From: Cliona cf. orientalis
Lineage: Eukaryota > Porifera > Demospongiae > Clionaida > Clionaidae
DNA length: 64,000 nucleotides
Assembly: GCA_963930775.1 (NCBI GenBank)
Contig: OZ005692.1
Span: 8,666,135 to 8,730,134 of the forward strand
Reading direction: 5' to 3'
Shown piece by piece: positions 1 through 64,000 of this stretch. The position numbers and the translations under genes are program-made. Every line of letters begins with the position of its first letter. The stretch's first letter is position 1. Below the pieces are notes generated by a model. That model was not told where the DNA came from, searched no databases, and saw only the letters and a program-made list of their open reading frames with translations.

Positions 1-3000
1 CCTCGATACTAAGGAAAGAATTCAGGTATGACAGTTTTTGTGCCTAGATTTTATTAATCCTGGTAGCCGACAGTTTTTTAGTACTGATATTTTAGTCTGA
101 GAGCTTCATGTGCAATATATCACAGTGCTACTTGCTGTTTAAGTGAAATTCATTCTATTTGGATGCTATTATGGAATATCAGATGATATAACAGAATTAA
201 TCAGTACTAATGTTTGTCTAAGAGCTTTGTGAGCAATAAATCACAGTGTTATTCGCTGTTTAATCATTCTATTCGGGTGTTACGTCATAGGAAAAAGATG
301 CTGCCATATCTGATGACTATGGAAAAGACCTTGCCAGTGTGGAAACTCTGCAGAGGAGGCATGAAGGATTTGAGGTATGCGTCGGTATAATTTATTAATC
401 ATGTGATTCTAGCCTGGCTCACTCCCTCTATCTCTCCATCACTTCTTTAGCGTGATCTAGATGCATTGAAGAACAAAGTGAAGGTGCTTTCTGACGAGTG
501 CAAGCGACTTTGTGACACATACCCCGAGTCCAGTGCTCATGTAAAAGATAAGGAGAATGATGTTCACTCAGCCTGGGAGAAACTACTCGAGAGATCTAAG
601 GCAAGGAAGGAGAAACTGGTTGAAGCTGAACAGCTGCAGAGATTCCTAAACAACTTCCGAGATCTTAGGTAAGAGTCGTAGTAGTATTATACAATATTTT
701 TGGATAAAATATATGTAGTACATGTACACACACTTATTGTATTAGGTAAGAGTCGTAGTATTTTCAGATAAAAGATGGATATGTATACTCAACATTACGT
801 ATAATATAGTACACATACTTATTATACCATTCTTCTACATCATTATTTTTTATTCTCTCTCTCTCCCCTCCATCCTTCTCCCTTTCATCCCTCTTTCTAT
901 CTGATTCTGACTCCTCTACATCAATCAGTTCATGGGTGAGTGATATGCTAGCCATTCTATTGGCTGACGAGCTGCCTCAAGACGTAGCTGGAGCTGAAGC
1001 AGTTCTGGCTAGCCACTCGGAACACAAGGCAGAGATAGACGCTAGGGAAGCGTCTTTTAAGGCATTCCAGTCGACGGGGTCGTCACTGATAGCAGCTAAC
1101 CACTACGCAAGCAAGGAGGTATAGTAGTAATTCATGCCATCGCTATAATATGATTAGTACTGAGTTGGATGCAAAGGTGTGAAAATAATAGCATCTTTGA
1201 TCAGAAGAAGTATCAGAACTATTTTCATGATATGCACATAGTTTGTGGCATGTACTGAATTTCGGAAGTAGTATGAATTTTTTTTCACACGTACATTATT
1301 ATATCCACCCCATTACCTCTATAACAATCAAGCAATGCAGAGCTATATAGTTGGGCTTGACAAAGCCTTATATCCCGTGAAAAATTTCAACCATAGAGTG
1401 CAGTCGCGTTAGATATACAATGTGCCAAAACGACCCAATTACGTCTGTGATATTTGTGTATGAATTTCACCCTCAGATTGGTGACAAGCTTAGTGCAATT
1501 AAAGGTCAGCATGCTGAGCTGCTGGAGACTTGGAAGAGGAGGCAGGAGGAGTTTGACCACAATCTGGATGTGCAGATGTTCCACAGAGATGCTGAGCAGG
1601 CAGAGTCCTGGATAGCTCTCAGGGAGGCAATGCTCGGAAACGAGGATGAAGATTTAGGGGTGAGTCAGCTAATTAATAAGAGGAGATGACTGCTGCAGTG
1701 GAACCCCTCTTAATGGCCGCCCCTGTTGAGCGATCACCTTCTCTATAGCCTCGTCCCCAGGCCACTCCCACATTTTTAAAGTTAGATTGAAAACATGGGA
1801 GTTGCCTAGGGACGAGGTTACCTCTCTATAGTTACCACTTCTACCTTGATCTCAACTGCCTTGCCATAATTTTTATGAGGGAAAAAGCTCTAAGATTCTG
1901 ATATAAGGCCACCCTCTATAATGGCCAAAGCTTCATTCCCAACAGCGGCCGCCATTGAGGGGTTCCACTGTATACATGTTTCGAAGATTGTATTGAAAGG
2001 AATACATACACAAGTGGGACAGTGTGCGATCTTAGCTGTATATCTACATCTAGTGTGGGTGGGTAGTAATCTATTGCAACATACCCTCTACCCACTCAAT
2101 CATGTTACTTGTGTGCACAACGGAACCATAATACTATACCTAGTTTCAATAGTTCACATAAAATTACATAACTGCTTGTAGTGTAATTCTAGTTCTTTCG
2201 TGTGTATAATATTATATGGATAGGATTCAGTGGATGCAGTCGAAGAGATGCTTAAGAAGCAAGAAGACTTTGAAAAGATGCTTGCTGGCCAGGAGGATAA
2301 GTTCCATATGCTCATCAGAGAAACAAAGGTAATAACACTCTATACAGGCATTGGGTGGCCATAAGATTATGGAAGATACCCCAAAGCTCACTGATCTTTT
2401 TGACATAAGGAGCCTGAAACAAGGCTAATTTAACCAAACACTGAACTTTCTTTCATTCTGTGACTATACGTAGTATATCTACTCTGTCTCTGTACCTTTC
2501 ACTATGTTTTTTGTGCAGGTTGAAGAAACAGACAGACTGAAACGTGAGGAGGAAGAGAGGAGACTTCTTGAGGAGGAAAGGAAGAGGAAAGAGCTCGAAA
2601 GAAAGAGGCAGAGAGAGGAAGAGGTATATATTGGCAAAAATTTGATGACATAATCATGGTGGATATCTGTCATTTATTAGCAACGTCGTCAGCGCGAGGA
2701 ACAGGAGAGAAGGCTTAAGGAGCAACAGAGACTTAAAGAGGTAATGTAATGTTTATGGATTGTGTGTATGTGCTATATTAAAGATGAATTGAGATAGATT
2801 TCACAGACTCTTGTGGTCACATAGTCAAACTCTATAGCATATCAAGTTTAGCTATGTGCGTTACTGTGTTGCACAGGAGAAGGAGAAAAAGAAGAGGTTG
2901 GAGAAAGAGCGGCTAGAGGCTGAAGAGAGAGCCAAGAAACTCGAGGAAGAAAGGCTGCAAAAGGTAATTCACATCATAATAATAATATTAACAAGCCTGG

Positions 3001-4399
3001 TAAGGATAATTATTATACTGTATCATTCTTCATGTCAGCTTCATGAAGAAGAGGAGCTTAAGAGACAAGAGAGAGAAGCAAAGCTTTTTGCCGACCTTGG
3101 AGCTCAAGGAGTGCCCACTTTTGGACTCGAGGTATATACATACTATGAGAGCAGAATTCTAATAATTACCACCGAAATCAATAATTATACATTTTGAACA
3201 TAGGAGGGTGATGTGATTAGAGAGGGCTTCCTTCAGCGAAAGAACGAGCTGGATGAGGGTGGAAGGAAAGCAGCCACTAGGTCATGGAAGAACTACTATT
3301 CTGTTCTCATTGGACCACTGCTCAACTTCTACAAGGACAAGAGGGATTTCCAACAGGTAGCTATAATTATAGTGCAAAACAAATGAGAAAGCTTTGATAT
3401 TTGAGGGTGCAAATTTATTACACAAAAATTGTGATAGTAGCCCCTGTAACTAATGTATGCTCATACAAGATATTACACACAAATATATGTACACTCACGT
3501 GCAGTACATTTCAGCCTGCCCTCCCATCAATGTGACTCAAGGTGTTTGTGAGGCAGCCAGAGACTATCAGAAGAGGAAGAATGCACTGAGGCTCAAGTAA
3601 GATACTAGTATGCGTTGATTTCTGTCCTCAATTTAATAGGCTCATCTGCGCAGTACAGTCTGGAATCACTGGTATATATACTTTCACCACTCAGTAGTAC
3701 TATAAAGCGACATTTTTATGCGCAAATACGAATCATGCAAGTCAATCAGTGGTCACATAAATTTGTATCATGCCATACATTACTATTATGAAACATATGT
3801 GTATGTATAAATAAAAGTTGCGTAAATTTTTCAAGAGGTCCATTTTGACCGATTCATATAATTTTTCACGTGCATGAATTTTAAATGTTGAAATGCCTAC
3901 CATGTCAGTATCCCATATTATTTTTGTCAAGAGTAAATACATACTCTCTTCCCCTCTTGGTATCTATCCACTTGGCCATACAGGTTACCAAATGGAGCAG
4001 AGTATCTATTTTTGGCAAGAGATGAGTCTGATGTCATGGCTTGGGTCCAGGCCATCAACTCAGTCATCCAGGGAGGAGGGAGTGCAGCTCCCTCCTCTGT
4101 GAGCTCTGCCGTGTCCAGCCCTCCACTCAGCCAGATAGGAAGCCCCACCCATTCAGGTAACATTTAACAGAGTTCCACCATAAACAAACACATACTTTCA
4201 CACACACGCACACATTATTAATACAAGCACGCGCACACAGCTAGTCTCTGGCCCATTCAGCATAATGTTATTTGGATGTATGATATAAGCTTACAGGAAA
4301 AGACATCCTACTACCAGCAAAAACCACACTAAAACATGAGCATCTTATTATATTGTATCCGGAAAATTTGCATGTACTACCTATCCACAATGTCATGCG

Positions 4400-4432
<33 letters not shown>

Positions 4433-5348
4433 AAAGAGAGCATAATAATAACCATAATTAATTCGTTCTCACTGATGCTTAAAACATACTCATCAGGTAC
4501 TTCTATTAACACTTCAAACACACACACTATGCCTCCAGTTGAACCGCCGCTGCCTTCATGGCCAGCTGAGCCACAGAATGGCAGTGCTGACTCTAAACCT
4601 TCAAGTGATGCGTTGGATTTGCCTCCAGACAGCGAGCCACCTCCGTTGCCTTCAGTACCACTGCCTGAGGAGGAGCCGGTTAGTTGGCTGCATTCAAACA
4701 ACTAGCATGCAGACCTATCTATAGGGGCCATGTAATGAATTTTTGTTAGGAGATTTTTTTTTGCCGATTTCAGCACCTGCTCTCATTGGTAGTTCTCCTG
4801 TGCTAATAATTGCATAAAGGATGTAGCAGCATTAACCGTTTACTAGCTTGCAGTCTATAGTTAAATCTTGATCATACTATGCCTTGTGCACAAATGTGAT
4901 TGGTAAAAGTAATTGGTATGCATTAATACAATAATATTAATACGATTATCATGTGGCTATAGCCACATGGCATAATTTCTAATAGAAAAGAGAGCAAGTT
5001 ACTTCATAGAGTGCCAAAGAGATTTAGTTACTCATCGTTAATTGCTAATAGGCTTCTAATAAATAATTTATATTATCACACTTTAAATTTTAGGTGAGTA
5101 AAGAGCTTCCCATACCCGCTGCTCCTGCTGCTATGAAGCCTCAGCCTTCTCCCTCTCTCCCCCCGGCACATGGATACGGACACCATCGACACGCCCCTCC
5201 TCCCCCTCCCACTTCTGTGGCTCCACCCACTGCGTCAGTGGCTCCTCCCACTTCAGTACCTCCGCCCACCCAGGATGAAGGAGGCAAGGCCGACAAGGCT
5301 GGCAAGAAAAAGAGCAGGTTCAAAATGTTTGGAGCAAAAAAGTCGTAA
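1..5348 (+). CDS. Beta-spectrin, C-terminal part (5' end outside window)
   Basis: Membrane-skeleton protein that crosslinks actin with alpha-spectrin and binds membranes. Exons by GT-AG sites and open frame: 1-25, 291-374, 451-668, 929-1118, 1477-1659, 2224-2328, 2519-2623, 2681-2740, 2877-2963, 3039-3131, 3204-3356, 3505-3596, 3984-4156, 4497-4678, 5094-5348. The first exons hold spectrin-repeat hallmarks, such as DDYGKDLASV followed by RRHEGFE and the helix pattern W-x-S-D-M-L. Exons 2519-3131 encode a K/E/R-rich stretch predicted to be a charged coil. Exons 3204-4156 encode a PH domain (REGFLQRK, WKNYYSVL, LRLKLPNGAEYLFLARDE, AWVQAI), the usual C-terminal module of long beta-spectrins. The tail (4497-5348) is Pro/Ser/Thr-rich and ends in a basic KKSRFKMFGAKKS, then TAA. 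Family assignment is firm; which beta-spectrin subtype is not determinable. The gene start and most repeats lie upstream of the window. Confidence 0.93.
1746..1820. mobile_element. 75-bp palindromic MITE (TAGCCTCG...CGAGGTTA) in a spectrin intron
   Basis: Inverted arms TAGCCTCGTCCCCAGGC and its imperfect complement at the right end; the flanks are a near-match of 9-10 bp (ACCTTCTCTA / ACCTCTCTA). The same termini occur at 9006-9047 and 29272-29601, where a 9-bp target duplication is exact, so this is an old member of that MULE-type family. Confidence 0.6.
4400..4430. repeat. (AC)n microsatellite in spectrin intron
   Basis: About 15 uninterrupted AC units between the PH-domain exon and the proline-rich exon. 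Confidence 0.95.
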
Positions 5349-7017
5349 ACCATGCATATACTAACTTAACATTCTTGGTGCTGTAGTTTATAGTTAAGGA
5401 GGATACTTATACTATATTAGCTGAGAGACAAACTTATAGCATAATAATAATATTGAAACATTTTAGTATGAAGGCATTGTTTTATGTGGCACCATCATAT
5501 TTTCGTATCTAACCGAGCATGAGCTATATGGCTTTTAGCTAAACCGCGTTTGGGCGATGCTGCACCATCCTAGAGTGCCCATAATTATTTTCTTGGATTT
5601 AAATTAATTCAATAAGCCACAATTTTGCTTTGATATTTCAACCATTACCAGACTGGCTTGAAGTAATCCCTATGTACATCTTAGGTGAGTTTCTGTCAAA
5701 CACTTAACACCCAATTGCAAATGGAAAACAATAATCATGATGCAGAGACTGGAGTCTAGCTTGTAGTTTTGCTGGACAGGAGAGGCATTGATAACAAATG
5801 CACTATCTGTGTCACCTTCATTGTTCTGAACATTGTAGCTACCATTGAGATTACCTACAGTAGATACAGTCATTATGTTTTTTTCCCCACCTATAATATC
5901 TTCTGTAGCTACTTCCTTTTTGTCACAACCAGCATTAATTTTGCGCTATTCTCTTATGTCAGGCTCCCCTTACTGTATGCATCTAGATCCCTTTAGAATC
6001 GATTGCGGTAACCAGTATACAAGCTGGACTGAGGGGGGGTTTTGTGGCAGTAGCTAATTACTCCTCAGTGTGTGACATATCTTCTTTTAGTTGGTTATCA
6101 GACAGGATGTTCTTCAGGTACTTAGCTGTTTCTTTGAGACTTCAATGAGTCAGATGTCTTGAATTTTAAACTTTCATGGTTGCTGGCCGTGACCCTGCGG
6201 TTGCGGCTAGTGTCTATTGGTATGGTGGTAACCTACAACAGGCTAAGATGTACAAAGGTAACACAACTGCGTGTGGTTTGGGAACGGAAATACTAATTGG
6301 TACTCCTGATTCTTTGAAATCACTCATCCTTAAGTCCCACCTGTATAGGCTGTCAGTCAAAGGGAACAGTACAGCAATAGTACCATGTTTATGCTAATAA
6401 AAATGCCTTATTTTAGCTTCTATTATAATACTTGAGGGCCAGAGACACTTGTGTCGCGGAGTCAAAGCACTTCCATAACAGATGGACACACACCTAAAGT
6501 CTTCTTATTATAATGATGCAGTGGCCATTTCCATATATAGAGCGTGAATTATATATAATATCAGATGTTCCAAATGTACTGCTAAGAGTTTACCGGTAAT
6601 GTGTTCTAGTCGACCATAAAGATCTTACAATCGTTTAACCTAGACTAAGTGTATTGTTCTTCTCATGCATAATAAAGTTACTATGAATTTCTGGTGCATA
6701 ACAATCCTTAGTTATACAATATATTATGTCACGTACATGCCGTGTGATTATTCTTTGTGCTATAGTGTAATAGCTACATAATAATAATAGTAATAGTAAC
6801 AGATAATCACAATGCTTTAATTGAACGTTGAACTTGTAAGAGTCTCATAGTCTCATAAAAATTTTATTTGGCCATGATGCATCCCATGATCCCCCACTGA
6901 CTGGTAATCACTGATCCACGTTAATTTTAGCGCAATCATTGCAATTTTATCATTGATAGCTACCACATTGGCAGTGCAGTGCATATAATACATCAAAATC
7001 AACAATGTGCAGTTTAA
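5349..7017. other. Intergenic, between spectrin and GH28 copy A
   Basis: Mostly AT-rich sequence with no clear gene. One minus-strand open stretch around 5690-5925 (contains GNLNGSYNVQNNEGDTDSAFV) looks compositionally like a receptor tail exon but has no supporting neighbours. A plus-strand open stretch at 6176-6397 codes for 73 residues with no recognisable domain. Neither is called as a gene. Confidence 0.5.
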
Positions 7018-8539
7018 TTTATGACTTAATACAGGAAGGTTTTGGTTCAGAATTCACAACTGTACCTTCAATATTTTCACAAACGTAAAACGAAGAGGCC
7101 CACCCTGTCACGGCAACATTATCAAACGTGATACCCCTACAAGGGTTTGACTCCGCACACCTCAACACTCCCGCGTTCAACCAACCGCCATCTGATGTCA
7201 CATTCTGCAAGATAATAGAGTAACGTTAACGAGGGGTTGGGGTGGGGGCCATGCATATTCCATCTCCTCGAGCTCCTCCATCAGGCTGTTTTTGTTGCTG
7301 AGGACCGATGTAGATTGGCCAGAGAATTGGGGAGTGGATTGTAATGTTCTGATAGACGATGTTGTCGATGACTCCAAATCCTTCCTTCCCTGAATTTGTC
7401 TTAATGTATATAGCCTTGAACGGATATGAGAACTTCACGTTCCTAAACGTCACATTTCGAATGCAGTTAATCTTAGCATTAAATTTTGGTAGAACGGATC
7501 CAATACTCATCCCAATAGAATGTACAATGTTTGCATTCTCAACTGTTACATTCTCTGTACATCCTTCCTCATCACTGAGATGACCTGGTTTCACAGCCAC
7601 AGCGTCATCATAGTTCTCTATGGTGACATTCTGGATCAGAATATTCTGACCAGATGGATCAATTCCGTCGGTGTTGAAGGAAAACATGGGAACCTTCCAA
7701 CTGGATGACTCTGATAAGCTTTTTTGAGCTTCAATGTCTACCCAGATTGTGATATTTCGTACAGTGAAATTCTTGATAGGTTTGGCATAGACGTGAAATT
7801 GTGGTGCATATAGGAAGGTCAGGTTTTCCACCAAAACATTGACACAGTTCTGAAAATGAACAAGGCGAGGTCGATTGTGCTGGAGAAAGTTGAATAAAAG
7901 CTCGACCCACCATTTATAGCCTTGGCCGTCAATCGTACCAGGCCCAGACAGGGTAAAATCAGAACAGTTAGGGAAATAGAGCACACTCTGATAGTTACCA
8001 TCCATCACAGGCCAGGCAGTAATGTTGGATATAGCAATCAGCTTTCCTTCCACTTGCAACTGAACTTGCTTGAGACCAGTGACGTACACTGAGAAGATGT
8101 AGTAGCTGGAATACTTTGGAACGAGTACTGTGCTCCTTTGAGTGGCATTTTGAAGGGCCTGCATGCATGTAGCTAGTGTTTAATCAAATTTCATAAAGAA
8201 CTGATATTATTCTGGATTGACACCAAATAGGTGGATCAGCTTTATGAGATGGGGGTGGGGAAAGGGGACATTGGAGAATACGTGAGAATATCAGAGTGCT
8301 CCTCCCTGCACCCTCACTAATCATTTATCATAGAGTCGGTAGACTCTATAAGTAGGGATGGCACGGATACTCCATATATATAATACATTACAAAAATCCA
8401 AATATCTCAAAACAGGTAACTTTGTGAACTTTCTAAGTGTCAAAATCAGAATCTACAGCAAATTATCTATCTAACAAGACCAAGATCACCCATCAATTCA
8501 ATTGTATATGCCAGAACCAGATGTTCAAAAAATAGCCAT

Positions 8540-8557
8540 TTCTCATTCTTTCTTTCT

Positions 8558-8587
<30 letters not shown>
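8540..8587. repeat. (TTTC)n microsatellite
   Basis: Imperfect TTCT/TTTC tandem run inside R1; a shorter version sits at the same place in R2 (about 11163-11188). Confidence 0.9.
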
Positions 8588-8588
<1 letters not shown>

Positions 8589-9005
8589 GTTTTCCTGGGC
8601 TAACACAAGACTACCATGACCGCTCACCTTAGCTCGAGTATAAATCCACTCCATTTTGGAGCGCGCACGTCTGTGGCACGCTCGTTTTGTGTTATCAGGA
8701 AAGCGATTGAATTGTGGGTGTGTACAGCGCGCGTTTTGCGAGTGGGTGTGTCTGATTAGCCATTTTGTCGTATAATGCGCATGCTCATACAGTGTTGCCA
8801 TGGTGAAGTCATGTGACCGATGTAAGTGGCGCGCATGCGCCGGCGCATCCAGGACCTGCTCGATCGCAGTGAACTGTTGATTATTATGGTGGCTACTTAC
8901 CAACAGTAAGCTTACTGGCCTATAAATATGCTCCAGAAACCGAAAGTTTTCGTCACTCCTTGGTTCTAAACAGCCTTCTTTCAAGTTCGCCGATCGAGTC
9001 AGCCC

Positions 9006-9047
9006 TAACCTCGTACCCAGGCCTCAAAGGGCCTGGGCACGAGGCTA
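9006..9047. mobile_element. 42-bp palindromic MITE with 9-bp target duplication
   Basis: TAACCTCGTACCCAGGCC...GGCCTGGGCACGAGGCTA, flanked on both sides by AGTCAGCCC (8997-9005, 9048-9056). The sister element R2 has an uninterrupted GTCAGCC at this position (empty site), which confirms an insertion. Confidence 0.75.
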
Positions 9048-9546
9048 AGTCAGCCCTGGCAGCTTCAGGATCGAGATAACGAGGGGCGTGGCTTCATTCG
9101 CAGGTCAAATCTGGACGCTGGTTACCTGAGCTGTTTCGAGAACCCCACTGATGCACGTTCAATAGTGTGAGATGCAAAAGAAGTCCTAGCTATAGCTATC
9201 AAAAGACTGCCTGCATGGGATTTGCACTTACAGGAGTATTTAAGTTAGAACTTACGGTGTATTTGGGGTACCATAGCTGCCTGACTCAAAGGTTAAGATC
9301 ACACAAACATGCTGAATCAGTGGTGTACTTGCTTCCTATAATAATATTGTTTTTGAAGTTGTAGCTAGTTGATTGTTCCATGCATTAATTATTAAACAAT
9401 GAATAGGCAAACCGGTCGCCATGGTATATGTATAGTCTCATGCCCAGCCTCTGTCCCCACGAGATTAGTCAGCTAGGAGGCATTGATAAAAATTAATGAC
9501 AATCATGAACTACCAGGCCCTGAGGGCACTAAAAAAAGAACAGTAA

Positions 9547-9922
9547 CAAGTATAAAAAACAATTGAATAAAATTGAAGGATGAAGTAGGGATGGCAGTGC
9601 CAAAAAATACACAAACAAGATTCGTAGGGATAACGTATCACATCCACTCTACATCCCTACGCTTGCTTTTCTCATCCACTTCTGATTCTATAAAGTGTCG
9701 CTATATATTTTGATATTGATCCATGGGTATACAGTATTGATTTTCCGTTCCTGCAAGCATGCGCCCCATATAATATTATGTGTGTGCATGACTACTCAAA
9801 AAACAAGCGTAGGAATGTAGAGTGGATGTGATACGTTATCCCTACGAATCTTGTTTGTGTATTTTTTGGCACTGCCATCCCTACTTCATCCTTCAATTTT
9901 ATTCAATTGTTTTTTATACTTG
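9547..9922. repeat. Long inverted repeat (foldback) at the 3' end of R1
   Basis: Arms of about 120 bp: CAAGTATAAAAAACAATTG... at the left and its complement ending ...CAATTGTTTTTTATACTTG at the right, with a spacer of about 130 bp. Present in R2 as 12470-12850. A diverged single-arm piece lies in an intron at about 60725-60815. Confidence 0.85.
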
Positions 9923-10710
9923 TAATATTATACTACTCAGTGCTGATAGATAATAATTACTAGCCTGTGAGATATAGCTTGGCTGTTTTTTACAGCAGCT
10001 TGAACAGAGGAGTCGTTGGCTATGGCGCCATAGCTATCCACTGAGAGAACTTGCTCTGTGGGTTTAGCGATGGCCGTCTGCCAAGAGATGAAAACACCCA
10101 ACGCTAGTATTACTGCCCTCATCTCATAGACCCTAAAAAAGTTATGACGTGTATAAACTACCTTTGCAAGAAAGGGGTGGGGCTGAGCGACATTCGTACC
10201 GACCATTACCTATCCAAGATTCACTACCGGGTTGTACATAACATTGTTATCAAAAATGCTGAGTTGACAGAACCACACCCATTGTAAGAAGACGATCGCT
10301 GTCACTGTGTCATGACATGTTCAGTCTGCCGCGGCCGTTAAATTATTTACCTTCATCATAAACTAATATCGTTGTTTAGTCTAGTCTCGCGATAAACCAG
10401 ACCGCCGGCTGGAACTCTGGCCCGAGGTGAGTGTCCTGCGTTTATAAACTTGTGTTCCATGGTTATAGCTAATATTATATAAGCCAGTCTACGTTGGAGC
10501 TCATTATCAATCATATTAAATTTGGTTGTATCATAGAGTCGGTAGACTCTATAAGTAGGGATGGCACGGATACTCCATATATATAATACATTACAAACAT
10601 CCAAATATCTCAAAACAGGTAACTTTGTGAGATTTCTAAGTGTCAAAATCAGAATCTACAGCAAATTATCGATCTAGCAAGACCAAGACCATTCATCAAC
10701 TCAATTGTAT

Positions 10711-11121
10711 CAGGGGCGGATCCAAGGGGGGGCTCCGGGGGCACGTGCCCCCCCCCCCCCCCGAGCTCCCTGCCAATTGGCCAATTGCAACTCGCCTGTG
10801 CTAAACTTATTACGGTAATGGTCGCCTAAGTAACTAGTAACGTACTAGGCCCCTCCTTAGTTTGCCACGTGCCACACAGACTATAGCACTATAGAGAAGA
10901 CGTGCCGGATCGAAATGCTGCCCCAAAAGAAACAGCGAAGGCTATCCGATTTCTATTCGACCAATAGGTAAGTATTTTCAATGTTATAAATAAATGAGGT
11001 CATTAGCTAGCGTTAAACGGTCAATAATTTTCCTTGGGGATCATGCATCTTCCAGACCCAGCACAGTATGCAGTGGCCTTATTTGTGCACCCCCCTCTTG
11101 ATTTTTCTGGATCCGCCCCTG
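10711..11121 (+). mobile_element. hAT-type MITE nested in R2 (5-bp TSD TGTAT)
   Basis: Termini CAGGGGCGGATCCA and TGGATCCGCCCCTG; flanking TGTAT at 10706-10710 and 11122-11126. R1 provides the empty site (CAATTGTATATGCC). CAGGGGCGGATCC is a familiar hAT terminus, and 5-bp duplications are known for the hAT5 group. Inside, 10915-10968 reads MLPQKKQRRLSDFYSTNR followed by GTAAGT, which looks like a retained first exon of the parent transposase. Contains a poly-C run at about 10744-10762. Confidence 0.75.
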
Positions 11122-11868
11122 TGTATATGCCAGAACCAGATGTTCAAAAAAACAGCCATTTCTCATTCATTCTTTCTTTCTTTCTTTCTGTTTTCCTGGG
11201 CTAACTCAAGACTACCATGACCGCTCACCTTAGTTAGAGTATAAATCCACTCCAATTTGGAGCGCGCACGTCTGTGGCACGCTCGTTTTGCGTTATCAGC
11301 ACAGCGATTTAATTGTGGGTGTGTACAACGTATTTTGCGAGTGGGTGTGCCCGATTAGCCATTTTGTCATATAATGCGCATGCTCATACGGTGTTGCCAT
11401 GGTGAAGTCATGTGACCGATGTCAGTGGTGCGCATGCGCCGGGATCTGCTCGAGTGCTCAAGCGCTCAGCTGATCGATCAGCTCAGTGAACTAAAGATTA
11501 TGGTGGCTACTACCAACAGTAAACTTACTGGCCTATAGAATACGCTCCCGAAACAGAAGATTTTCGTCGCTATTTAGTTCTAAACGGCCTACTTTCAAGT
11601 TCGCCGGTCAGCCAGCTTCAGGATCGAGATAACGAGGGGCGTGGCTTCATTCGCAGGTCGAGAATCCCACTGATTCAATAGCTAGTGTATGATGCAAAAG
11701 AAGACGTCCTAGCTAACTATCAAACGACTGCCTGGGATTTGCACTTATAGGAATATTCAAGTTTGAAATCACGGTGTGTTGCGGTACCATAGCTCAGGCC
11801 TGACACAAAGGCTAGGATCACACAAACATGCTGAATCAGTGGTCCAGGTATACCTACTTCCCTATAAT

Positions 11869-12227
11869 GCACCTATCAATTGTTTGCCCCACCTCCCCCA
11901 CCTGGGGCATAGGTGGGGATTTGACACACTTTTTTTGCAATGGCCCCACCCCTTGGAGGGAGGGCCATATCGTCCATTCCCCCACCTACCCCCTACCTCT
12001 CCCCCAGCATGAGGGGTGGGGATTTACCATAATGGCTAACAATAAAAAAAATTCATCATATTCGTTACTCTCGCACGGTCATTAGATGTCACCTGTGAGC
12101 CCTAATTGCCTCATTGGTACATGTGACATTTGCCCCACCCCTCGGGCCATATTTCCTTCGCATATCCCCTACCACTCCCCCATCTTTGCCCCAGGTGGGG
12201 TAGGTGGGGCAAACAATTGATAGGTGC
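11869..12227. mobile_element. 359-bp MITE with 40-bp terminal inverted repeats, nested in R2
   Basis: TIR GCACCTATCAATTGTTTGCC with further CCCCACC blocks and its complement at the right end; flanks ATAAT (11864-11868, 12228-12232). R1 lacks it at the matching place. Internal sequence is rich in CCCCACC/GGTGGGG blocks and has no coding signal. Superfamily not assigned. Confidence 0.7.
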
Positions 12228-13229
12228 ATAATATTGTATTATTGTTGGAGCACAGTTGGATGTACCTTGGTCCAGAAAAAAAAGAAGTTGTAGCTAGTTC
12301 TAAGCATTTTATAAATAACAATGAATAGGCAAACCATAATATCAGGTCACCATGGTATGTATAGTTTCATGCCCGGCCTCTGTCCCCACGAAATTAGTCA
12401 GCTAGGTGGCATTGATGAAATTAATGACAATCATGAGCTACCCCGAGGGCTCTAAAAAAAGAACACTAACAAGTATAAAAAACAATTGAATAAAATTGAA
12501 GGATGAAGTAGGGATGGTAGTGCCAAAAAATACACAAACAAGAGTTGTAGGGATAACGTATCACACCAACTATACATCCCTACGCTTGCTTTTTGAGTAG
12601 CCGTGCACACACATAATATTATTATATTATATGGGGCACATGCAGGAATGGAAAATCAATACCGAAAGCCCATGGATAGCGATACTTTACACACTAAATC
12701 AGAAGTGTATGATATTAATTATCGAGAAAAGCAAGCGTAGAGATGTATAGTTGGTGTGATACGTTATCCCTACAACTCTTGTTTGTGTATTTTTTGGCAC
12801 TACCATCCCTACTTCATCCTTCAATTTTATTCAATTGTTTTTTATACTTGTTACACAATAAAACCATAGCTGATAAACTGAAAGGAAGAGATGCGTTTAT
12901 ATACTTCTGAAATCCATATCATACCAGTGAGCCTTTGTTCCTCACTGCTTATGATTGTATTAAAGATGTTGTAGTTATCTCCACTGTTTCTCAACATGCA
13001 TATTATGCACACATCCATACGTATCTAAAGTCATAAAAAATATCCAAAACCACATCACTTAATATACAAAAAAATTGCATTTGAGACACCACCTTCTTTG
13101 AATACAGGAAATCTTTATGAAGTGTTATCACAAGGACAGAAACTGTCAAGGTGGGTGTGTCCTTGTGTATATCATCAATTTTATGATAGTTTCATTGTTT
13201 CCTGCATCCAGATCCCCAACTTGAGCTTC

Positions 13230-14200
13230 TAGTTCTGTCAGTAAGATTAGATTTGAATAATTTTAAGCTTAATTTGTGCCTTTTTTACCGCCCTTCGAGC
13301 TCTGGCAGTCAATTATCTGATACTTCAGTTTCTTATTTTAATTTAATCTGTGTAAGTTCTTTTTCGACATTGGTGACTTTAATATTAATTTTTCAGACTC
13401 ATCTCGTCCTTACTATAGCATGCTTCAGTCAATAATGTCACTTTATTCTTTATCTCAGCATGTCTCTGGTCCAACACGTACATACTCACTACAGTGGTGC
13501 CACCTCAACCATTGACCTTATTTTACGAATGAGGATTCACTATTGCACACCTGCAAGACTATACCGCCCCTGTCAAACTCTGATCATTTTAGTGTTCAAG
13601 CGATTGTGAATAAGAAGGTTTATAAACGCCGGTGCAGGACCAAGGGCCAAAAAATCTGGAGGTATATACATATGCTGATTGGGACAGTGCCTGTGAGGCT
13701 ATTGATAAAGCAGATTGGGATTCTATAATTATGACTGAAAACGTAGATGATGCGTGGAAAGCTTGGCTACAGCAATTAATGCAATTTATGTCAATTATGA
13801 ACCAGTTCATACCCAATTGTTCTCTGCAAAATATTAGACAAAACCTGCCCTGGCTCACAAAGTCTAGATCTCTGATTAAGTCGATTAAGAAACGAAATCT
13901 GCTCTATAAAAGAGCGAAGAAATCTGGCAGCTTCATCAGTTACAAGCTAGCCGCAATAAGACTCTAGCAGACATCCAATCAGCTAAACTTGCCTAGCTAC
14001 TTCTGTAAATTAAATCCACGGGATCCAAAGAAATTTTGGAAAGCTGTCAAGTGCGTCAACAAAAGACCCAACTCGATGCCAAAACTAACTTTTGGTGACA
14101 CAACTGCAGTAACAGAAAATGAGAGAGCAAACCTCGTAAACTCACTCATTCTTCAACAAGTCCAGGTGCTGATCCAGAAATTTTGCATGAAAGGTGTCTG
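13230..14200 (+). pseudogene. Degraded non-LTR retrotransposon (LINE) fragment
   Basis: Fragments in shifting plus-strand frames match the end of an APE-type endonuclease and the linker to reverse transcriptase: FYRPSSSGS, then SGATSTIDLIL, then SNSDHFSVQAIV, then a run with NLPWLTKSRSLIKSIKKRNLLYKRAKKSG and DPKKFWKAVK. Stops and frameshifts break it, and the reverse transcriptase itself is absent. Present only in copy A of the duplication. The clade is not determinable. Confidence 0.65.
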
Positions 14201-14204
14201 ATAG

Positions 14205-14369
14205 GGAGCATGGTACTCGTTCCAAAGTATTCCAGCTAGCTACTATACATCTTCTCAGTGTACGTCACTGGTCTCAAGCAAGTTCAGTTGCGAGTGGAAG
14301 GAAAGCTGATTGCCATATCCAACATCACTGCCTGGCCTGTGATGGATGGTAACTATCAGAGTGTGCTTA
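14205..14369 (+). pseudogene. Inverted fragment of the GH28-like gene
   Basis: On the plus strand, 165 bp match the start of the GH28 long exon (TVLVPKYSS..., VQLRVEGKLIAISNI, AWPVMDGNYQSV), opposite in orientation to the parent genes. It sits directly after the LINE remnant and ends abruptly in unrelated sequence, so it is a rearranged piece rather than a gene. Confidence 0.8.
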
Positions 14370-14469
14370 TTATTACTCGGCTAATAGTACTAGTTGTAAT
14401 AATATTAAATTAATATTAATTTTATAAAGGTTATTAAAATTAGATTGTAGAGTTTGCGCGTGCGCACAA

Positions 14470-14870
14470 AAATGCTGAGACGGTTGCAATTGACAGAACC
14501 ACACCCATTGTATATAAGAAGACGATCGCTGTCACTGTGTCATGACATGTACAGTCTGCCGCGGCCGTTAAATTTACCTTCATCATAAACTAATATCGTT
14601 GTTTAGTCTAGTCTAGCGATAAACCAGACCGCCGGCTGGAACTCTGGCCCGAGGTGAGTGTCCTGCGTTTTCAAACTTGTATTCTATGGTTACATGTATA
14701 ATATATAAGCCAGTCTATAGCTACATCATATTAAATTTGGTTGTATTACACAATAAAAGTTAAAACCATAGCTGATAAACTGAAAGGAAGGGATGCATTT
14801 ATAATATATACTTCTGAAATCCATACCAGTGAGCCTTTGTTCCTCGCTTATGATTGTATTAAAAAGTACA
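14470..14870. repeat. Second local copy of the GH28 upstream region
   Basis: Resembles 10250-10531 followed by 12851-12955 (the same unit split by R2) and 41030-41400 in copy B. This shows that the region between GH28-A and the Roc gene was locally duplicated in copy A. Confidence 0.75.
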
Positions 14871-14986
14871 ACGCCAAAAAAATTATTCAGAATCGCACTT
14901 GGCGCTCCCATTAGAACATTTAAGAATTACTTAAGTTGCCAGTTTCATATCTCTGACTGTATTTTGTGCTATAATTAGAATGATAA

Positions 14987-15392
14987 GGCCACTCCAAATT
15001 GATTGCTTGTTTATCGGGCCCAACCAACCCTAAATTTGGTATTTCAATTTACAAATGAAAATTTTTGGATAATTAGAAAACAGATATAAGCATGTGCCTA
15101 AGAGAAACAGAGAGAAAGAAAAGATGGCTGCCGCTAGCAGTTATGCGTGGCCCAGTGTGGTGGTTTATAGGGGAGCTACGGTAGCGAAGAGGCGAATAAT
15201 CGTAAAATGCGATTGGAGTGACAATTTCGGTGCCTTATTGGAGAAGCTGGGTCACGTTTTGTATGTATTATGTACGACATCACATCCTTTTATAATGATA
15301 TTCATATTTCTGTTTTCTTTTTTAAGGCTACCTACCGACCCTAAGTTTTTGAGAAGGTAGCCCGATGAACAGCTTATCAATTTGGAATGGCC
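14987..15392 (+). mobile_element. Harbinger-type MITE, copy A (TSD TAA), with a small open frame
   Basis: Ends GGCCACTCCAAATTGA / TCAATTTGGAATGGCC flanked by TAA on both sides (14984-14986, 15393-15395). A sibling at 32263-32517 is flanked by TTA, so duplications follow the TWA pattern of PIF/Harbinger. Inside, 15124-15260 reads MAAASSYAWPSVVVYRGATV..., about 46 residues before a possible donor. The copy at 41523-41939 has a stop in that frame. Confidence 0.68.
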
Positions 15393-16667
15393 TAATAATA
15401 TTATACAATGCCAAGTGGCACTAACATTAGAGCGGTGCTGTAATTAGAACTTTTATGGTATATTATGACCATCTTCATGTTACCATGAAATGGCAGTCGT
15501 TTCCATACTTATCTTGCGGTATTAAAATTCTAGTTGTTTGGGAAACAGTATGAAAAGAATTATAATGTACATGTACATGTACGCACTTGACATTCTATAG
15601 CTGTTCTTCTGATGAAAAAGTGGGTCTCTGAAATAAAACCGAATTACCAAGAGAAGTTGCAACCCAAGCACATCTACCTACCTACGTGTAATTTGAGTCT
15701 GGACAGATTTTGGAAACTGAATTGATCAACGAGGTAAACTTTAATAATGTAGTGTGGTCCTTAGAACTTAAAATTAATTAGTTAGTGAAGATTTGTATAC
15801 GGGTTGATAACCAGACCAAAGGTAGTTAGGTGATGTATGTACTGTACCCTGTAATTTGGATGTGTGTGTTTTTGACCTGGCCGTCCTCCTACATACTTGA
15901 GTCTTATCAGTCCTAGTGAAGCCCAATCAAGTGGCTAGTACACTGTAACTGCATGGCATGGCGGGAGGGTGTACCACATGCTACATGTGCAATGTTATAC
16001 TAGTAATATTATTATCATGATGCTAAAATTAATTAATACACTATCCGCTTTCATTGGGCTTGACTATATATGTTAGTGTGTCTCTGGCCCTCAACCAATG
16101 CCAGGCATAGCTTGTGGTTTATTGCCACCCACACACATCAAGAAGAGTATGAGGAAATGGCCTAATATGGACTAAACCATTCATAACAATAATCACTGTG
16201 CCATACTAGTTGTATTATTACTACCAACCACACAGGTAGTACATACATGTATACATTCGTAGTGCAGGCTAGCCTTAGTTTTTTGTTTAATGCTAGCTAT
16301 AACAAACCAGACCTCTGTTACAAGCACTTATGCTTCCCTATATGCTGCTGATACTGTATAACAGGAAACTTATTGAGGGAAGAAAACTTGAGCGGATTAG
16401 TAGGAATAGAGCATTTTGCAGAGAAAACTTTCGTGGAATCATAAAATAATTACATAAATGGGTGTTGCATGGCTAAAATTTCGTGGATTAAAAATATATT
16501 GTCCCCTGAAAGTTCCCGCTATATCATGGTACACCCTAAGTACATGGGTTTTGTACTTGGCTTTAAGTATGGCTTCATTATGCTACAAGTGCTATCATTG
16601 TTTGTGTAGGCTGGTGGTGTAGTCATTGTCCCAGGAGGTGGGCGTGTCTGATAGAGATCATCCTACA

Positions 16668-16717
16668 ATGGCTGAGGGAGGGAGAAAGAAAGGTGAGTCA
16701 AAAGCTGGGAGAAGACT

Positions 16718-16766
<49 letters not shown>

Positions 16767-19700
16767 TCACCCTTGATTATGGTATGTACGTTAGATGAAC
16801 AATAATTATTATGTAAAGGTTTACCCCCAAGGAAATACAAACAGCTGTTCCCTATCCCACTCCCCCCCCCCCCCAACCAATAAAATCCTAAAATTTAATA
16901 CTGATTCTTACGTCCTGTTGCTATGTGCAATATTAGCCATATTGCATTGGTAACTGTGCAATGTGAGTAGCCTCAGGTAAATTTACTGTGCAATATTAAA
17001 TACCGCAGGCCTTGAACAATAAACATATTGGTAACAATAAAAGTAAAACTATCAATGGAGCGTCTCGTGAGACTAAATGGAACGTATGGCGGGAAAGGTA
17101 GCGGGAGATCGCCAGTTTGAAGTGATGGGCAGAGTTGTCGATCAATCAATCGTAAGTCAACACAGTGTAGCTATGCATATCCAGGTAAGCTTACTGCGTA
17201 GGCACATAGCCTTGTTTTTAGGATAGTCAACAGCTCGAGCTTCATTTCTTGGCTTCTAAGCTTGACGTTGCAGGTCACGCTAACTATTGTAGTTCATCAT
17301 CAAGAATCTGATGGCTGTAGCAAGCTGTGTGGATTTGACCACACCCCTCATCACGAGACGTTCAGAAGTTTTCGTTTGAAAACTTGACTCAGAGAGCGGC
17401 TTTGTCCGTTTTGAGTAAGATAGCCTTGCCTTTTCTTTCTTTTTTAGTGTTCTATGCATATCTATGGTAGCTATGCCCACGGGATATAAATCATGCGCAC
17501 TCAGGATGCTATGCCTGGCATTTATTGCTTTGCGCCCTCGTGCTTCGGTGCAATAAATGCCATTCCTTACCTCGTGCCCGTGATATAACTATTACTTATT
17601 GCAAGCAGTAGTGCTTAGTGCATGTTGAGGGAGAGTGGTGCACATTATTCAACATTCCATTGGTGTGCGCATTCTATTCCCATTTGTAACATATATGCGT
17701 GACCACCATGGCCAAAAATTAGAGACTATATTTTTGAAGGTGCTGAATATTTTGAAGGCTAAAATTTAGCGGAGGTACAATAATCCTAAATACAGGTCTA
17801 TGTTGCATAATAGTGATTTTTTTTTTATTTAGTGTAGTGCTTAGTGCATATTGACACAGCATTGTTTAATGGAGTGTGTTATCTCTTCCCATTAGTACCA
17901 GCCCTCACTGTGGAGAATATCATGGCAGCTCTGAGAGGGATAGAGGAAAGATGGAATGACATTGGAGGATGGTTATATGTACCAGGGGAAATAAGGCAGG
18001 AAATAAGGAGCCAACATTCCACAGATTCTGATCGACTGAGGGCTGTGATTCTCTATGTCCTCACCCTACATCCTAGATCCAGCTGGAGGTGTGTCATCAG
18101 GGCTCTTCATGAGATGAGGGAACACCAAGTGGCAGAGCGAATACAATATTACTCTGAACCTGTGACAGGTATGCACATCAAAGACATAGCTACCATTCCA
18201 TGTGGTGTGAGATTACTCTCTAATGAGTCTAAAATTGTTGAGTATTATGGCTTGTAATAATTAGCATAACATTATTATTGTTATTATTATTGGTGTATTA
18301 GGCAGTCCAATGACAATAATAATTGCATCTCAAATATAGCACATGCACTAATTATTGATTCCAAAATGTAAAGAAAGCTTCTCACACACAATACAATGGA
18401 AAGATCACCACAATCATCGATAAATAATAGTTTATGGTATAATATACCTTTGTATACTCCAGTGAGCAAAGGGCATGTTTTTCCAATACAGACCCCAACC
18501 TCACTGTGGAGCATGTAGCTGATGTCCTTAGCTTGTTGGAGAGGAACTGGTATGACTACCCTCCGGGAGATGGTTACAGTCTGCATTACCATCTTGGTGT
18601 ACCAGACTCTAAGAGGAATGAGATCAGACGGCAGCACCAGTCACAACAACTTGCGTCACTGTCAGCATACATAGTGCAGTTCATCCCGGGGATCTCCTGG
18701 GCAGTTATAGCTGGATCCTTATACTACTGCTGTGAGGAAAGAGCACTACAGGCAGCAAAAAGATGCACCCAAAGGGAGGAGGGTAAGCTGTGTGCTGGGA
18801 TGACATGACATGTACTTACGTGATCATTAATTTTGTTACCTAGCTAGCAATCAGAGGATGTTAGTCAAACATATCACCAAAATTAATATTATACACTTTT
18901 GATTATCATTGTGTGCTATATAATATTATTAATGCACTGTTGTTGCTGACTCAGTGGGTTGACCTAGATTATGTACACGAGTGTATAGTATTATTGCAAG
19001 CATGCTCTAAATTGTAATGATCAGAATAATTGCTTAATTAACCTCCTCTGGTGATAATGGTATAATTATTATTTCAGTGAGGCCAGGAGCGCTCCTGGTG
19101 AGGTGTGTTCAGGTGACTCACTTCAATGATCTATAGTAGTGTGGATAACTATGAGCCTTGAATCTAAACTCACTAGTACTGTACCCACTTTAGTCTATAC
19201 ACTGATGCTGCATATAGCGGTGATGGTCTCATCAGTTGGCTAGCTGTCAAGGTCACCTATTAAATAATTTTGCTAGTATGTGTATTGTTTTTTTGTAACC
19301 CTCAGTTTGTTTTGTCGATCTTTATTGTTTTATCCAGATTCAACACTGATAGTGCCTCAGCTACTCTCAGCTCTGCAAGGTGGAGCTGACTGGTGGGGGC
19401 TAGGCCGGTGGCTTGGTGTACCTTGGTCCAGACTGAACGTGATGACAGGGAAAGAGTCCATGCTGGAGGAATGGCTGCAGAATCATCCTGCTCCAAGCTG
19501 GAAGCTGGTAGCCTGGGCCCTCTATAGGAGGGGTTATGGCCAACTCACTGGACACAGTATGCTAAAGCAGCTATATGGGAAACATGTTTCTGGTATGTGG
19601 TTGTGTACTGTGATAATTAGTGGAACAATACCACACTAATTGCCTCAAGTAATGATGAGTGTAATGATTTTGATCAGCTCAGACATTGATGGGACTGAAT

Positions 19701-22700
19701 GCATTCATTATAATATTATATCATAATAATTATGCTTGAGTACATAAAGCATCTGCTCTCTGTAGCAGTATGCGTGTGCTTTGTTGACTATCTTTATCTA
19801 CCTCTACATACATGTACTATGCTATAAATTGTATGCATGACAGAAAGCACATGGGGGTGCGGGTTGCGACCAACAAAAAAAAATAGTGTTTGCAATGCTC
19901 ATAGGCTTTATCATACCATATGAAGTAAGTTTTTTGACTATTTCAAAGAATTTGTTGTGCTTATGAGTTGCTCAGATGCATATACATGTAGATCTCGAGA
20001 TATGGCTATTTTCATGTTGACGACAGACAACCTTGATTATACCCTTGCTGCATATGCATGCACTGGGTATCTCAGTATTGCGAATCACAACCATTGTCAA
20101 TGACTCTGATAAAAATGAACACTATAGTGTCTACATGTTTGCTGGAGTATCCTCTTATGAATGCTCTATTTCATGAAGCCCTTCGCTATTTGCATCCCAA
20201 AGCTTTTGTGTAGCTTAACCCTTTCACAGGCAAAGGTGCAATAGGTCATACATACTATTGCTTTAGCATTGAACATAATTCTTTACAAGACTAGATTTAG
20301 CTACCCATAAGGGGTCTGCATAATGCTGGAATAATAGGCATTGTTGTGCTAATCTCATACGCAGCTCCATTCATGCATGCATGCACATACGAGAAAGTAC
20401 CTGGTCAAAAGGGTCACACTTCCTTGTCCTCAAGGTATGTATATTGCAGACCAATCAGATTGCAGAAGCGTGGTCACATGGCATTGGTGGAATGTAATCA
20501 TGAGTGGTCCGTACGTACGCCTGTCTACTCAGCCTATGCACACCGTACAGAAGTGGCAGTCAATTTTCATTTTACGACACCAGAATTGACAATTATTGCA
20601 TTTAAAGCTAGACAGTATGACTCTTTTGACCAGTTCTGGCGCATGATCGAGACTACTGTTGTGCAGGCATGCTGAAGTAATAGGCAGAACTCTGAGCATA
20701 AAAGAATAGCAATTTTTGGAGCATAATTGGTCAAAGCCAAATGGATTATGCATGTACCTTGTGCATGCGTGTGTGGGGGGAGGGAGAAGGAGGGTTGGAG
20801 GCGGTGGGGAGTGGGTTTGGCCGATATTAGTCAGCTCTTGCATAGTAGTTACTATTATTACTAAATTATAAGCTGCTGGCTCAAATATCCATTCGTGTGA
20901 GTTTTAATACTTGTATAATATTACAATTCTGTATGGAATGCTTTTGAATGATCACCATAGACAAGTACCAGGAATACAACAAAGGATTCATTTTCAATCG
21001 CTTATAATATTATTATTAAATTTTCAGCATACACAGTACCTATTCACGAAAAAGTAGAAGCTTGTCGCCAAGCCATCAGAGAAAAGGGAGCTGTCGATCA
21101 AATCATAATGCAAGGAATATTCTTTGGGCTTCCACGATCGGGAAAGACGTCCACAAAGAAACGCTTGACAGGCCAAAAGCCAAGCCTGGAGCAGCCCAGC
21201 ACTGGAGTGGCTGAGGAGGTGACCCGTGTAGAAATAGAGGGCCAGCAACCAATACTAGAGCAGCCCAGCACTGGAGTAGCAGAGGAGGTGACCCGTGTGG
21301 AAATTGAGGACATAGAGAAAACCACAGTGCAGCTTCTGTCTCCGTCAATCTGGAACGAAGTAACAGATCTAAGTGAGGAAGCAGCTATAGTTGTCGAAGA
21401 TGTCACAACTCATTTTACTCAGGATCGTGAGAGTAGTGTGGCGAGTAGAAAGCTAGTGAAACAGATAATGAAATCTCAAGCTACTGCTCCCATTCCAAAC
21501 GTGTTTCAAAGGATCATACGTGATGCAAAGAAATTTTTAGGATCTTATGCTGTGGATATTGTGCCTCCTAGTGCTGACATAGAGCATACCCCTCAGGAGG
21601 AGAGCATCACTGCTTCAAGTGACCCAATGGAAATCTTGGGTTTTGCACTACAAAAGTCTGCAATTGTCAAACATCAAGGACGAATTTTACAGTTCACACT
21701 GTATATCTCTGATGCTGGTGGACAGCCAGAATTCCAGGAGAGTCTGCCAGCTCTTGTTTCAGGTCCCTCAGTCTATTTCCTCACATTCCCTCTCCACAAA
21801 GGCTTGAATGAGAAGATTGCAGTCGAGTATCAACATCCTAGTGGGAGGTCTATTATCCCATTTGAAGCCAGTTGCACAACAAAAGAGATCCTGCTTTCCT
21901 CTTTGGCCAGCATAGCATCGACTAGGAGCTACATTAAACTAGAAGATGGGAAACCAGTCACTCCCAAAGTGCTTTTCATTGCCACCCACAAGGATAAGCT
22001 AGGATCAGAGCAAGATCTCCAAAAGATTGACCAAGAGCTCCAGGAAATTGTCCGCCGAAGCACTATTGCAAAAGAAATGATCGTTTTCTGTTCTGAAAAA
22101 CGAATGGTATTTGCTCTCGACAATACCTCCGATAATGATAAGGATATTCAACAAGTGAGGGATGCTGTTGAGCGGCTCGGTTTGCAGTCTAATGATTACA
22201 AAATTCGAACGCCGCACACGTGGATGTTGTTTGCAGTCACACTACGCCACCTACCAGGCAGAGTGCTCACCATCGAAGATTGCATGCAAGTAGCAAATGA
22301 ATGTGGCATTAAAGATCGTGGTGAATTGGATGATGCTCTCTGGTTCCTTCATCACAATGTCGGAATAGTACGCTACTTTCAGGAAGTTCCTGAGCTCTGG
22401 GATGTCGTCATCAAGGAGCCACAGTACATTTTTGACAAGGTGACAGAGCTAATCATTCAAACATTCACATTTGATAAAATTGGTCCCATTAAGTGTGAAG
22501 AATTTATGAAGATGGGCCTCTTTTCTGCTGATGTGTTCAGCAAATACCTGACCTCAGCTTCAGATACCTTAACTGGTGATCAGTTAGCCATTGCTCTAAA
22601 GCATCTTCACGTCATTGCTCCAATCGAAGAGAATGGCACTATCGTCAAGTATTTTGCTCCCGTTGCTCTGTCTCATGCTGAGCTTCCTCCAGACTCACAG

Positions 22701-23838
22701 TCAGAGGAAATTATCCCTTCTATCAGGATAGCGTTTGGGAGTGGCTTCTGCCCAAAAGGAATGTTTGGAGCACTTCTTGTCAGTCTGATCAAGCAACAGA
22801 AAATTTCACAGCATGACTGCAAGCTGAAGGAAGACAGGATCTACCGAGACCAGATTTGCCTCTCCATTGGACCGTATGACTCATTTCAGTTTTCGCTTTC
22901 TCCAACGTACATCAAAATCGCTCTGAGCTCAACCACTGATCGCAATCGAAAAGTGCCTCTCGGTCAGGTATGCTGTGATGTTCGACGTGAAATTGAAAGC
23001 AGCATTCGTAGCGTCACTGAAACACTCCACTACACTCAGAGAGCATCTCATTCCCTTGCCTTTGCCTGCCCTGAGCCACCTCCACACGACCAGTCACACT
23101 CTGCCACCATCAACTTCTCCCACAAACGAGAGCCTTGCACTATGACCTGTCAACTGACAAGAAAAGTTTACTATGATCTCCCTGACGGACACATGGTCTG
23201 GTTCGATGAGGTAGGTCATTACTTATACCATATATACATGTATATTTATCAGGATTTGTTATTGCATAGCTTGTAAAAGCTAATGTAATACTAATTTTCT
23301 TTTACTATAGAATATTTGTTCACCACCCAAAGCAAGTTGTCCGTCCCAAGCTACTTCAACTGATACAGCTAGCAGTATATCAGGTAGCTACCATAACCTT
23401 GTATAACTAAGTGTTTGAAATAATTTTGTACCTCCTACCTTTATACCATACTTTAAGTACGTGTTTAAAATTTTTTATGTACATGTACTAACCTTCATAC
23501 ATACAGATTTCCCCACTACTTCTTCTGTGCCTAAACTCCATCATCTCAATCGTATTGAGGGCTCTAATGGCAATGGGAAGATCGTGAAGGTGATAAAGCG
23601 GGCAGCAGCCAAGTGGGAGTCAGTTGCTACCAGTTTGCACTTTGAGAGCCATGACATCACTCGCATAAGAAAGGACTATCCCCAACAATCCGTGGATGCT
23701 TGTCGAACAGTATTCAGCGAATGGCTTCAGGATAATGGTCGGAAGCCAACCACTTGGAACACTGTAATTAAGGCTCTGGAAGAAGCTGACTTGTCCGAAC
23801 TCGCTGGCGAATTAAAGATTGTGCTTTCTGCTTCATAA
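16668..23838 (+). CDS. Death-domain x3 / Roc-like GTPase / COR-like / death-domain protein, copy A (intact)
   Basis: Seven exons: 16668-16692, 17896-18168, 18492-18782, 19338-19592, 21028-23210, 23311-23383, 23507-23838; phases agree throughout and give about 1143 residues. Exon 1 encodes MAEGGRKK. Exons 2-4 each encode one death-fold domain (about residues 9-99, 100-196, 197-281; W-L-G-V-P and PSSW/PSW signatures). Exon 5 encodes a Ras-like GTPase: P-loop GLPRSGKTS (315-323), STGV switch I, DAGGQ (510-514, as in Roc) and THKD (601-604), then a long COR-like region. Exons 6-7 encode a linker and a canonical death domain (AAAKWESVATSL, KPTTWNTVIKAL). Known Roc-COR proteins act as GTP-dependent signalling switches and death domains recruit partners, so this is probably a cytoplasmic signalling or innate-immune hub (inference). 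Paralogue at 43221-51897. Confidence 0.88.
16721..16762. repeat. (GA)n microsatellite in Roc-gene intron 1, copy A
   Basis: About 21 GA units just after the first exon; the paralogous run in copy B (about 43273-43302) is shorter. Confidence 0.95.
16911..17598. mobile_element. 688-bp insertion specific to copy A (intron 1)
   Basis: Copy B reads GATTCTTATTGC where copy A is split after GATTCTTA and resumes at TTATTGC, so the insert is flanked by TTA. It contains an 11-bp hairpin GGCATTTATTG/CAATAAATGCC near 17518-17553 and no convincing gene. It may be a Harbinger-like or other non-autonomous element; a deletion in copy B is the alternative. Confidence 0.45.
20345..20665. mobile_element. Old MULE-type MITE copy in Roc-A intron 4
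   Basis: Diverged relative of 29272-29601: shared blocks CCTGGTCAAAAGGGTCACACTTCC, ATGGCATTGGTGGAATGTAAT, GGTCCGTACGTACGC and CTTTTGACCAG. The paralogous position in copy B (about 46195-46500) has it too, so the insertion predates the segmental duplication. Confidence 0.7.
21172..21309 (+). repeat. 69-bp in-frame tandem duplication within the GTPase switch-I region
   Basis: Two units of 23 residues, each with EQPSTGVAEEVTRVEIE, lie directly after the P-loop helix. Both Roc paralogues have the duplication (copy B 49275-49412). Confidence 0.95.
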
Positions 23839-24219
23839 CTGTAAGGATATCTACGAATCATTACTTTTACCGTTTGAGTTATCTTAACGTAAAACTATTA
23901 GCTATGCAAGAATATTTTTATGATTGTTTAATCATAATATTATATGCACACTTTCCCACATTTTGTATTACTATTGCTACGTTAGTTGCAGACAGTCTCA
24001 AAAGTGCAAAATGTTACATCGCACAATGTCACGCATAGTCACGTGCAAGCGCGATTCATGTTTGGTAACTGAACAGCGACTTACAATAATAATAATTATT
24101 ATTATTATCATGGAACACGTGGTGTATACTACACAGTTTTATGTGATCACTCATGCACAGCGTACTCACCATTGTTTGTGTGTATTCACGTGATATTCGG
24201 TATTGATTTATCAAGATGG

Positions 24220-27200
24220 ATTATGGTTTTGGCGTTACTCGAAATGTTTCATTGTTTGTGGTGACAGAAATGCTCAAACCTGAGACCATGCGATGCTCTC
24301 ACTGCTCATGAAACCTCATAGCTAGGTACTCATCTAATTTTGATGTGGATTTGCATGAGAGCAGATTGCATTCATAGTAATGTAACATGTGCCTGACTGA
24401 CTCTGCGTATTCTGTACACTAATGTATCTATTAATAGTGATTCCAGACGATCGACCTCTGGCAATAAAAGCAGCCATAACTTGGTAATGGATTTAGCTAT
24501 GAACAGGAAACACAAACCAAGAGTTAGCTGAGTGAATGGTTTGAACCTTGAATCAAGCAAATCGGTTAACCACACGCTTTGCGATTTTAATTTTTAGCTC
24601 TAGGAAATTTGCATGCAAAAGTCTTTTTTTTTTTTTTTTTCAAGCAGATCACACACTAAGCAGAAAAAAAGTTATCTGAAAACCACCACATAGTTGAACT
24701 GGATGCATAGTAGAGCCATACAATGCAAGCAGGCAGCCTATACATCAATTTTGACCAAAGTGGGTAATGGTCATCACGTTGATGTGCGCGCGTGGCCCCG
24801 CCCCCCACGTAGCGCGTGGGTGGAAAACATTGCAAATACATGGCTTCCTATACAAACATATGGGATAACTTCAAAGGGCCATAACTTTAATTCTAATGAC
24901 ATTGTGTAAATCAAAATTCCCCAAGATCAAATCCTTAGTTTCGACTCATTCTGCGTGCCCATATAAAAATTGTGGCATAACATGCTTTATAGACCCCTAA
25001 GACTTTTCTTCTTCCCTATTCCTTTTTTCTTTTTTTCTTCCCTATTCCTTTTTTCTTTTTTTCTACTTAGTGTATAATGTCTATAATAGTTTATGCCTTT
25101 GCATCGGATACACATTTAGCAATTACTGCTAATATAAAGTGGACCCAGTAAAGAAAAATAGAGGTGACAGCACAACATAGTAAAAAATATGATAGTCTGA
25201 ATATGAAGTCTGTTTTAGTGCGTAACTCGAACAAGCTTTGTTCTTTCAACAGGAAACACCCAGCGCTGAATAGGCCTCGTCGAAAGGAAGCTATCGACGC
25301 CTTAATCGTTTGAATTGCTATCGCCGCCACTTAGCGATATCGAGCCGAAAAATCGGACGTCTGGAATCGCTACTATTAATGTTAGCTATGTCCATGTTTA
25401 TTGTAGATAATTTGTGCCTCACCCTAATGCCTCATCTCTGTGCCCCTTACATGCTATTGATTTTTATATAAGGCCATAGAATCTGTCATTATTCAGTCTA
25501 AAATCTCAATCTATCTTTTAACTCACATTGAAAGAGAATAAACTATTGCCACTAAACGTATGTGGTAGCTACGTTACAGTAAGGAAACTAAACTCTATAC
25601 TTACTGAATGCTGTATACTTTTGGGTATATTACCATATATTATAGTATCCAGGTCAAGCGTCCACTCCAGGGTAAGCACCCATGTACCTTATTTCAAGGG
25701 GTCAATGTAGCAGCTTCTATACAGAATTAATAGTAAACTATGTCTGGGGCCGGGTAAGTGCCTATGCAGGCCAAGTTGTAATGTATTTTTACCCGCTTAG
25801 TACCTGGGACACTATGGTATAGCCAAAGTATGTGGTCATGGCATAATATGGCCGATGATGTTGCTACTCTTGTCTCTGAAGGAGTCTGGTACTAGATACT
25901 CTTCTACTCTCAGCATCATACATGCATGCTGCATGCTGCAGATCCATTGCTCTGATATCCACCCCTTTTTGCATACCATGCAGCTGCACCTTGGAGTATA
26001 CATCTGTTTTAATTAAACTAACTTAATGTCCGAGTGCAGACAGCAGGGTTACCTCAAGTATGAGTATCTTGATGAGAATCCGGAATTCTTCCCCGGCCTA
26101 GCTGGAGGTAGCTACTGGAGCTGGTGTATCGATCCATCCACTTGGTCATACATAATTTAGTATAAAATCTTCTTGCTGTACTAATGGAGATTTTTATGCC
26201 AATCCCTTCTTGCTGCATAGAGGGAAAATTTTATGCCAAGGTAATTAATTAAAGGAGTATATCCTCAACTTAGATGTAGGTATGTAGCTATTTGGCATAA
26301 AATTTTACCATATATAGTGTTATATACTTCATAATGAAAATGCTACCAGCAAGGGCCCATGCATACTATAGTATAATTACTTGCCTAGTAGAAATTTACT
26401 TTTCTGCGGTTATTAGGTAATGATGACGTAATCTATGAGGTAATTGCCAGAAAACTCAGGGCCTCCGTGGAGCCTTTCTGAGACCTGAAAATCGGTATAT
26501 ATGTAGAGTATCTGACGCATGTATCCAGCGAATACATTATAAGCTGAGCGCTACTTTCTCTGTGACGTACCGCCGGCCGAACTTCACGCGTTCTCTTGGC
26601 TGACGTAATCCCGTGGATAAATAAAGCTAGCCTAGTGCTATATATAGCACGCACGCTGTGTGCCATGCCGCGACTAACCTGATGTTCAGAAGCTGTCGAG
26701 TTCGTCTCCTGTGATTGAAAATTGTCAGTGTCGAGGTCGAGAGTCGGCCGCGGTCGACTTTCAGACTCCATCTCTGCGATTGAGGCGCCAGTATCAATGT
26801 GTGTACGCACTATGTTGACGACCTTTTACCATATGAACCATTATACATGCAGCTACTAGGCAAGTGGTCAAGTTTTCATAATAATAATAATATGAAGGAT
26901 GGATCAATAATAATATTATAGCTTCTCAAGTTAGACTTGTTCCCATGGTAATTAATTAATATACTGCATTACCACTGACAGTGTTCAATCTCATAACTTC
27001 ATTCACTATCATGATAAAAAATTAATAGTTATGTCCGTAAAAATTATCACTATAGCTAGCTAGCATAACAATTCAAATTTTATCTAATCATGAATTTCAT
27101 GACGTATCCGAGAAGGTATTCATTAAAGTGTTAATGCCTGGCTGCATCTCTGATGTCCCATAGTAGCCTTATAATGACTCCTGTACCGCCACTGTAAAGA

Positions 27201-29262
27201 TTTCCTCCTTTAAAGCAAATACATGCTTTAAAAGCAACTGGAAACTCTGTGTGTTGGGGGAGGGGGGAGGAGAATGCAGTATATGTAGTGTACGTGTTAT
27301 AACCATTATATACCAAGCCAGTATGATGCCCGGTGGTGTAGTATATATAGTTTAAAGTGACCAATTCCCCTGCTGTGCAGCAGTCTATATGCATATTACC
27401 TCAGCTACATGACGGATCCCCAGCCCCCCAACTGTTTAATTTTCCATGCAGCTCAATCTTATGTAATAGCACAATATTTGACTAGCATGACTTACCTTGG
27501 ATGAATCAAATGAATGATTCAAGGAAACTATCTCCGAGTATTTGTTTTCATTGCCACTACAAGAGGGTCTAGTTTCCTGTTTACACTCTGACATAAGTTT
27601 GCGAATTTGCCATAGTAGCTAGCTAATAAAATAGTTTTGTTCTCTGTTACATAGTAGCGTACTCCTTTGGTATGGTTGATGGAATCGCCGTCCAGGTCAT
27701 GTTATATAGTATGCCCTCAATGTGTACTCGGGGTCAAGCTAGAAAGATCTAGTATATGCATGGTCTACATTAGGGCTGGTATAGTTTTGTGGGGGATGAG
27801 GTTATTTTTGGGTCTTGCCACAAAGGGGGGGGGGGGGGGGGCCGGGATTGCTGTAATATTATTAATATGTACTATAATACAAGCCATATAATAGTATATA
27901 TATATAGCTATATATATAGAAACCTTATTTTATACCCTCATATCTCCCTAGCTGATTGCAGCTACTTACTTGCCCTATATAGCTACTATCCACGCACAGT
28001 TGACAATTGTATTCTTATTTCGAGCATGGCGCACCAACTAGTAATTCACAATGGCAGAATTGTTGGCAAGGTTTATCAGTCTTGATAATTCCCATTATAG
28101 TCCATCCTGTCAACTAATGCCTTTATTTAATTTTATACTTTCTTGACATGTTTGTGTTGAAGCGTAATGTATAGTGCCACCAGCATATTATAGCTATAGC
28201 GTTCATTATCATAATTAGGCATATTACATCAAAATTTTAGGTTATCCTATACACTTTCTTTGCTACACATAATAATAAAGGAGGCTTCAAGATACAATTT
28301 AGTTTTTGTTTCGTAAAATTTCATTGAGTGGTTGAAGAGATATGGCTGTTTTAATATTTCTAAACATTACAATTTTTCTGCCAGGCTTGTGTGTACTATC
28401 CCAATAGGGGAATGGTACGTAACATGTTGATTGCTTTAGAGGCCTATAACTCAAAAACTATGTTACTGATTGACTCCAAACTTGAAATATAGCCTATAAG
28501 TACCTCTCTGCTTATTCTACTGATGAATTTAACATGCATTAATGAATAAAAAAAATTTGGTGTGCATACCAGTTTGACTGCTATTGTAGCTAATACTTCA
28601 CTGCCTCAGAATTCCGGAAGCTGACTTCATGCATGATTTTTTGAAATTTCTAGTTTAGATGTCCACTCAAACGCATACATATAAACTCTCACTGTGGTAC
28701 ACACACATGTTCACACATGTACATGCACATTATGCACATATTAATATTGTTTTCTGAAGTGGAATCTATTCTTAAAGTGTAAGACAAGCCCCGAGTTCCT
28801 TAGAAGCAACAAAGAGTTTAAAGTGCGTGCACTTTCTATGTAGCATATTTTTTGCCAGAAATAGTCTAACTAGGGGTAGTTTGAGCCAAAAAATTCATTT
28901 TTCATATTTTCAACACATTTTCTCATATGTACACATGCTATTTTACACAAAGTAAAATGCTGATTGAGCTCTTTTCGACTGAACACTTCAAAAATGGTTG
29001 AAACTGCTGAAAAATTTGAAATCAGCACCTTGAAGTACCCCTAGAAGCATAAAATGCCCTGGAAAAGTGAGCAGCATGGAGCAAGTTGAAGTTCTCAGCG
29101 CTATTAAGGCCTGGGTCAGTGTGGGATGCATGGTATTTACTGACAACTTGAATGCTGTATATTTCAGCATCAGTACATCCTATGAACTTCTATTATGCAT
29201 CATCTTCACCCTTTCTTGTAATTAAATTATGTTAATTAACTCCGGGCCATGACGTCACAGTG
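24220..29262. other. Gene-poor region
   Basis: No complete gene seen. Simple runs: T18 near 24624-24641, a duplicated TTCTTCCCTATTCCTTTTTTC near 25010-25060, G16 near 27826-27841. Two isolated exon-like stretches: minus 26679-26810 (starts MRTHIDTGAS, ends before GTTAGT) and plus 26035-26108 (KYEYLDENPEFFPGLAG, ends before GTAGCT). Neither has a partner exon I can identify, so both are weak. Confidence 0.5.
26679..26810 (-). CDS. Possible first exon of an unidentified gene (weak)
   Basis: An open ATG-initiated stretch of 44 codons, rich in Ser/Thr/Glu/Asp, ending exactly at a CAG|GTTAGT donor. No downstream exon was recognised on the minus strand, and no domain is visible. It could be a chance open frame. 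Confidence 0.2.
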
Positions 29263-29271
29263 GGCGTGGGC

Positions 29272-29601
29272 TAGTCTCGTGCCCAGCCCCCTTCATGCAC
29301 GCGCGAGAAAGGGTCTGGTCAAAAGGGTCGCACTTCCTTGTCCTCGAGGTACGTATATTGCGGCCCAATCAGGTTGCAGAACCATGGTCACATGACATTA
29401 GTGGAATGTAATTATGCGTGATCCGTACGTACGCGCGTGCGCTCGGTCTATGCACACGATCACGATACGGAAGTGGCGGTTAGTTTCTATTGTACGCACA
29501 CCTAAATTGCCAATTATTGCATTCCAGCTGGACGCGTAAGTGCGACCCTTTTGACCAGACCCTTTCTCGCGCGTGCATGAAGGGGGCTGGGCACGAGACT
29601 A
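29272..29601. mobile_element. 330-bp MULE-type MITE with perfect 9-bp TSD
   Basis: Inverted arms of at least 60 bp (TAGTCTCGTGCCCAGCCCCC ... complement), containing GGTCTGGTCAAAAGGGTCGCACTT on the left and its complement on the right. Flanked by GGCGTGGGC at 29263-29271 and 29602-29610. The 9-bp duplication fits Mutator-like elements; no transposase is encoded. Confidence 0.85.
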
Positions 29602-30240
29602 GGCGTGGGCGTGAATGTATGTTTGTAAACAAAATCGAAAAAGGCGGCATATATGCACGGGTCTGAGGCCGACCTTAACTATTCCATGCAGTTCATATTA
29701 TAGTGTACTAACATCTCACAGTATAGATTAGCTAGATATTACTTACGTTTCGAGAAATGGCATGAAATGTACATTCTTGAATGTATCCAACAGCATAGTT
29801 CGTATTGAAACTCAGCGATAGTAGGTTCTTTCACAAATCTACATTATGATATTATAAAATTACTTGATCTTAACCTATCTAGCCTCTCAACTTGATCTCT
29901 AGTCCTCTCTTTATATGCCGCCTTGCTGTACTACTACTAACTAGCTAACTGCAGCTCATTCGTCATGTGACCGAGTGGCCACGCCCACTTCAATAATTTA
30001 GTTTTTGAACAATTCTGGTCAAAATTGAGCAAGTCAGACGGTCTCTACTGCTGAAAACAACACAGGTAAGCTACTAAACATAGCGCATGTCATAATAATA
30101 GGATAAGAAAGAATAAGAGCGAGAATATGATCGCTCGCTGTTGTTTACTTGGCACGGTCGGTCATATGACCACCGTAGTTACCATAGAAACAAATTCATG
30201 AATATGATTAACCCTCGCCCGTACGCGACCCAGGCCTTAA

Positions 30241-31229
30241 GGTACCATTAAATTGCGTGGGCGTGAGGTGGGGGATATGACACCTAAACCACATCAAAGT
30301 CATTAGTGAGGTGCATGTTGTGTAACCACGCCCTTTTAATTGCACAGGTCTCAGGGGTGTGGCTGCTAGAGCCGGAAGTGTTCATTTAATATCCTCCATG
30401 GACCGGAAGCCGAGCCGGAAGGGAGGGGCCAGGCCACGCCCAAAACAGCCCCACCCTGTTCCCCAAGGACCACCATTCTCAATCAAGTGCCTACTAACCA
30501 CCGGATGTCCACCGGAAGCCCACAATCAATCCCAATTAAAACACACAGCTTCCTCAAGGCCAAAACACACACAAACACTTGGAGGCCGTTCTGCCACACC
30601 GCCCACGCAAGAGCTCACCTCATTTCCTGTGTGGGCGGAGTGACAACACGTCATCGCAACCACATCCGCTTCAAACCATCGTCAGCTTCCGTCCAGCCGT
30701 ACGGGCCCCTCGATCGCACCGCCGTACAGTGCCTCATTAACAGACATGGCCTCACCTTTGACCTCCTGCCACGCCCCCAAAGCCTCCTCGAGGGGTTCAA
30801 AGGTCACCACCGCTTCCGGGACACGCCCACCTATCGCCGAGGCCAAGTCCCAGGCGCCGATGTCCAAGCACTGGCCCGTGAAGCCACGCCCAATCGGAAG
30901 CAATAAAACCTGCATTAACGCACACGCACACACTCCACACAGTGCCAGGAACACGCCCACATGCTTAATTAGGCCTAATAAGCTTTTTTTTGCGGTTAAT
31001 AGTTAAGAAAGAATGCTTTGATCTTGCTTTGATGTGGGCAATTACCGGCCTTTTCTTCAGGGGCCACTTCCGGTCGCTAATTACACGCGCATAATCATCC
31101 CTGGCCGATTCTGGACACGCCCACCTTCGACCAAAAGCACTCGTATGGCCTCTTCGGCCACGCCCCTTCACGATTCGCTAATTGAATTAGCCATTCCTGA
31201 CGCTCACGCCCACGCAATTAAATGGTACC
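30241..31229 (+). mobile_element. TTAA-flanked non-autonomous element E1 (left half of a 2-kb palindrome)
   Basis: 989 bp with TIR GGTACCATTAAATTGCGTGG / complement ending AATTAAATGGTACC, flanked by TTAA (30237-30240 and 31230-31233). GC-rich, crowded with CCACGCCC boxes. The TTAA target and the GG start fit Kolobok-type elements better than piggyBac, whose ends start CCC. Open frames run on both strands because of composition; none has a recognised domain. Confidence 0.8.
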
Positions 31230-31233
31230 TTAA

Positions 31234-32245
31234 GGTAGCATTAAAGTGCGTGGGCGTGAGCGTCAGGATTGGCTAATTCAATTAGCGAATCGTGAAGGGG
31301 CGTGGCCGAAGAGCCCATACGAGTGCTTTTGGTCGAAGGTGGGCGTGTCTAGAATCGGCCAGGGATGATTATGCGCGTGTAATTAGCGACCGGAAGTGGC
31401 CCCTGAAGAAAAGGCCGGTAATTGCCCACATCAAAGCAAGATCAAAGCATTCTTTCTTAACTATTAACCGCAACGACAAAAAAAAAAAAAAAAAAAAAAA
31501 AAGCTTATTAGGCCTAATTAAGCATGTGGGCGTGTTCCTGGCACTGTGTGGAGTGTGTGCGTGTGCGTTAATGCAGGTTTTATTGCTTCCGATTGGGCGT
31601 GGCTTCACGGGCCAGTGCTTGGACATCGGCGCCTGGGACCTGGCCTCGGCGATAGGTGGGCGTGTCCCGGAAGCGGTGGTGACCTTTGAACCCCGCGAGG
31701 AGGCTTTGGGGGCGTGGCAGGAGGTCAAAGGTGAGGCCGTGTCTGTTAATGAGGCACTGTACGGCGGTGCGATCGAGGGGCCTGTACGGCTGGACGGAAG
31801 CTGACGATGGTTTGAAGCGGATGTGGTTGCGATGACGTGTTGTTACTCCGCCCACACAGGAAATGAGGTGAGCTCTTGCGTGGGCGGTGTGGCAGAACGG
31901 CCTCCAAGTGTTTGTGTGTGTTTTGGCCTTGAGGAAGCTGTGTGTTTTAATTGGGATTGATTGTGGGCTTCCGGTGGACATCCGGTGGTTAGTAAGCACT
32001 TGATTGAGAATGGTGGTCCTTGGGGAACAGGGTGGGGCTGTTTTGGGCGTGGCCTGGCCCCTCCCTTCCGGCTCGGCTTCCGGTCCATGGAGGATATTAA
32101 ATGAACACTTCCGGCTCTAGCAGCCACACCCCTGAGACCTGTGCAATTAAAAGGGCGTGGTTACACACCATGCACCTCACTAATGACTTTGATGTGGTTT
32201 AGGTGTCATATCCCCCACCTCACGCCCACGCAATTTAATGGTACC
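31234..32245 (-). mobile_element. TTAA-flanked non-autonomous element E2, inverted copy of E1
   Basis: 1012 bp, the near-exact reverse complement of E1, flanked by TTAA (31230-31233 shared with E1, and 32246-32249). It is longer than E1 mainly because of a poly-A run of about 24 nt at 31479-31502, where E1 has about 8. A 170-codon open frame (31292-31804) reads through the poly-A as polylysine; its distal part, VFLALCGVCACALMQVLLLP onward, is also open in E1 on the minus strand (30682-30960). Confidence 0.8.
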
Positions 32246-32262
32246 TTAACTGCGCTGAGTTA

Positions 32263-32517
32263 GGCCACTTCAATTTAATATTCTGTTTCTCGGGCTGGCC
32301 TTTCCTCAGGATAGGGTCGGTAGGCCGGCTTGTAAATGAAAATAAATTCAATTAACTGGGCGTATCCTAGGTCAATAATCGAGATGTATCTCGAAAAACC
32401 TATTGCGCATGCTCAGAATGTAATTAAACCCGACCTCTGACCTCAAAACTAACAAAAGTTTTCTCTGAAAGTAGGGTCGGTCGGGCCCGAGAAACAGAGT
32501 ATTAAGTTGAAGTGGCC
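32263..32517. mobile_element. 255-bp Harbinger-type MITE (TSD TTA)
   Basis: Ends GGCCACTTCAATTTAATA / TTAAGTTGAAGTGGCC flanked by TTA (32260-32262, 32518-32520). Subterminal AGGGTCGGTCGGGCCCGAGA blocks are shared with 14987-15392 and 41523-41939. Confidence 0.8.
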
Positions 32518-32520
32518 TTA

Positions 32521-33497
32521 TCCATCAGCAATATTTGTGTGCCACAGTAGTTGAGTATATGGTATTTATGGAGTTTTCCTGAAGCCCTGCAATGCCGGAA
32601 GTGGTTACAACCCAACACTTTGGCATAGGCTCCAACTTTTCCTGAACAGCTCCAGGGACATAGACCACACCCACTAGATGTGGCCATCATTAATTAAAAC
32701 TTCACCCACACCACACCCAATATGATTGAATTTGATGACCACAATGCCCAAAATATACTTTCTAGAGCATGAATTCGCAAGCCTAGTAGAGCTCTTGTAG
32801 TGTTGCTACTGCAAAAACCAAAGTTTGTAAGGCACTACCACAAGCAGGTTGTTCATTTTACCACCAATGAGTGATTAGTTGTACTATTACTACAGTGTTT
32901 ATGCTAGTGTCTGGACCTCTTCCGGGACCAATAATACAAATATAGAAGAGCCTTCCGGGACGCGGGACAATTGCTAAAAATCCGGGACTGTCCCGGAGAT
33001 TCAGGGACAGTTGGAGCCTATGCTTTGGATACTGCAGTGTAGTGCTATCTTTGCTGAAGCCTGTAGTGCAAGTTTGGTGTTCGTAGCACATTGTAGTAAG
33101 TAGTTATGGTCCCTGAAACTTCATAATATTTAAATGTGTGCAGGTTTTTTTATATAGGCAATTTTTTGTGTGTCCGACATGCCTATCATAATATTGAATT
33201 GTGCGTAAAGACATAATATGATCTATGCATTCTCATCCAATAATTGTACACATATAACAATCAAAATTAGATTCATCTTCAATTAGTTTGGACTCGAATG
33301 TATGAGATTATCTATACTAATAATTATTAGCTATATTATTGCAGGGTAATGCCACCTTATGAACATCAGGCAACATGTTGTATTAATATCCAGTGCACTC
33401 AGAAAATTATGAATGATGCATAAGTATTTAGCTACCTTACTAACAAACGCTGTGTTAATTATCTTTTGTAGGCTAGCTAATTACATGAACACTGTAC
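32521..33497. other. Intergenic
   Basis: AT-rich downstream flank of the kinase gene. A CCGGGAC-rich stretch at 32920-33010 resembles degraded repeat sequence (CCGGGACTGTCCCGG-like inverted blocks). No gene seen. Confidence 0.5.
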
Positions 33498-36400
33498 CTA
33501 TGGTGATGATGCAATACCACTTAAAATAGTTAATAGCTGTTGAGCTGATGGGCGATTGTCCTTCTCTTCATTCAAGCATTGTTCTATCAGAGCCATGTAA
33601 CCAGCATGGTCGACAGAGGCTATCAGTCGCCTTAACCCACGGGCATCAACATCTGGATACTGATGAGTCAGCATCTCCACCAACAGGACACCAAAGCTGA
33701 AAATGTCCATCTTTGATGTTTGAAGACCTGGAGTATTTGACTCAGGAGCTGCATAGACAGGATTACCTGGACCAGATGTTTGAAGGCGAGTGAATATATT
33801 TACTGAACCATAGTCAGAGATCTTAACTTTCCAGCCATCGTTGGGGAGAGGGTCAAGGAGAACATTACCACTGCTGATATCGCGATGGATGATGGGATGT
33901 GGCTGCATCTGATGGAGGTAATTGAGAGCTCGAGTCACATCTCGGCTAATGAAGGTGATTTGCTGTCGAGTCATTGGTCCCTTCTCTAGCTCTTTCCTAA
34001 GACTAGTTGTCATAAGCTCTGTGAGAATGATGGGATTTCCATCTACTGACGCCCCAATGAACTGGACCAGGTTGGGGTGTCGCAAACGAGCAGCCATGGT
34101 CATTTCACGAGTGAACATCTTCTGATAGTAGTCAGAGCGAAGATCCCTGTTATAACGTTTAGCGGCAATTTCGGTTCCCCTAAATTTGGCTTTCGTCACA
34201 GTCCCCCATCCGCTTCGCCCAAGTACCTCGGTGGTGAGTTCAATTTCATGTGTCGTAATAATCCACTGAGTTTTCAATTCTTTTGCCTCAGCTTCAGCTA
34301 CTTCAGCTCTTGTTCTGTTGATCTCAGCCTGCCTCTGAGCTTCTTGCAACCTAGCAGTAGTAGTAGTAGTAGTACTTTCTGGTGCACTTTCTGTTACCTG
34401 TAAAATTAAGTTTAGGAATACATACAAATTTTCGTAATTCCAACGTACTGTGGACATCTCCTTAATCAGGTTAGCCTTCTCCTCCCGTAGTTGTGCCATT
34501 TCCTGCATGTGTCGGATCTTTTCTTCTTCCAGTAAGGCAATTTGCTGCTCAAAAGCTCGATTGGTCTCAGAAAGGAGTGAATTATCCTTTCTCAACCTTT
34601 CCAGATGTCTTTGAGCTGTATCACACTCCTCCTGTTGTTGATCATAGTTTCTCTACATCGTAATAGCAATAATTATAATTTTATTAGCTACATCTCAACT
34701 ATTATCTATGCACGGACATGCATGATTTTAGCATCTCCTTTCAATCAGATACCTATACTAGCGTATTATCGATATCTTTATGCATACAGTCATTAGCTAT
34801 AATTATAATTAAAGATGTGTATGCTATACCGGGTATTGCATAATTTTTAACTTCTAACAGTTACTAAAAGGCAATTATATAAGCTCATGATAATAATATC
34901 CTTAACTTTTATATGCTCAGCTACCTTGTCATGAACTGCTTCTACCGTTGAGTTTTCCTTCAATGCTTTACGTACAGTACTATGATACAATAATAATACT
35001 ATGTGCTTCAGCTTACTCTCATAATGGTCATGTCAGCTCTGATCCGCTCATTTTCAGTCTGCAATTCTTCTATTTCAGCAGCAGTCTTTTCTCTCAGTAG
35101 TCTATTTTGATTCTCAAGCTCAATTACCCTTATCAAAAGAACTTGCACTTCTGTGCAACTTTCTAAGGACCACTGAGTGAGGAATGAAATGGTGGGGGGA
35201 GATCATGTCTAATTAATGACGGATGAAGCTAAGGGATGCATGAGTGAACTCAAAACATGTTTATGAATAATTTCAGCACATTTCCTTGTTGTCTTTCAGA
35301 TGGTGTGAACAGCAAATAATATCATTGTTATCAACAATGAAAACAATAACTGTTGCTACTGTTTCCTGTCAATAAGCCCCAAGTTAACTTATTTATAAGC
35401 TGTAGCTATAAGCGTCAAGTGTGTGTATAGAAAGTATGATATAGCTAGTGTCAAAATTATATCATAAACTGCCAGTTACAAGCATTCTTTAATCTGCACA
35501 ATGGGACCCAAAACCATAGCCATACTATTAATTTTAGCTGCTCTACCACATGCACATATATACCATTATTATTAGCTACCGATCTGCTTACCGAATACAA
35601 CTTTTGCTGTTGTTGCTCATCAAACTCCCTTTGTTTCTCTTCCAGTATCATCACCAATTCTAGCTTATCTTTCTTCCAAATTTCAGCAATTTTACTTGGT
35701 CCTTGACTTTGCTCAATGTGGAGTAGTTCCTCAAGAACTATCTTGGTATTTGGTCTGCTTCTAGGGTCATTCTGAAGGCAAGGTTGACTCAACTTTATCA
35801 ACCTCCGATCCTCTTCCGATTTAGCCTTTTCCTCTGCTATTTCAAAATATCTGCTTCGTCTCTCCACTTCTGTTCGTCCTATCACATGGCGTGGTTGGTT
35901 CGGATCAACGTATGTAAAAGGAAGTAGTATGGCATTCCAACACTGACAAAATTGGCAAGCTCAAATATATGGTCAAACTTGAGTCAGATATATGGTCAAA
36001 CTCAAATATGTGGTCAAAATTGTTGCCTATATATGGTCAAAGCCAATATATGGTCAAATTTTATATGATCAAACTCAAATACATGGTCAAATGAAAGTTA
36101 TGGTCATTTTCCCATATATGGTCAAACATGCAGCAAATATATGGTCAAAATTCAAGAAAATCCCCTTACATAATAGTCACGGATATGACGTATCTATTAG
36201 TTAATTGGACCGACGTGACGTCAAAAGAATCCGCGTTTGCGAATAAAATTCGCGATCGCGCGCACAAACGTACACTCACGATCCTTACCTTATATTATGT
36301 AGTCTCGTTCACGGACCGGCCCCCTTTAGGGCGGAGTCTGGGGACTTGATCATTTCACTCCGCTCCTACGTGGGAGGGCTGGTGCGCGAGACTAGGTACA

Positions 36401-37894
36401 ATCGGACATTGTATTGTATGGCATTATGGTAAGCATGAATGAAACTACTACTACTAGCTATTCATGTACTATAATATATCCTTCTGCACCTGGTGTGTCT
36501 TTAAATACCTTAGTCTCGTCTTACCTGGGCTAGCCTTATCCCCAGGCCCTCTCTCGATCTCCCAGTATTTATTATGAAAGATAGAGAGAGGGCCTGGGGA
36601 CACGGCTAGCTCAGCTAATTTCATTCATACTTACCTTATAATCCGATTGTACCTAGTCTCGCGCGCCAGCCCTACGAAGGAGGTAGAGGAGCGAGTCCCC
36701 AGACTCCGCCCCAGAGGGGGCGGGTCCGTGAATGAGACTACATAGCGGGTAAAGGATCGTTTGTGCGCGCGATCGCGAATTTTATTCGCGAACGTGGATT
36801 CTGGCTATGATTCTGTTGACGTCACGTCGGTCCAATTAACTAATAGATACGTCATATCCGTGACCATTATGTAAGGGGATCTTCTTGAATTTTGACCACA
36901 TATTTGCTTCATGTTTGACCATATATGGGAAAATGACCATAACTTTCGTTTGACCATGTATTTGAGTTTGATCATATAAAATTTGACCATATATTTGGCT
37001 TTGACCATATATAGGCAACACTTTTGACCACATATTTGAGTTTGACCATATACCTGACTCAGGTTTGACCATAAATTTGAGCTTGCCAATTTTGTCAGTG
37101 TTGGAATGCCATAGAAGTAGGGTGCATGGAAACGATTGAGTGATGGTGAACAGTATGATCACACCAAAAGAGAAGATATCTATGGTATTGCCGTAAGAAG
37201 CAGCTCCCCTACTTCTCTCGTGGTCAGCTTCAGGGGGCATGTAGAGATTATTGCCAGGTGCCGTAGTCAGGGCAATACTGCTGACAGGGACAACAGGTGT
37301 CTTAAACAGCCTAGACACTCCAAAGTCTGCAATTTTGGCTTCCATGCATGATGTAATCAACACATTTCTGGCGGAGAGGTCACGGTGGAATATTCCTTTG
37401 TTGTGCAGATATAGAAGCCCCTTGGCAATGCCATGCAAGAAGGAGGTTTTGACTTGTACTGGAATACTTTGATACTTCTCTAGAATGTGATCAAGTGTGT
37501 AAGGCAGGTATTCCATGACTAACCATGGAAGATCCGTTGCACCAATAGGTGGTGGGGAATACAGAACACATGCACTCTGCTGATCCACTGAAATCTCTCG
37601 CTGCTGATCTTCAAATGTAGGAAAAAACACACCAAGAAACTGTACGATGTGGGGATGCCTTAGTTTGCTCATAATGATGCACTCCTGTACAAATCTCTCC
37701 CTAGTTCGTGTTGCACCTTGACCATCATTTGAGTATTGAAGAACAGGATATATTCTCTTGGCTGCACATAGCACACCATCCACCTCAACTTCTTCAACCG
37801 TGCCATAGGCACCATTTCCAATCTTCCGGCGATTTGTCTTGACATTTTTTAAAGTCCAATCTTCTAAATCCTTGAACTGGTCTTCCATAGCCAT
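33498..37894 (-). pseudogene. Tandem-kinase gene (TKL-type kinase, coiled coil, second TKL-type kinase), split by a MITE
   Basis: Minus-strand exons: 37894-35592 (interrupted), 35172-35017, 34652-34449, 34397-33498, all phase 0. Kinase 1 (37850-35740) has IGNGAYGTV, the AAKRI lysine, HRDLSARN, DFG, PPEAD and DIFSFGV. Exons 2-3 encode a coiled coil (repeated E/L/R/Q heptads). Kinase 2 (about 34240-33520) has LGRSGWGTV, the AAKRY lysine, HRDISSGN, APES and DIFSFGV, but DYG instead of DFG. Known TKL kinases phosphorylate Ser/Thr or Tyr; substrates here are unknown. Element 35928-37113 lies in the kinase 1 C-lobe after DIFSFGVIILFTITQSF. The frames on either side join cleanly once the element and one 7-bp repeat are disregarded, so the ancestral gene was continuous. 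As it stands translation ends inside the element at 36836. Two separate genes is an alternative reading. Confidence 0.75.
35928..37113. mobile_element. 1.19-kb foldback element inserted in a kinase exon (7-bp TSD GAAGTAG)
   Basis: Inverted arms of about 370 bp begin TATGGCATTCCAACACTGAC and end with its complement. Target duplication GAAGTAG at 35921-35927 and 37114-37120 is exact. Each arm holds about ten spaced copies of TATATGGTCAAA. Toward the centre are further nested palindromes: TAGTCTCG...GAGACTA (about 36300-36743) and TAGCCTTATCCCCAGGCCC...GGGCCTGGGGACACGGCTA (about 36532-36605). No transposase. A 7-bp duplication does not fit hAT (8 or 5), MULE (9-10) or Tc1 (TA), so the superfamily is open. 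Confidence 0.88.
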
Positions 37895-38678
37895 TACTTT
37901 TTTTGTTTTCCTTCTTGACTTCGTTGACAGGTATCTCAGAGCAGTTAGCTATAGCCAGATTTTGAAAGCTTATATACTGCAAACCTGGTTATAAACATGT
38001 ACTCTTTTGGGTGCAAATCATCAAAATTATTGCGTGCATAACGTAATACCATACAGCTCAAATTATGTTTTGCGTAGTACAGTATCCTTTCCTTGTTTTC
38101 ATTGACTAGCTGTAAACAGCTACTGTAGAGTGTCAATTCTAAATTAAAAACATGGCCTATTTTGGGTTTAAATTTCAGGAAACATCACAGAATCCAAATT
38201 ATAGTTAAGGTTCTGTTAGGTAATATTAAATTTTATGAACCATGCCATGTTTATGGGATCCAGAAGGCCTATACTGTGTGTGTGGTTTTGTCCCCGTAGA
38301 CCCTTTCTTTATTGTACACACATGGAAAAAAGAATCTTAATGTGTAGCTATATTCTCATGGCCCCATTGAATGTGCATGATGTTTTGTGATGCTCACCAC
38401 TATTCATAATAATTATTATTTGAATAATTGAATTTACAATGAGTAGTTCTTGTAGATGCTGGCTATTGTAGACAAGGATAGTCGGACGTACTCCCATGCA
38501 TCTCAGCCTTGCTCACCTACACTGTACATTCACATAAGGTATAGCTATTATTATAGTCACATGACACTGTGGATGATACACCTATAATATATTATAAGGA
38601 AATCATAACTAGCTATAATAGTATAATGTGCATCATTCACATAATTATAGCTACATAACTAGAGCTCTGTAGAGCACA
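37895..38678. other. Upstream region of the kinase gene
   Basis: AT-rich, no gene recognised; should contain the kinase promoter, but no distinctive motif was identified. Confidence 0.5.
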
Positions 38679-38680
38679 TA

Positions 38681-39118
38681 CCCCGCGCGCACGTTGCGCA
38701 ATTTATAGATTTACTTTCGGTGCATGGCCATAATATTAAATAGTAGAGTAATATCTTACATTTATATGATTGGTTCCATAGGGCTTCAGATTTCAATCAA
38801 CTATAGCATTATTTAGAACATCGACGATCTTTACCAGTCATACGCTTGGCAACTTAGTTATGCGCATGAGCAGAAAGCACAGTGTGGGCACTATCGATAG
38901 GCGTGGCTACGGTGGCCAACAAAAAGGAACTATTTGTGACGCTCGTGGACCGTATCCCTCGATTTGACACACACTGAAGCCAGTTTTTCGCCAAATTCAA
39001 TTGATTCGTTGAGCTCACAAGTCGCTTAGACGCCCACATCTCGAGATATGGCGATTTTTGTGCTCACAACAACAACGACACAACCGATTACTTTACCCCC
39101 TTGCGCATGCGCGCGGGG
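38681..39118. mobile_element. 438-bp MITE with CCCCGCGCGCACGTTGCGCAA termini
   Basis: Imperfect terminal inverted repeats CCCCGCGCGCACGTTGCGCA / TGCGCATGCGCGCGGGG, flanked by TA (38679-38680, 39119-39120). The internal part (CCAACAAAAAGGAACTATTTG..., CATCTCGAGATATGGCGATTTT) matches diverged copies at about 19855-20045 and 45665-45860, which lie at corresponding positions in the two Roc genes and so predate the duplication. Confidence 0.65.
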
Positions 39119-39398
39119 TAATAATACACAGTAGCTAGTTATGGTAGTATAATAATAATAATATTATTATAGCTGTGCACCAGTATTAATACCAGTATAA
39201 GCATGCACACAGTCATACATGATTCCACACAGAACTGTGGGTGACCCAGCTGTAATATATATAATACTAGGAGGTAAAGGTTCTACATACCAGTGCTTTC
39301 ATATGCATTATTCATGCTGGTGAAATCATTATAATAACATTGATAATCTACCACATTCATCATACGGTAGATACACCATAAGCAGCGGATTAATTAAA

Positions 39399-40889
39399 TG
39401 ACTTAATACAGGAAGGTTTTGGCTCAGAATTCACAATTGTACCTTCAACATTTTCACAAACGTAAAACGAAGAGGCCCATCCTGTCACGGTGACATTATC
39501 AAACGTGATACCCCTACAAGGGTTTAACTCCGCACACCTCAACACTCCCGCGTTCAACCAACCGCCATCTGATGTCACATTCTGCATGATAATATTAGTG
39601 ACGTTAACGAGGGGTTGGGGTGGGGGCCATATTCCATCTCCCCCTCCATCCGGCTGCTTTTGCTGCTGAGGACTGATGTAGATTGGCCAGAGAATTGGGG
39701 AGTGGATTGTAATGTTCTGATAGACGATGTTGTCGATGATTCCAAATCCTTCCTTCCCTGAATTTGTCTTAATGTATATAGCCTTGAACGGATATGAGAA
39801 CTTCACGTTCCTAAACGTCACATTTCGAATGCATGCAGTTAATCTTAGCATTTGGTGGAACAGATCCAATACTCATCCCAACGGAATGTACAATGTTTGC
39901 ATTCTCAACTGTTACATTCTCTGTACATCCTTCCTCATCGTTGAGATGACCTGGTTTCACAGCCACAGCATCATCATAGTTCTCTATAGTGACATTCTGG
40001 ATCAAAATATTCTGACCAGCTGGATCAATTCCGTCAGTGTTGAAGGGAAACATGGGGACTTTCCAACCGGATGACTCTGATAAGTTTTTTTGAGCTTCAA
40101 TGTCTACCCAGATTGTGATATTTCGTACAGTGAAATTCTTGATAGGTTTGGCATAGATGTGAAATTGTGGTGCATTTAGTAAGGTCAGGTTTTCCACCAA
40201 AACATTGACACAGTTCTGAAAGTGAACAAGGCGAGGTCGATTGTGCTGGAGAAAGTTGAACAGAAGCTCGACCCACCATTTATAGCCTTGGCCATCAATC
40301 GTACCAGACCCAGACAGGGTAAAATCAGAACAGTTAGGGAAATAGAGCACACTCTGATAGTTACCATCCATCACAGGCCAGGCAGTGATGTTGGATATGG
40401 CAATCAACTTTCCTTCCACTCGCAACTGAACTTCCTTGAGACCAGTGATGTACACTGAGAAGATGTAGTAGCTGGAATACTTTGGAACGAGTACTGTGCT
40501 CCCTTGAGTGGCATTTTGAAGGGCCTGCATGCTTGTAGTGTTTAATGGAAAATTTCATAAAGAATTGATATTATGTTGGAGTCATGGTATTGATACTGAA
40601 TTCAATAGTTGGATCAGTTTTATGAGATGGGGGTAGGGGGCGGGTGCAGTGGAGAATATTTAATAGAGTGCTCCCTCGCCCTCTCTAAACATTATGCTGC
40701 TCAGTATCATAGATAATGATAATAATTACTAGCCTGCGAGATGGCTTGGCTGTTCTTCACAGCAGCTTGAACAGAGGAATCGTTGGCTATGGCGCCATAG
40801 CTATCCACTGAGAGAACTTGGTTCGTGGGTTTAGCGATGGCCGTCTGCCAAGAGATGAAAACAATCAAGGCTAGTATTACTGCACTCAT
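39399..40889 (-). pseudogene. GH28-like secreted protein, copy B, frameshifted
   Basis: Signal-peptide exon from ATG at 40889 (MSAVILALIVFISW, AKPTNQ) to about 40735, and a long exon from about 40524 to the stop at about 39399. NTDG and NYDDAVAVKPG motifs are kept; GHG reads SVG and RIK reads YIK, as in copy A. A 4-bp GCAT duplication near 39832-39835 (GAATGCATGCAG against GAATGCAG in A) throws the frame after ...GSVPPNAKINC. Downstream sequence remains open in the shifted frame to SCIKSFN, and it lacks copy A's own GCAT insertion. The intron is short here (about 0.2 kb). The natural join is at CAG|GCTAGT, which would need a GC-AG intron. Confidence 0.75.
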
Positions 40890-41522
40890 CTCATAGACCC
40901 TAAAAAGTGATGACGTGTATAAACTACCTTTGCAAAAAAGGGGTGGGGCTGAACGACATTCGTACCGACCATTACCTATCACTGCCGACATAGGATTGTA
41001 GAGTTAGTTTGCGCGTGCGCATAAAAAAGCTGAGTTGACAGAACCACACCCATCGTAAGAAGCTTAAGATGATCGCTGTCATAGTCTCGTTTGCCGCGGC
41101 CGTTAAATTTACCTTCATCATAAACTAATATCGTAGTTTAGTCTAGTCTCGCGATAAACCAGACCGCCGGCTGGAACTCTGGCCCGAGGTGAGTGTCCTG
41201 CGTTTATAAACTTGTGTTCTATAGTTGATAGTTATTTAAATATATAAGCCAGTCTACGTTGGAGCTCATTATCATAAATTTGGTTGTATTACGCAGTAAA
41301 AGTAGCTAATAAACTGAAAGGAAGGGATGTATTTATAATATACTTCTGAAATCCATACCAGTGAGCCTTTGTTCCTCGCTTATGATTGTATTAAAAAGTA
41401 TATACAATGCCAAAAAAATTATTCAGAATCGCACTTGACGCTCCCATTAGCTAGAACATTTAAGAATTACTTAAAGTTGCCAGTTTCATATCTCTGACTG
41501 TACTTTATGCTTAGAACGATAA

Positions 41523-41939
41523 GGCCACTCCAAATTGATTGCTTGTTTATCGGGCCCGACCGACCCTAACTTTTGGTAATTTCAATTTACAAATGAAAAT
41601 TTTCGGATAATTAGAAAACAGATATATGGTTTCAAGCACGTGCCTAAGAGAAACGGAGAGAAAGGAGAGATGGCTGCCGCTAGCAGTTATGCGTCGCCCA
41701 GTGTAGTGGTTTATAGGGGAGCTACGGTAGCGAAGAGGCAAATGATAGTATAATGCGATTGGAGTGATAATTTTGGTGCCTTGTTGGAGAAGCTGGGTCA
41801 CGTTTTGTATGTATTATGTATGACATCACATCCTTTTATAATGATATTCATATGTCTGTTTTCTTTTTTTAAGCCTACCTACCAACCCTAATTTTTTGAG
41901 AAGGTAGACCGATAAACAACTTATCAATTTGGAATGGCC
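41523..41939 (+). mobile_element. Harbinger-type MITE, copy B
   Basis: Paralogue of 14987-15392, flanked by TAA. The small internal frame starting MAAASSYAS is cut by TAA at the position where copy A reads GTAAAATGC (here GTATAATGC), so the frame is not conserved. Confidence 0.7.
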
Positions 41940-43269
41940 TAATAATATTATACATGTGTACAATGCCAAGTGGCACTAACATTAGAGCGGTGCTGTAATT
42001 AGAACTTTTATGGTATATTATGACCATCTTCATGGAAATGGCAGTCGTTTCCATACTTATCATGCAGCATTAAAATTCTAGTTGTTTGGGAAACAGTATG
42101 AAAAGAATTATAATGTACATATACATGTATGCACTTGACATTCTATAGCTGTTCTTCTGATGAAAAGTGGATCTCTGAAATAAAACCGAATTACCACTGA
42201 AACTAAGAGAAGTTGCAACCCAAGCACATCTACCTACCTACGTGTAATTTGAGTCTGGACAGATTTTGGAAACTAAGTTGATCAACGAGGTATACTTTAA
42301 TAATGTAGTGTGGTCCTTAGAACTTAATTAATAATTATTAGTTAGTGAAGATTTGTATATTACGGGTTGATAACCAGACCAAAGGTAGTTAGGTGATGTA
42401 TGTACCCTGTAATTTGGATGTGTGTGTTTTTGACCTGGCCGTCCTCCTACATACTTGAGTCTTATCAGTCCTAGTGAAGCCCAATCAAGTGGCTAGTACA
42501 CTGTAACTGCGTGGCATGGCGGGAGGGTGTACCACATGCTACATGTGCAATGTTATACTAGTAATATTATTATCATGATGCTAAAATTAATAATAATTAC
42601 TATTAATGCACTATCCACTTTCATTGGGCTTGACTATGTTAGTGTGTCTCTGGCCCTCAACCAATGCCAGGCATAGCTTGTGGTTTATTGCCACCCACAC
42701 ACATCAAGAAGAGTATGAGGAAATGGCCTAATATGGACTAAACCATTCATAACAATAGTCACTGTGTCATACTATAGTAGTATCATTATCAGGTAGTACA
42801 TACATGTATACAAGTCATGCGTAGTGCAGGCTAGCCTTAGTTTTTTGTTTAATGCTAGCTATAACAAACCAGACCTCTGTTACAAGCACTTATGCTTCCC
42901 TATGCTGCTGATACTGTATAACAGGAAACTTATTGAGGGAAGAAAACTTGAGCGGATTGGTAGGAATAGAGCATTTTGCAGAGAAAACTTTCGTGGAATC
43001 ATAAAATAATTACAAAAATGGGTGTTGCATGGCTTAAATTTCGTGGATATAAAATATATTGTCCCCTGAAAGTTCATCATGGTACACCCTAAGTACATGG
43101 GTTTTGTACTTGGCTTTAAGTATGGCTTCATCATGCTACAAGTGCTATCATTGTTTGTGTAGGCTGGTGGTGTAGTCATTGCCCCAGGAGGTGGGCGTGT
43201 CTGATAGAGATCATCCTACAATGGCTGAGGGAGGGAGAAAGAAAGGTGAGTCAAAGCTGGTAGAAGACT

Positions 43270-43305
<36 letters not shown>

Positions 43306-46194
43306 CCCTTGATTATGGTATACATTAGATGAACAATATATAAACGTTTACCCCCAAGGAAAATACAAACAGCTGTTCCCTATCCCACTCCCCCCCCCCC
43401 CCCAACCAACTACTAATTCCTAAAATTTAATACAATTCAATACTGATTCTTATTGCCAGCAGTAGTGCTTAGTGCATGTTGAGGGAGAGTGGTGCACATC
43501 ATGCATTATTCAACATTCCATTGGTGTGTGCATTCTATTCTCATTTGTAACATAATATTATATGCATGACGAGCTTGGCCAAAATTAGAGACTATATTTT
43601 TGAAGGTGCTGAATATTTTGAAGGCTAAAATTTAGCGGAGGTACAATAATCCTAAATACAGGTCTATGTTGCATAATAGTGATTTTTTTTATTTAGTGTA
43701 GTGCTTAGTGCATGTTGACACAGCATTGTTTAATGGAGTGTGTTATCTCTTCCCATTAGTACCAGCCCTCACTGTGGAGAATATCATGGCGGCTCTGAGA
43801 GGGATAGAGAGAAGATGGGATGACATTGGACGATGGTTATATGTACCATTGAAAACAAGGCTGGAAATAAGGAGCCAACATTCCACAGACTCTGATCGAC
43901 TGAGGGCTGTGATTCTCTATGCCCTCACCCTAGATCCTAGATCCAGCTGGAGGTGTGTCATCAATGCTCTTCATAGGATAGAGGAACACCAAGTGGCAGA
44001 GCAAATACAGGATTACTCTGAACCTGTGACAGGTATGCACATCAAAGACATGGCTACCGTTCCATGTGGTGTGAGATTACTCTCTAATGAGTCTAAAATT
44101 GTTGAGTATTATGGCTTGCGATAATTAGCATAATATTATTAATGTTATTGGTGTATTAGGCAGTCCAATGACAATAATAATTGCATCTCAAACCACCAAA
44201 TATAGCACATGCACTAATTATTCCAAATGTAAAGAAGGCTTCTCACACACAATATAATATAAAGATCACCACAATCATCGATTATGGTATAGTATACCTT
44301 TGTATACTCCAGTGAGCAAAGGGCATGTTTTTCCATGCAATTAATGCAGACTCCAACCTCACTGTGAAGCATGTAGCTGATGTTCTTAGCTTATTGGAGA
44401 GGAACTGGTATGACCACTCTCCAGGAGGTGGTTACAGTCTGCGTGCGCATCTTGATGTGCCATACTCTAAGGAGAAGGAGATCAGAGGGCAGCACCAGTC
44501 ACAACAACTTGCGTCACTGTCAGCATACATAGTGCAGTTCATCCCGGGGATCTCCTGGGCAGTTATAGCTGGATCCTTATACTACTGCTGTGAGGAAAGA
44601 GCACTACAGGCAGCAAAAAGATACACCAAAAGGGAGGAGGGTAAGCTGTGTGCTGGGATGACATGAAATGTCATGTACTTACATAATTATTAATTTCATT
44701 ACCTGGCTAGCAATCAGAGGAAGTTAATCAAAAATATCACCAAATATTATACAGTTTTGATTATCATTGTGTGCTATATATTAATGTACTGTTCTTGCTG
44801 ACTCAGTGGGTTGACCTGGATTGTGTACACGAGTGTATAGTATTATTGCAAGCATGCTCTAAATTGTAATGATCAGAATAATTGCTTAATAACCTCCTCT
44901 GGATGATGATGGTATAATTATTATTTCAGTGAGGTCAGGAGCACTCCTGGTGAGGTGTGTTCAGGTGACTCACTTCAATGATCTATAGTAGTGTGGATAA
45001 CTATGAGCCTTGAATCTAAACTCACTAGTACTGTACCCACTTTAGTCTACACACTGATGCTGCATATAGCGGTAATGGTCTCATTAGTTGGCTAGCTGTC
45101 AAAGTCACCTATTAAATAATTTTGCTAGTATGTGTATTGTTTTTTTTGTAACCCTCATGTTGTTTTATTGTTTTATCCAGATTCAACACTGATAATGCCT
45201 CAGCTACTCTCAGCTTTGCAAGGTGTAGCTCACTGGTATGGGCTAGGCGTGTGGCTTGGTGTACCTGCATCCAGGCTGGGAGTGATGACAGGGAAAGAGT
45301 CCATGCTGGAGGAATGGCTGCAGAATCATCCTACTCCAAGCTGGAAGCTGGTAGCCTGGGCCCTCTATAGGAGAGGTTATGGCCAACTCACTGAACACAG
45401 TGTGCTAAAGCAGCTATATGGGAAACATGTTTCTGGTATGTGATTATGTACTGATGATAATTAGTGGGACAATACCACACTAATTGCCTCAAGTAATGAA
45501 TGTAATGATTTTGATCCATTCCTGATCAAGTATCAGACATACTGATGGAACTGAATGCGTTCATAATAATGTCATAATATATGAGTAGATAAAGCATCTG
45601 CTCTCTGTAGCAGTATCTTTATCTACCTACATACATGTACTATGCTATAAATTGTATGCATGACAGAAATCACATGGGGGTGCGGGTTGCGGCCAACAAA
45701 AAAATAGTGTTTGCGACGCTCATAGGCTTTATCATACCATATGAAGCAAGTTTTTTGACAGTTTCAACGAATTTGTTGTGCTTGTGAGTTGCTCAGATGC
45801 CTATACATGTAGATCTCAAGATATGGCTATTTTCATGCTGACAACAAACAACCTCGATTATAAATCCCTTGCTCCATATGCATGCACTGGGTATCTCAGT
45901 ATTGCAAATCACAACCATTGTCAATGAGTCTGATAAAAATGAACACTATAGTGTCTACGTGTTTGCTGGAGTATCCTCTTATGAACACTCTAGCCCTTCG
46001 CTATTTGCTTCCCAAAGCTTTTGTGTAGCTTAACCCTTTCACAGGCAAAGGTGCAATAGGTGATGCATGTACATATTAGTCATATTAGCATTGAACATAA
46101 TTCTAGAATATTATTTACGAGACTACTTAGATTTAGCTACCCATAAGGGGTGTGCATACTGCTGGAATAATAGGCATTGTTGTGCTAATCTCGT

Positions 46195-46500
46195 ACATAG
46201 CCCCATTCATGCATGCATGCATGCACGTACGAGAAAGTACCTGGTCAAAAGGGTCACACTTCCTTGTCCTCATGGTATGTATATTGCAGACCAATCAGAT
46301 TGCAGAAGCGTGGTCACATGGCATCGGTGGAATGTAATTATGAGTGGTCCGTACGTACGCCTGTCCACTCAGCCTATGCACACCGTACAGAAGTGGCAGT
46401 TATTTTTCATTTTACGACACCAGAATTGACAATTATTGCATTTAAAGCTAGACACTTAATTTTAGTATGACCCTTTTGACCAGTTCTGGCGCATGAGACT
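46195..46500. mobile_element. Old MULE-type MITE copy in Roc-B intron 4
   Basis: Counterpart of 20345-20665 with the same conserved blocks (CCTGGTCAAAAGGGTCACACTTCC; CTTTTGACCAG). Confidence 0.7.
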
Positions 46501-46883
46501 ACTGTTGTGCAGGCATGCTGAAGTAATAGGCAGAACTCTGAGCATAAAAGAATAGCAATTTTTGGAGCATAATTGGTCAAAGCCAAATGGATTATGCATG
46601 TACCTTGTGTGTGCGTGTGTGTGTGGGGGGGGGGGGGAGGGGGAAGGAGGGTTGGAGGGGGTGTGGAGTGGGTGGCTGCGGGCTCAACTATCCATTCGTG
46701 TGAGTTTTAATACTTGTATATTACCGTAGACTCGGGTTAGTAAGCGCATGCGCTTATTGCACTAAGTGGTAAGGAAATATGCGCTTAATATAAAGTGTGC
46801 GCTTATTAGAGAACATTATTTTATCACCTCCCATCCGTACTGCCTACTTTCACGTTTAGTGCGGCTGCTGGAGCACTGAAGCC

Positions 46884-47267
46884 ATGGCGAGTGTCAATCC
46901 CGAAGACGTGGCAATTTTTATCCACGAAAGCGTTGTGAGAGGGCATCACATTTATAAAGAAACGTGGACTCCATCGGTAGGAGAAGTTCTCCTTGTTCAA
47001 CAAGAGCCGGAGAATCCGCACGATCGTCGTGCGGTGTGCATCTTAAAATCATCCACGATCGTGGGCCACGTTCCTCGAGAACTCTCTCGGGTGTTTTGGT
47101 TCTTCTTAAGTCATGGTGGCACAATCTCTTGTGAAATTATTGGGCACAGAAAACGTGGAAAGGGCTTGGAAGTTCCATGTCTGTACAAGTTCACAGGTTC
47201 AGAGAGAATAATAACAAAGATGAAAGGGATTCTACGAGTGAAGAACCTTCATAGCCACTACTGTTAA
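46884..47267 (+). CDS. HIRAN-domain protein inside the Tigger-like transposon
   Basis: 127 residues, a single exon, ATG in good context and stop TAA. Almost the whole protein is a HIRAN-type fold: VRGHHIYKETWTPSVGEVL (strands 1-2), QEPENPHDRRAVCIL (the E-P-x-N-x-x-D-x-x-A-V hallmark), IVGHVPRELSRVF and GKGLEVPC. HIRAN domains in HLTF-type proteins bind 3' single-stranded DNA ends and stalled forks. Here it stands alone between the left terminal repeat and the transposase, transcribed toward the transposase (convergent). A role in binding transposon ends or repair intermediates is inference. It is uninterrupted, which argues that it is maintained or young. Confidence 0.8.
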   Translation: MASVNPEDVAIFIHESVVRGHHIYKETWTPSVGEVLLVQQEPENPHDRRAVCILKSSTIVGHVPRELSRVFWFFLSHGGTISCEIIGHRKRGKGLEVPCLYKFTGSERIITKMKGILRVKNLHSHYC

Positions 47268-47415
47268 TCATTACATAATTTCTGTCTTTGTTATCAACTA
47301 AATTATAAGGCATGACATGCAATAAATATTCTCCTTGATAAGAAATTACAGCATACCTGTGCATGTGCATGAATAAACTGTATACATACAGTATGATAAA
47401 AGCTACAGTCTCAGT

Positions 47416-48871
47416 CTAGTCCACTGATGGGTCTTCAACATCATCTTCATCTGAAAAGGGATCTCCTTCATCTTCACTATCGACTATGTAGTCTTCAAGG
47501 CTGTCGAGGTTGATTTCGCCATCTCTAGAGCCATCTGGAGGTACGGATATTCCACACTTGATGAAGGAACGAACGACCATATCCGTCTTTGTAGGTAGCT
47601 CTTCCCACGCACCACCAACCCATTTGGTAATGAGCACTCTACGTTCACTTGCATTTATCGTCCCTCGTACGTAACTGTCCAAATTCTCTTGCAAGTGTTT
47701 AGTAGCCTGTCTCTCAACAGCAGCTTTAAAAGGAGCGTTGAAGACCACGTCAACAGGTTGGATGATACTTGTAGTACCAGCTGGTACATAGACTGGGTAC
47801 GTGTTGCACTGCTCTTTTAGGCAACCTTGAATTGCTTCTGTTGTTTGAGCTTTATGGACGTCCAATGTAAGAAGCATGTGACCACTGCAGACTGGCTTCC
47901 ACTGTTGGATGATCCACTGACGCATTATCTGTTCATCGCACCAGGCGTTGTCCTGGAAACTTACTCGAACTCTTGTGTCATATCGTAGCTGTACATAAAT
48001 AATAATTATCATCATTATCCTGCACCACCAAACATACCAGTATAGTATTGTAGTTTTTAATATAAACCTACCTTTTCTCTGAAAGATATCCGTTTCCCTT
48101 TTCCTCGGAAAATAATCAGTGATTTTACTCTAGCCTTCCCATCCGCAAACAATGTAAGTTGCACCGTACATTGTCTCTTCTCCAGGCCTGACCCGCCTCC
48201 TCTGACCCAAACTGTGCTGTCTCCAGTGTCTGCATACGTTGCTCCATCAGCAAAACAGAAAGGGAGAGGCGTCTGATCAACATTGGCAATCTGGTGAAGT
48301 TCAAACCGTCCTACTTGTCCTGTCTGCTCACCGTCACAAGCGATCTCGCGGATAGTCTTGTGGAAAGACCTAATAGCGCTTTTCTTGTCGTCCGCTGGTT
48401 TTTGGCAAACGTTCGTAGAACGTCGGAAACTAATGCGATATCGCTTCTTGAAACTGTCGAACCACCCGTCTGAAAAGTTGACGCTTCGGGATCAATCCGT
48501 TCAAGCAGTTGCTTCGCTCTCGTCTTAAACCAGAATCCTTTCACTTTTAGCCCGTGTTTTCGAAGAGCCTTGTATTCCCGATACAGTTCCGTCTCCACTT
48601 CTGGATACATAGCTCTCCTGACATGAACGACGTGCTTGCTTCCTTTCTTGGCATCTTTTATTTTTTCTTCATCACCAGTCCATCTTAAGATCGTCTTCGT
48701 GTTCAACGAAAATTTTTTAGACGTCTGGTAAAGGTTGTTGGCACGGTAAAAATTAACCACCGTCAGTTTGAACTCGCGTGTGTAGCTCTTTCTGGACCGC
48801 TTTTCACTTGTTGAGGAGTCAAAAGGAGCGAGAGAAGACGCAGATCTAGCTTCGGACATCATCGACTTCAA
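47416..48871 (-). pseudogene. Tigger/pogo-type DDE transposase (one frame break)
   Basis: Start at 48871 or the nearby MMSEARS. The N-terminal part has a helix-turn-helix (SYTREFKLTVVNFYRANN, LNTKTILRW) and a CENP-B-like second segment ending near ERIDPEAS. The frame then slips by one nucleotide around 48475, where SDGWFDSFKKRYRIS continues in another frame. The DDE_1 core follows: NVDQTPLPF (first D), LLTLDVHKA (second D), and IQPVDVVFNAPFKA (third acidic position, D). An intron of about 80 bp (near 47992-48072, GTAGGT...TGTACAG) separates the first D from the second D. The C-terminus is Asp/Glu-rich. Catalyses cut-and-paste transposition when intact. The slip is either a disabling mutation or a sequencing error. 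Confidence 0.8.
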
Positions 48872-51800
48872 CTTGGTTTATTAGCGGTGAGGTGGTAAAA
48901 AGTTGGCACGTTAAAATAAGCGCATGCGCTTATTATAATGAAGCAAGACCGGGATGTGAGCATGCGCTTAATATATAGTGTGCGCTTAATAGAGAGGTGC
49001 GCTTATTAACCCGAGTCTACGGTATTACAATTCTGCATCATGTGCATGGAATGCTCTTGAATGATCAGCATAGACATGTACCAGGAGCACAACAAAGGAT
49101 TCATTTTCAATCACTTATATTAAATTTCAGCATACACAGTACCTATTCATGAAAAAGTAGAAGCTTGTCGCCGAGCCATCAGAGAAAAGGGAGCTGTCGA
49201 TCAAATCATAATGCAAGGAATATTCTTTGGGCTTCCACGATCGGGAAAGACGTCCACAAAGAAACGCTTGACAGGCCAAAAGCCAAGCCTGGAGCAGCCC
49301 AGCACTGGAGTGGCTGAAGAGGTGACCCGTGTGGAAATAGAAGGCCAGCAACCAATACTAGAGCAGCCCAGCACCGGAGTAGCAGAGGAGGTGACCCGTG
49401 TGGAAATGGAGGACATAGAGAAAACCACAGTACAGCTTCTATCTCCGTCAATCTGGAACGAAGTAACAGATCTAAGTGAGGAAGCAGCTATAGTTGTCGA
49501 AGATGTCACAACTCACTTTACTCAGGATCGTGAGAGTAGTGTGGCAAGTAGAAAGCTAGTGAAACAGATAATGAAATCTCAAGCTACTGCTCCCATTCCA
49601 AATGTGATTCAAAGGATCATACGCAAGGCAAAGAAAAAGTTCGTACAGAAATCAAATGCTGTGGATATTGTGCCTCCTAGTGCTGACATAGAGCACACCC
49701 CTCAGGAGGAGAGCATCACTGCTTCAAGTGATCCCATGGAAATCTTAGGTTTTGCACTACAGAAGTCTGCAATTGTCAAACATCAAGGACGAATTTTACA
49801 GTTCACACTGTATATCTCTGATGCTGGTGGACAGCCAGAATTCCAGGAGAGTCTGCCAGCTCTTGTTTCAGGTCCCTCAGTCTATTTCCTCACATTCCCT
49901 CTCCACAAAGGCTTGAATGAGAAGATTCCAGTCGAGTACCAACATCCTAGCGGGAGGTCTATTATCCCATTTGAAGCCAGTTGCACAACAAAAGAGATCC
50001 TGCTTTCCTCTTTGGCCAGCATAGCATCGACTAGGAGCTACATTAAGCTAGAAGATGGGAAACCAGTCACTCCCAAAGTGCTTTTTCATCGCCACGCACA
50101 AGGATAAGCTACGATCAGAGCAAGATCTCCAAAAGATTGACCAAGAGCTCCAGGAAATTGTCCGCCAAAGCACTATTGCAAAAGAAATGATTATTTTCTG
50201 TTCTGAAAAACGAATGGTATTTGCTCTCGACAATACCTCCGATGATGACAAGGATATTCAACAAGTGAGGGATGCTGTTGAGCGGCTCGGTTTGCAGTCT
50301 GACGATTACAAAATTCGAACGCCACACACGTGGATGTTGTTTGCAGTCACACTACGCCACCTACCAGGCAGAGTGCTCAGCATCGAGGATTGCATGCAAG
50401 TAGCAAATGAATGTGGCATTAAAGATCGTGGTGAATTAGATGATGCTCTCTGGTTCCTTCATCATAATGTAGGAATCGTACGCCACTTTCAGGAAGTTCC
50501 TGAGCTCCGGGATGTGGTCATCAAGGAGCCACAGTACATCTTTGACAAGGTGACAGAGCTGATCATTCAAACATTCACATTTGATAAGGTTGGTCCCATT
50601 AAGTGTGAAGAATTCATGAAGTTGGGCCTCTTTTCCTCTGATGTGTTCAGCAAATACCTGACCTCAGATTCAGACACCCTAACCGGTGACAAGCTAGCCA
50701 TTGCTCTAAAGCATCTTTATGTCATTGCTCCAATTGAAGAGAATGGCACTGTTGTCAATTATTTTGCTCCCGTTGCTCTGTCTCATGCTGAGCTTCCTCC
50801 AGACTCACAGTCAGAGGAAATTATCCCTTCCATCAGGATAGTGTTTGGGAGTGGCTTCTGCCCAAAAGGAATGTTTGGAGCACTTCTTGTCAACCTGCTC
50901 AAGCAACAGAAAATCTCACAGCTTGACTGCAAGCTGAAGGAAGACAGGATCTACCGAGACCAGATTTGCCTCTCCATTGGACCGTACGACTCGTTTCAGT
51001 TTTCGCTTTCTCCAACGTACATCAAAATCGCTCTGAGCTCAACCACTGATCGCAATCGAAAAGTGCCTCTTGGTCAGGTATGCTGTGATGTACGACGTGA
51101 AATTGAAAGCAGCATTCGTAGCGTCACTGAAACACTCCACTACACTCAGAGAGCATCTCATTCCCTTGCCTTTGCCTGCCCTGAGCCACCTCCACACGAC
51201 CAGTCACACTCTGCCACCATCAACTTCTCCCCCAAAGGAGAGCCTTGCACTATGACCTGTCAGCGGTCAGGAAAATTTTATCCTGATCTCCCTGACGGAC
51301 ACATGGTCTGGTTTGATGAGGTAGGTCATTACGTATACGGTATTATATGTGTTTATTTATCATGATTTATTATTGTATAGCTTGTAAAAGGTAATGTAAT
51401 ACTGGTTTTCCTTTCTACAGAATGTATGTTCACCACCCAATGCAAGTTGTCCGTCCAAAGCTACTTCAACAGATTCAGCTAGCAGTGCATCAGGTAGCTA
51501 CCATAACCTTGTATGTGTTATATTATACATTTGAAGTAATTCAATTTTAGTTCCTTTCTTTCTTGTACATTCAGATTTTCCTACTGCTTCTTCCCTGCCT
51601 AAACTCCACCATCTTGATCTCATTGAGGGCAATGGGAAGACTGTGAGGGTGATAAAGCAAGCAGCAGCCAAGTGGGAGGCAGTTGCTACCAGATTATACT
51701 TCGATATCGATGACATCACTCGCATAAGAGAGGACTATCACCAACAAACCTTCAAAGCTTGTCGAACTACCTTTATCGAATGGCTTCAGGGCAAAGGTCG

Positions 51801-52385
51801 AACTCCTACCACTTGGAACACGGTAATCAATGCTCTGGAAGAAGCAGACTTATCCGAACTCGCTGGTGATCTAAACATTGTGTTTTCCGTCTCATGATCC
51901 TACAACTCAGATGTAGCTAATTTTTCTAATAATAAATAATATTTAATTGATACTTTGAGTCATGACATTGTCCTATTATGCATACTCACACTGTACCTAT
52001 TACCACTCTTATTGCTCGTGTTAACTGTGAACAGTCTCAAAAGCGTGGTAGACCACTAAATAAATCTTACGTTGCACGACATCACGTTCGTACGAAATTT
52101 TTGGATGAGATGGCAACCAGCGACTTGGCTAGATATTGAACGGCACGTGGTACTACACAGTTTTATGTGATACCGAAATGGCTGGTAATTTTCATGGGGT
52201 GCTAATTTTTGTTTTTTCGTTATTTTCGTGGTTGACTTGGCAGTCACGAAATTTTGGCTATAGATATTGAACACGTGGTACTACAGAGTTTTATGTGATA
52301 ATTTGCTCATGCACAGTGTACTCACCATTTTAATATTGTTATGTTTGTGTGTATGTAATTATTGGGTTAACAAGATGGACTATAC

Positions 52386-53619
52386 AATAATGAAGAGCTC
52401 AGAAGCAAAGTTGCCATGCTGATGGGCTAACCCACAAATGTTGACTTAGCCCCCCGAATCTTGAAATGTTTAAAGTGTGTTTCATGAGCTATAGAAAATT
52501 CACATTAATTTTTTGAAATGTTGGTAGTCTATTAAAGTTCTAGAGTACAGTGCTAGGTTTTAGTCCATTTTGGAGCTTTTGAACAATAATTCTGCACATT
52601 TCGGGGTTATCCCACATTGCGTTTGAGCCCTTCAATTATTATTGTGCTTTAGTTGCTGCAGCTACAAAAATAGCATGACATTGTTAGACAGCATAACTCG
52701 ACCTGTTTCACCATTGTTTGTATAGCGACGGCATTAATATTATACTGCTCATACAAGACTTATAATAATAATAATATTATAGTATTTACTGCATGCTGTA
52801 GGGTATTATTAGACTCGAGGCATGGCCTGTTACTATACAAATCCTAAAAAAATTTAAAAGGGTTCTTGTATACTCGCCACCATTAATAATTTTGCTATGT
52901 TTCAGCATTCATGCCATGCATTATGAGATGAATTAAATATTGTTGTTCTGAAAATTTAATTAATCCGATATTCATGCATAACTTTTACGTAACCAAATTA
53001 ATTTAGACTATGCTTAATATTATTATTATTATTATAGCTACTGGTACTAACTATAGTGTTTTTCTTAAGCACCCAAATTGAAAAATTTCATCCACACAAT
53101 CAATAATTGAGATTGCATAGGTTAATAGTGCAACAGACAGCTGAGCCTGAAACTACTGCCTATTGGATGCCAGCAGACCACTCCTCCTCCACCAGTCATT
53201 GGATCAGGCTTACATCAGATGGGGTAGCTAGGACTGTCCGTGCCAACGACACCGGAGCTGTACGCTTTAGTCTCATCAGGAAGAGCAGCAAGGTCCTCTT
53301 ATGCAGAGGATAGAGGACTAGCTGATATGCTATGCCTTCCAGATGACCCACAGTATAATAATATTATTATATAGTACAGGGCCACTCTCCCCTGACTGGG
53401 GCTGAATTTCATACTTGGATGGCGAGGCCAGACCTAGGCCTTCAGAACCGCCCCTGTGCTGTGTGCTACGGTACCGCGAACCACCCAGCTTAAAGTCTGA
53501 GAAATAACAAAATTAAAGTATAGGTCTATTGCACACTAGCTAGATATGAAATACATAGCTATAACTACACAAGAGTATTACTCTGGCCAAAATAGCTATT
53601 ATTATTATTTTTTCTCAGA
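52386..53619. other. Intergenic, between Roc copy B and the coiled-coil gene pair
   Basis: AT-rich. A GC-richer stretch at 53125-53490 has short open frames but no recognised protein or RNA; it contains CATACTTGGATGGCGAGGCC, a weak echo of a 5S-type internal block. Nothing else is called. Confidence 0.5.
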
Positions 53620-55032
53620 TCAGGTTGCTGGGGTGGGGAGCATTGGACATCGGGTGATGACCATGGAGCAATTTCCGGTTGGTAGTGGATCAAAGATGCC
53701 AGCATGGCTTCCTCCTGCCGTGATCCCAACAATGTCACAGTGACAACGCACAAAACCATTGTTTATCTCAAGATAGGCCGAGTCAATGTATATCTCATCC
53801 GGGTCACGTTGGCACTGTGTACTCAGAGTGTAATAACCCTGAAAAATTGTTATTATTGGTTTAGGATAGTATAATTAACTAATTCAGCTCGGAGAGCTAT
53901 TAATTACACAATAGTTATTATCGTATACTTTCTAATTTAGGCACCCCTAAAACATAAATATAGATCGCGCAGGCGCCTCCAATTAGAACTGAAAAATTCA
54001 CGAGCAGGTCAAAGGGTGCCTAAATTAGGAAGGTGCCTATAATAATATTATTATTATTAGAACGTATGCGGTATAACTCACACTGACATTAACTGCACTA
54101 TATGCAGTTGTGCAGCGGAACCAGTATTGATTAGTGGGGTGCCTGACTATGTCACAGGTTGTGACATCCTTCCGACAGTGAGTGTAGGCAGTAGCCCTGG
54201 TTGAAGTATTCAGTCTTGAAACACTACTAGAAAGGGCATTAAGCTGGGTAGCAAGGGAGCTAAGCGTAGACTGTAGAGTACTAACATCACTCCTAGTTGT
54301 ATTCTGGATTGTACTGAGAGAGGCATAGTTAGTCTCAAGAGCTGTTGTCCGCGTCGTCAATGAAGAGATGCCATCAGTGTTAATGGTGGTCAGATTAGAA
54401 AGTAAAGAAGCTATTTGAGTAGTAATATTCTCCGTTGTCTCATTAATGCTTGTCTTTAGTGAGCTAACATTGACTCTTAGATTCATATCCAATTCTCGGA
54501 TGCTACTCACTGTGTTATTTAGTTTGCCATCCAGTGAGTCAACTTTAGACTGCAAGCCAACGATGCGAGATGAATTCAGCGCAGTTATGGAGTCATTGTA
54601 TTGCTCAAGTGTGGCAGTCATCTGCTTTAGCTTTGTGTTTGCTTCCTTCAAGAGCATTTCTAACTCTTGCACACGACCACTTAGATTAGCCTTCATATAG
54701 TCTTGAGTCTGCATGGCAGTGGTAGCAACGTCAGAATCAACCTTTTGCTGAAGCATCATATTATTTAAGAAGTTGTAGATACTTAGACCTGCTGCTCCTC
54801 CAGCAATAAGTAGGACAATGAAAACAAAGAAAGTTATGCAACAGGAACACTTTCTGTTTGACTTTTCAACGGCAAATTTTGTTGGTGGAGGAGCTGTTGA
54901 GGAGATTGAGCGATTATCGGCACTGTACTTTGGAAGAGGTTCTTTCTTTTCTTCCATTTCCATCGAACTCTGACTAATGATGCTATCGTAGTCATCATTC
55001 TCGTACAAATCTCTTGAATTACTCTGACCCAT
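53620..55032 (-). CDS. Type II membrane coiled-coil protein, short paralogue
   Basis: Two exons: 55032-54082 and 53838-53620 (stop TGA at 53620-53622). Starts MGQSNSRDLYEND; MGxxxS fits an N-myristoylation signal. A cytoplasmic part of about 65 residues ends in NRKCSCC, possibly palmitoylated, followed by a hydrophobic TM segment (ITFFVFIVLLIAGGAAGLSIY). The rest is extracellular by topology: long S/T/N-rich coiled-coil heptads with many N-x-S/T sites, then a cysteine-rich C-terminal module (about 100 residues, 8 Cys; HCRKDVTTCD, FRCTTAY, CQRDPDEIYIDSAY, CHCD, NCSMVITRC). Function unknown; the layout recalls scavenger- or lectin-type type II receptors, but no named domain was recognised. Compared with the neighbour it lacks about 300 residues of coiled coil. 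Confidence 0.8.
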
Positions 55033-55771
55033 TCTTTATCATAAGACTATTGACAACTATCTCATATAGACTGATAGATCAGTGTACAGTTTAGTATTAC
55101 CACTATTAGGCTCTCTCTAGCTGTAAACAACACCAACAGGTGGAGCTCGAGGAGACAGTTTTCTTGATCACTTGTTCATGAATTATGTTTATTTTATTCA
55201 TCTTCCAAACTCAGTATTCATAGTCGTAGATATTAACTTCATGATAGGTAAGAATCGCACAAATTTGGAGAATGCAAGCTGCAACGTACACTTAATGTAT
55301 TCATGATAGCTAGTGAGCTGCATAAATGCCCCATGCATGCATGCATATAGCAAAGGGTAAAGCAATCTATTTGTCTGTCATCTATTGTCGTCATCGTCAG
55401 CATGAAATTGCCAGTTCTCAAGGTTAGACATCCTAAGCCCAACAAATCCATCAAATTGAATATGATCAAAAATTTTCAACTTAATATTGTGTCTATTTCT
55501 CTCTAATATATTAAATTTTGGTACTTCCACTTCGCAAGATGGGCTGTGTCGTGTGTTTGCTCAGGGGCTCTGAAAAAAAACTTAGTATTATAGCTAGTGT
55601 AACTAGATGTCAACTCTCCACTACGAATTAAGGATTTGGATTGCCAGAAACAACAAAGTATAGGTCTACTGCAATTCTTGCACACTAGCTAAATATGAAA
55701 TAATAATAATTAGCTATAGCTACACAAAAGATACTAATCTGGCTAAAATTATTAATTAATTTTGTCTCAGA

Positions 55772-57963
55772 TCAGGTTGCTGGGGTGGGGAGCATTGGAC
55801 ATCGGGTGATGACCATGGAGCAATTTCCGGTTGGTAGTGGATCAAAGATGCCAGCATGGCTTCCTCCTGCCGTGATCCCAACAATGTCACAGTGACAACG
55901 CACAAAACCGTTATTTATCTCAAGATAGGCCGAGTCAATGTATATCTCATCCGGATCACGTTGGCACTGTGTACTCAGAGTGTAATAGCCCTGAAACATC
56001 ATTATGAAATTAATGGTTTAGATGCATTAATTAATAGAGCTGTTAGATCTATCTATACGTTATTGCAACTTACACTGACATTAACTGCACTATATGCAGT
56101 TGTACAGCGGAACCAGTATTGATTAGTGGGGTGCCTGACTATGTCACAGGTTGTGACATCCTTCCGACAGTGAGTGTAGGCAGTAGCCCTGGTTGAAGCA
56201 TTCAGTCTTGAAACACTGCTGGAAAGGGCATTTAGCTGGGTAGCAAGGGAACTAAGCGTAGACTGTAGAGTATTAACATCACTCCTAGTTGTACCCTGGA
56301 TTGTACTGAGAGAGGCATAGTTAGTCTCAAGAGCTGTTGTTCGTGTCGTCAATGAAGAGATGCCATTCCTCGCTGCATTTACATCAGTGTTAATGGTGGT
56401 TAGGTTAGAAAGCAAAGAAACTATTTGAGACTGTACTAGATCTACAGACGTGTTGTATCTTGCAGTAAGTGAAGCTAGGTTAGCTTGAGCAGTGGTCAGA
56501 GTGGCTTGTATTTGAGAAATCTGTGTGGTTAATGATGACACAGCCATGCTAAATGTATCGTTGACGGTCGATAGTTTTGATTGCACATCTGTCAGTGTTA
56601 ACTCAAACTGATTAACCTGAGTTACGAGTGAGTTAATGGAATTCACGGTGGCATTAAGCATTTGTTGAAAGCTAAAAATCTGAGATAATATCACATTGAC
56701 TGAAGCCGTAGTCATATTATGCTTTGCTTCAAACCTTTCTTCAAGTGCAGTAAATTCCACACTTGATACACTATTAGTCTCATTCACTGAATCAATCACT
56801 TTTTGCCAGTCCGAAATTTGAAGGATAAGCTGGTTGAGTGCTGTCGTTGTTGCATTCAATTTCGTACCCTGGTTTCCTAGTGCTGATAAAACAGACTCGT
56901 TTACCAACTGCAGTGAAGACTGATATCGTATAACTTGAGAAGTCAAAGAACTCACGGAGTCAACTGTGGTGTTGTGCCTTTTGTCGAGATCAGTCAATTG
57001 AGACTGCAATAGAGCCTGGTTGGATTGAAGTGAGTCAAATTGTGGAGTAATGGCATCCAAAGTGGCAGCAGTGGTGTTGTGTCTTGCATCAAGTTCAGAG
57101 AGCAGTTGCTGTGTAGTATTCTGTGTCGACCACAGGCTGGAGACTTGAGAGGCTATACTAGTCACATTCACTCCTGTCATATTCAGTCTAGCACTCTGTC
57201 TAGCAAGCTGACTTTGTATCATCATTTGAGATACTGAGAGTGATACCTCTAATGAACTGACGTTAGCTGCTGTTGTATTAAGGTCAGTGCGGAGTGAAGT
57301 GATCTGAGACTGTGTTGTTTCCACGGACTGAGCGACTTGGGAATTCAAAGTAGCAATATTCTCTGTTGCCTCATCGATGCCAGTCTTTAGAGAGCTAACG
57401 TTGACTCTTAGATTCATATCCAATTCTCGGATGCTACTCGTAGTGCTGTTTAGTTTGCCATCCAGTGAATCAACTTTAGACTGCAAACCAACGATGCGAG
57501 ATGAACTCAGCTCAGTTATGGAGTCATTGTATTGCTCAAGTGTGGCAGTCATCTGCTTTAACTTCGTGTTTGCTTCCTTCAAGAGCATTTCTAACTCTTG
57601 CACACGAACACTTAGATTAGTCTTCACATATTCTTGAGTCTGCATGGCAGTAGTAACAACGTCAGAATTCGAATCAATCTCTTGCTGCATCAATTTTAAG
57701 AAGTTGTAGACGCTTAGACCTGCGGCTCCTCCAGCAATAAGTAGGACAATGAAAACAAAGAAAGTTATGCAACAGGAACACTTTCTGTTTGATTTTTCAA
57801 CAGCAAATTTTGTTGGTGGAGGAGCCGTTGAGGAGATTGAGCGAGTATCGGCACTGAACTTTGAAAGAGGTTCTTTCCTTTCTTCCAATTCCATCGAACT
57901 CTGACTAACGATGTTATCGTAGTCATCATTCTCATACAAATCTCTTGAAGAACTCTGACCCAT
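55772..57963 (-). CDS. Type II membrane coiled-coil protein, long paralogue
   Basis: Two exons: 57963-56074 and 55990-55772. Same N-terminus (MGQSSSRDLYEND), Cys-rich juxtamembrane NRKCSCC, TM segment and C-terminal cysteine module as the neighbour, but the stalk is about 480 residues of repeating heptads (units of the type V-x-S-L-x-x-Q-V and N-T-T). Heavy potential N-glycosylation. The final exon is nearly identical between the two genes, and both upstream and downstream flanks are similar (55050-55300 vs 57990-58240; 53515-53600 vs 55655-55750), so this is a recent tandem duplication of about 2-2.9 kb. Divergent from the SRCR-FN3 gene at 58474. Confidence 0.82.
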
Positions 57964-58334
57964 TCTTTATTATCAAGACCGTTGTCAACTATCTCATATA
58001 AGCTTAGACTGATCAGTGTACAGTTTCAAATATTATTTTAATATCGGTACCAGTATTAGACTTGAGTACCTCTAACTATAAATACCACCAGGTGGAGGAG
58101 ATGTTTATCTTGATGAGTTTAATATTCATGAATAATTTATAACTATTTTATTCATCTTCCAAACTCAATATCCATAGTCTTAAATATTAACTTCATGACA
58201 AGCAAGAATTGCACAAATTTGGAGAATGCAAACACATGATACCGGTAGCTAGTGAGCCAATTCATTGTGGGGTAAAAACGTTTAACCCTTCAGAATGCTT
58301 CAATACATGTAATATTATTCGCGTAGGCGAGAGA

Positions 58335-58395
58335 TTGTATCTTTGCGCATGCGTACTATGTCCACCATCCACCATTCCGGATTTCCGGTAATCAC
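58335..58395. promoter_or_regulatory. Probable bidirectional promoter core with NRF1-like and ETS-like sites
   Basis: Between divergent start codons (57963 minus, 58474 plus). TTGCGCATGCGTAC at about 58342-58355 matches the NRF1 palindrome, and CCGGATTTCCGGT at about 58377-58389 contains opposed ETS cores. Assignment rests on motif match only. Confidence 0.35.
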
Positions 58396-58473
58396 GACTG
58401 CTTGCGGTACCCATAGTATGATACTCGGTCAATGCTCTATCACCAGTACTAGAGGAAGAATCATAGCCTGTAC

Positions 58474-61400
58474 ATGGAGCGACTCTTGTTGTGTGCTACC
58501 ATCTTTCTCTTTACTAATCAGTTGTGAGTTTTAATAACATACTCTAGCCTGTCCAAAATAATAATCCCAGTTCCCCCTGGGTGACTGGCTGAGCTACCCA
58601 AGTTCGAAGTTCAAATGTATAACGGTTTTAACTTTGATTGCTGTTACAGGCTGCATGTAACTGCTGTGCAATCATACCCCGTCAGGCTGACTGGAGGCAG
58701 CAATGTGTACGGGGGTCTGGTTGAGGTGTTATACAATAGTACCTGGAGAACTGTATGTACGACTTACTGGGGTGTTGATGAAGCCTTGGTGACTTGTAGG
58801 CAGCTTGGCATAAACTCCACTGCTGCTGGTAAATAGTATTTCATCATGAATCTGTGACGTTCCATAATAGTAATTATTGATTATTATTATTATTATCATT
58901 AGAGCCAACATTCAACAATTTAGTGGTTAATAATACAGACTCGAATGCAGTAACAATTTCTTGTACGGATAGTGAGTATATTGCACTCGAAGACTGCAAT
59001 GTCACATTTACAACATCTTGTGGTAGTAATAGAGTTGAAGTACAATGCTGTAAGTTTAAGTTAATAGTACAGCTCCATACAGGTATATTATTATTATTAT
59101 CCTAAATCACCAGCAGTTATAGTGACGATAAAATTCAGTCTGAGTATCAATATGTATAGTAATATACATGCATGCACATGCACACTGCATGTCACATAGT
59201 CTCATCTCCTTAATTGGCTCTGGGCTAGACTGAATTATATTTAAGCAGATCCTCCCCCGGCCTTTTAGTTTAATATGGTATAAAATCCTCAATCCAGCAC
59301 TACACGCAGATGATCAGCAATTAGGGATATTCATTCCTGTTTAATTTGATTCATTCATGTATACCTTGAATATCGAATACTATACAGCATCTCCTCCGCA
59401 AAGACCATCATTTAATGAGCCATTGTTTGACACCACCGGAACAATAGCTACCATTCGCTGGACAATCAGCACAGCTGGCAATTCTCAACCTGCAGCAAAC
59501 TATCAAGTCACCTGTTCAAGTGTGAATGCTCCACATAATATTACTCACCTTGTATCGAGCAATAACATCGTCCTACATGGTTTGAACCCATGCGCTTTGT
59601 ATACTTGCTGCGTTGGAGGGATTGATACTAATGGCGCCATTGGAGCAGTAGATTGTACATCTTTTCGAACCCCCTTTTCACCAGTCGTTGGTAAGTATGA
59701 CTTTCGTTATGGTAGCTAATCTCCTTGATTTGCAATTGTATACAGTATACCCTACATAGAGAACTTCCTAAAGATTTTGTGTTACCTTGGTAGATCTACA
59801 TTAATTTTAAACTAGATAGGTCAAGTATATTATGTCTGAGGCAACTATGTGAAATTGAGAGTTTTACAACAGAATGTTAATTTGCAGGACCTTGAGTACA
59901 TTAGCATGGCAGGACTTAAGTTCTGCTACAAGATAATATTATTTTATTCTATGCATGTAACAATTTCAGGTAGTCCCACTGGTTTGGAATACATAGAGCT
60001 ACAAAGTAGGTCAGTGACGCTTCGATGGGAACAACTGAATACTGCTGAGAGGTGTAGTCCACCAATTCTCTACTCAGTCAGGGTCACCGTGGTAGCAGGG
60101 CAACAGCAGCAGAGGCTGTGTAATGCACAACAGCTAATGGAATCCAATACAACAAACACACATGCAATAATAACTGGGTTGTGTCCCTATTCTCGATACA
60201 GCATTTCCATCAAGGCATGCACCGAACATGGTGATGTGTGTGGGAGCTATTCAAGCTCACTTTCAGTGCGTACACTCGAAGATGGTATGTGATGCTAACA
60301 CTTAAAGCTATTTTGTTGTTGCATTTTTCTAAAATAAACTTTATTGCTACATTAGTTCCGACAAATGTCAACAATCTTCGTTGTCGTGCATTAAACCCAA
60401 CTCAAGTCAACATTGAATGGCAACCACCTACTCAAACAAATGGGGTGATTCAGTTCTATAATATCATTCTAAACAATATCAATACAACGCAAAACACTAC
60501 CAAATACGTGGAAAGCAACACAACCACAACAATCATCAATCATCTCCATCCCAACCATCATTACTCGTGCTCTATTGCCGTTTACTCCGCTGCTGGGAGA
60601 AATGTGTCTGCCATCCAAAATGTAGTGCTTGAAGGGTCAAGTAAGGGTTTGCCTGGTGTAGCTACTAGACTAAGTACTAGTATAGCGCTTAAGATCCAGG
60701 ATAATAATATTGTTATTGTGAAAGCCAAGCATACAGATGTATATATAGTGGATGTGATAAGTTATCCCTACCAACCTTGCGTGTATTTTTTAGCACTGCT
60801 ATCCCTACTAACTATGTTTTTTTACATTAAGATGTTTTTCTGTACCTTTATAAGGTCCAACGGGTGTTCCTGAAGAGTTTAACTGCTCTCAAAGCAGCTC
60901 AACCTCGTTGCAACTGAACTGGAGAGAGCCCAACCCGTTGGAACAGAATGGTCCCATAGAGAATTACTCAGTGATCGTGTGGAATCTGGATACAAATGAA
61001 GTAGTGTATAGCAATTTCACCTCATTCATTTCCTTGACAATTCACTCTCTGGTCTCATATCACAATTATAAATGTGCCGTAGCAGCAAATGGACAATTTG
61101 GCCTGGGACCATTTGATGACAAACAAGTATGGATATCCTCAACAGGTACATAATATTATAGCTAATGGTATATGCCATGCCAAATGTATTATTTTTGATG
61201 ATGACAATTACAGATCATAATTTTGGGCCACCTTTGAACCTCCAAGTTGATCGTGTAACCTCACGTAGCTTTAGAGTCACGTGGAGTGAACCAAGTGTAC
61301 GATACAATACAACTGTGCATATAAACAACTATGAAGTTACAGTGTTTGGATATCAAGAAAGGACGACAATATCGAGCCTTACTCGTACATTTACTGATCC

Positions 61401-63185
61401 AGCCGAATACGAGCAAAGATTCTTGCATCCCAACTATCGCTACCGGATTGAACTATCGGCCGCAGTGGCTGGGGTACCAGGACCCACAGCTGATTATATT
61501 ATTATACAAACTAGCGAAGATGGTGAGCGAGATCGATAATGATTAGTTAGACTAAAATACCTGCAGCCATTATAATTTAATTTTTGGCACAGTGTCATTA
61601 ATATTATTTCAGCTATGAAAGCTATGTAAGTGGGGATACCCATACTATAACTATGAGCTTTGATATTACGTGCCTGGACCAGAACAGTTACTATATATGC
61701 ATGTGATTGCAATTGCTTTAGCCAGCTAGCTAGAATAATATTATCATAGCAGAATTCCTTCCTTGCCTGTAGCTCCCACTGGTGCACCAGAAAGTTTGTC
61801 ATATGCCAATGTCACAACTTCATCATTCACACTTACATGGAATGTGCCTCCTCTTGAGCAACAGAATGGTGAAATCATTGGATACATGGTAAACGTGACA
61901 CTCCATAACAGCAGATCTGATGAACCGTCACAGGTGACTACAGCAAATGTAACGGCACGGTCATTCATAGCAACGTATTTAAGCCAAGATACGAGCTACA
62001 ACGCAACAGTCGCTGCCATGACTAGCGTGGGGATTGGACCTCCTACTCTACCCGTTTCTATCAAGACAATGAAGCTAGGTACAATATTATGTTGCACGAT
62101 CGACATTAACTACCATTAACTACAACATGAATCATGTTACGTGTATACCAGTACCTAAATAATTATTATATTATTACATCAGCAACTGAGCTACATGTAT
62201 ACACTTGATAATGTGTGTTTTTTCTCTCTCTTTGCAGCCCCACCGCTTATTATAAATAAAATAGAATCTGATAATAGTGTTATCATTGCGTTTCCTGTTC
62301 TCTCGGTTGTGCTTGTAGTGATTATTATTCTGCTCATCATGGTGAGTTTACGACTCTGTTGTCGCATACAAAAAATTGAGAAAACGTACAAATTTCATGG
62401 GTAAGTTATCGTACATAAGGTGATTATGACTAATCATCTATTATATTTTATATTGTAGTAGTGAAGTGGTCCAGCTCCAAGATTGTCGGCAAGTCAACAG
62501 TAGCACTTACGTTATTGAGAACGCTCCTCCCGTACATAATGTTATTACAGAACCAGCATCTTGTGAACATACTGAGGCATCAAATACATATACATCCACT
62601 GAAGAAAAGAAAATTAAGCCACCAGCAGTTCCTCCAAAGACATACCTTGAACCAAATTCGGACACAGATGGAACACCAAGTGATGAAGAGGCTCAAAGTG
62701 TGGATGATGGTGATAATATTGATACTTGCAGTGTGGGTAGCGATTCGCTGTATGACATGAAGCTGGAGAAAATTGGTTTTCAAATGCCACAACGAGCTGC
62801 ATCTGTGACTATTCAGTCAGCGCAAGCAATAGTCATTCCACCTCGAAATCTTCCCCGTGTTCGAGCTACCAGCATAGGTTCTTTAAAACTGTCAAAATGT
62901 GAACAGGTACAGGCAGCCATGGACCACGAAACTGAACAAAAGAATCACGGGGGCTCAAAAGAATCTGACTATCAGAAACTGGACGTCAAGAAGATGGCTC
63001 CTCTTCAACAGTACGCAAGTCTACCGGGCAAGCGGCGTATAAATAAGGAACCAGCTGAGGGACAAGATCATGCCAGTCGTGTGCCTGGCCATGGTCAGGA
63101 GAGTCATTATGAACCACTACGGCTGAAAAATGTGAGAAAACCAAGTGATCACCTATACCAAGAGTTAAAATTTATTAGGACCTAA
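58474..63185 (+). CDS. SRCR-FN3(x6) single-pass receptor with ITAM-like cytoplasmic tail
   Basis: Eleven exons: 58474-58523, 58650-58828, 58903-59049, 59388-59690, 59970-60284, 60356-60640, 60855-61145, 61214-61522, 61773-62078, 62238-62400, 62459-63185; total about 1024 residues with consistent phases. Order: signal peptide (MERLLLCATIFLFTNQLL); one SRCR domain over two exons (VRLTGGSNVYGGLVEV, WRTVC, VTCRQLG, ALEDC); six FN3 domains, one per exon with phase 1-1 boundaries (TLRWEQL, NIEWQPP, QLNWREP, RVTWSEP, TLTWNVPP); TM segment (VIIAFPVLSVVLVVIIILLIM); tail of about 240 residues with proline-rich KPPAVPPK and four YxxL motifs: YQKL, YASL, YEPL, YQEL. Known SRCR and FN3 modules bind ligands and mediate adhesion; phosphorylated paired YxxL motifs recruit tandem-SH2 kinases. 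A recognition or adhesion receptor role is inferred. Confidence 0.88.
60725..60815. mobile_element. Diverged single arm of the R1/R2 foldback in an intron
   Basis: Matches GTGGATGTGATACGTTATCC...TTTTTTGGCACTGCCATCCC of 9807-9900 with substitutions. Lies within intron 6 of the SRCR-FN3 gene. Confidence 0.65.
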
Positions 63186-63582
63186 CTCTAGAGACACGAG
63201 TAACCTTGATGAACTTGCAGGCTAGTTAGTAGTGTTTCAAAACTTCGATATTAAATTTTTACTGTGATTTTTTTCAATGGTACTATATTATACGTAGTCT
63301 AGGTGTAATAATACAGTGTGCAATCTTAACCAATTAATGATACCATGTTTATTCAATAATTCCTGCAGTCTTCTGGTAAAGGTCGTCACACGAAAAGTCC
63401 TAAAGCACACGCATTAATATTTGCGATTATTAGATTGCGTGCGTTAGCATAGAATATCAACACTGTGTGCATGAAGTCATTTAATAATATCAGAATACCC
63501 AGAAAACAAAATTAATGGATCATGATAAATCTCTTTATAGTACTGTATATAGTTGCCAGTGAAAGTATTACATGACAAAAAG
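63186..63582. other. Convergent intergenic spacer
   Basis: About 400 bp of AT-rich sequence between the stop of the receptor gene and the stop of the next minus-strand gene. No further feature seen. Confidence 0.6.
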
Positions 63583-64000
63583 CTACATGAACTGTTTCAA
63601 TATATCTTGGACATCCGGATTGGAACTTTGTGAATTGAGCTCGAGTATTATTGGAAGATCTGCTGAAATTGAAGGATCGCCGTCGTAGTCAACAGCGTCC
63701 ATCGGTGAATTAGAAGAAGGGCAGTATTGTCCAGCGTTTGAAAGTGAGTTTGAGTTTAGCACAAGGCTACCATCGCCAGTACCTTGGGAATAAGTTACAT
63801 TGGCACCCATACTATTAGTACTATAATCTGCAGAAACTGAAGCGGTAGGATTGAAGTTTGGCTCATCCATCATCACAATATCATCAACTATCTGCTGCAT
63901 GAGAGAAGCAGTGCTAGCATCATCCAGCGGTGGATTTAAATTGTCAAACACTTGCACCGGCGTGACATCAATGCATGGGGTACCATCTGAAGTTTGAGGA
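63583..64000 (-). CDS. 3' end of an unidentified gene (continues beyond window)
   Basis: Open minus-strand frame from the window edge to TGA/TAA-type stop at 63583, about 139 residues: acidic, rich in Ser, Asn, Asp and Pro, with hydrophobic clusters (LMQQIVDDIVMMDEP, DLPIILEL, DVQDILKQFM at the C-terminus). Such composition is common in transactivation domains, so a transcription factor tail is possible, but no conserved domain is visible and no identity is claimed. Confidence 0.6.
   Translation of the reverse strand, partial: PQTSDGTPCIDVTPVQVFDNLNPPLDDASTASLMQQIVDDIVMMDEPNFNPTASVSADYSTNSMGANVTYSQGTGDGSLVLNSNSLSNAGQYCPSSNSPMDAVDYDGDPSISADLPIILELNSQSSNPDVQDILKQFM

Follow-up and report, generated by a model that had tools for sequence, protein, structure and literature searches.

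The window analysed here, a stretch of 64,000 nucleotides from the sponge Cliona cf. orientalis, carries two paralogous genes, copies A and B, in which death domains are combined with a Roc-COR GTPase. These genes raise the question of which of their domains are diversifying, and what such diversity would serve.

Architecture of the two paralogues

Gene models of copies A and B gave the same exon series, namely DD1, DD2, DD3, Roc-COR, a short linker exon and DD4 (Table 1), with the DD1, DD2 and DD3 exons in phase 1 at both ends. The linker exon was absent from the original prediction, which had also missed the one-base frameshift that breaks the GTPase exon of copy B. In the stretches read for paralogues C, E and G a close Roc exon was not found, and together with the frameshift this suggests that some copies of the family may be broken or truncated.

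The DD4 of copy A was identified by Pfam as a Death domain (37.5 bits, cut-off 22.6). As single sequences, DD1, DD2 and DD3 of copy A matched 0 Pfam families at E<=1. A profile of 31 domains, with DD2, DD3 and DD4 of copy A included, matched death domains in PDB, namely those of RIPK1 (6e-6), PIDD (4.5e-5) and FADD (1.4e-4). The GTPase exon of copy A matched COR-A at E 1.7e-8, its 34.9 bits falling slightly short of the 35.3 cut-off. Pfam Roc gave no match at E<=1 on this exon and reached 21.3 bits (cut-off 27) on a relative from the paralogue cluster C3c. What we take to be the P-loop, DxxG and KD motifs are legible by eye in the exon, with an insert after the P-loop.

Table 1. Features of copies A and B, in positions of the window
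Feature	Position	Strand	Basis
Copy A putative first exon, short, ATG, phase 1 end at GTGAGT	16668..16692	+	Sequence reading; phase fits DD1 exon
Copy A DD1 exon, positively selected	17896..18168	+	Gene model, site models
Copy A DD2 exon, positively selected	18492..18782	+	Gene model, site models
Copy A DD3 exon, positively selected	19338..19592	+	Gene model, site models
Copy A Roc-COR GTPase exon, under purifying selection (5 paralogues, omega 0.29)	21028..23210	+	Gene model, Pfam COR-A, site models
Copy A short linker exon	23311..23383	+	Splice sites and phase
Copy A DD4, C-terminal death domain, purifying	23507..23838	+	Pfam Death E 2.7e-9, site models
Copy B putative first exon	43221..43245	+	Sequence reading
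Copy B DD1 exon	43760..44032	+	Gene model
Copy B DD2 exon	44350..44640	+	Gene model
Copy B DD3 exon	45181..45435	+	Gene model
Copy B DD3-to-Roc intron, part unalignable to copy A	46674..49042	.	ORF and domain matches inside
HIRAN ORF within copy B DD3-Roc intron	46860-47267	+	
DDE_1 transposase ORF within copy B DD3-Roc intron	47416-48129	minus	
Copy B Roc-COR exon, one-base frameshift near 50.09 kb	49131..51320	+	Gene model
Copy B linker exon	51421..51493	+	Gene model
Copy B DD4	51575..51897	+	Gene model

Divergence between copies A and B

Substitutions between the two copies were counted by the Nei-Gojobori method with equal weights. Residue differences numbered 15 in DD1 (nonsynonymous 20 vs synonymous 3), 14 in DD2 (16.2 vs 4.8) and 10 in DD3 (14.7 vs 4.3), and this recount bears out the replacement and synonymous counts of the original prediction. 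Its estimates for the other two domains, about 5% of residues in the GTPase exon and about a quarter of positions in DD4, agree with the 35/725 codons (4.8%; nonsynonymous 40 vs synonymous 55, omega 0.21) and 28/106 codons (26%; 31 vs 25) found here. The introns had been called near-identical and are merely similar around DD1-3, where 126 of 2311 aligned intron and flanking sites differ (5.5%). Among the codons said to carry several changes, GGG>TTG, TAC>GCG and AAC>GGA do so, and CAG>CTG is a single change.

Pooled over DD1-3, omega between the copies was 1.39 (p 0.19 for omega>1), or 1.57 (p 0.11) with a transition weight of 2, which is insufficient as proof of omega>1 from this pair alone. 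Tested against the introns, the same exons gave p 0.01. Synonymous divergence was not elevated in the DD1-3 exons (0.061 vs 0.055 in the introns, p 0.74). In some other paralogue pairs the omega of DD1-3 was below 1, because selection hits few codons.

Gene conversion homogenising the GTPase exon had been put forward as an alternative or additional cause. The synonymous differences of this exon (0.109) exceed the divergence of the DD1-3 introns (0.055, p 2e-5), so such conversion is not supported and was rejected. The introns nearest to the exon are more diverged too (0.10 and 0.14). In DD4, synonymous divergence between A and B is high (dS 0.44, omega 0.32), and the introns beside it are diverged as well (0.14 and 0.25). 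The DD4 of copy A shares 93% identity with the DD4 of paralogue F but 74% with the DD4 of copy B, and from about 23.4 kb onward copy A lies 0.04-0.11 from F vs 0.17-0.27 from B. The A/B difference in DD4 thus reflects a recombinant 3' end of copy A.

Diversifying selection in DD1, DD2 and DD3

Further paralogues were added and site models were fitted with a custom script (not PAML) of the Goldman-Yang type, using F3x4 and branch lengths taken from M0 and then scaled; for Roc-COR the fits were limited to M1a and M2a. Comparison of M1a with M2a gave 2dlnL 46.8 for DD1 (8 paralogues, p 6.8e-11, omega2 13), 45.7 for DD2 (7 paralogues, p 1.2e-10, omega2 12) and 41.3 for DD3 (7 paralogues, p 1.1e-9, omega2 9.7), with the selected class at omega 10-13 in 5-11% of codons. 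The three exons joined gave 2dlnL 156, and star and swapped topologies agreed with the main tree (42.7-66.2 per domain). In controls from the same genes, with five paralogues each, a selected class brought no gain for Roc-COR (omega 0.29, 2dlnL -0.2) or for DD4 (omega 0.34, 2dlnL 0.0). Nor did it for the DD4-type domains of C3c, the one cluster tested (15 distinct, omega 0.24, 2dlnL 0). The positive selection predicted for the death domains therefore holds for DD1-3 (2dlnL 41-47 each) and was rejected for DD4, whose A/B gap goes with the recombinant 3' end. For DD1-3 it is supported more strongly than the original prediction could know, only after the addition of paralogues.

The signal recurred in three further clusters of paralogues, C3a (10 members, 2dlnL 73.7), C3b (24 members, 185) and C3c (20 members, 176). 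By eye, the exon order of one C3c and one C3b stretch matches that of A and B, for C3b as far as the stretch reaches. Positions 24 and 30 (DD1 numbering) were selected in all six sets; helix limits that are themselves inferred place them in helix 2 (H2) and where H3 begins. The position coincidence statistic was 48 against null means of 10.9-12.3, with 0 of 20,000 permutations as extreme under each of three nulls. Position 34, positions 72-74 and the H1-H2 loop were selected in part of the sets. On the same inferred limits, the clustering predicted between helices 2 and 4 spans instead the end of H1 to H3, and the H5-H6 loop holds a second cluster. Homology links all six sets, and DD1-3 sit in the same genes. 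Every member had its own residue combination at the selected sites (8/8, 7/7, 7/7, 10/10, 24/24 and 20/20). Mean identity was 13-29% at these sites vs 83-89% elsewhere, a descriptive figure, since variability was the criterion by which the sites were picked.

A mutational hot spot, gene conversion from diverged donors, alignment error or relaxed constraint could in principle mimic such a pattern. For DD3 alone a neutral hot-spot model did fit slightly better than selection (-852.7 vs -854.4; with both free, rate 4.2 and omega 2.4). In joined DD1-3, however, selection was favoured over the hot spot by 15.4 lnL units at the same number of parameters; when both were left free, the rate multiplier came to 1.27 and omega to 9.6. 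Recombination is real at the 3' end of copy A, and copy B has its frameshift; null simulations, with which the script was checked on DD1 only, gave medians of 0.5-1.0 and maxima of 4.2-5.0 over 55 of the 72 replicates planned (24, 24 and 7 of 24 each), 31 of the 55 with recombination, against the observed 46.8. The loops of C3c are gap-rich (97/103 columns kept) and the alignment is less sure there, but the alignments of DD1, with one gap, and of C3b, with none, are clean, and relaxation alone cannot yield omega 6-13. We consider an origin of this kind very improbable. DD1-3 evolve under strong diversifying selection at a few homologous positions, and the GTPase exon and DD4 are conserved.

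Proposed contact face and role in recognition

In the known contacts of death domains, one side is formed by H2/H3 in type I, by the H5-H6 loop in type II and by H3 and the H1-H2 loop in type III (PMC7156525). By alignment to solved death domains, positions 24 and 30 are homologous to known interfaces. On these helix limits, the alignment suggests that each domain has its selected positions on a single contact face, which would correspond to this one side of the contacts. The match is incomplete: no selected site fell in H6 (type II) or in the H3-H4 loop (type III), DD2 had none in the H1-H2 or H5-H6 loop, DD3 and C3a had one each in H1, and C3b had two in H4 (47 and 50).

Allorecognition has been shown in sponges, and they host dense microbial communities. 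Copies A and B belong to a large paralogous family with the order DD1-DD2-DD3-Roc-COR-linker-DD4. New partner specificity, as originally proposed, may be the target of selection. In our proposal the tandem DD1-3 would be the variable sensor, with a diverse partner as its ligand; the Roc-COR GTPase would be the switch and the conserved DD4 the relay of a constant signal, and the likeliest purpose would be recognition of non-self, be it microbes, symbionts or other individuals. We give this reading as a whole, from contact face to sensor, switch and constant output, about an even chance.

The death domains of each paralogue might instead assemble only with their own kind or with one cognate partner, their contact residues diversifying so that dozens of co-expressed paralogues avoid cross-reaction; a non-self ligand would then be unnecessary. 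Strict homotypy should diversify both sides of each asymmetric contact, yet H4 and the H4-H5 loop are without a selected site in five of the six sets (C3b being the exception), and DD4, a death domain too, is undiversified. Such insulation is possible but rather unlikely in our judgement, even though homotypic binding is established as normal for death domains (PMC7156525). Also in its favour, this one genome holds many close paralogues: the C4-type set counts 8, one C3b domain has 39 matches at 72-100% identity, and the members tested each have a residue combination of their own. The domains could also be targets and not sensors, if proteins of pathogens or symbionts bind and block them and the host surface changes in escape. 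Clustered sites of high omega are a usual sign of an arms race, and bacterial death-like domains exist (PMC8195603). Under escape, however, each family could be attacked at a different site, whereas both positions 24 and 30 were selected in six of six sets; the sparing of DD4 would also be left unexplained, and we find escape improbable.

Several known systems resemble the A/B family in part. In DAPK1 and other animal ROCO proteins, as in the A/B family, Roc-COR is followed by a C-terminal death domain, and the A/B family has three extra death domains in front. Within the five copy A exons scanned there was no match to kinase or ankyrin, which are features of DAPK1, to the NACHT, NB-ARC or LRR of NLRs, or to the LRR of brown-algal LRR-ROCO genes. 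TRADD-N likewise had zero Pfam matches in these exons, although the Pfam model may not cover divergent forms.

Brown-algal LRR-ROCO genes, proposed to be immune receptors, resemble the A/B family in having a ROCO GTPase, repeated N-terminal modules, one fixed-phase exon per module and positively selected positions whose place recurs from module to module (PMC11378527). Their variable modules are LRRs, as against death domains here (PMC11378527), and in the A/B family Roc-COR is succeeded by a conserved C-terminal death domain. In fungal NLRs with WD40/TPR/ANK repeats, too, each repeated module has fixed places where positions are positively selected and hypervariable; these lie on a binding surface, and some of the NLRs act in non-self recognition (PMC4986451). 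They combine a NACHT/NB-ARC switch with superstructure repeats, in place of Roc-COR and death domains (PMC4986451). Among sponges, the Death-like/TRADD-N genes of Amphimedon share with the A/B family a large expansion and one to three N-terminal Death-like domains, but there the N-terminal Death-like plus TRADD-N unit recurs and the downstream part varies, whereas in the A/B family the N-terminal death domains themselves vary (PMC8195603). For intracellular recognition, published descriptions give sponges repertoires of NLRs (PMC12909245) and of Death-like/TRADD-N families (PMC8195603). Among the literature matches listed, in which subscription journals are thinly covered, none described a ROCO gene whose death domains are hypervariable or under positive selection.

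By analogy, the logic of the A/B family would be that of an NLR or a brown-algal LRR-ROCO, with death domains as the variable module. Since death domains are normally fixed signalling adaptors, a selected contact face in them is unexpected. That they serve as the variable recognition module in a receptor repertoire encoded in the germline by many dozens of Roc-COR genes, where three hypervariable faces would form a combinatorial code and the GTPase switch would read it together with the constant DD4, is a tentative proposal to which we give slightly less than an even chance. If it is true, evolution can turn a death domain into a receptor surface, the conserved death domain of the same protein providing an internal control, and the large Roc-COR family would be a further candidate recognition system of sponges, with a testable code of few residues per domain.

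Gene models of copies A and B and their surroundings

The window corresponds to G000:C4:8666135-8730134 of the genome searched, a 216.8 Mb assembly of 149 contigs. The two Roc paralogues, copies A and B, share one exon layout: a putative first exon that is short, the three exons for the death domains DD1-3, one long exon for Roc-COR, a short linker exon that was absent from the original prediction, and an exon for the C-terminal death domain (DD4). GT-AG splice sites and phases agree throughout both models. The Roc exon of A (21028-23210) and its relatives contain a tandem duplicated stretch, with two copies of GQ-P-LEQPSTGVAEEVTRVEIE in A. The matched Roc exon is 2091 bases in paralogue H, 2178 in A and 2253 in paralogue F, and because these lengths are unequal the repeat number may vary between paralogues.

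The Roc-COR exon of B (49131-51320) carries a one-base frameshift near 50.09 kb. With changes polarised by paralogue D, the B lineage had 10 synonymous and 0 nonsynonymous changes before the frameshift and 13 and 8 after it; the A lineage had 9 and 8, then 18 and 13, in the same two portions. The pattern in B thus bears no sign of long neglect. The frameshift is either recent, in which case copy B may have become a pseudogene only lately, or a mistake in the assembly. The intron before Roc in B also contains a stretch, absent from A, with two of the ORFs listed below.

Among the other features, the GH28 ORFs stand out, since animals are not expected to carry GH28 and it may have been acquired; the second ORF is broken across two frames. 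The long inverted repeat with the 178-aa ORFs (30370-32116) is probably a mobile element. The tandem ORFs have a hydrophobic stretch at the N-terminus and probably encode coiled-coil proteins.

Other features of the window
Feature	Position	Strand	Remarks
GH28 (polygalacturonase-like) ORF pair	7226-8179; 39390-40554	both -	DNA 92% alike; Pfam on first only
Near-identical 178-aa ORFs	30370-30906; 31580-32116	+; -	Opposite orientation, long inverted repeat
Protein kinase ORFs between A and B	33498-34652; 36836-37948	both -	Pfam Pkinase 3e-35; 1e-32
DDE_1 transposase ORF	in 46674-49042 (B intron before Roc)	-	Pfam
HIRAN-domain ORF	in 46674-49042 (B intron before Roc)	+	Pfam
Tandem pair of long ORFs	54037-55035; 56053-57966	both -	86-96% alike in pieces

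Selection in the N-terminal death domains

Recounting reproduced the A/B substitution counts of the original prediction. DD1-3 pooled gave 50.9 nonsynonymous and 12.1 synonymous changes (dN 0.088, dS 0.063), with an omega of 1.39 (binomial p 0.19), or 1.57 (p 0.11) when transitions were given a weight of 2. Around DD1-3, introns and flank differ at 126 of 2311 sites (5.5%), and the nonsynonymous rate of DD1-3 exceeds this rate (p 0.0099; by domain, p was 0.018 for DD1, 0.28 for DD2 and 0.19 for DD3). Taken by itself, the A/B pair is suggestive of positive selection in DD1-3, short of proof. Gene conversion homogenising the GTPase exon had been proposed as an alternative or additional cause. 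Roc-COR has an A/B omega of 0.21. Its synonymous differences run at twice the rate of the introns around DD1-3 (p 2e-5) and its nearest introns are also more diverged (0.10 and 0.14), which argues against such homogenisation.

Searching with DD1 of A, we found at least eight members at 77-100% identity among the best 150 of 835 candidates scored, the next match being at 41%. Among the matches listed these are A, B, four others on contig C4, and a single member each on C3 and C8. In the neighbourhoods read, DD1-3 are all present in seven paralogues (A, B, C, D, E, F, H) and Roc-COR with DD4 in five (A, B, D, F, H); no close Roc-COR exon was seen for C, E and G in these stretches. A DD4-type domain at G000:C7:1307998-1308309 is 74% identical to that of A; among the matches listed, neither DD1 nor Roc has a close one beside it. 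Across all paralogue pairs, omega ranged over 0.56-6.0 in DD1, 0.52-1.83 in DD2, 0.32-1.59 in DD3, 0.17-0.30 in Roc-COR and 0.16-0.51 in DD4; values above 1 over the whole domain were common in DD1 only.

Positive selection was tested with our own codon site models (M1a-M2a, M8a-M8). In M1a-M2a, 2dlnL was 46.8 for DD1 (8 sequences, p 6.8e-11), 45.7 for DD2 and 41.3 for DD3 (7 sequences each), and 156.3 for the three joined; M8a-M8 was consistent with this. A selected class brought no gain in DD4 (5 sequences, 2dlnL 0.0) or Roc-COR (5 sequences, 752 columns, -0.2). Positive selection, predicted for all the death domains, was supported in DD1-3 and not in DD4. Alternative trees (star, swapped) gave 42.7-66.2 per domain, and 176 for the joined domains on the star tree. 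A neutral hot-spot class fitted the joined domains worse than a selected class by 15.4 lnL units; by domain it was worse in DD1 (4.2) and DD2 (7.0) and slightly better in DD3 (1.7). When rate and omega were both free, they were 1.27 and 9.6 for the joined domains, 0.3 and 46 for DD1, 0.14 and 80 (at the bound) for DD2, and 4.2 and 2.4 for DD3. In null simulations of DD1 under M1a, 2dlnL never exceeded 5.0 across 55 finished replicates. Of these, 24 were without recombination; in the others (24 and 7), recombination was imitated by shuffling the tip labels anew at intervals of 15 or 5 codons.

Replication in other clusters and position of the selected sites

Three other clusters of the superfamily on contig C3 were used for replication. 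2dlnL was 73.7 in C3a (10 members), 185.2 in C3b (24 of 39 listed matches, 72-100% identity; 48.1 in an earlier run on 4 members) and 176.4 in C3c (20 of 29 listed matches within 10.57-11.02 Mb). No positive selection was found in the DD4-type domains of C3c (16 of 18 listed matches, one identical dropped, n=15; omega 0.24, 2dlnL 0). The order DD, DD, DD, Roc-COR-like was read by eye in one C3b stretch and one C3c stretch, the latter flanked by DD1-type and DD4-type matches. C3b includes pairs of death domains with identical scores (G000:C3, 10286389/10398035, 9958247/10326411 and 9936096/9946992), which either arose by very recent duplication or are haplotype copies left over. A lone DD1-type exon (G000:C3:10110830-10111099, 84% to A) lies upstream of a C3b-type gene; the 12 kb read there contained no close Roc exon.

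The six sets (DD1, DD2, DD3, C3a, C3b, C3c) were mapped to DD1 numbering, and sites with a posterior above 0.9 were taken as selected. Positions 24 and 30 recurred in all six sets, 72 in four, and 34 and 73 in three. A statistic for this coincidence was 48 against null means of 10.9-12.3, and none of 20,000 draws was as extreme under each of three nulls, one limited to variable positions. Diversifying selection acts at homologous positions of three tandem domains, with the GTPase and DD4 conserved.

Possible contact faces and partners

Helix limits (H1-H6) were inferred by alignment to PIDD and RIPK1. Every set had a mean omega above 1 in H2 and H2-H3/H3, and all but DD2 also in the H1-H2 and H5-H6 loops. 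The H3-H4 loop, the H4-H5 loop and H6 stayed below 1 in each of the six sets, as did H4 in all except C3b (1.42, two sites). H1 and H5 were mostly below 1, apart from H1 in DD3 and C3a (1.16, one site each) and H5 in C3b (1.26) and C3c (1.08, one site each). Both DD4-type sets had omega below 0.5 in each segment. The PIDD residue aligned opposite position 30 is a tyrosine, which we take to be Y814. Peptides that contain Y814A, or helix 3 from either PIDD or RAIDD, prevent the PIDDosome from forming (PMC4977500). Death-domain contacts, as described in PMC7156525, join H1/H4 with H2/H3 (type I), H4 and the H4-H5 loop with the H5-H6 loop and H6 (type II), and H3 with the H1-H2 and H3-H4 loops (type III). 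Set against these, the omega values per segment suggest that mainly one side of the type I and II contacts varies, H6 and the H3-H4 loop being exceptions.

The closest precedents are brown-algal ROCO genes, whose LRR exons share the feature of positively selected positions (PMC11378527), fungal NLRs, with hypervariable positions in repeats (PMC4986451), and the Death-like/TRADD-N expansions of Amphimedon (PMC8195603). None of the literature matches listed described ROCO proteins with diversified death domains.

Insulation between paralogues would also explain the diversification of DD1-3 and is a serious rival. That one side varies while the other is conserved, and that DD4 is spared, speaks more for a partner from outside the family than for self-assembly alone. 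With such a partner, each of DD1-3 would present one contact face, these faces would bind the diverse partner, Roc-COR would serve as the switch and DD4 as the output.
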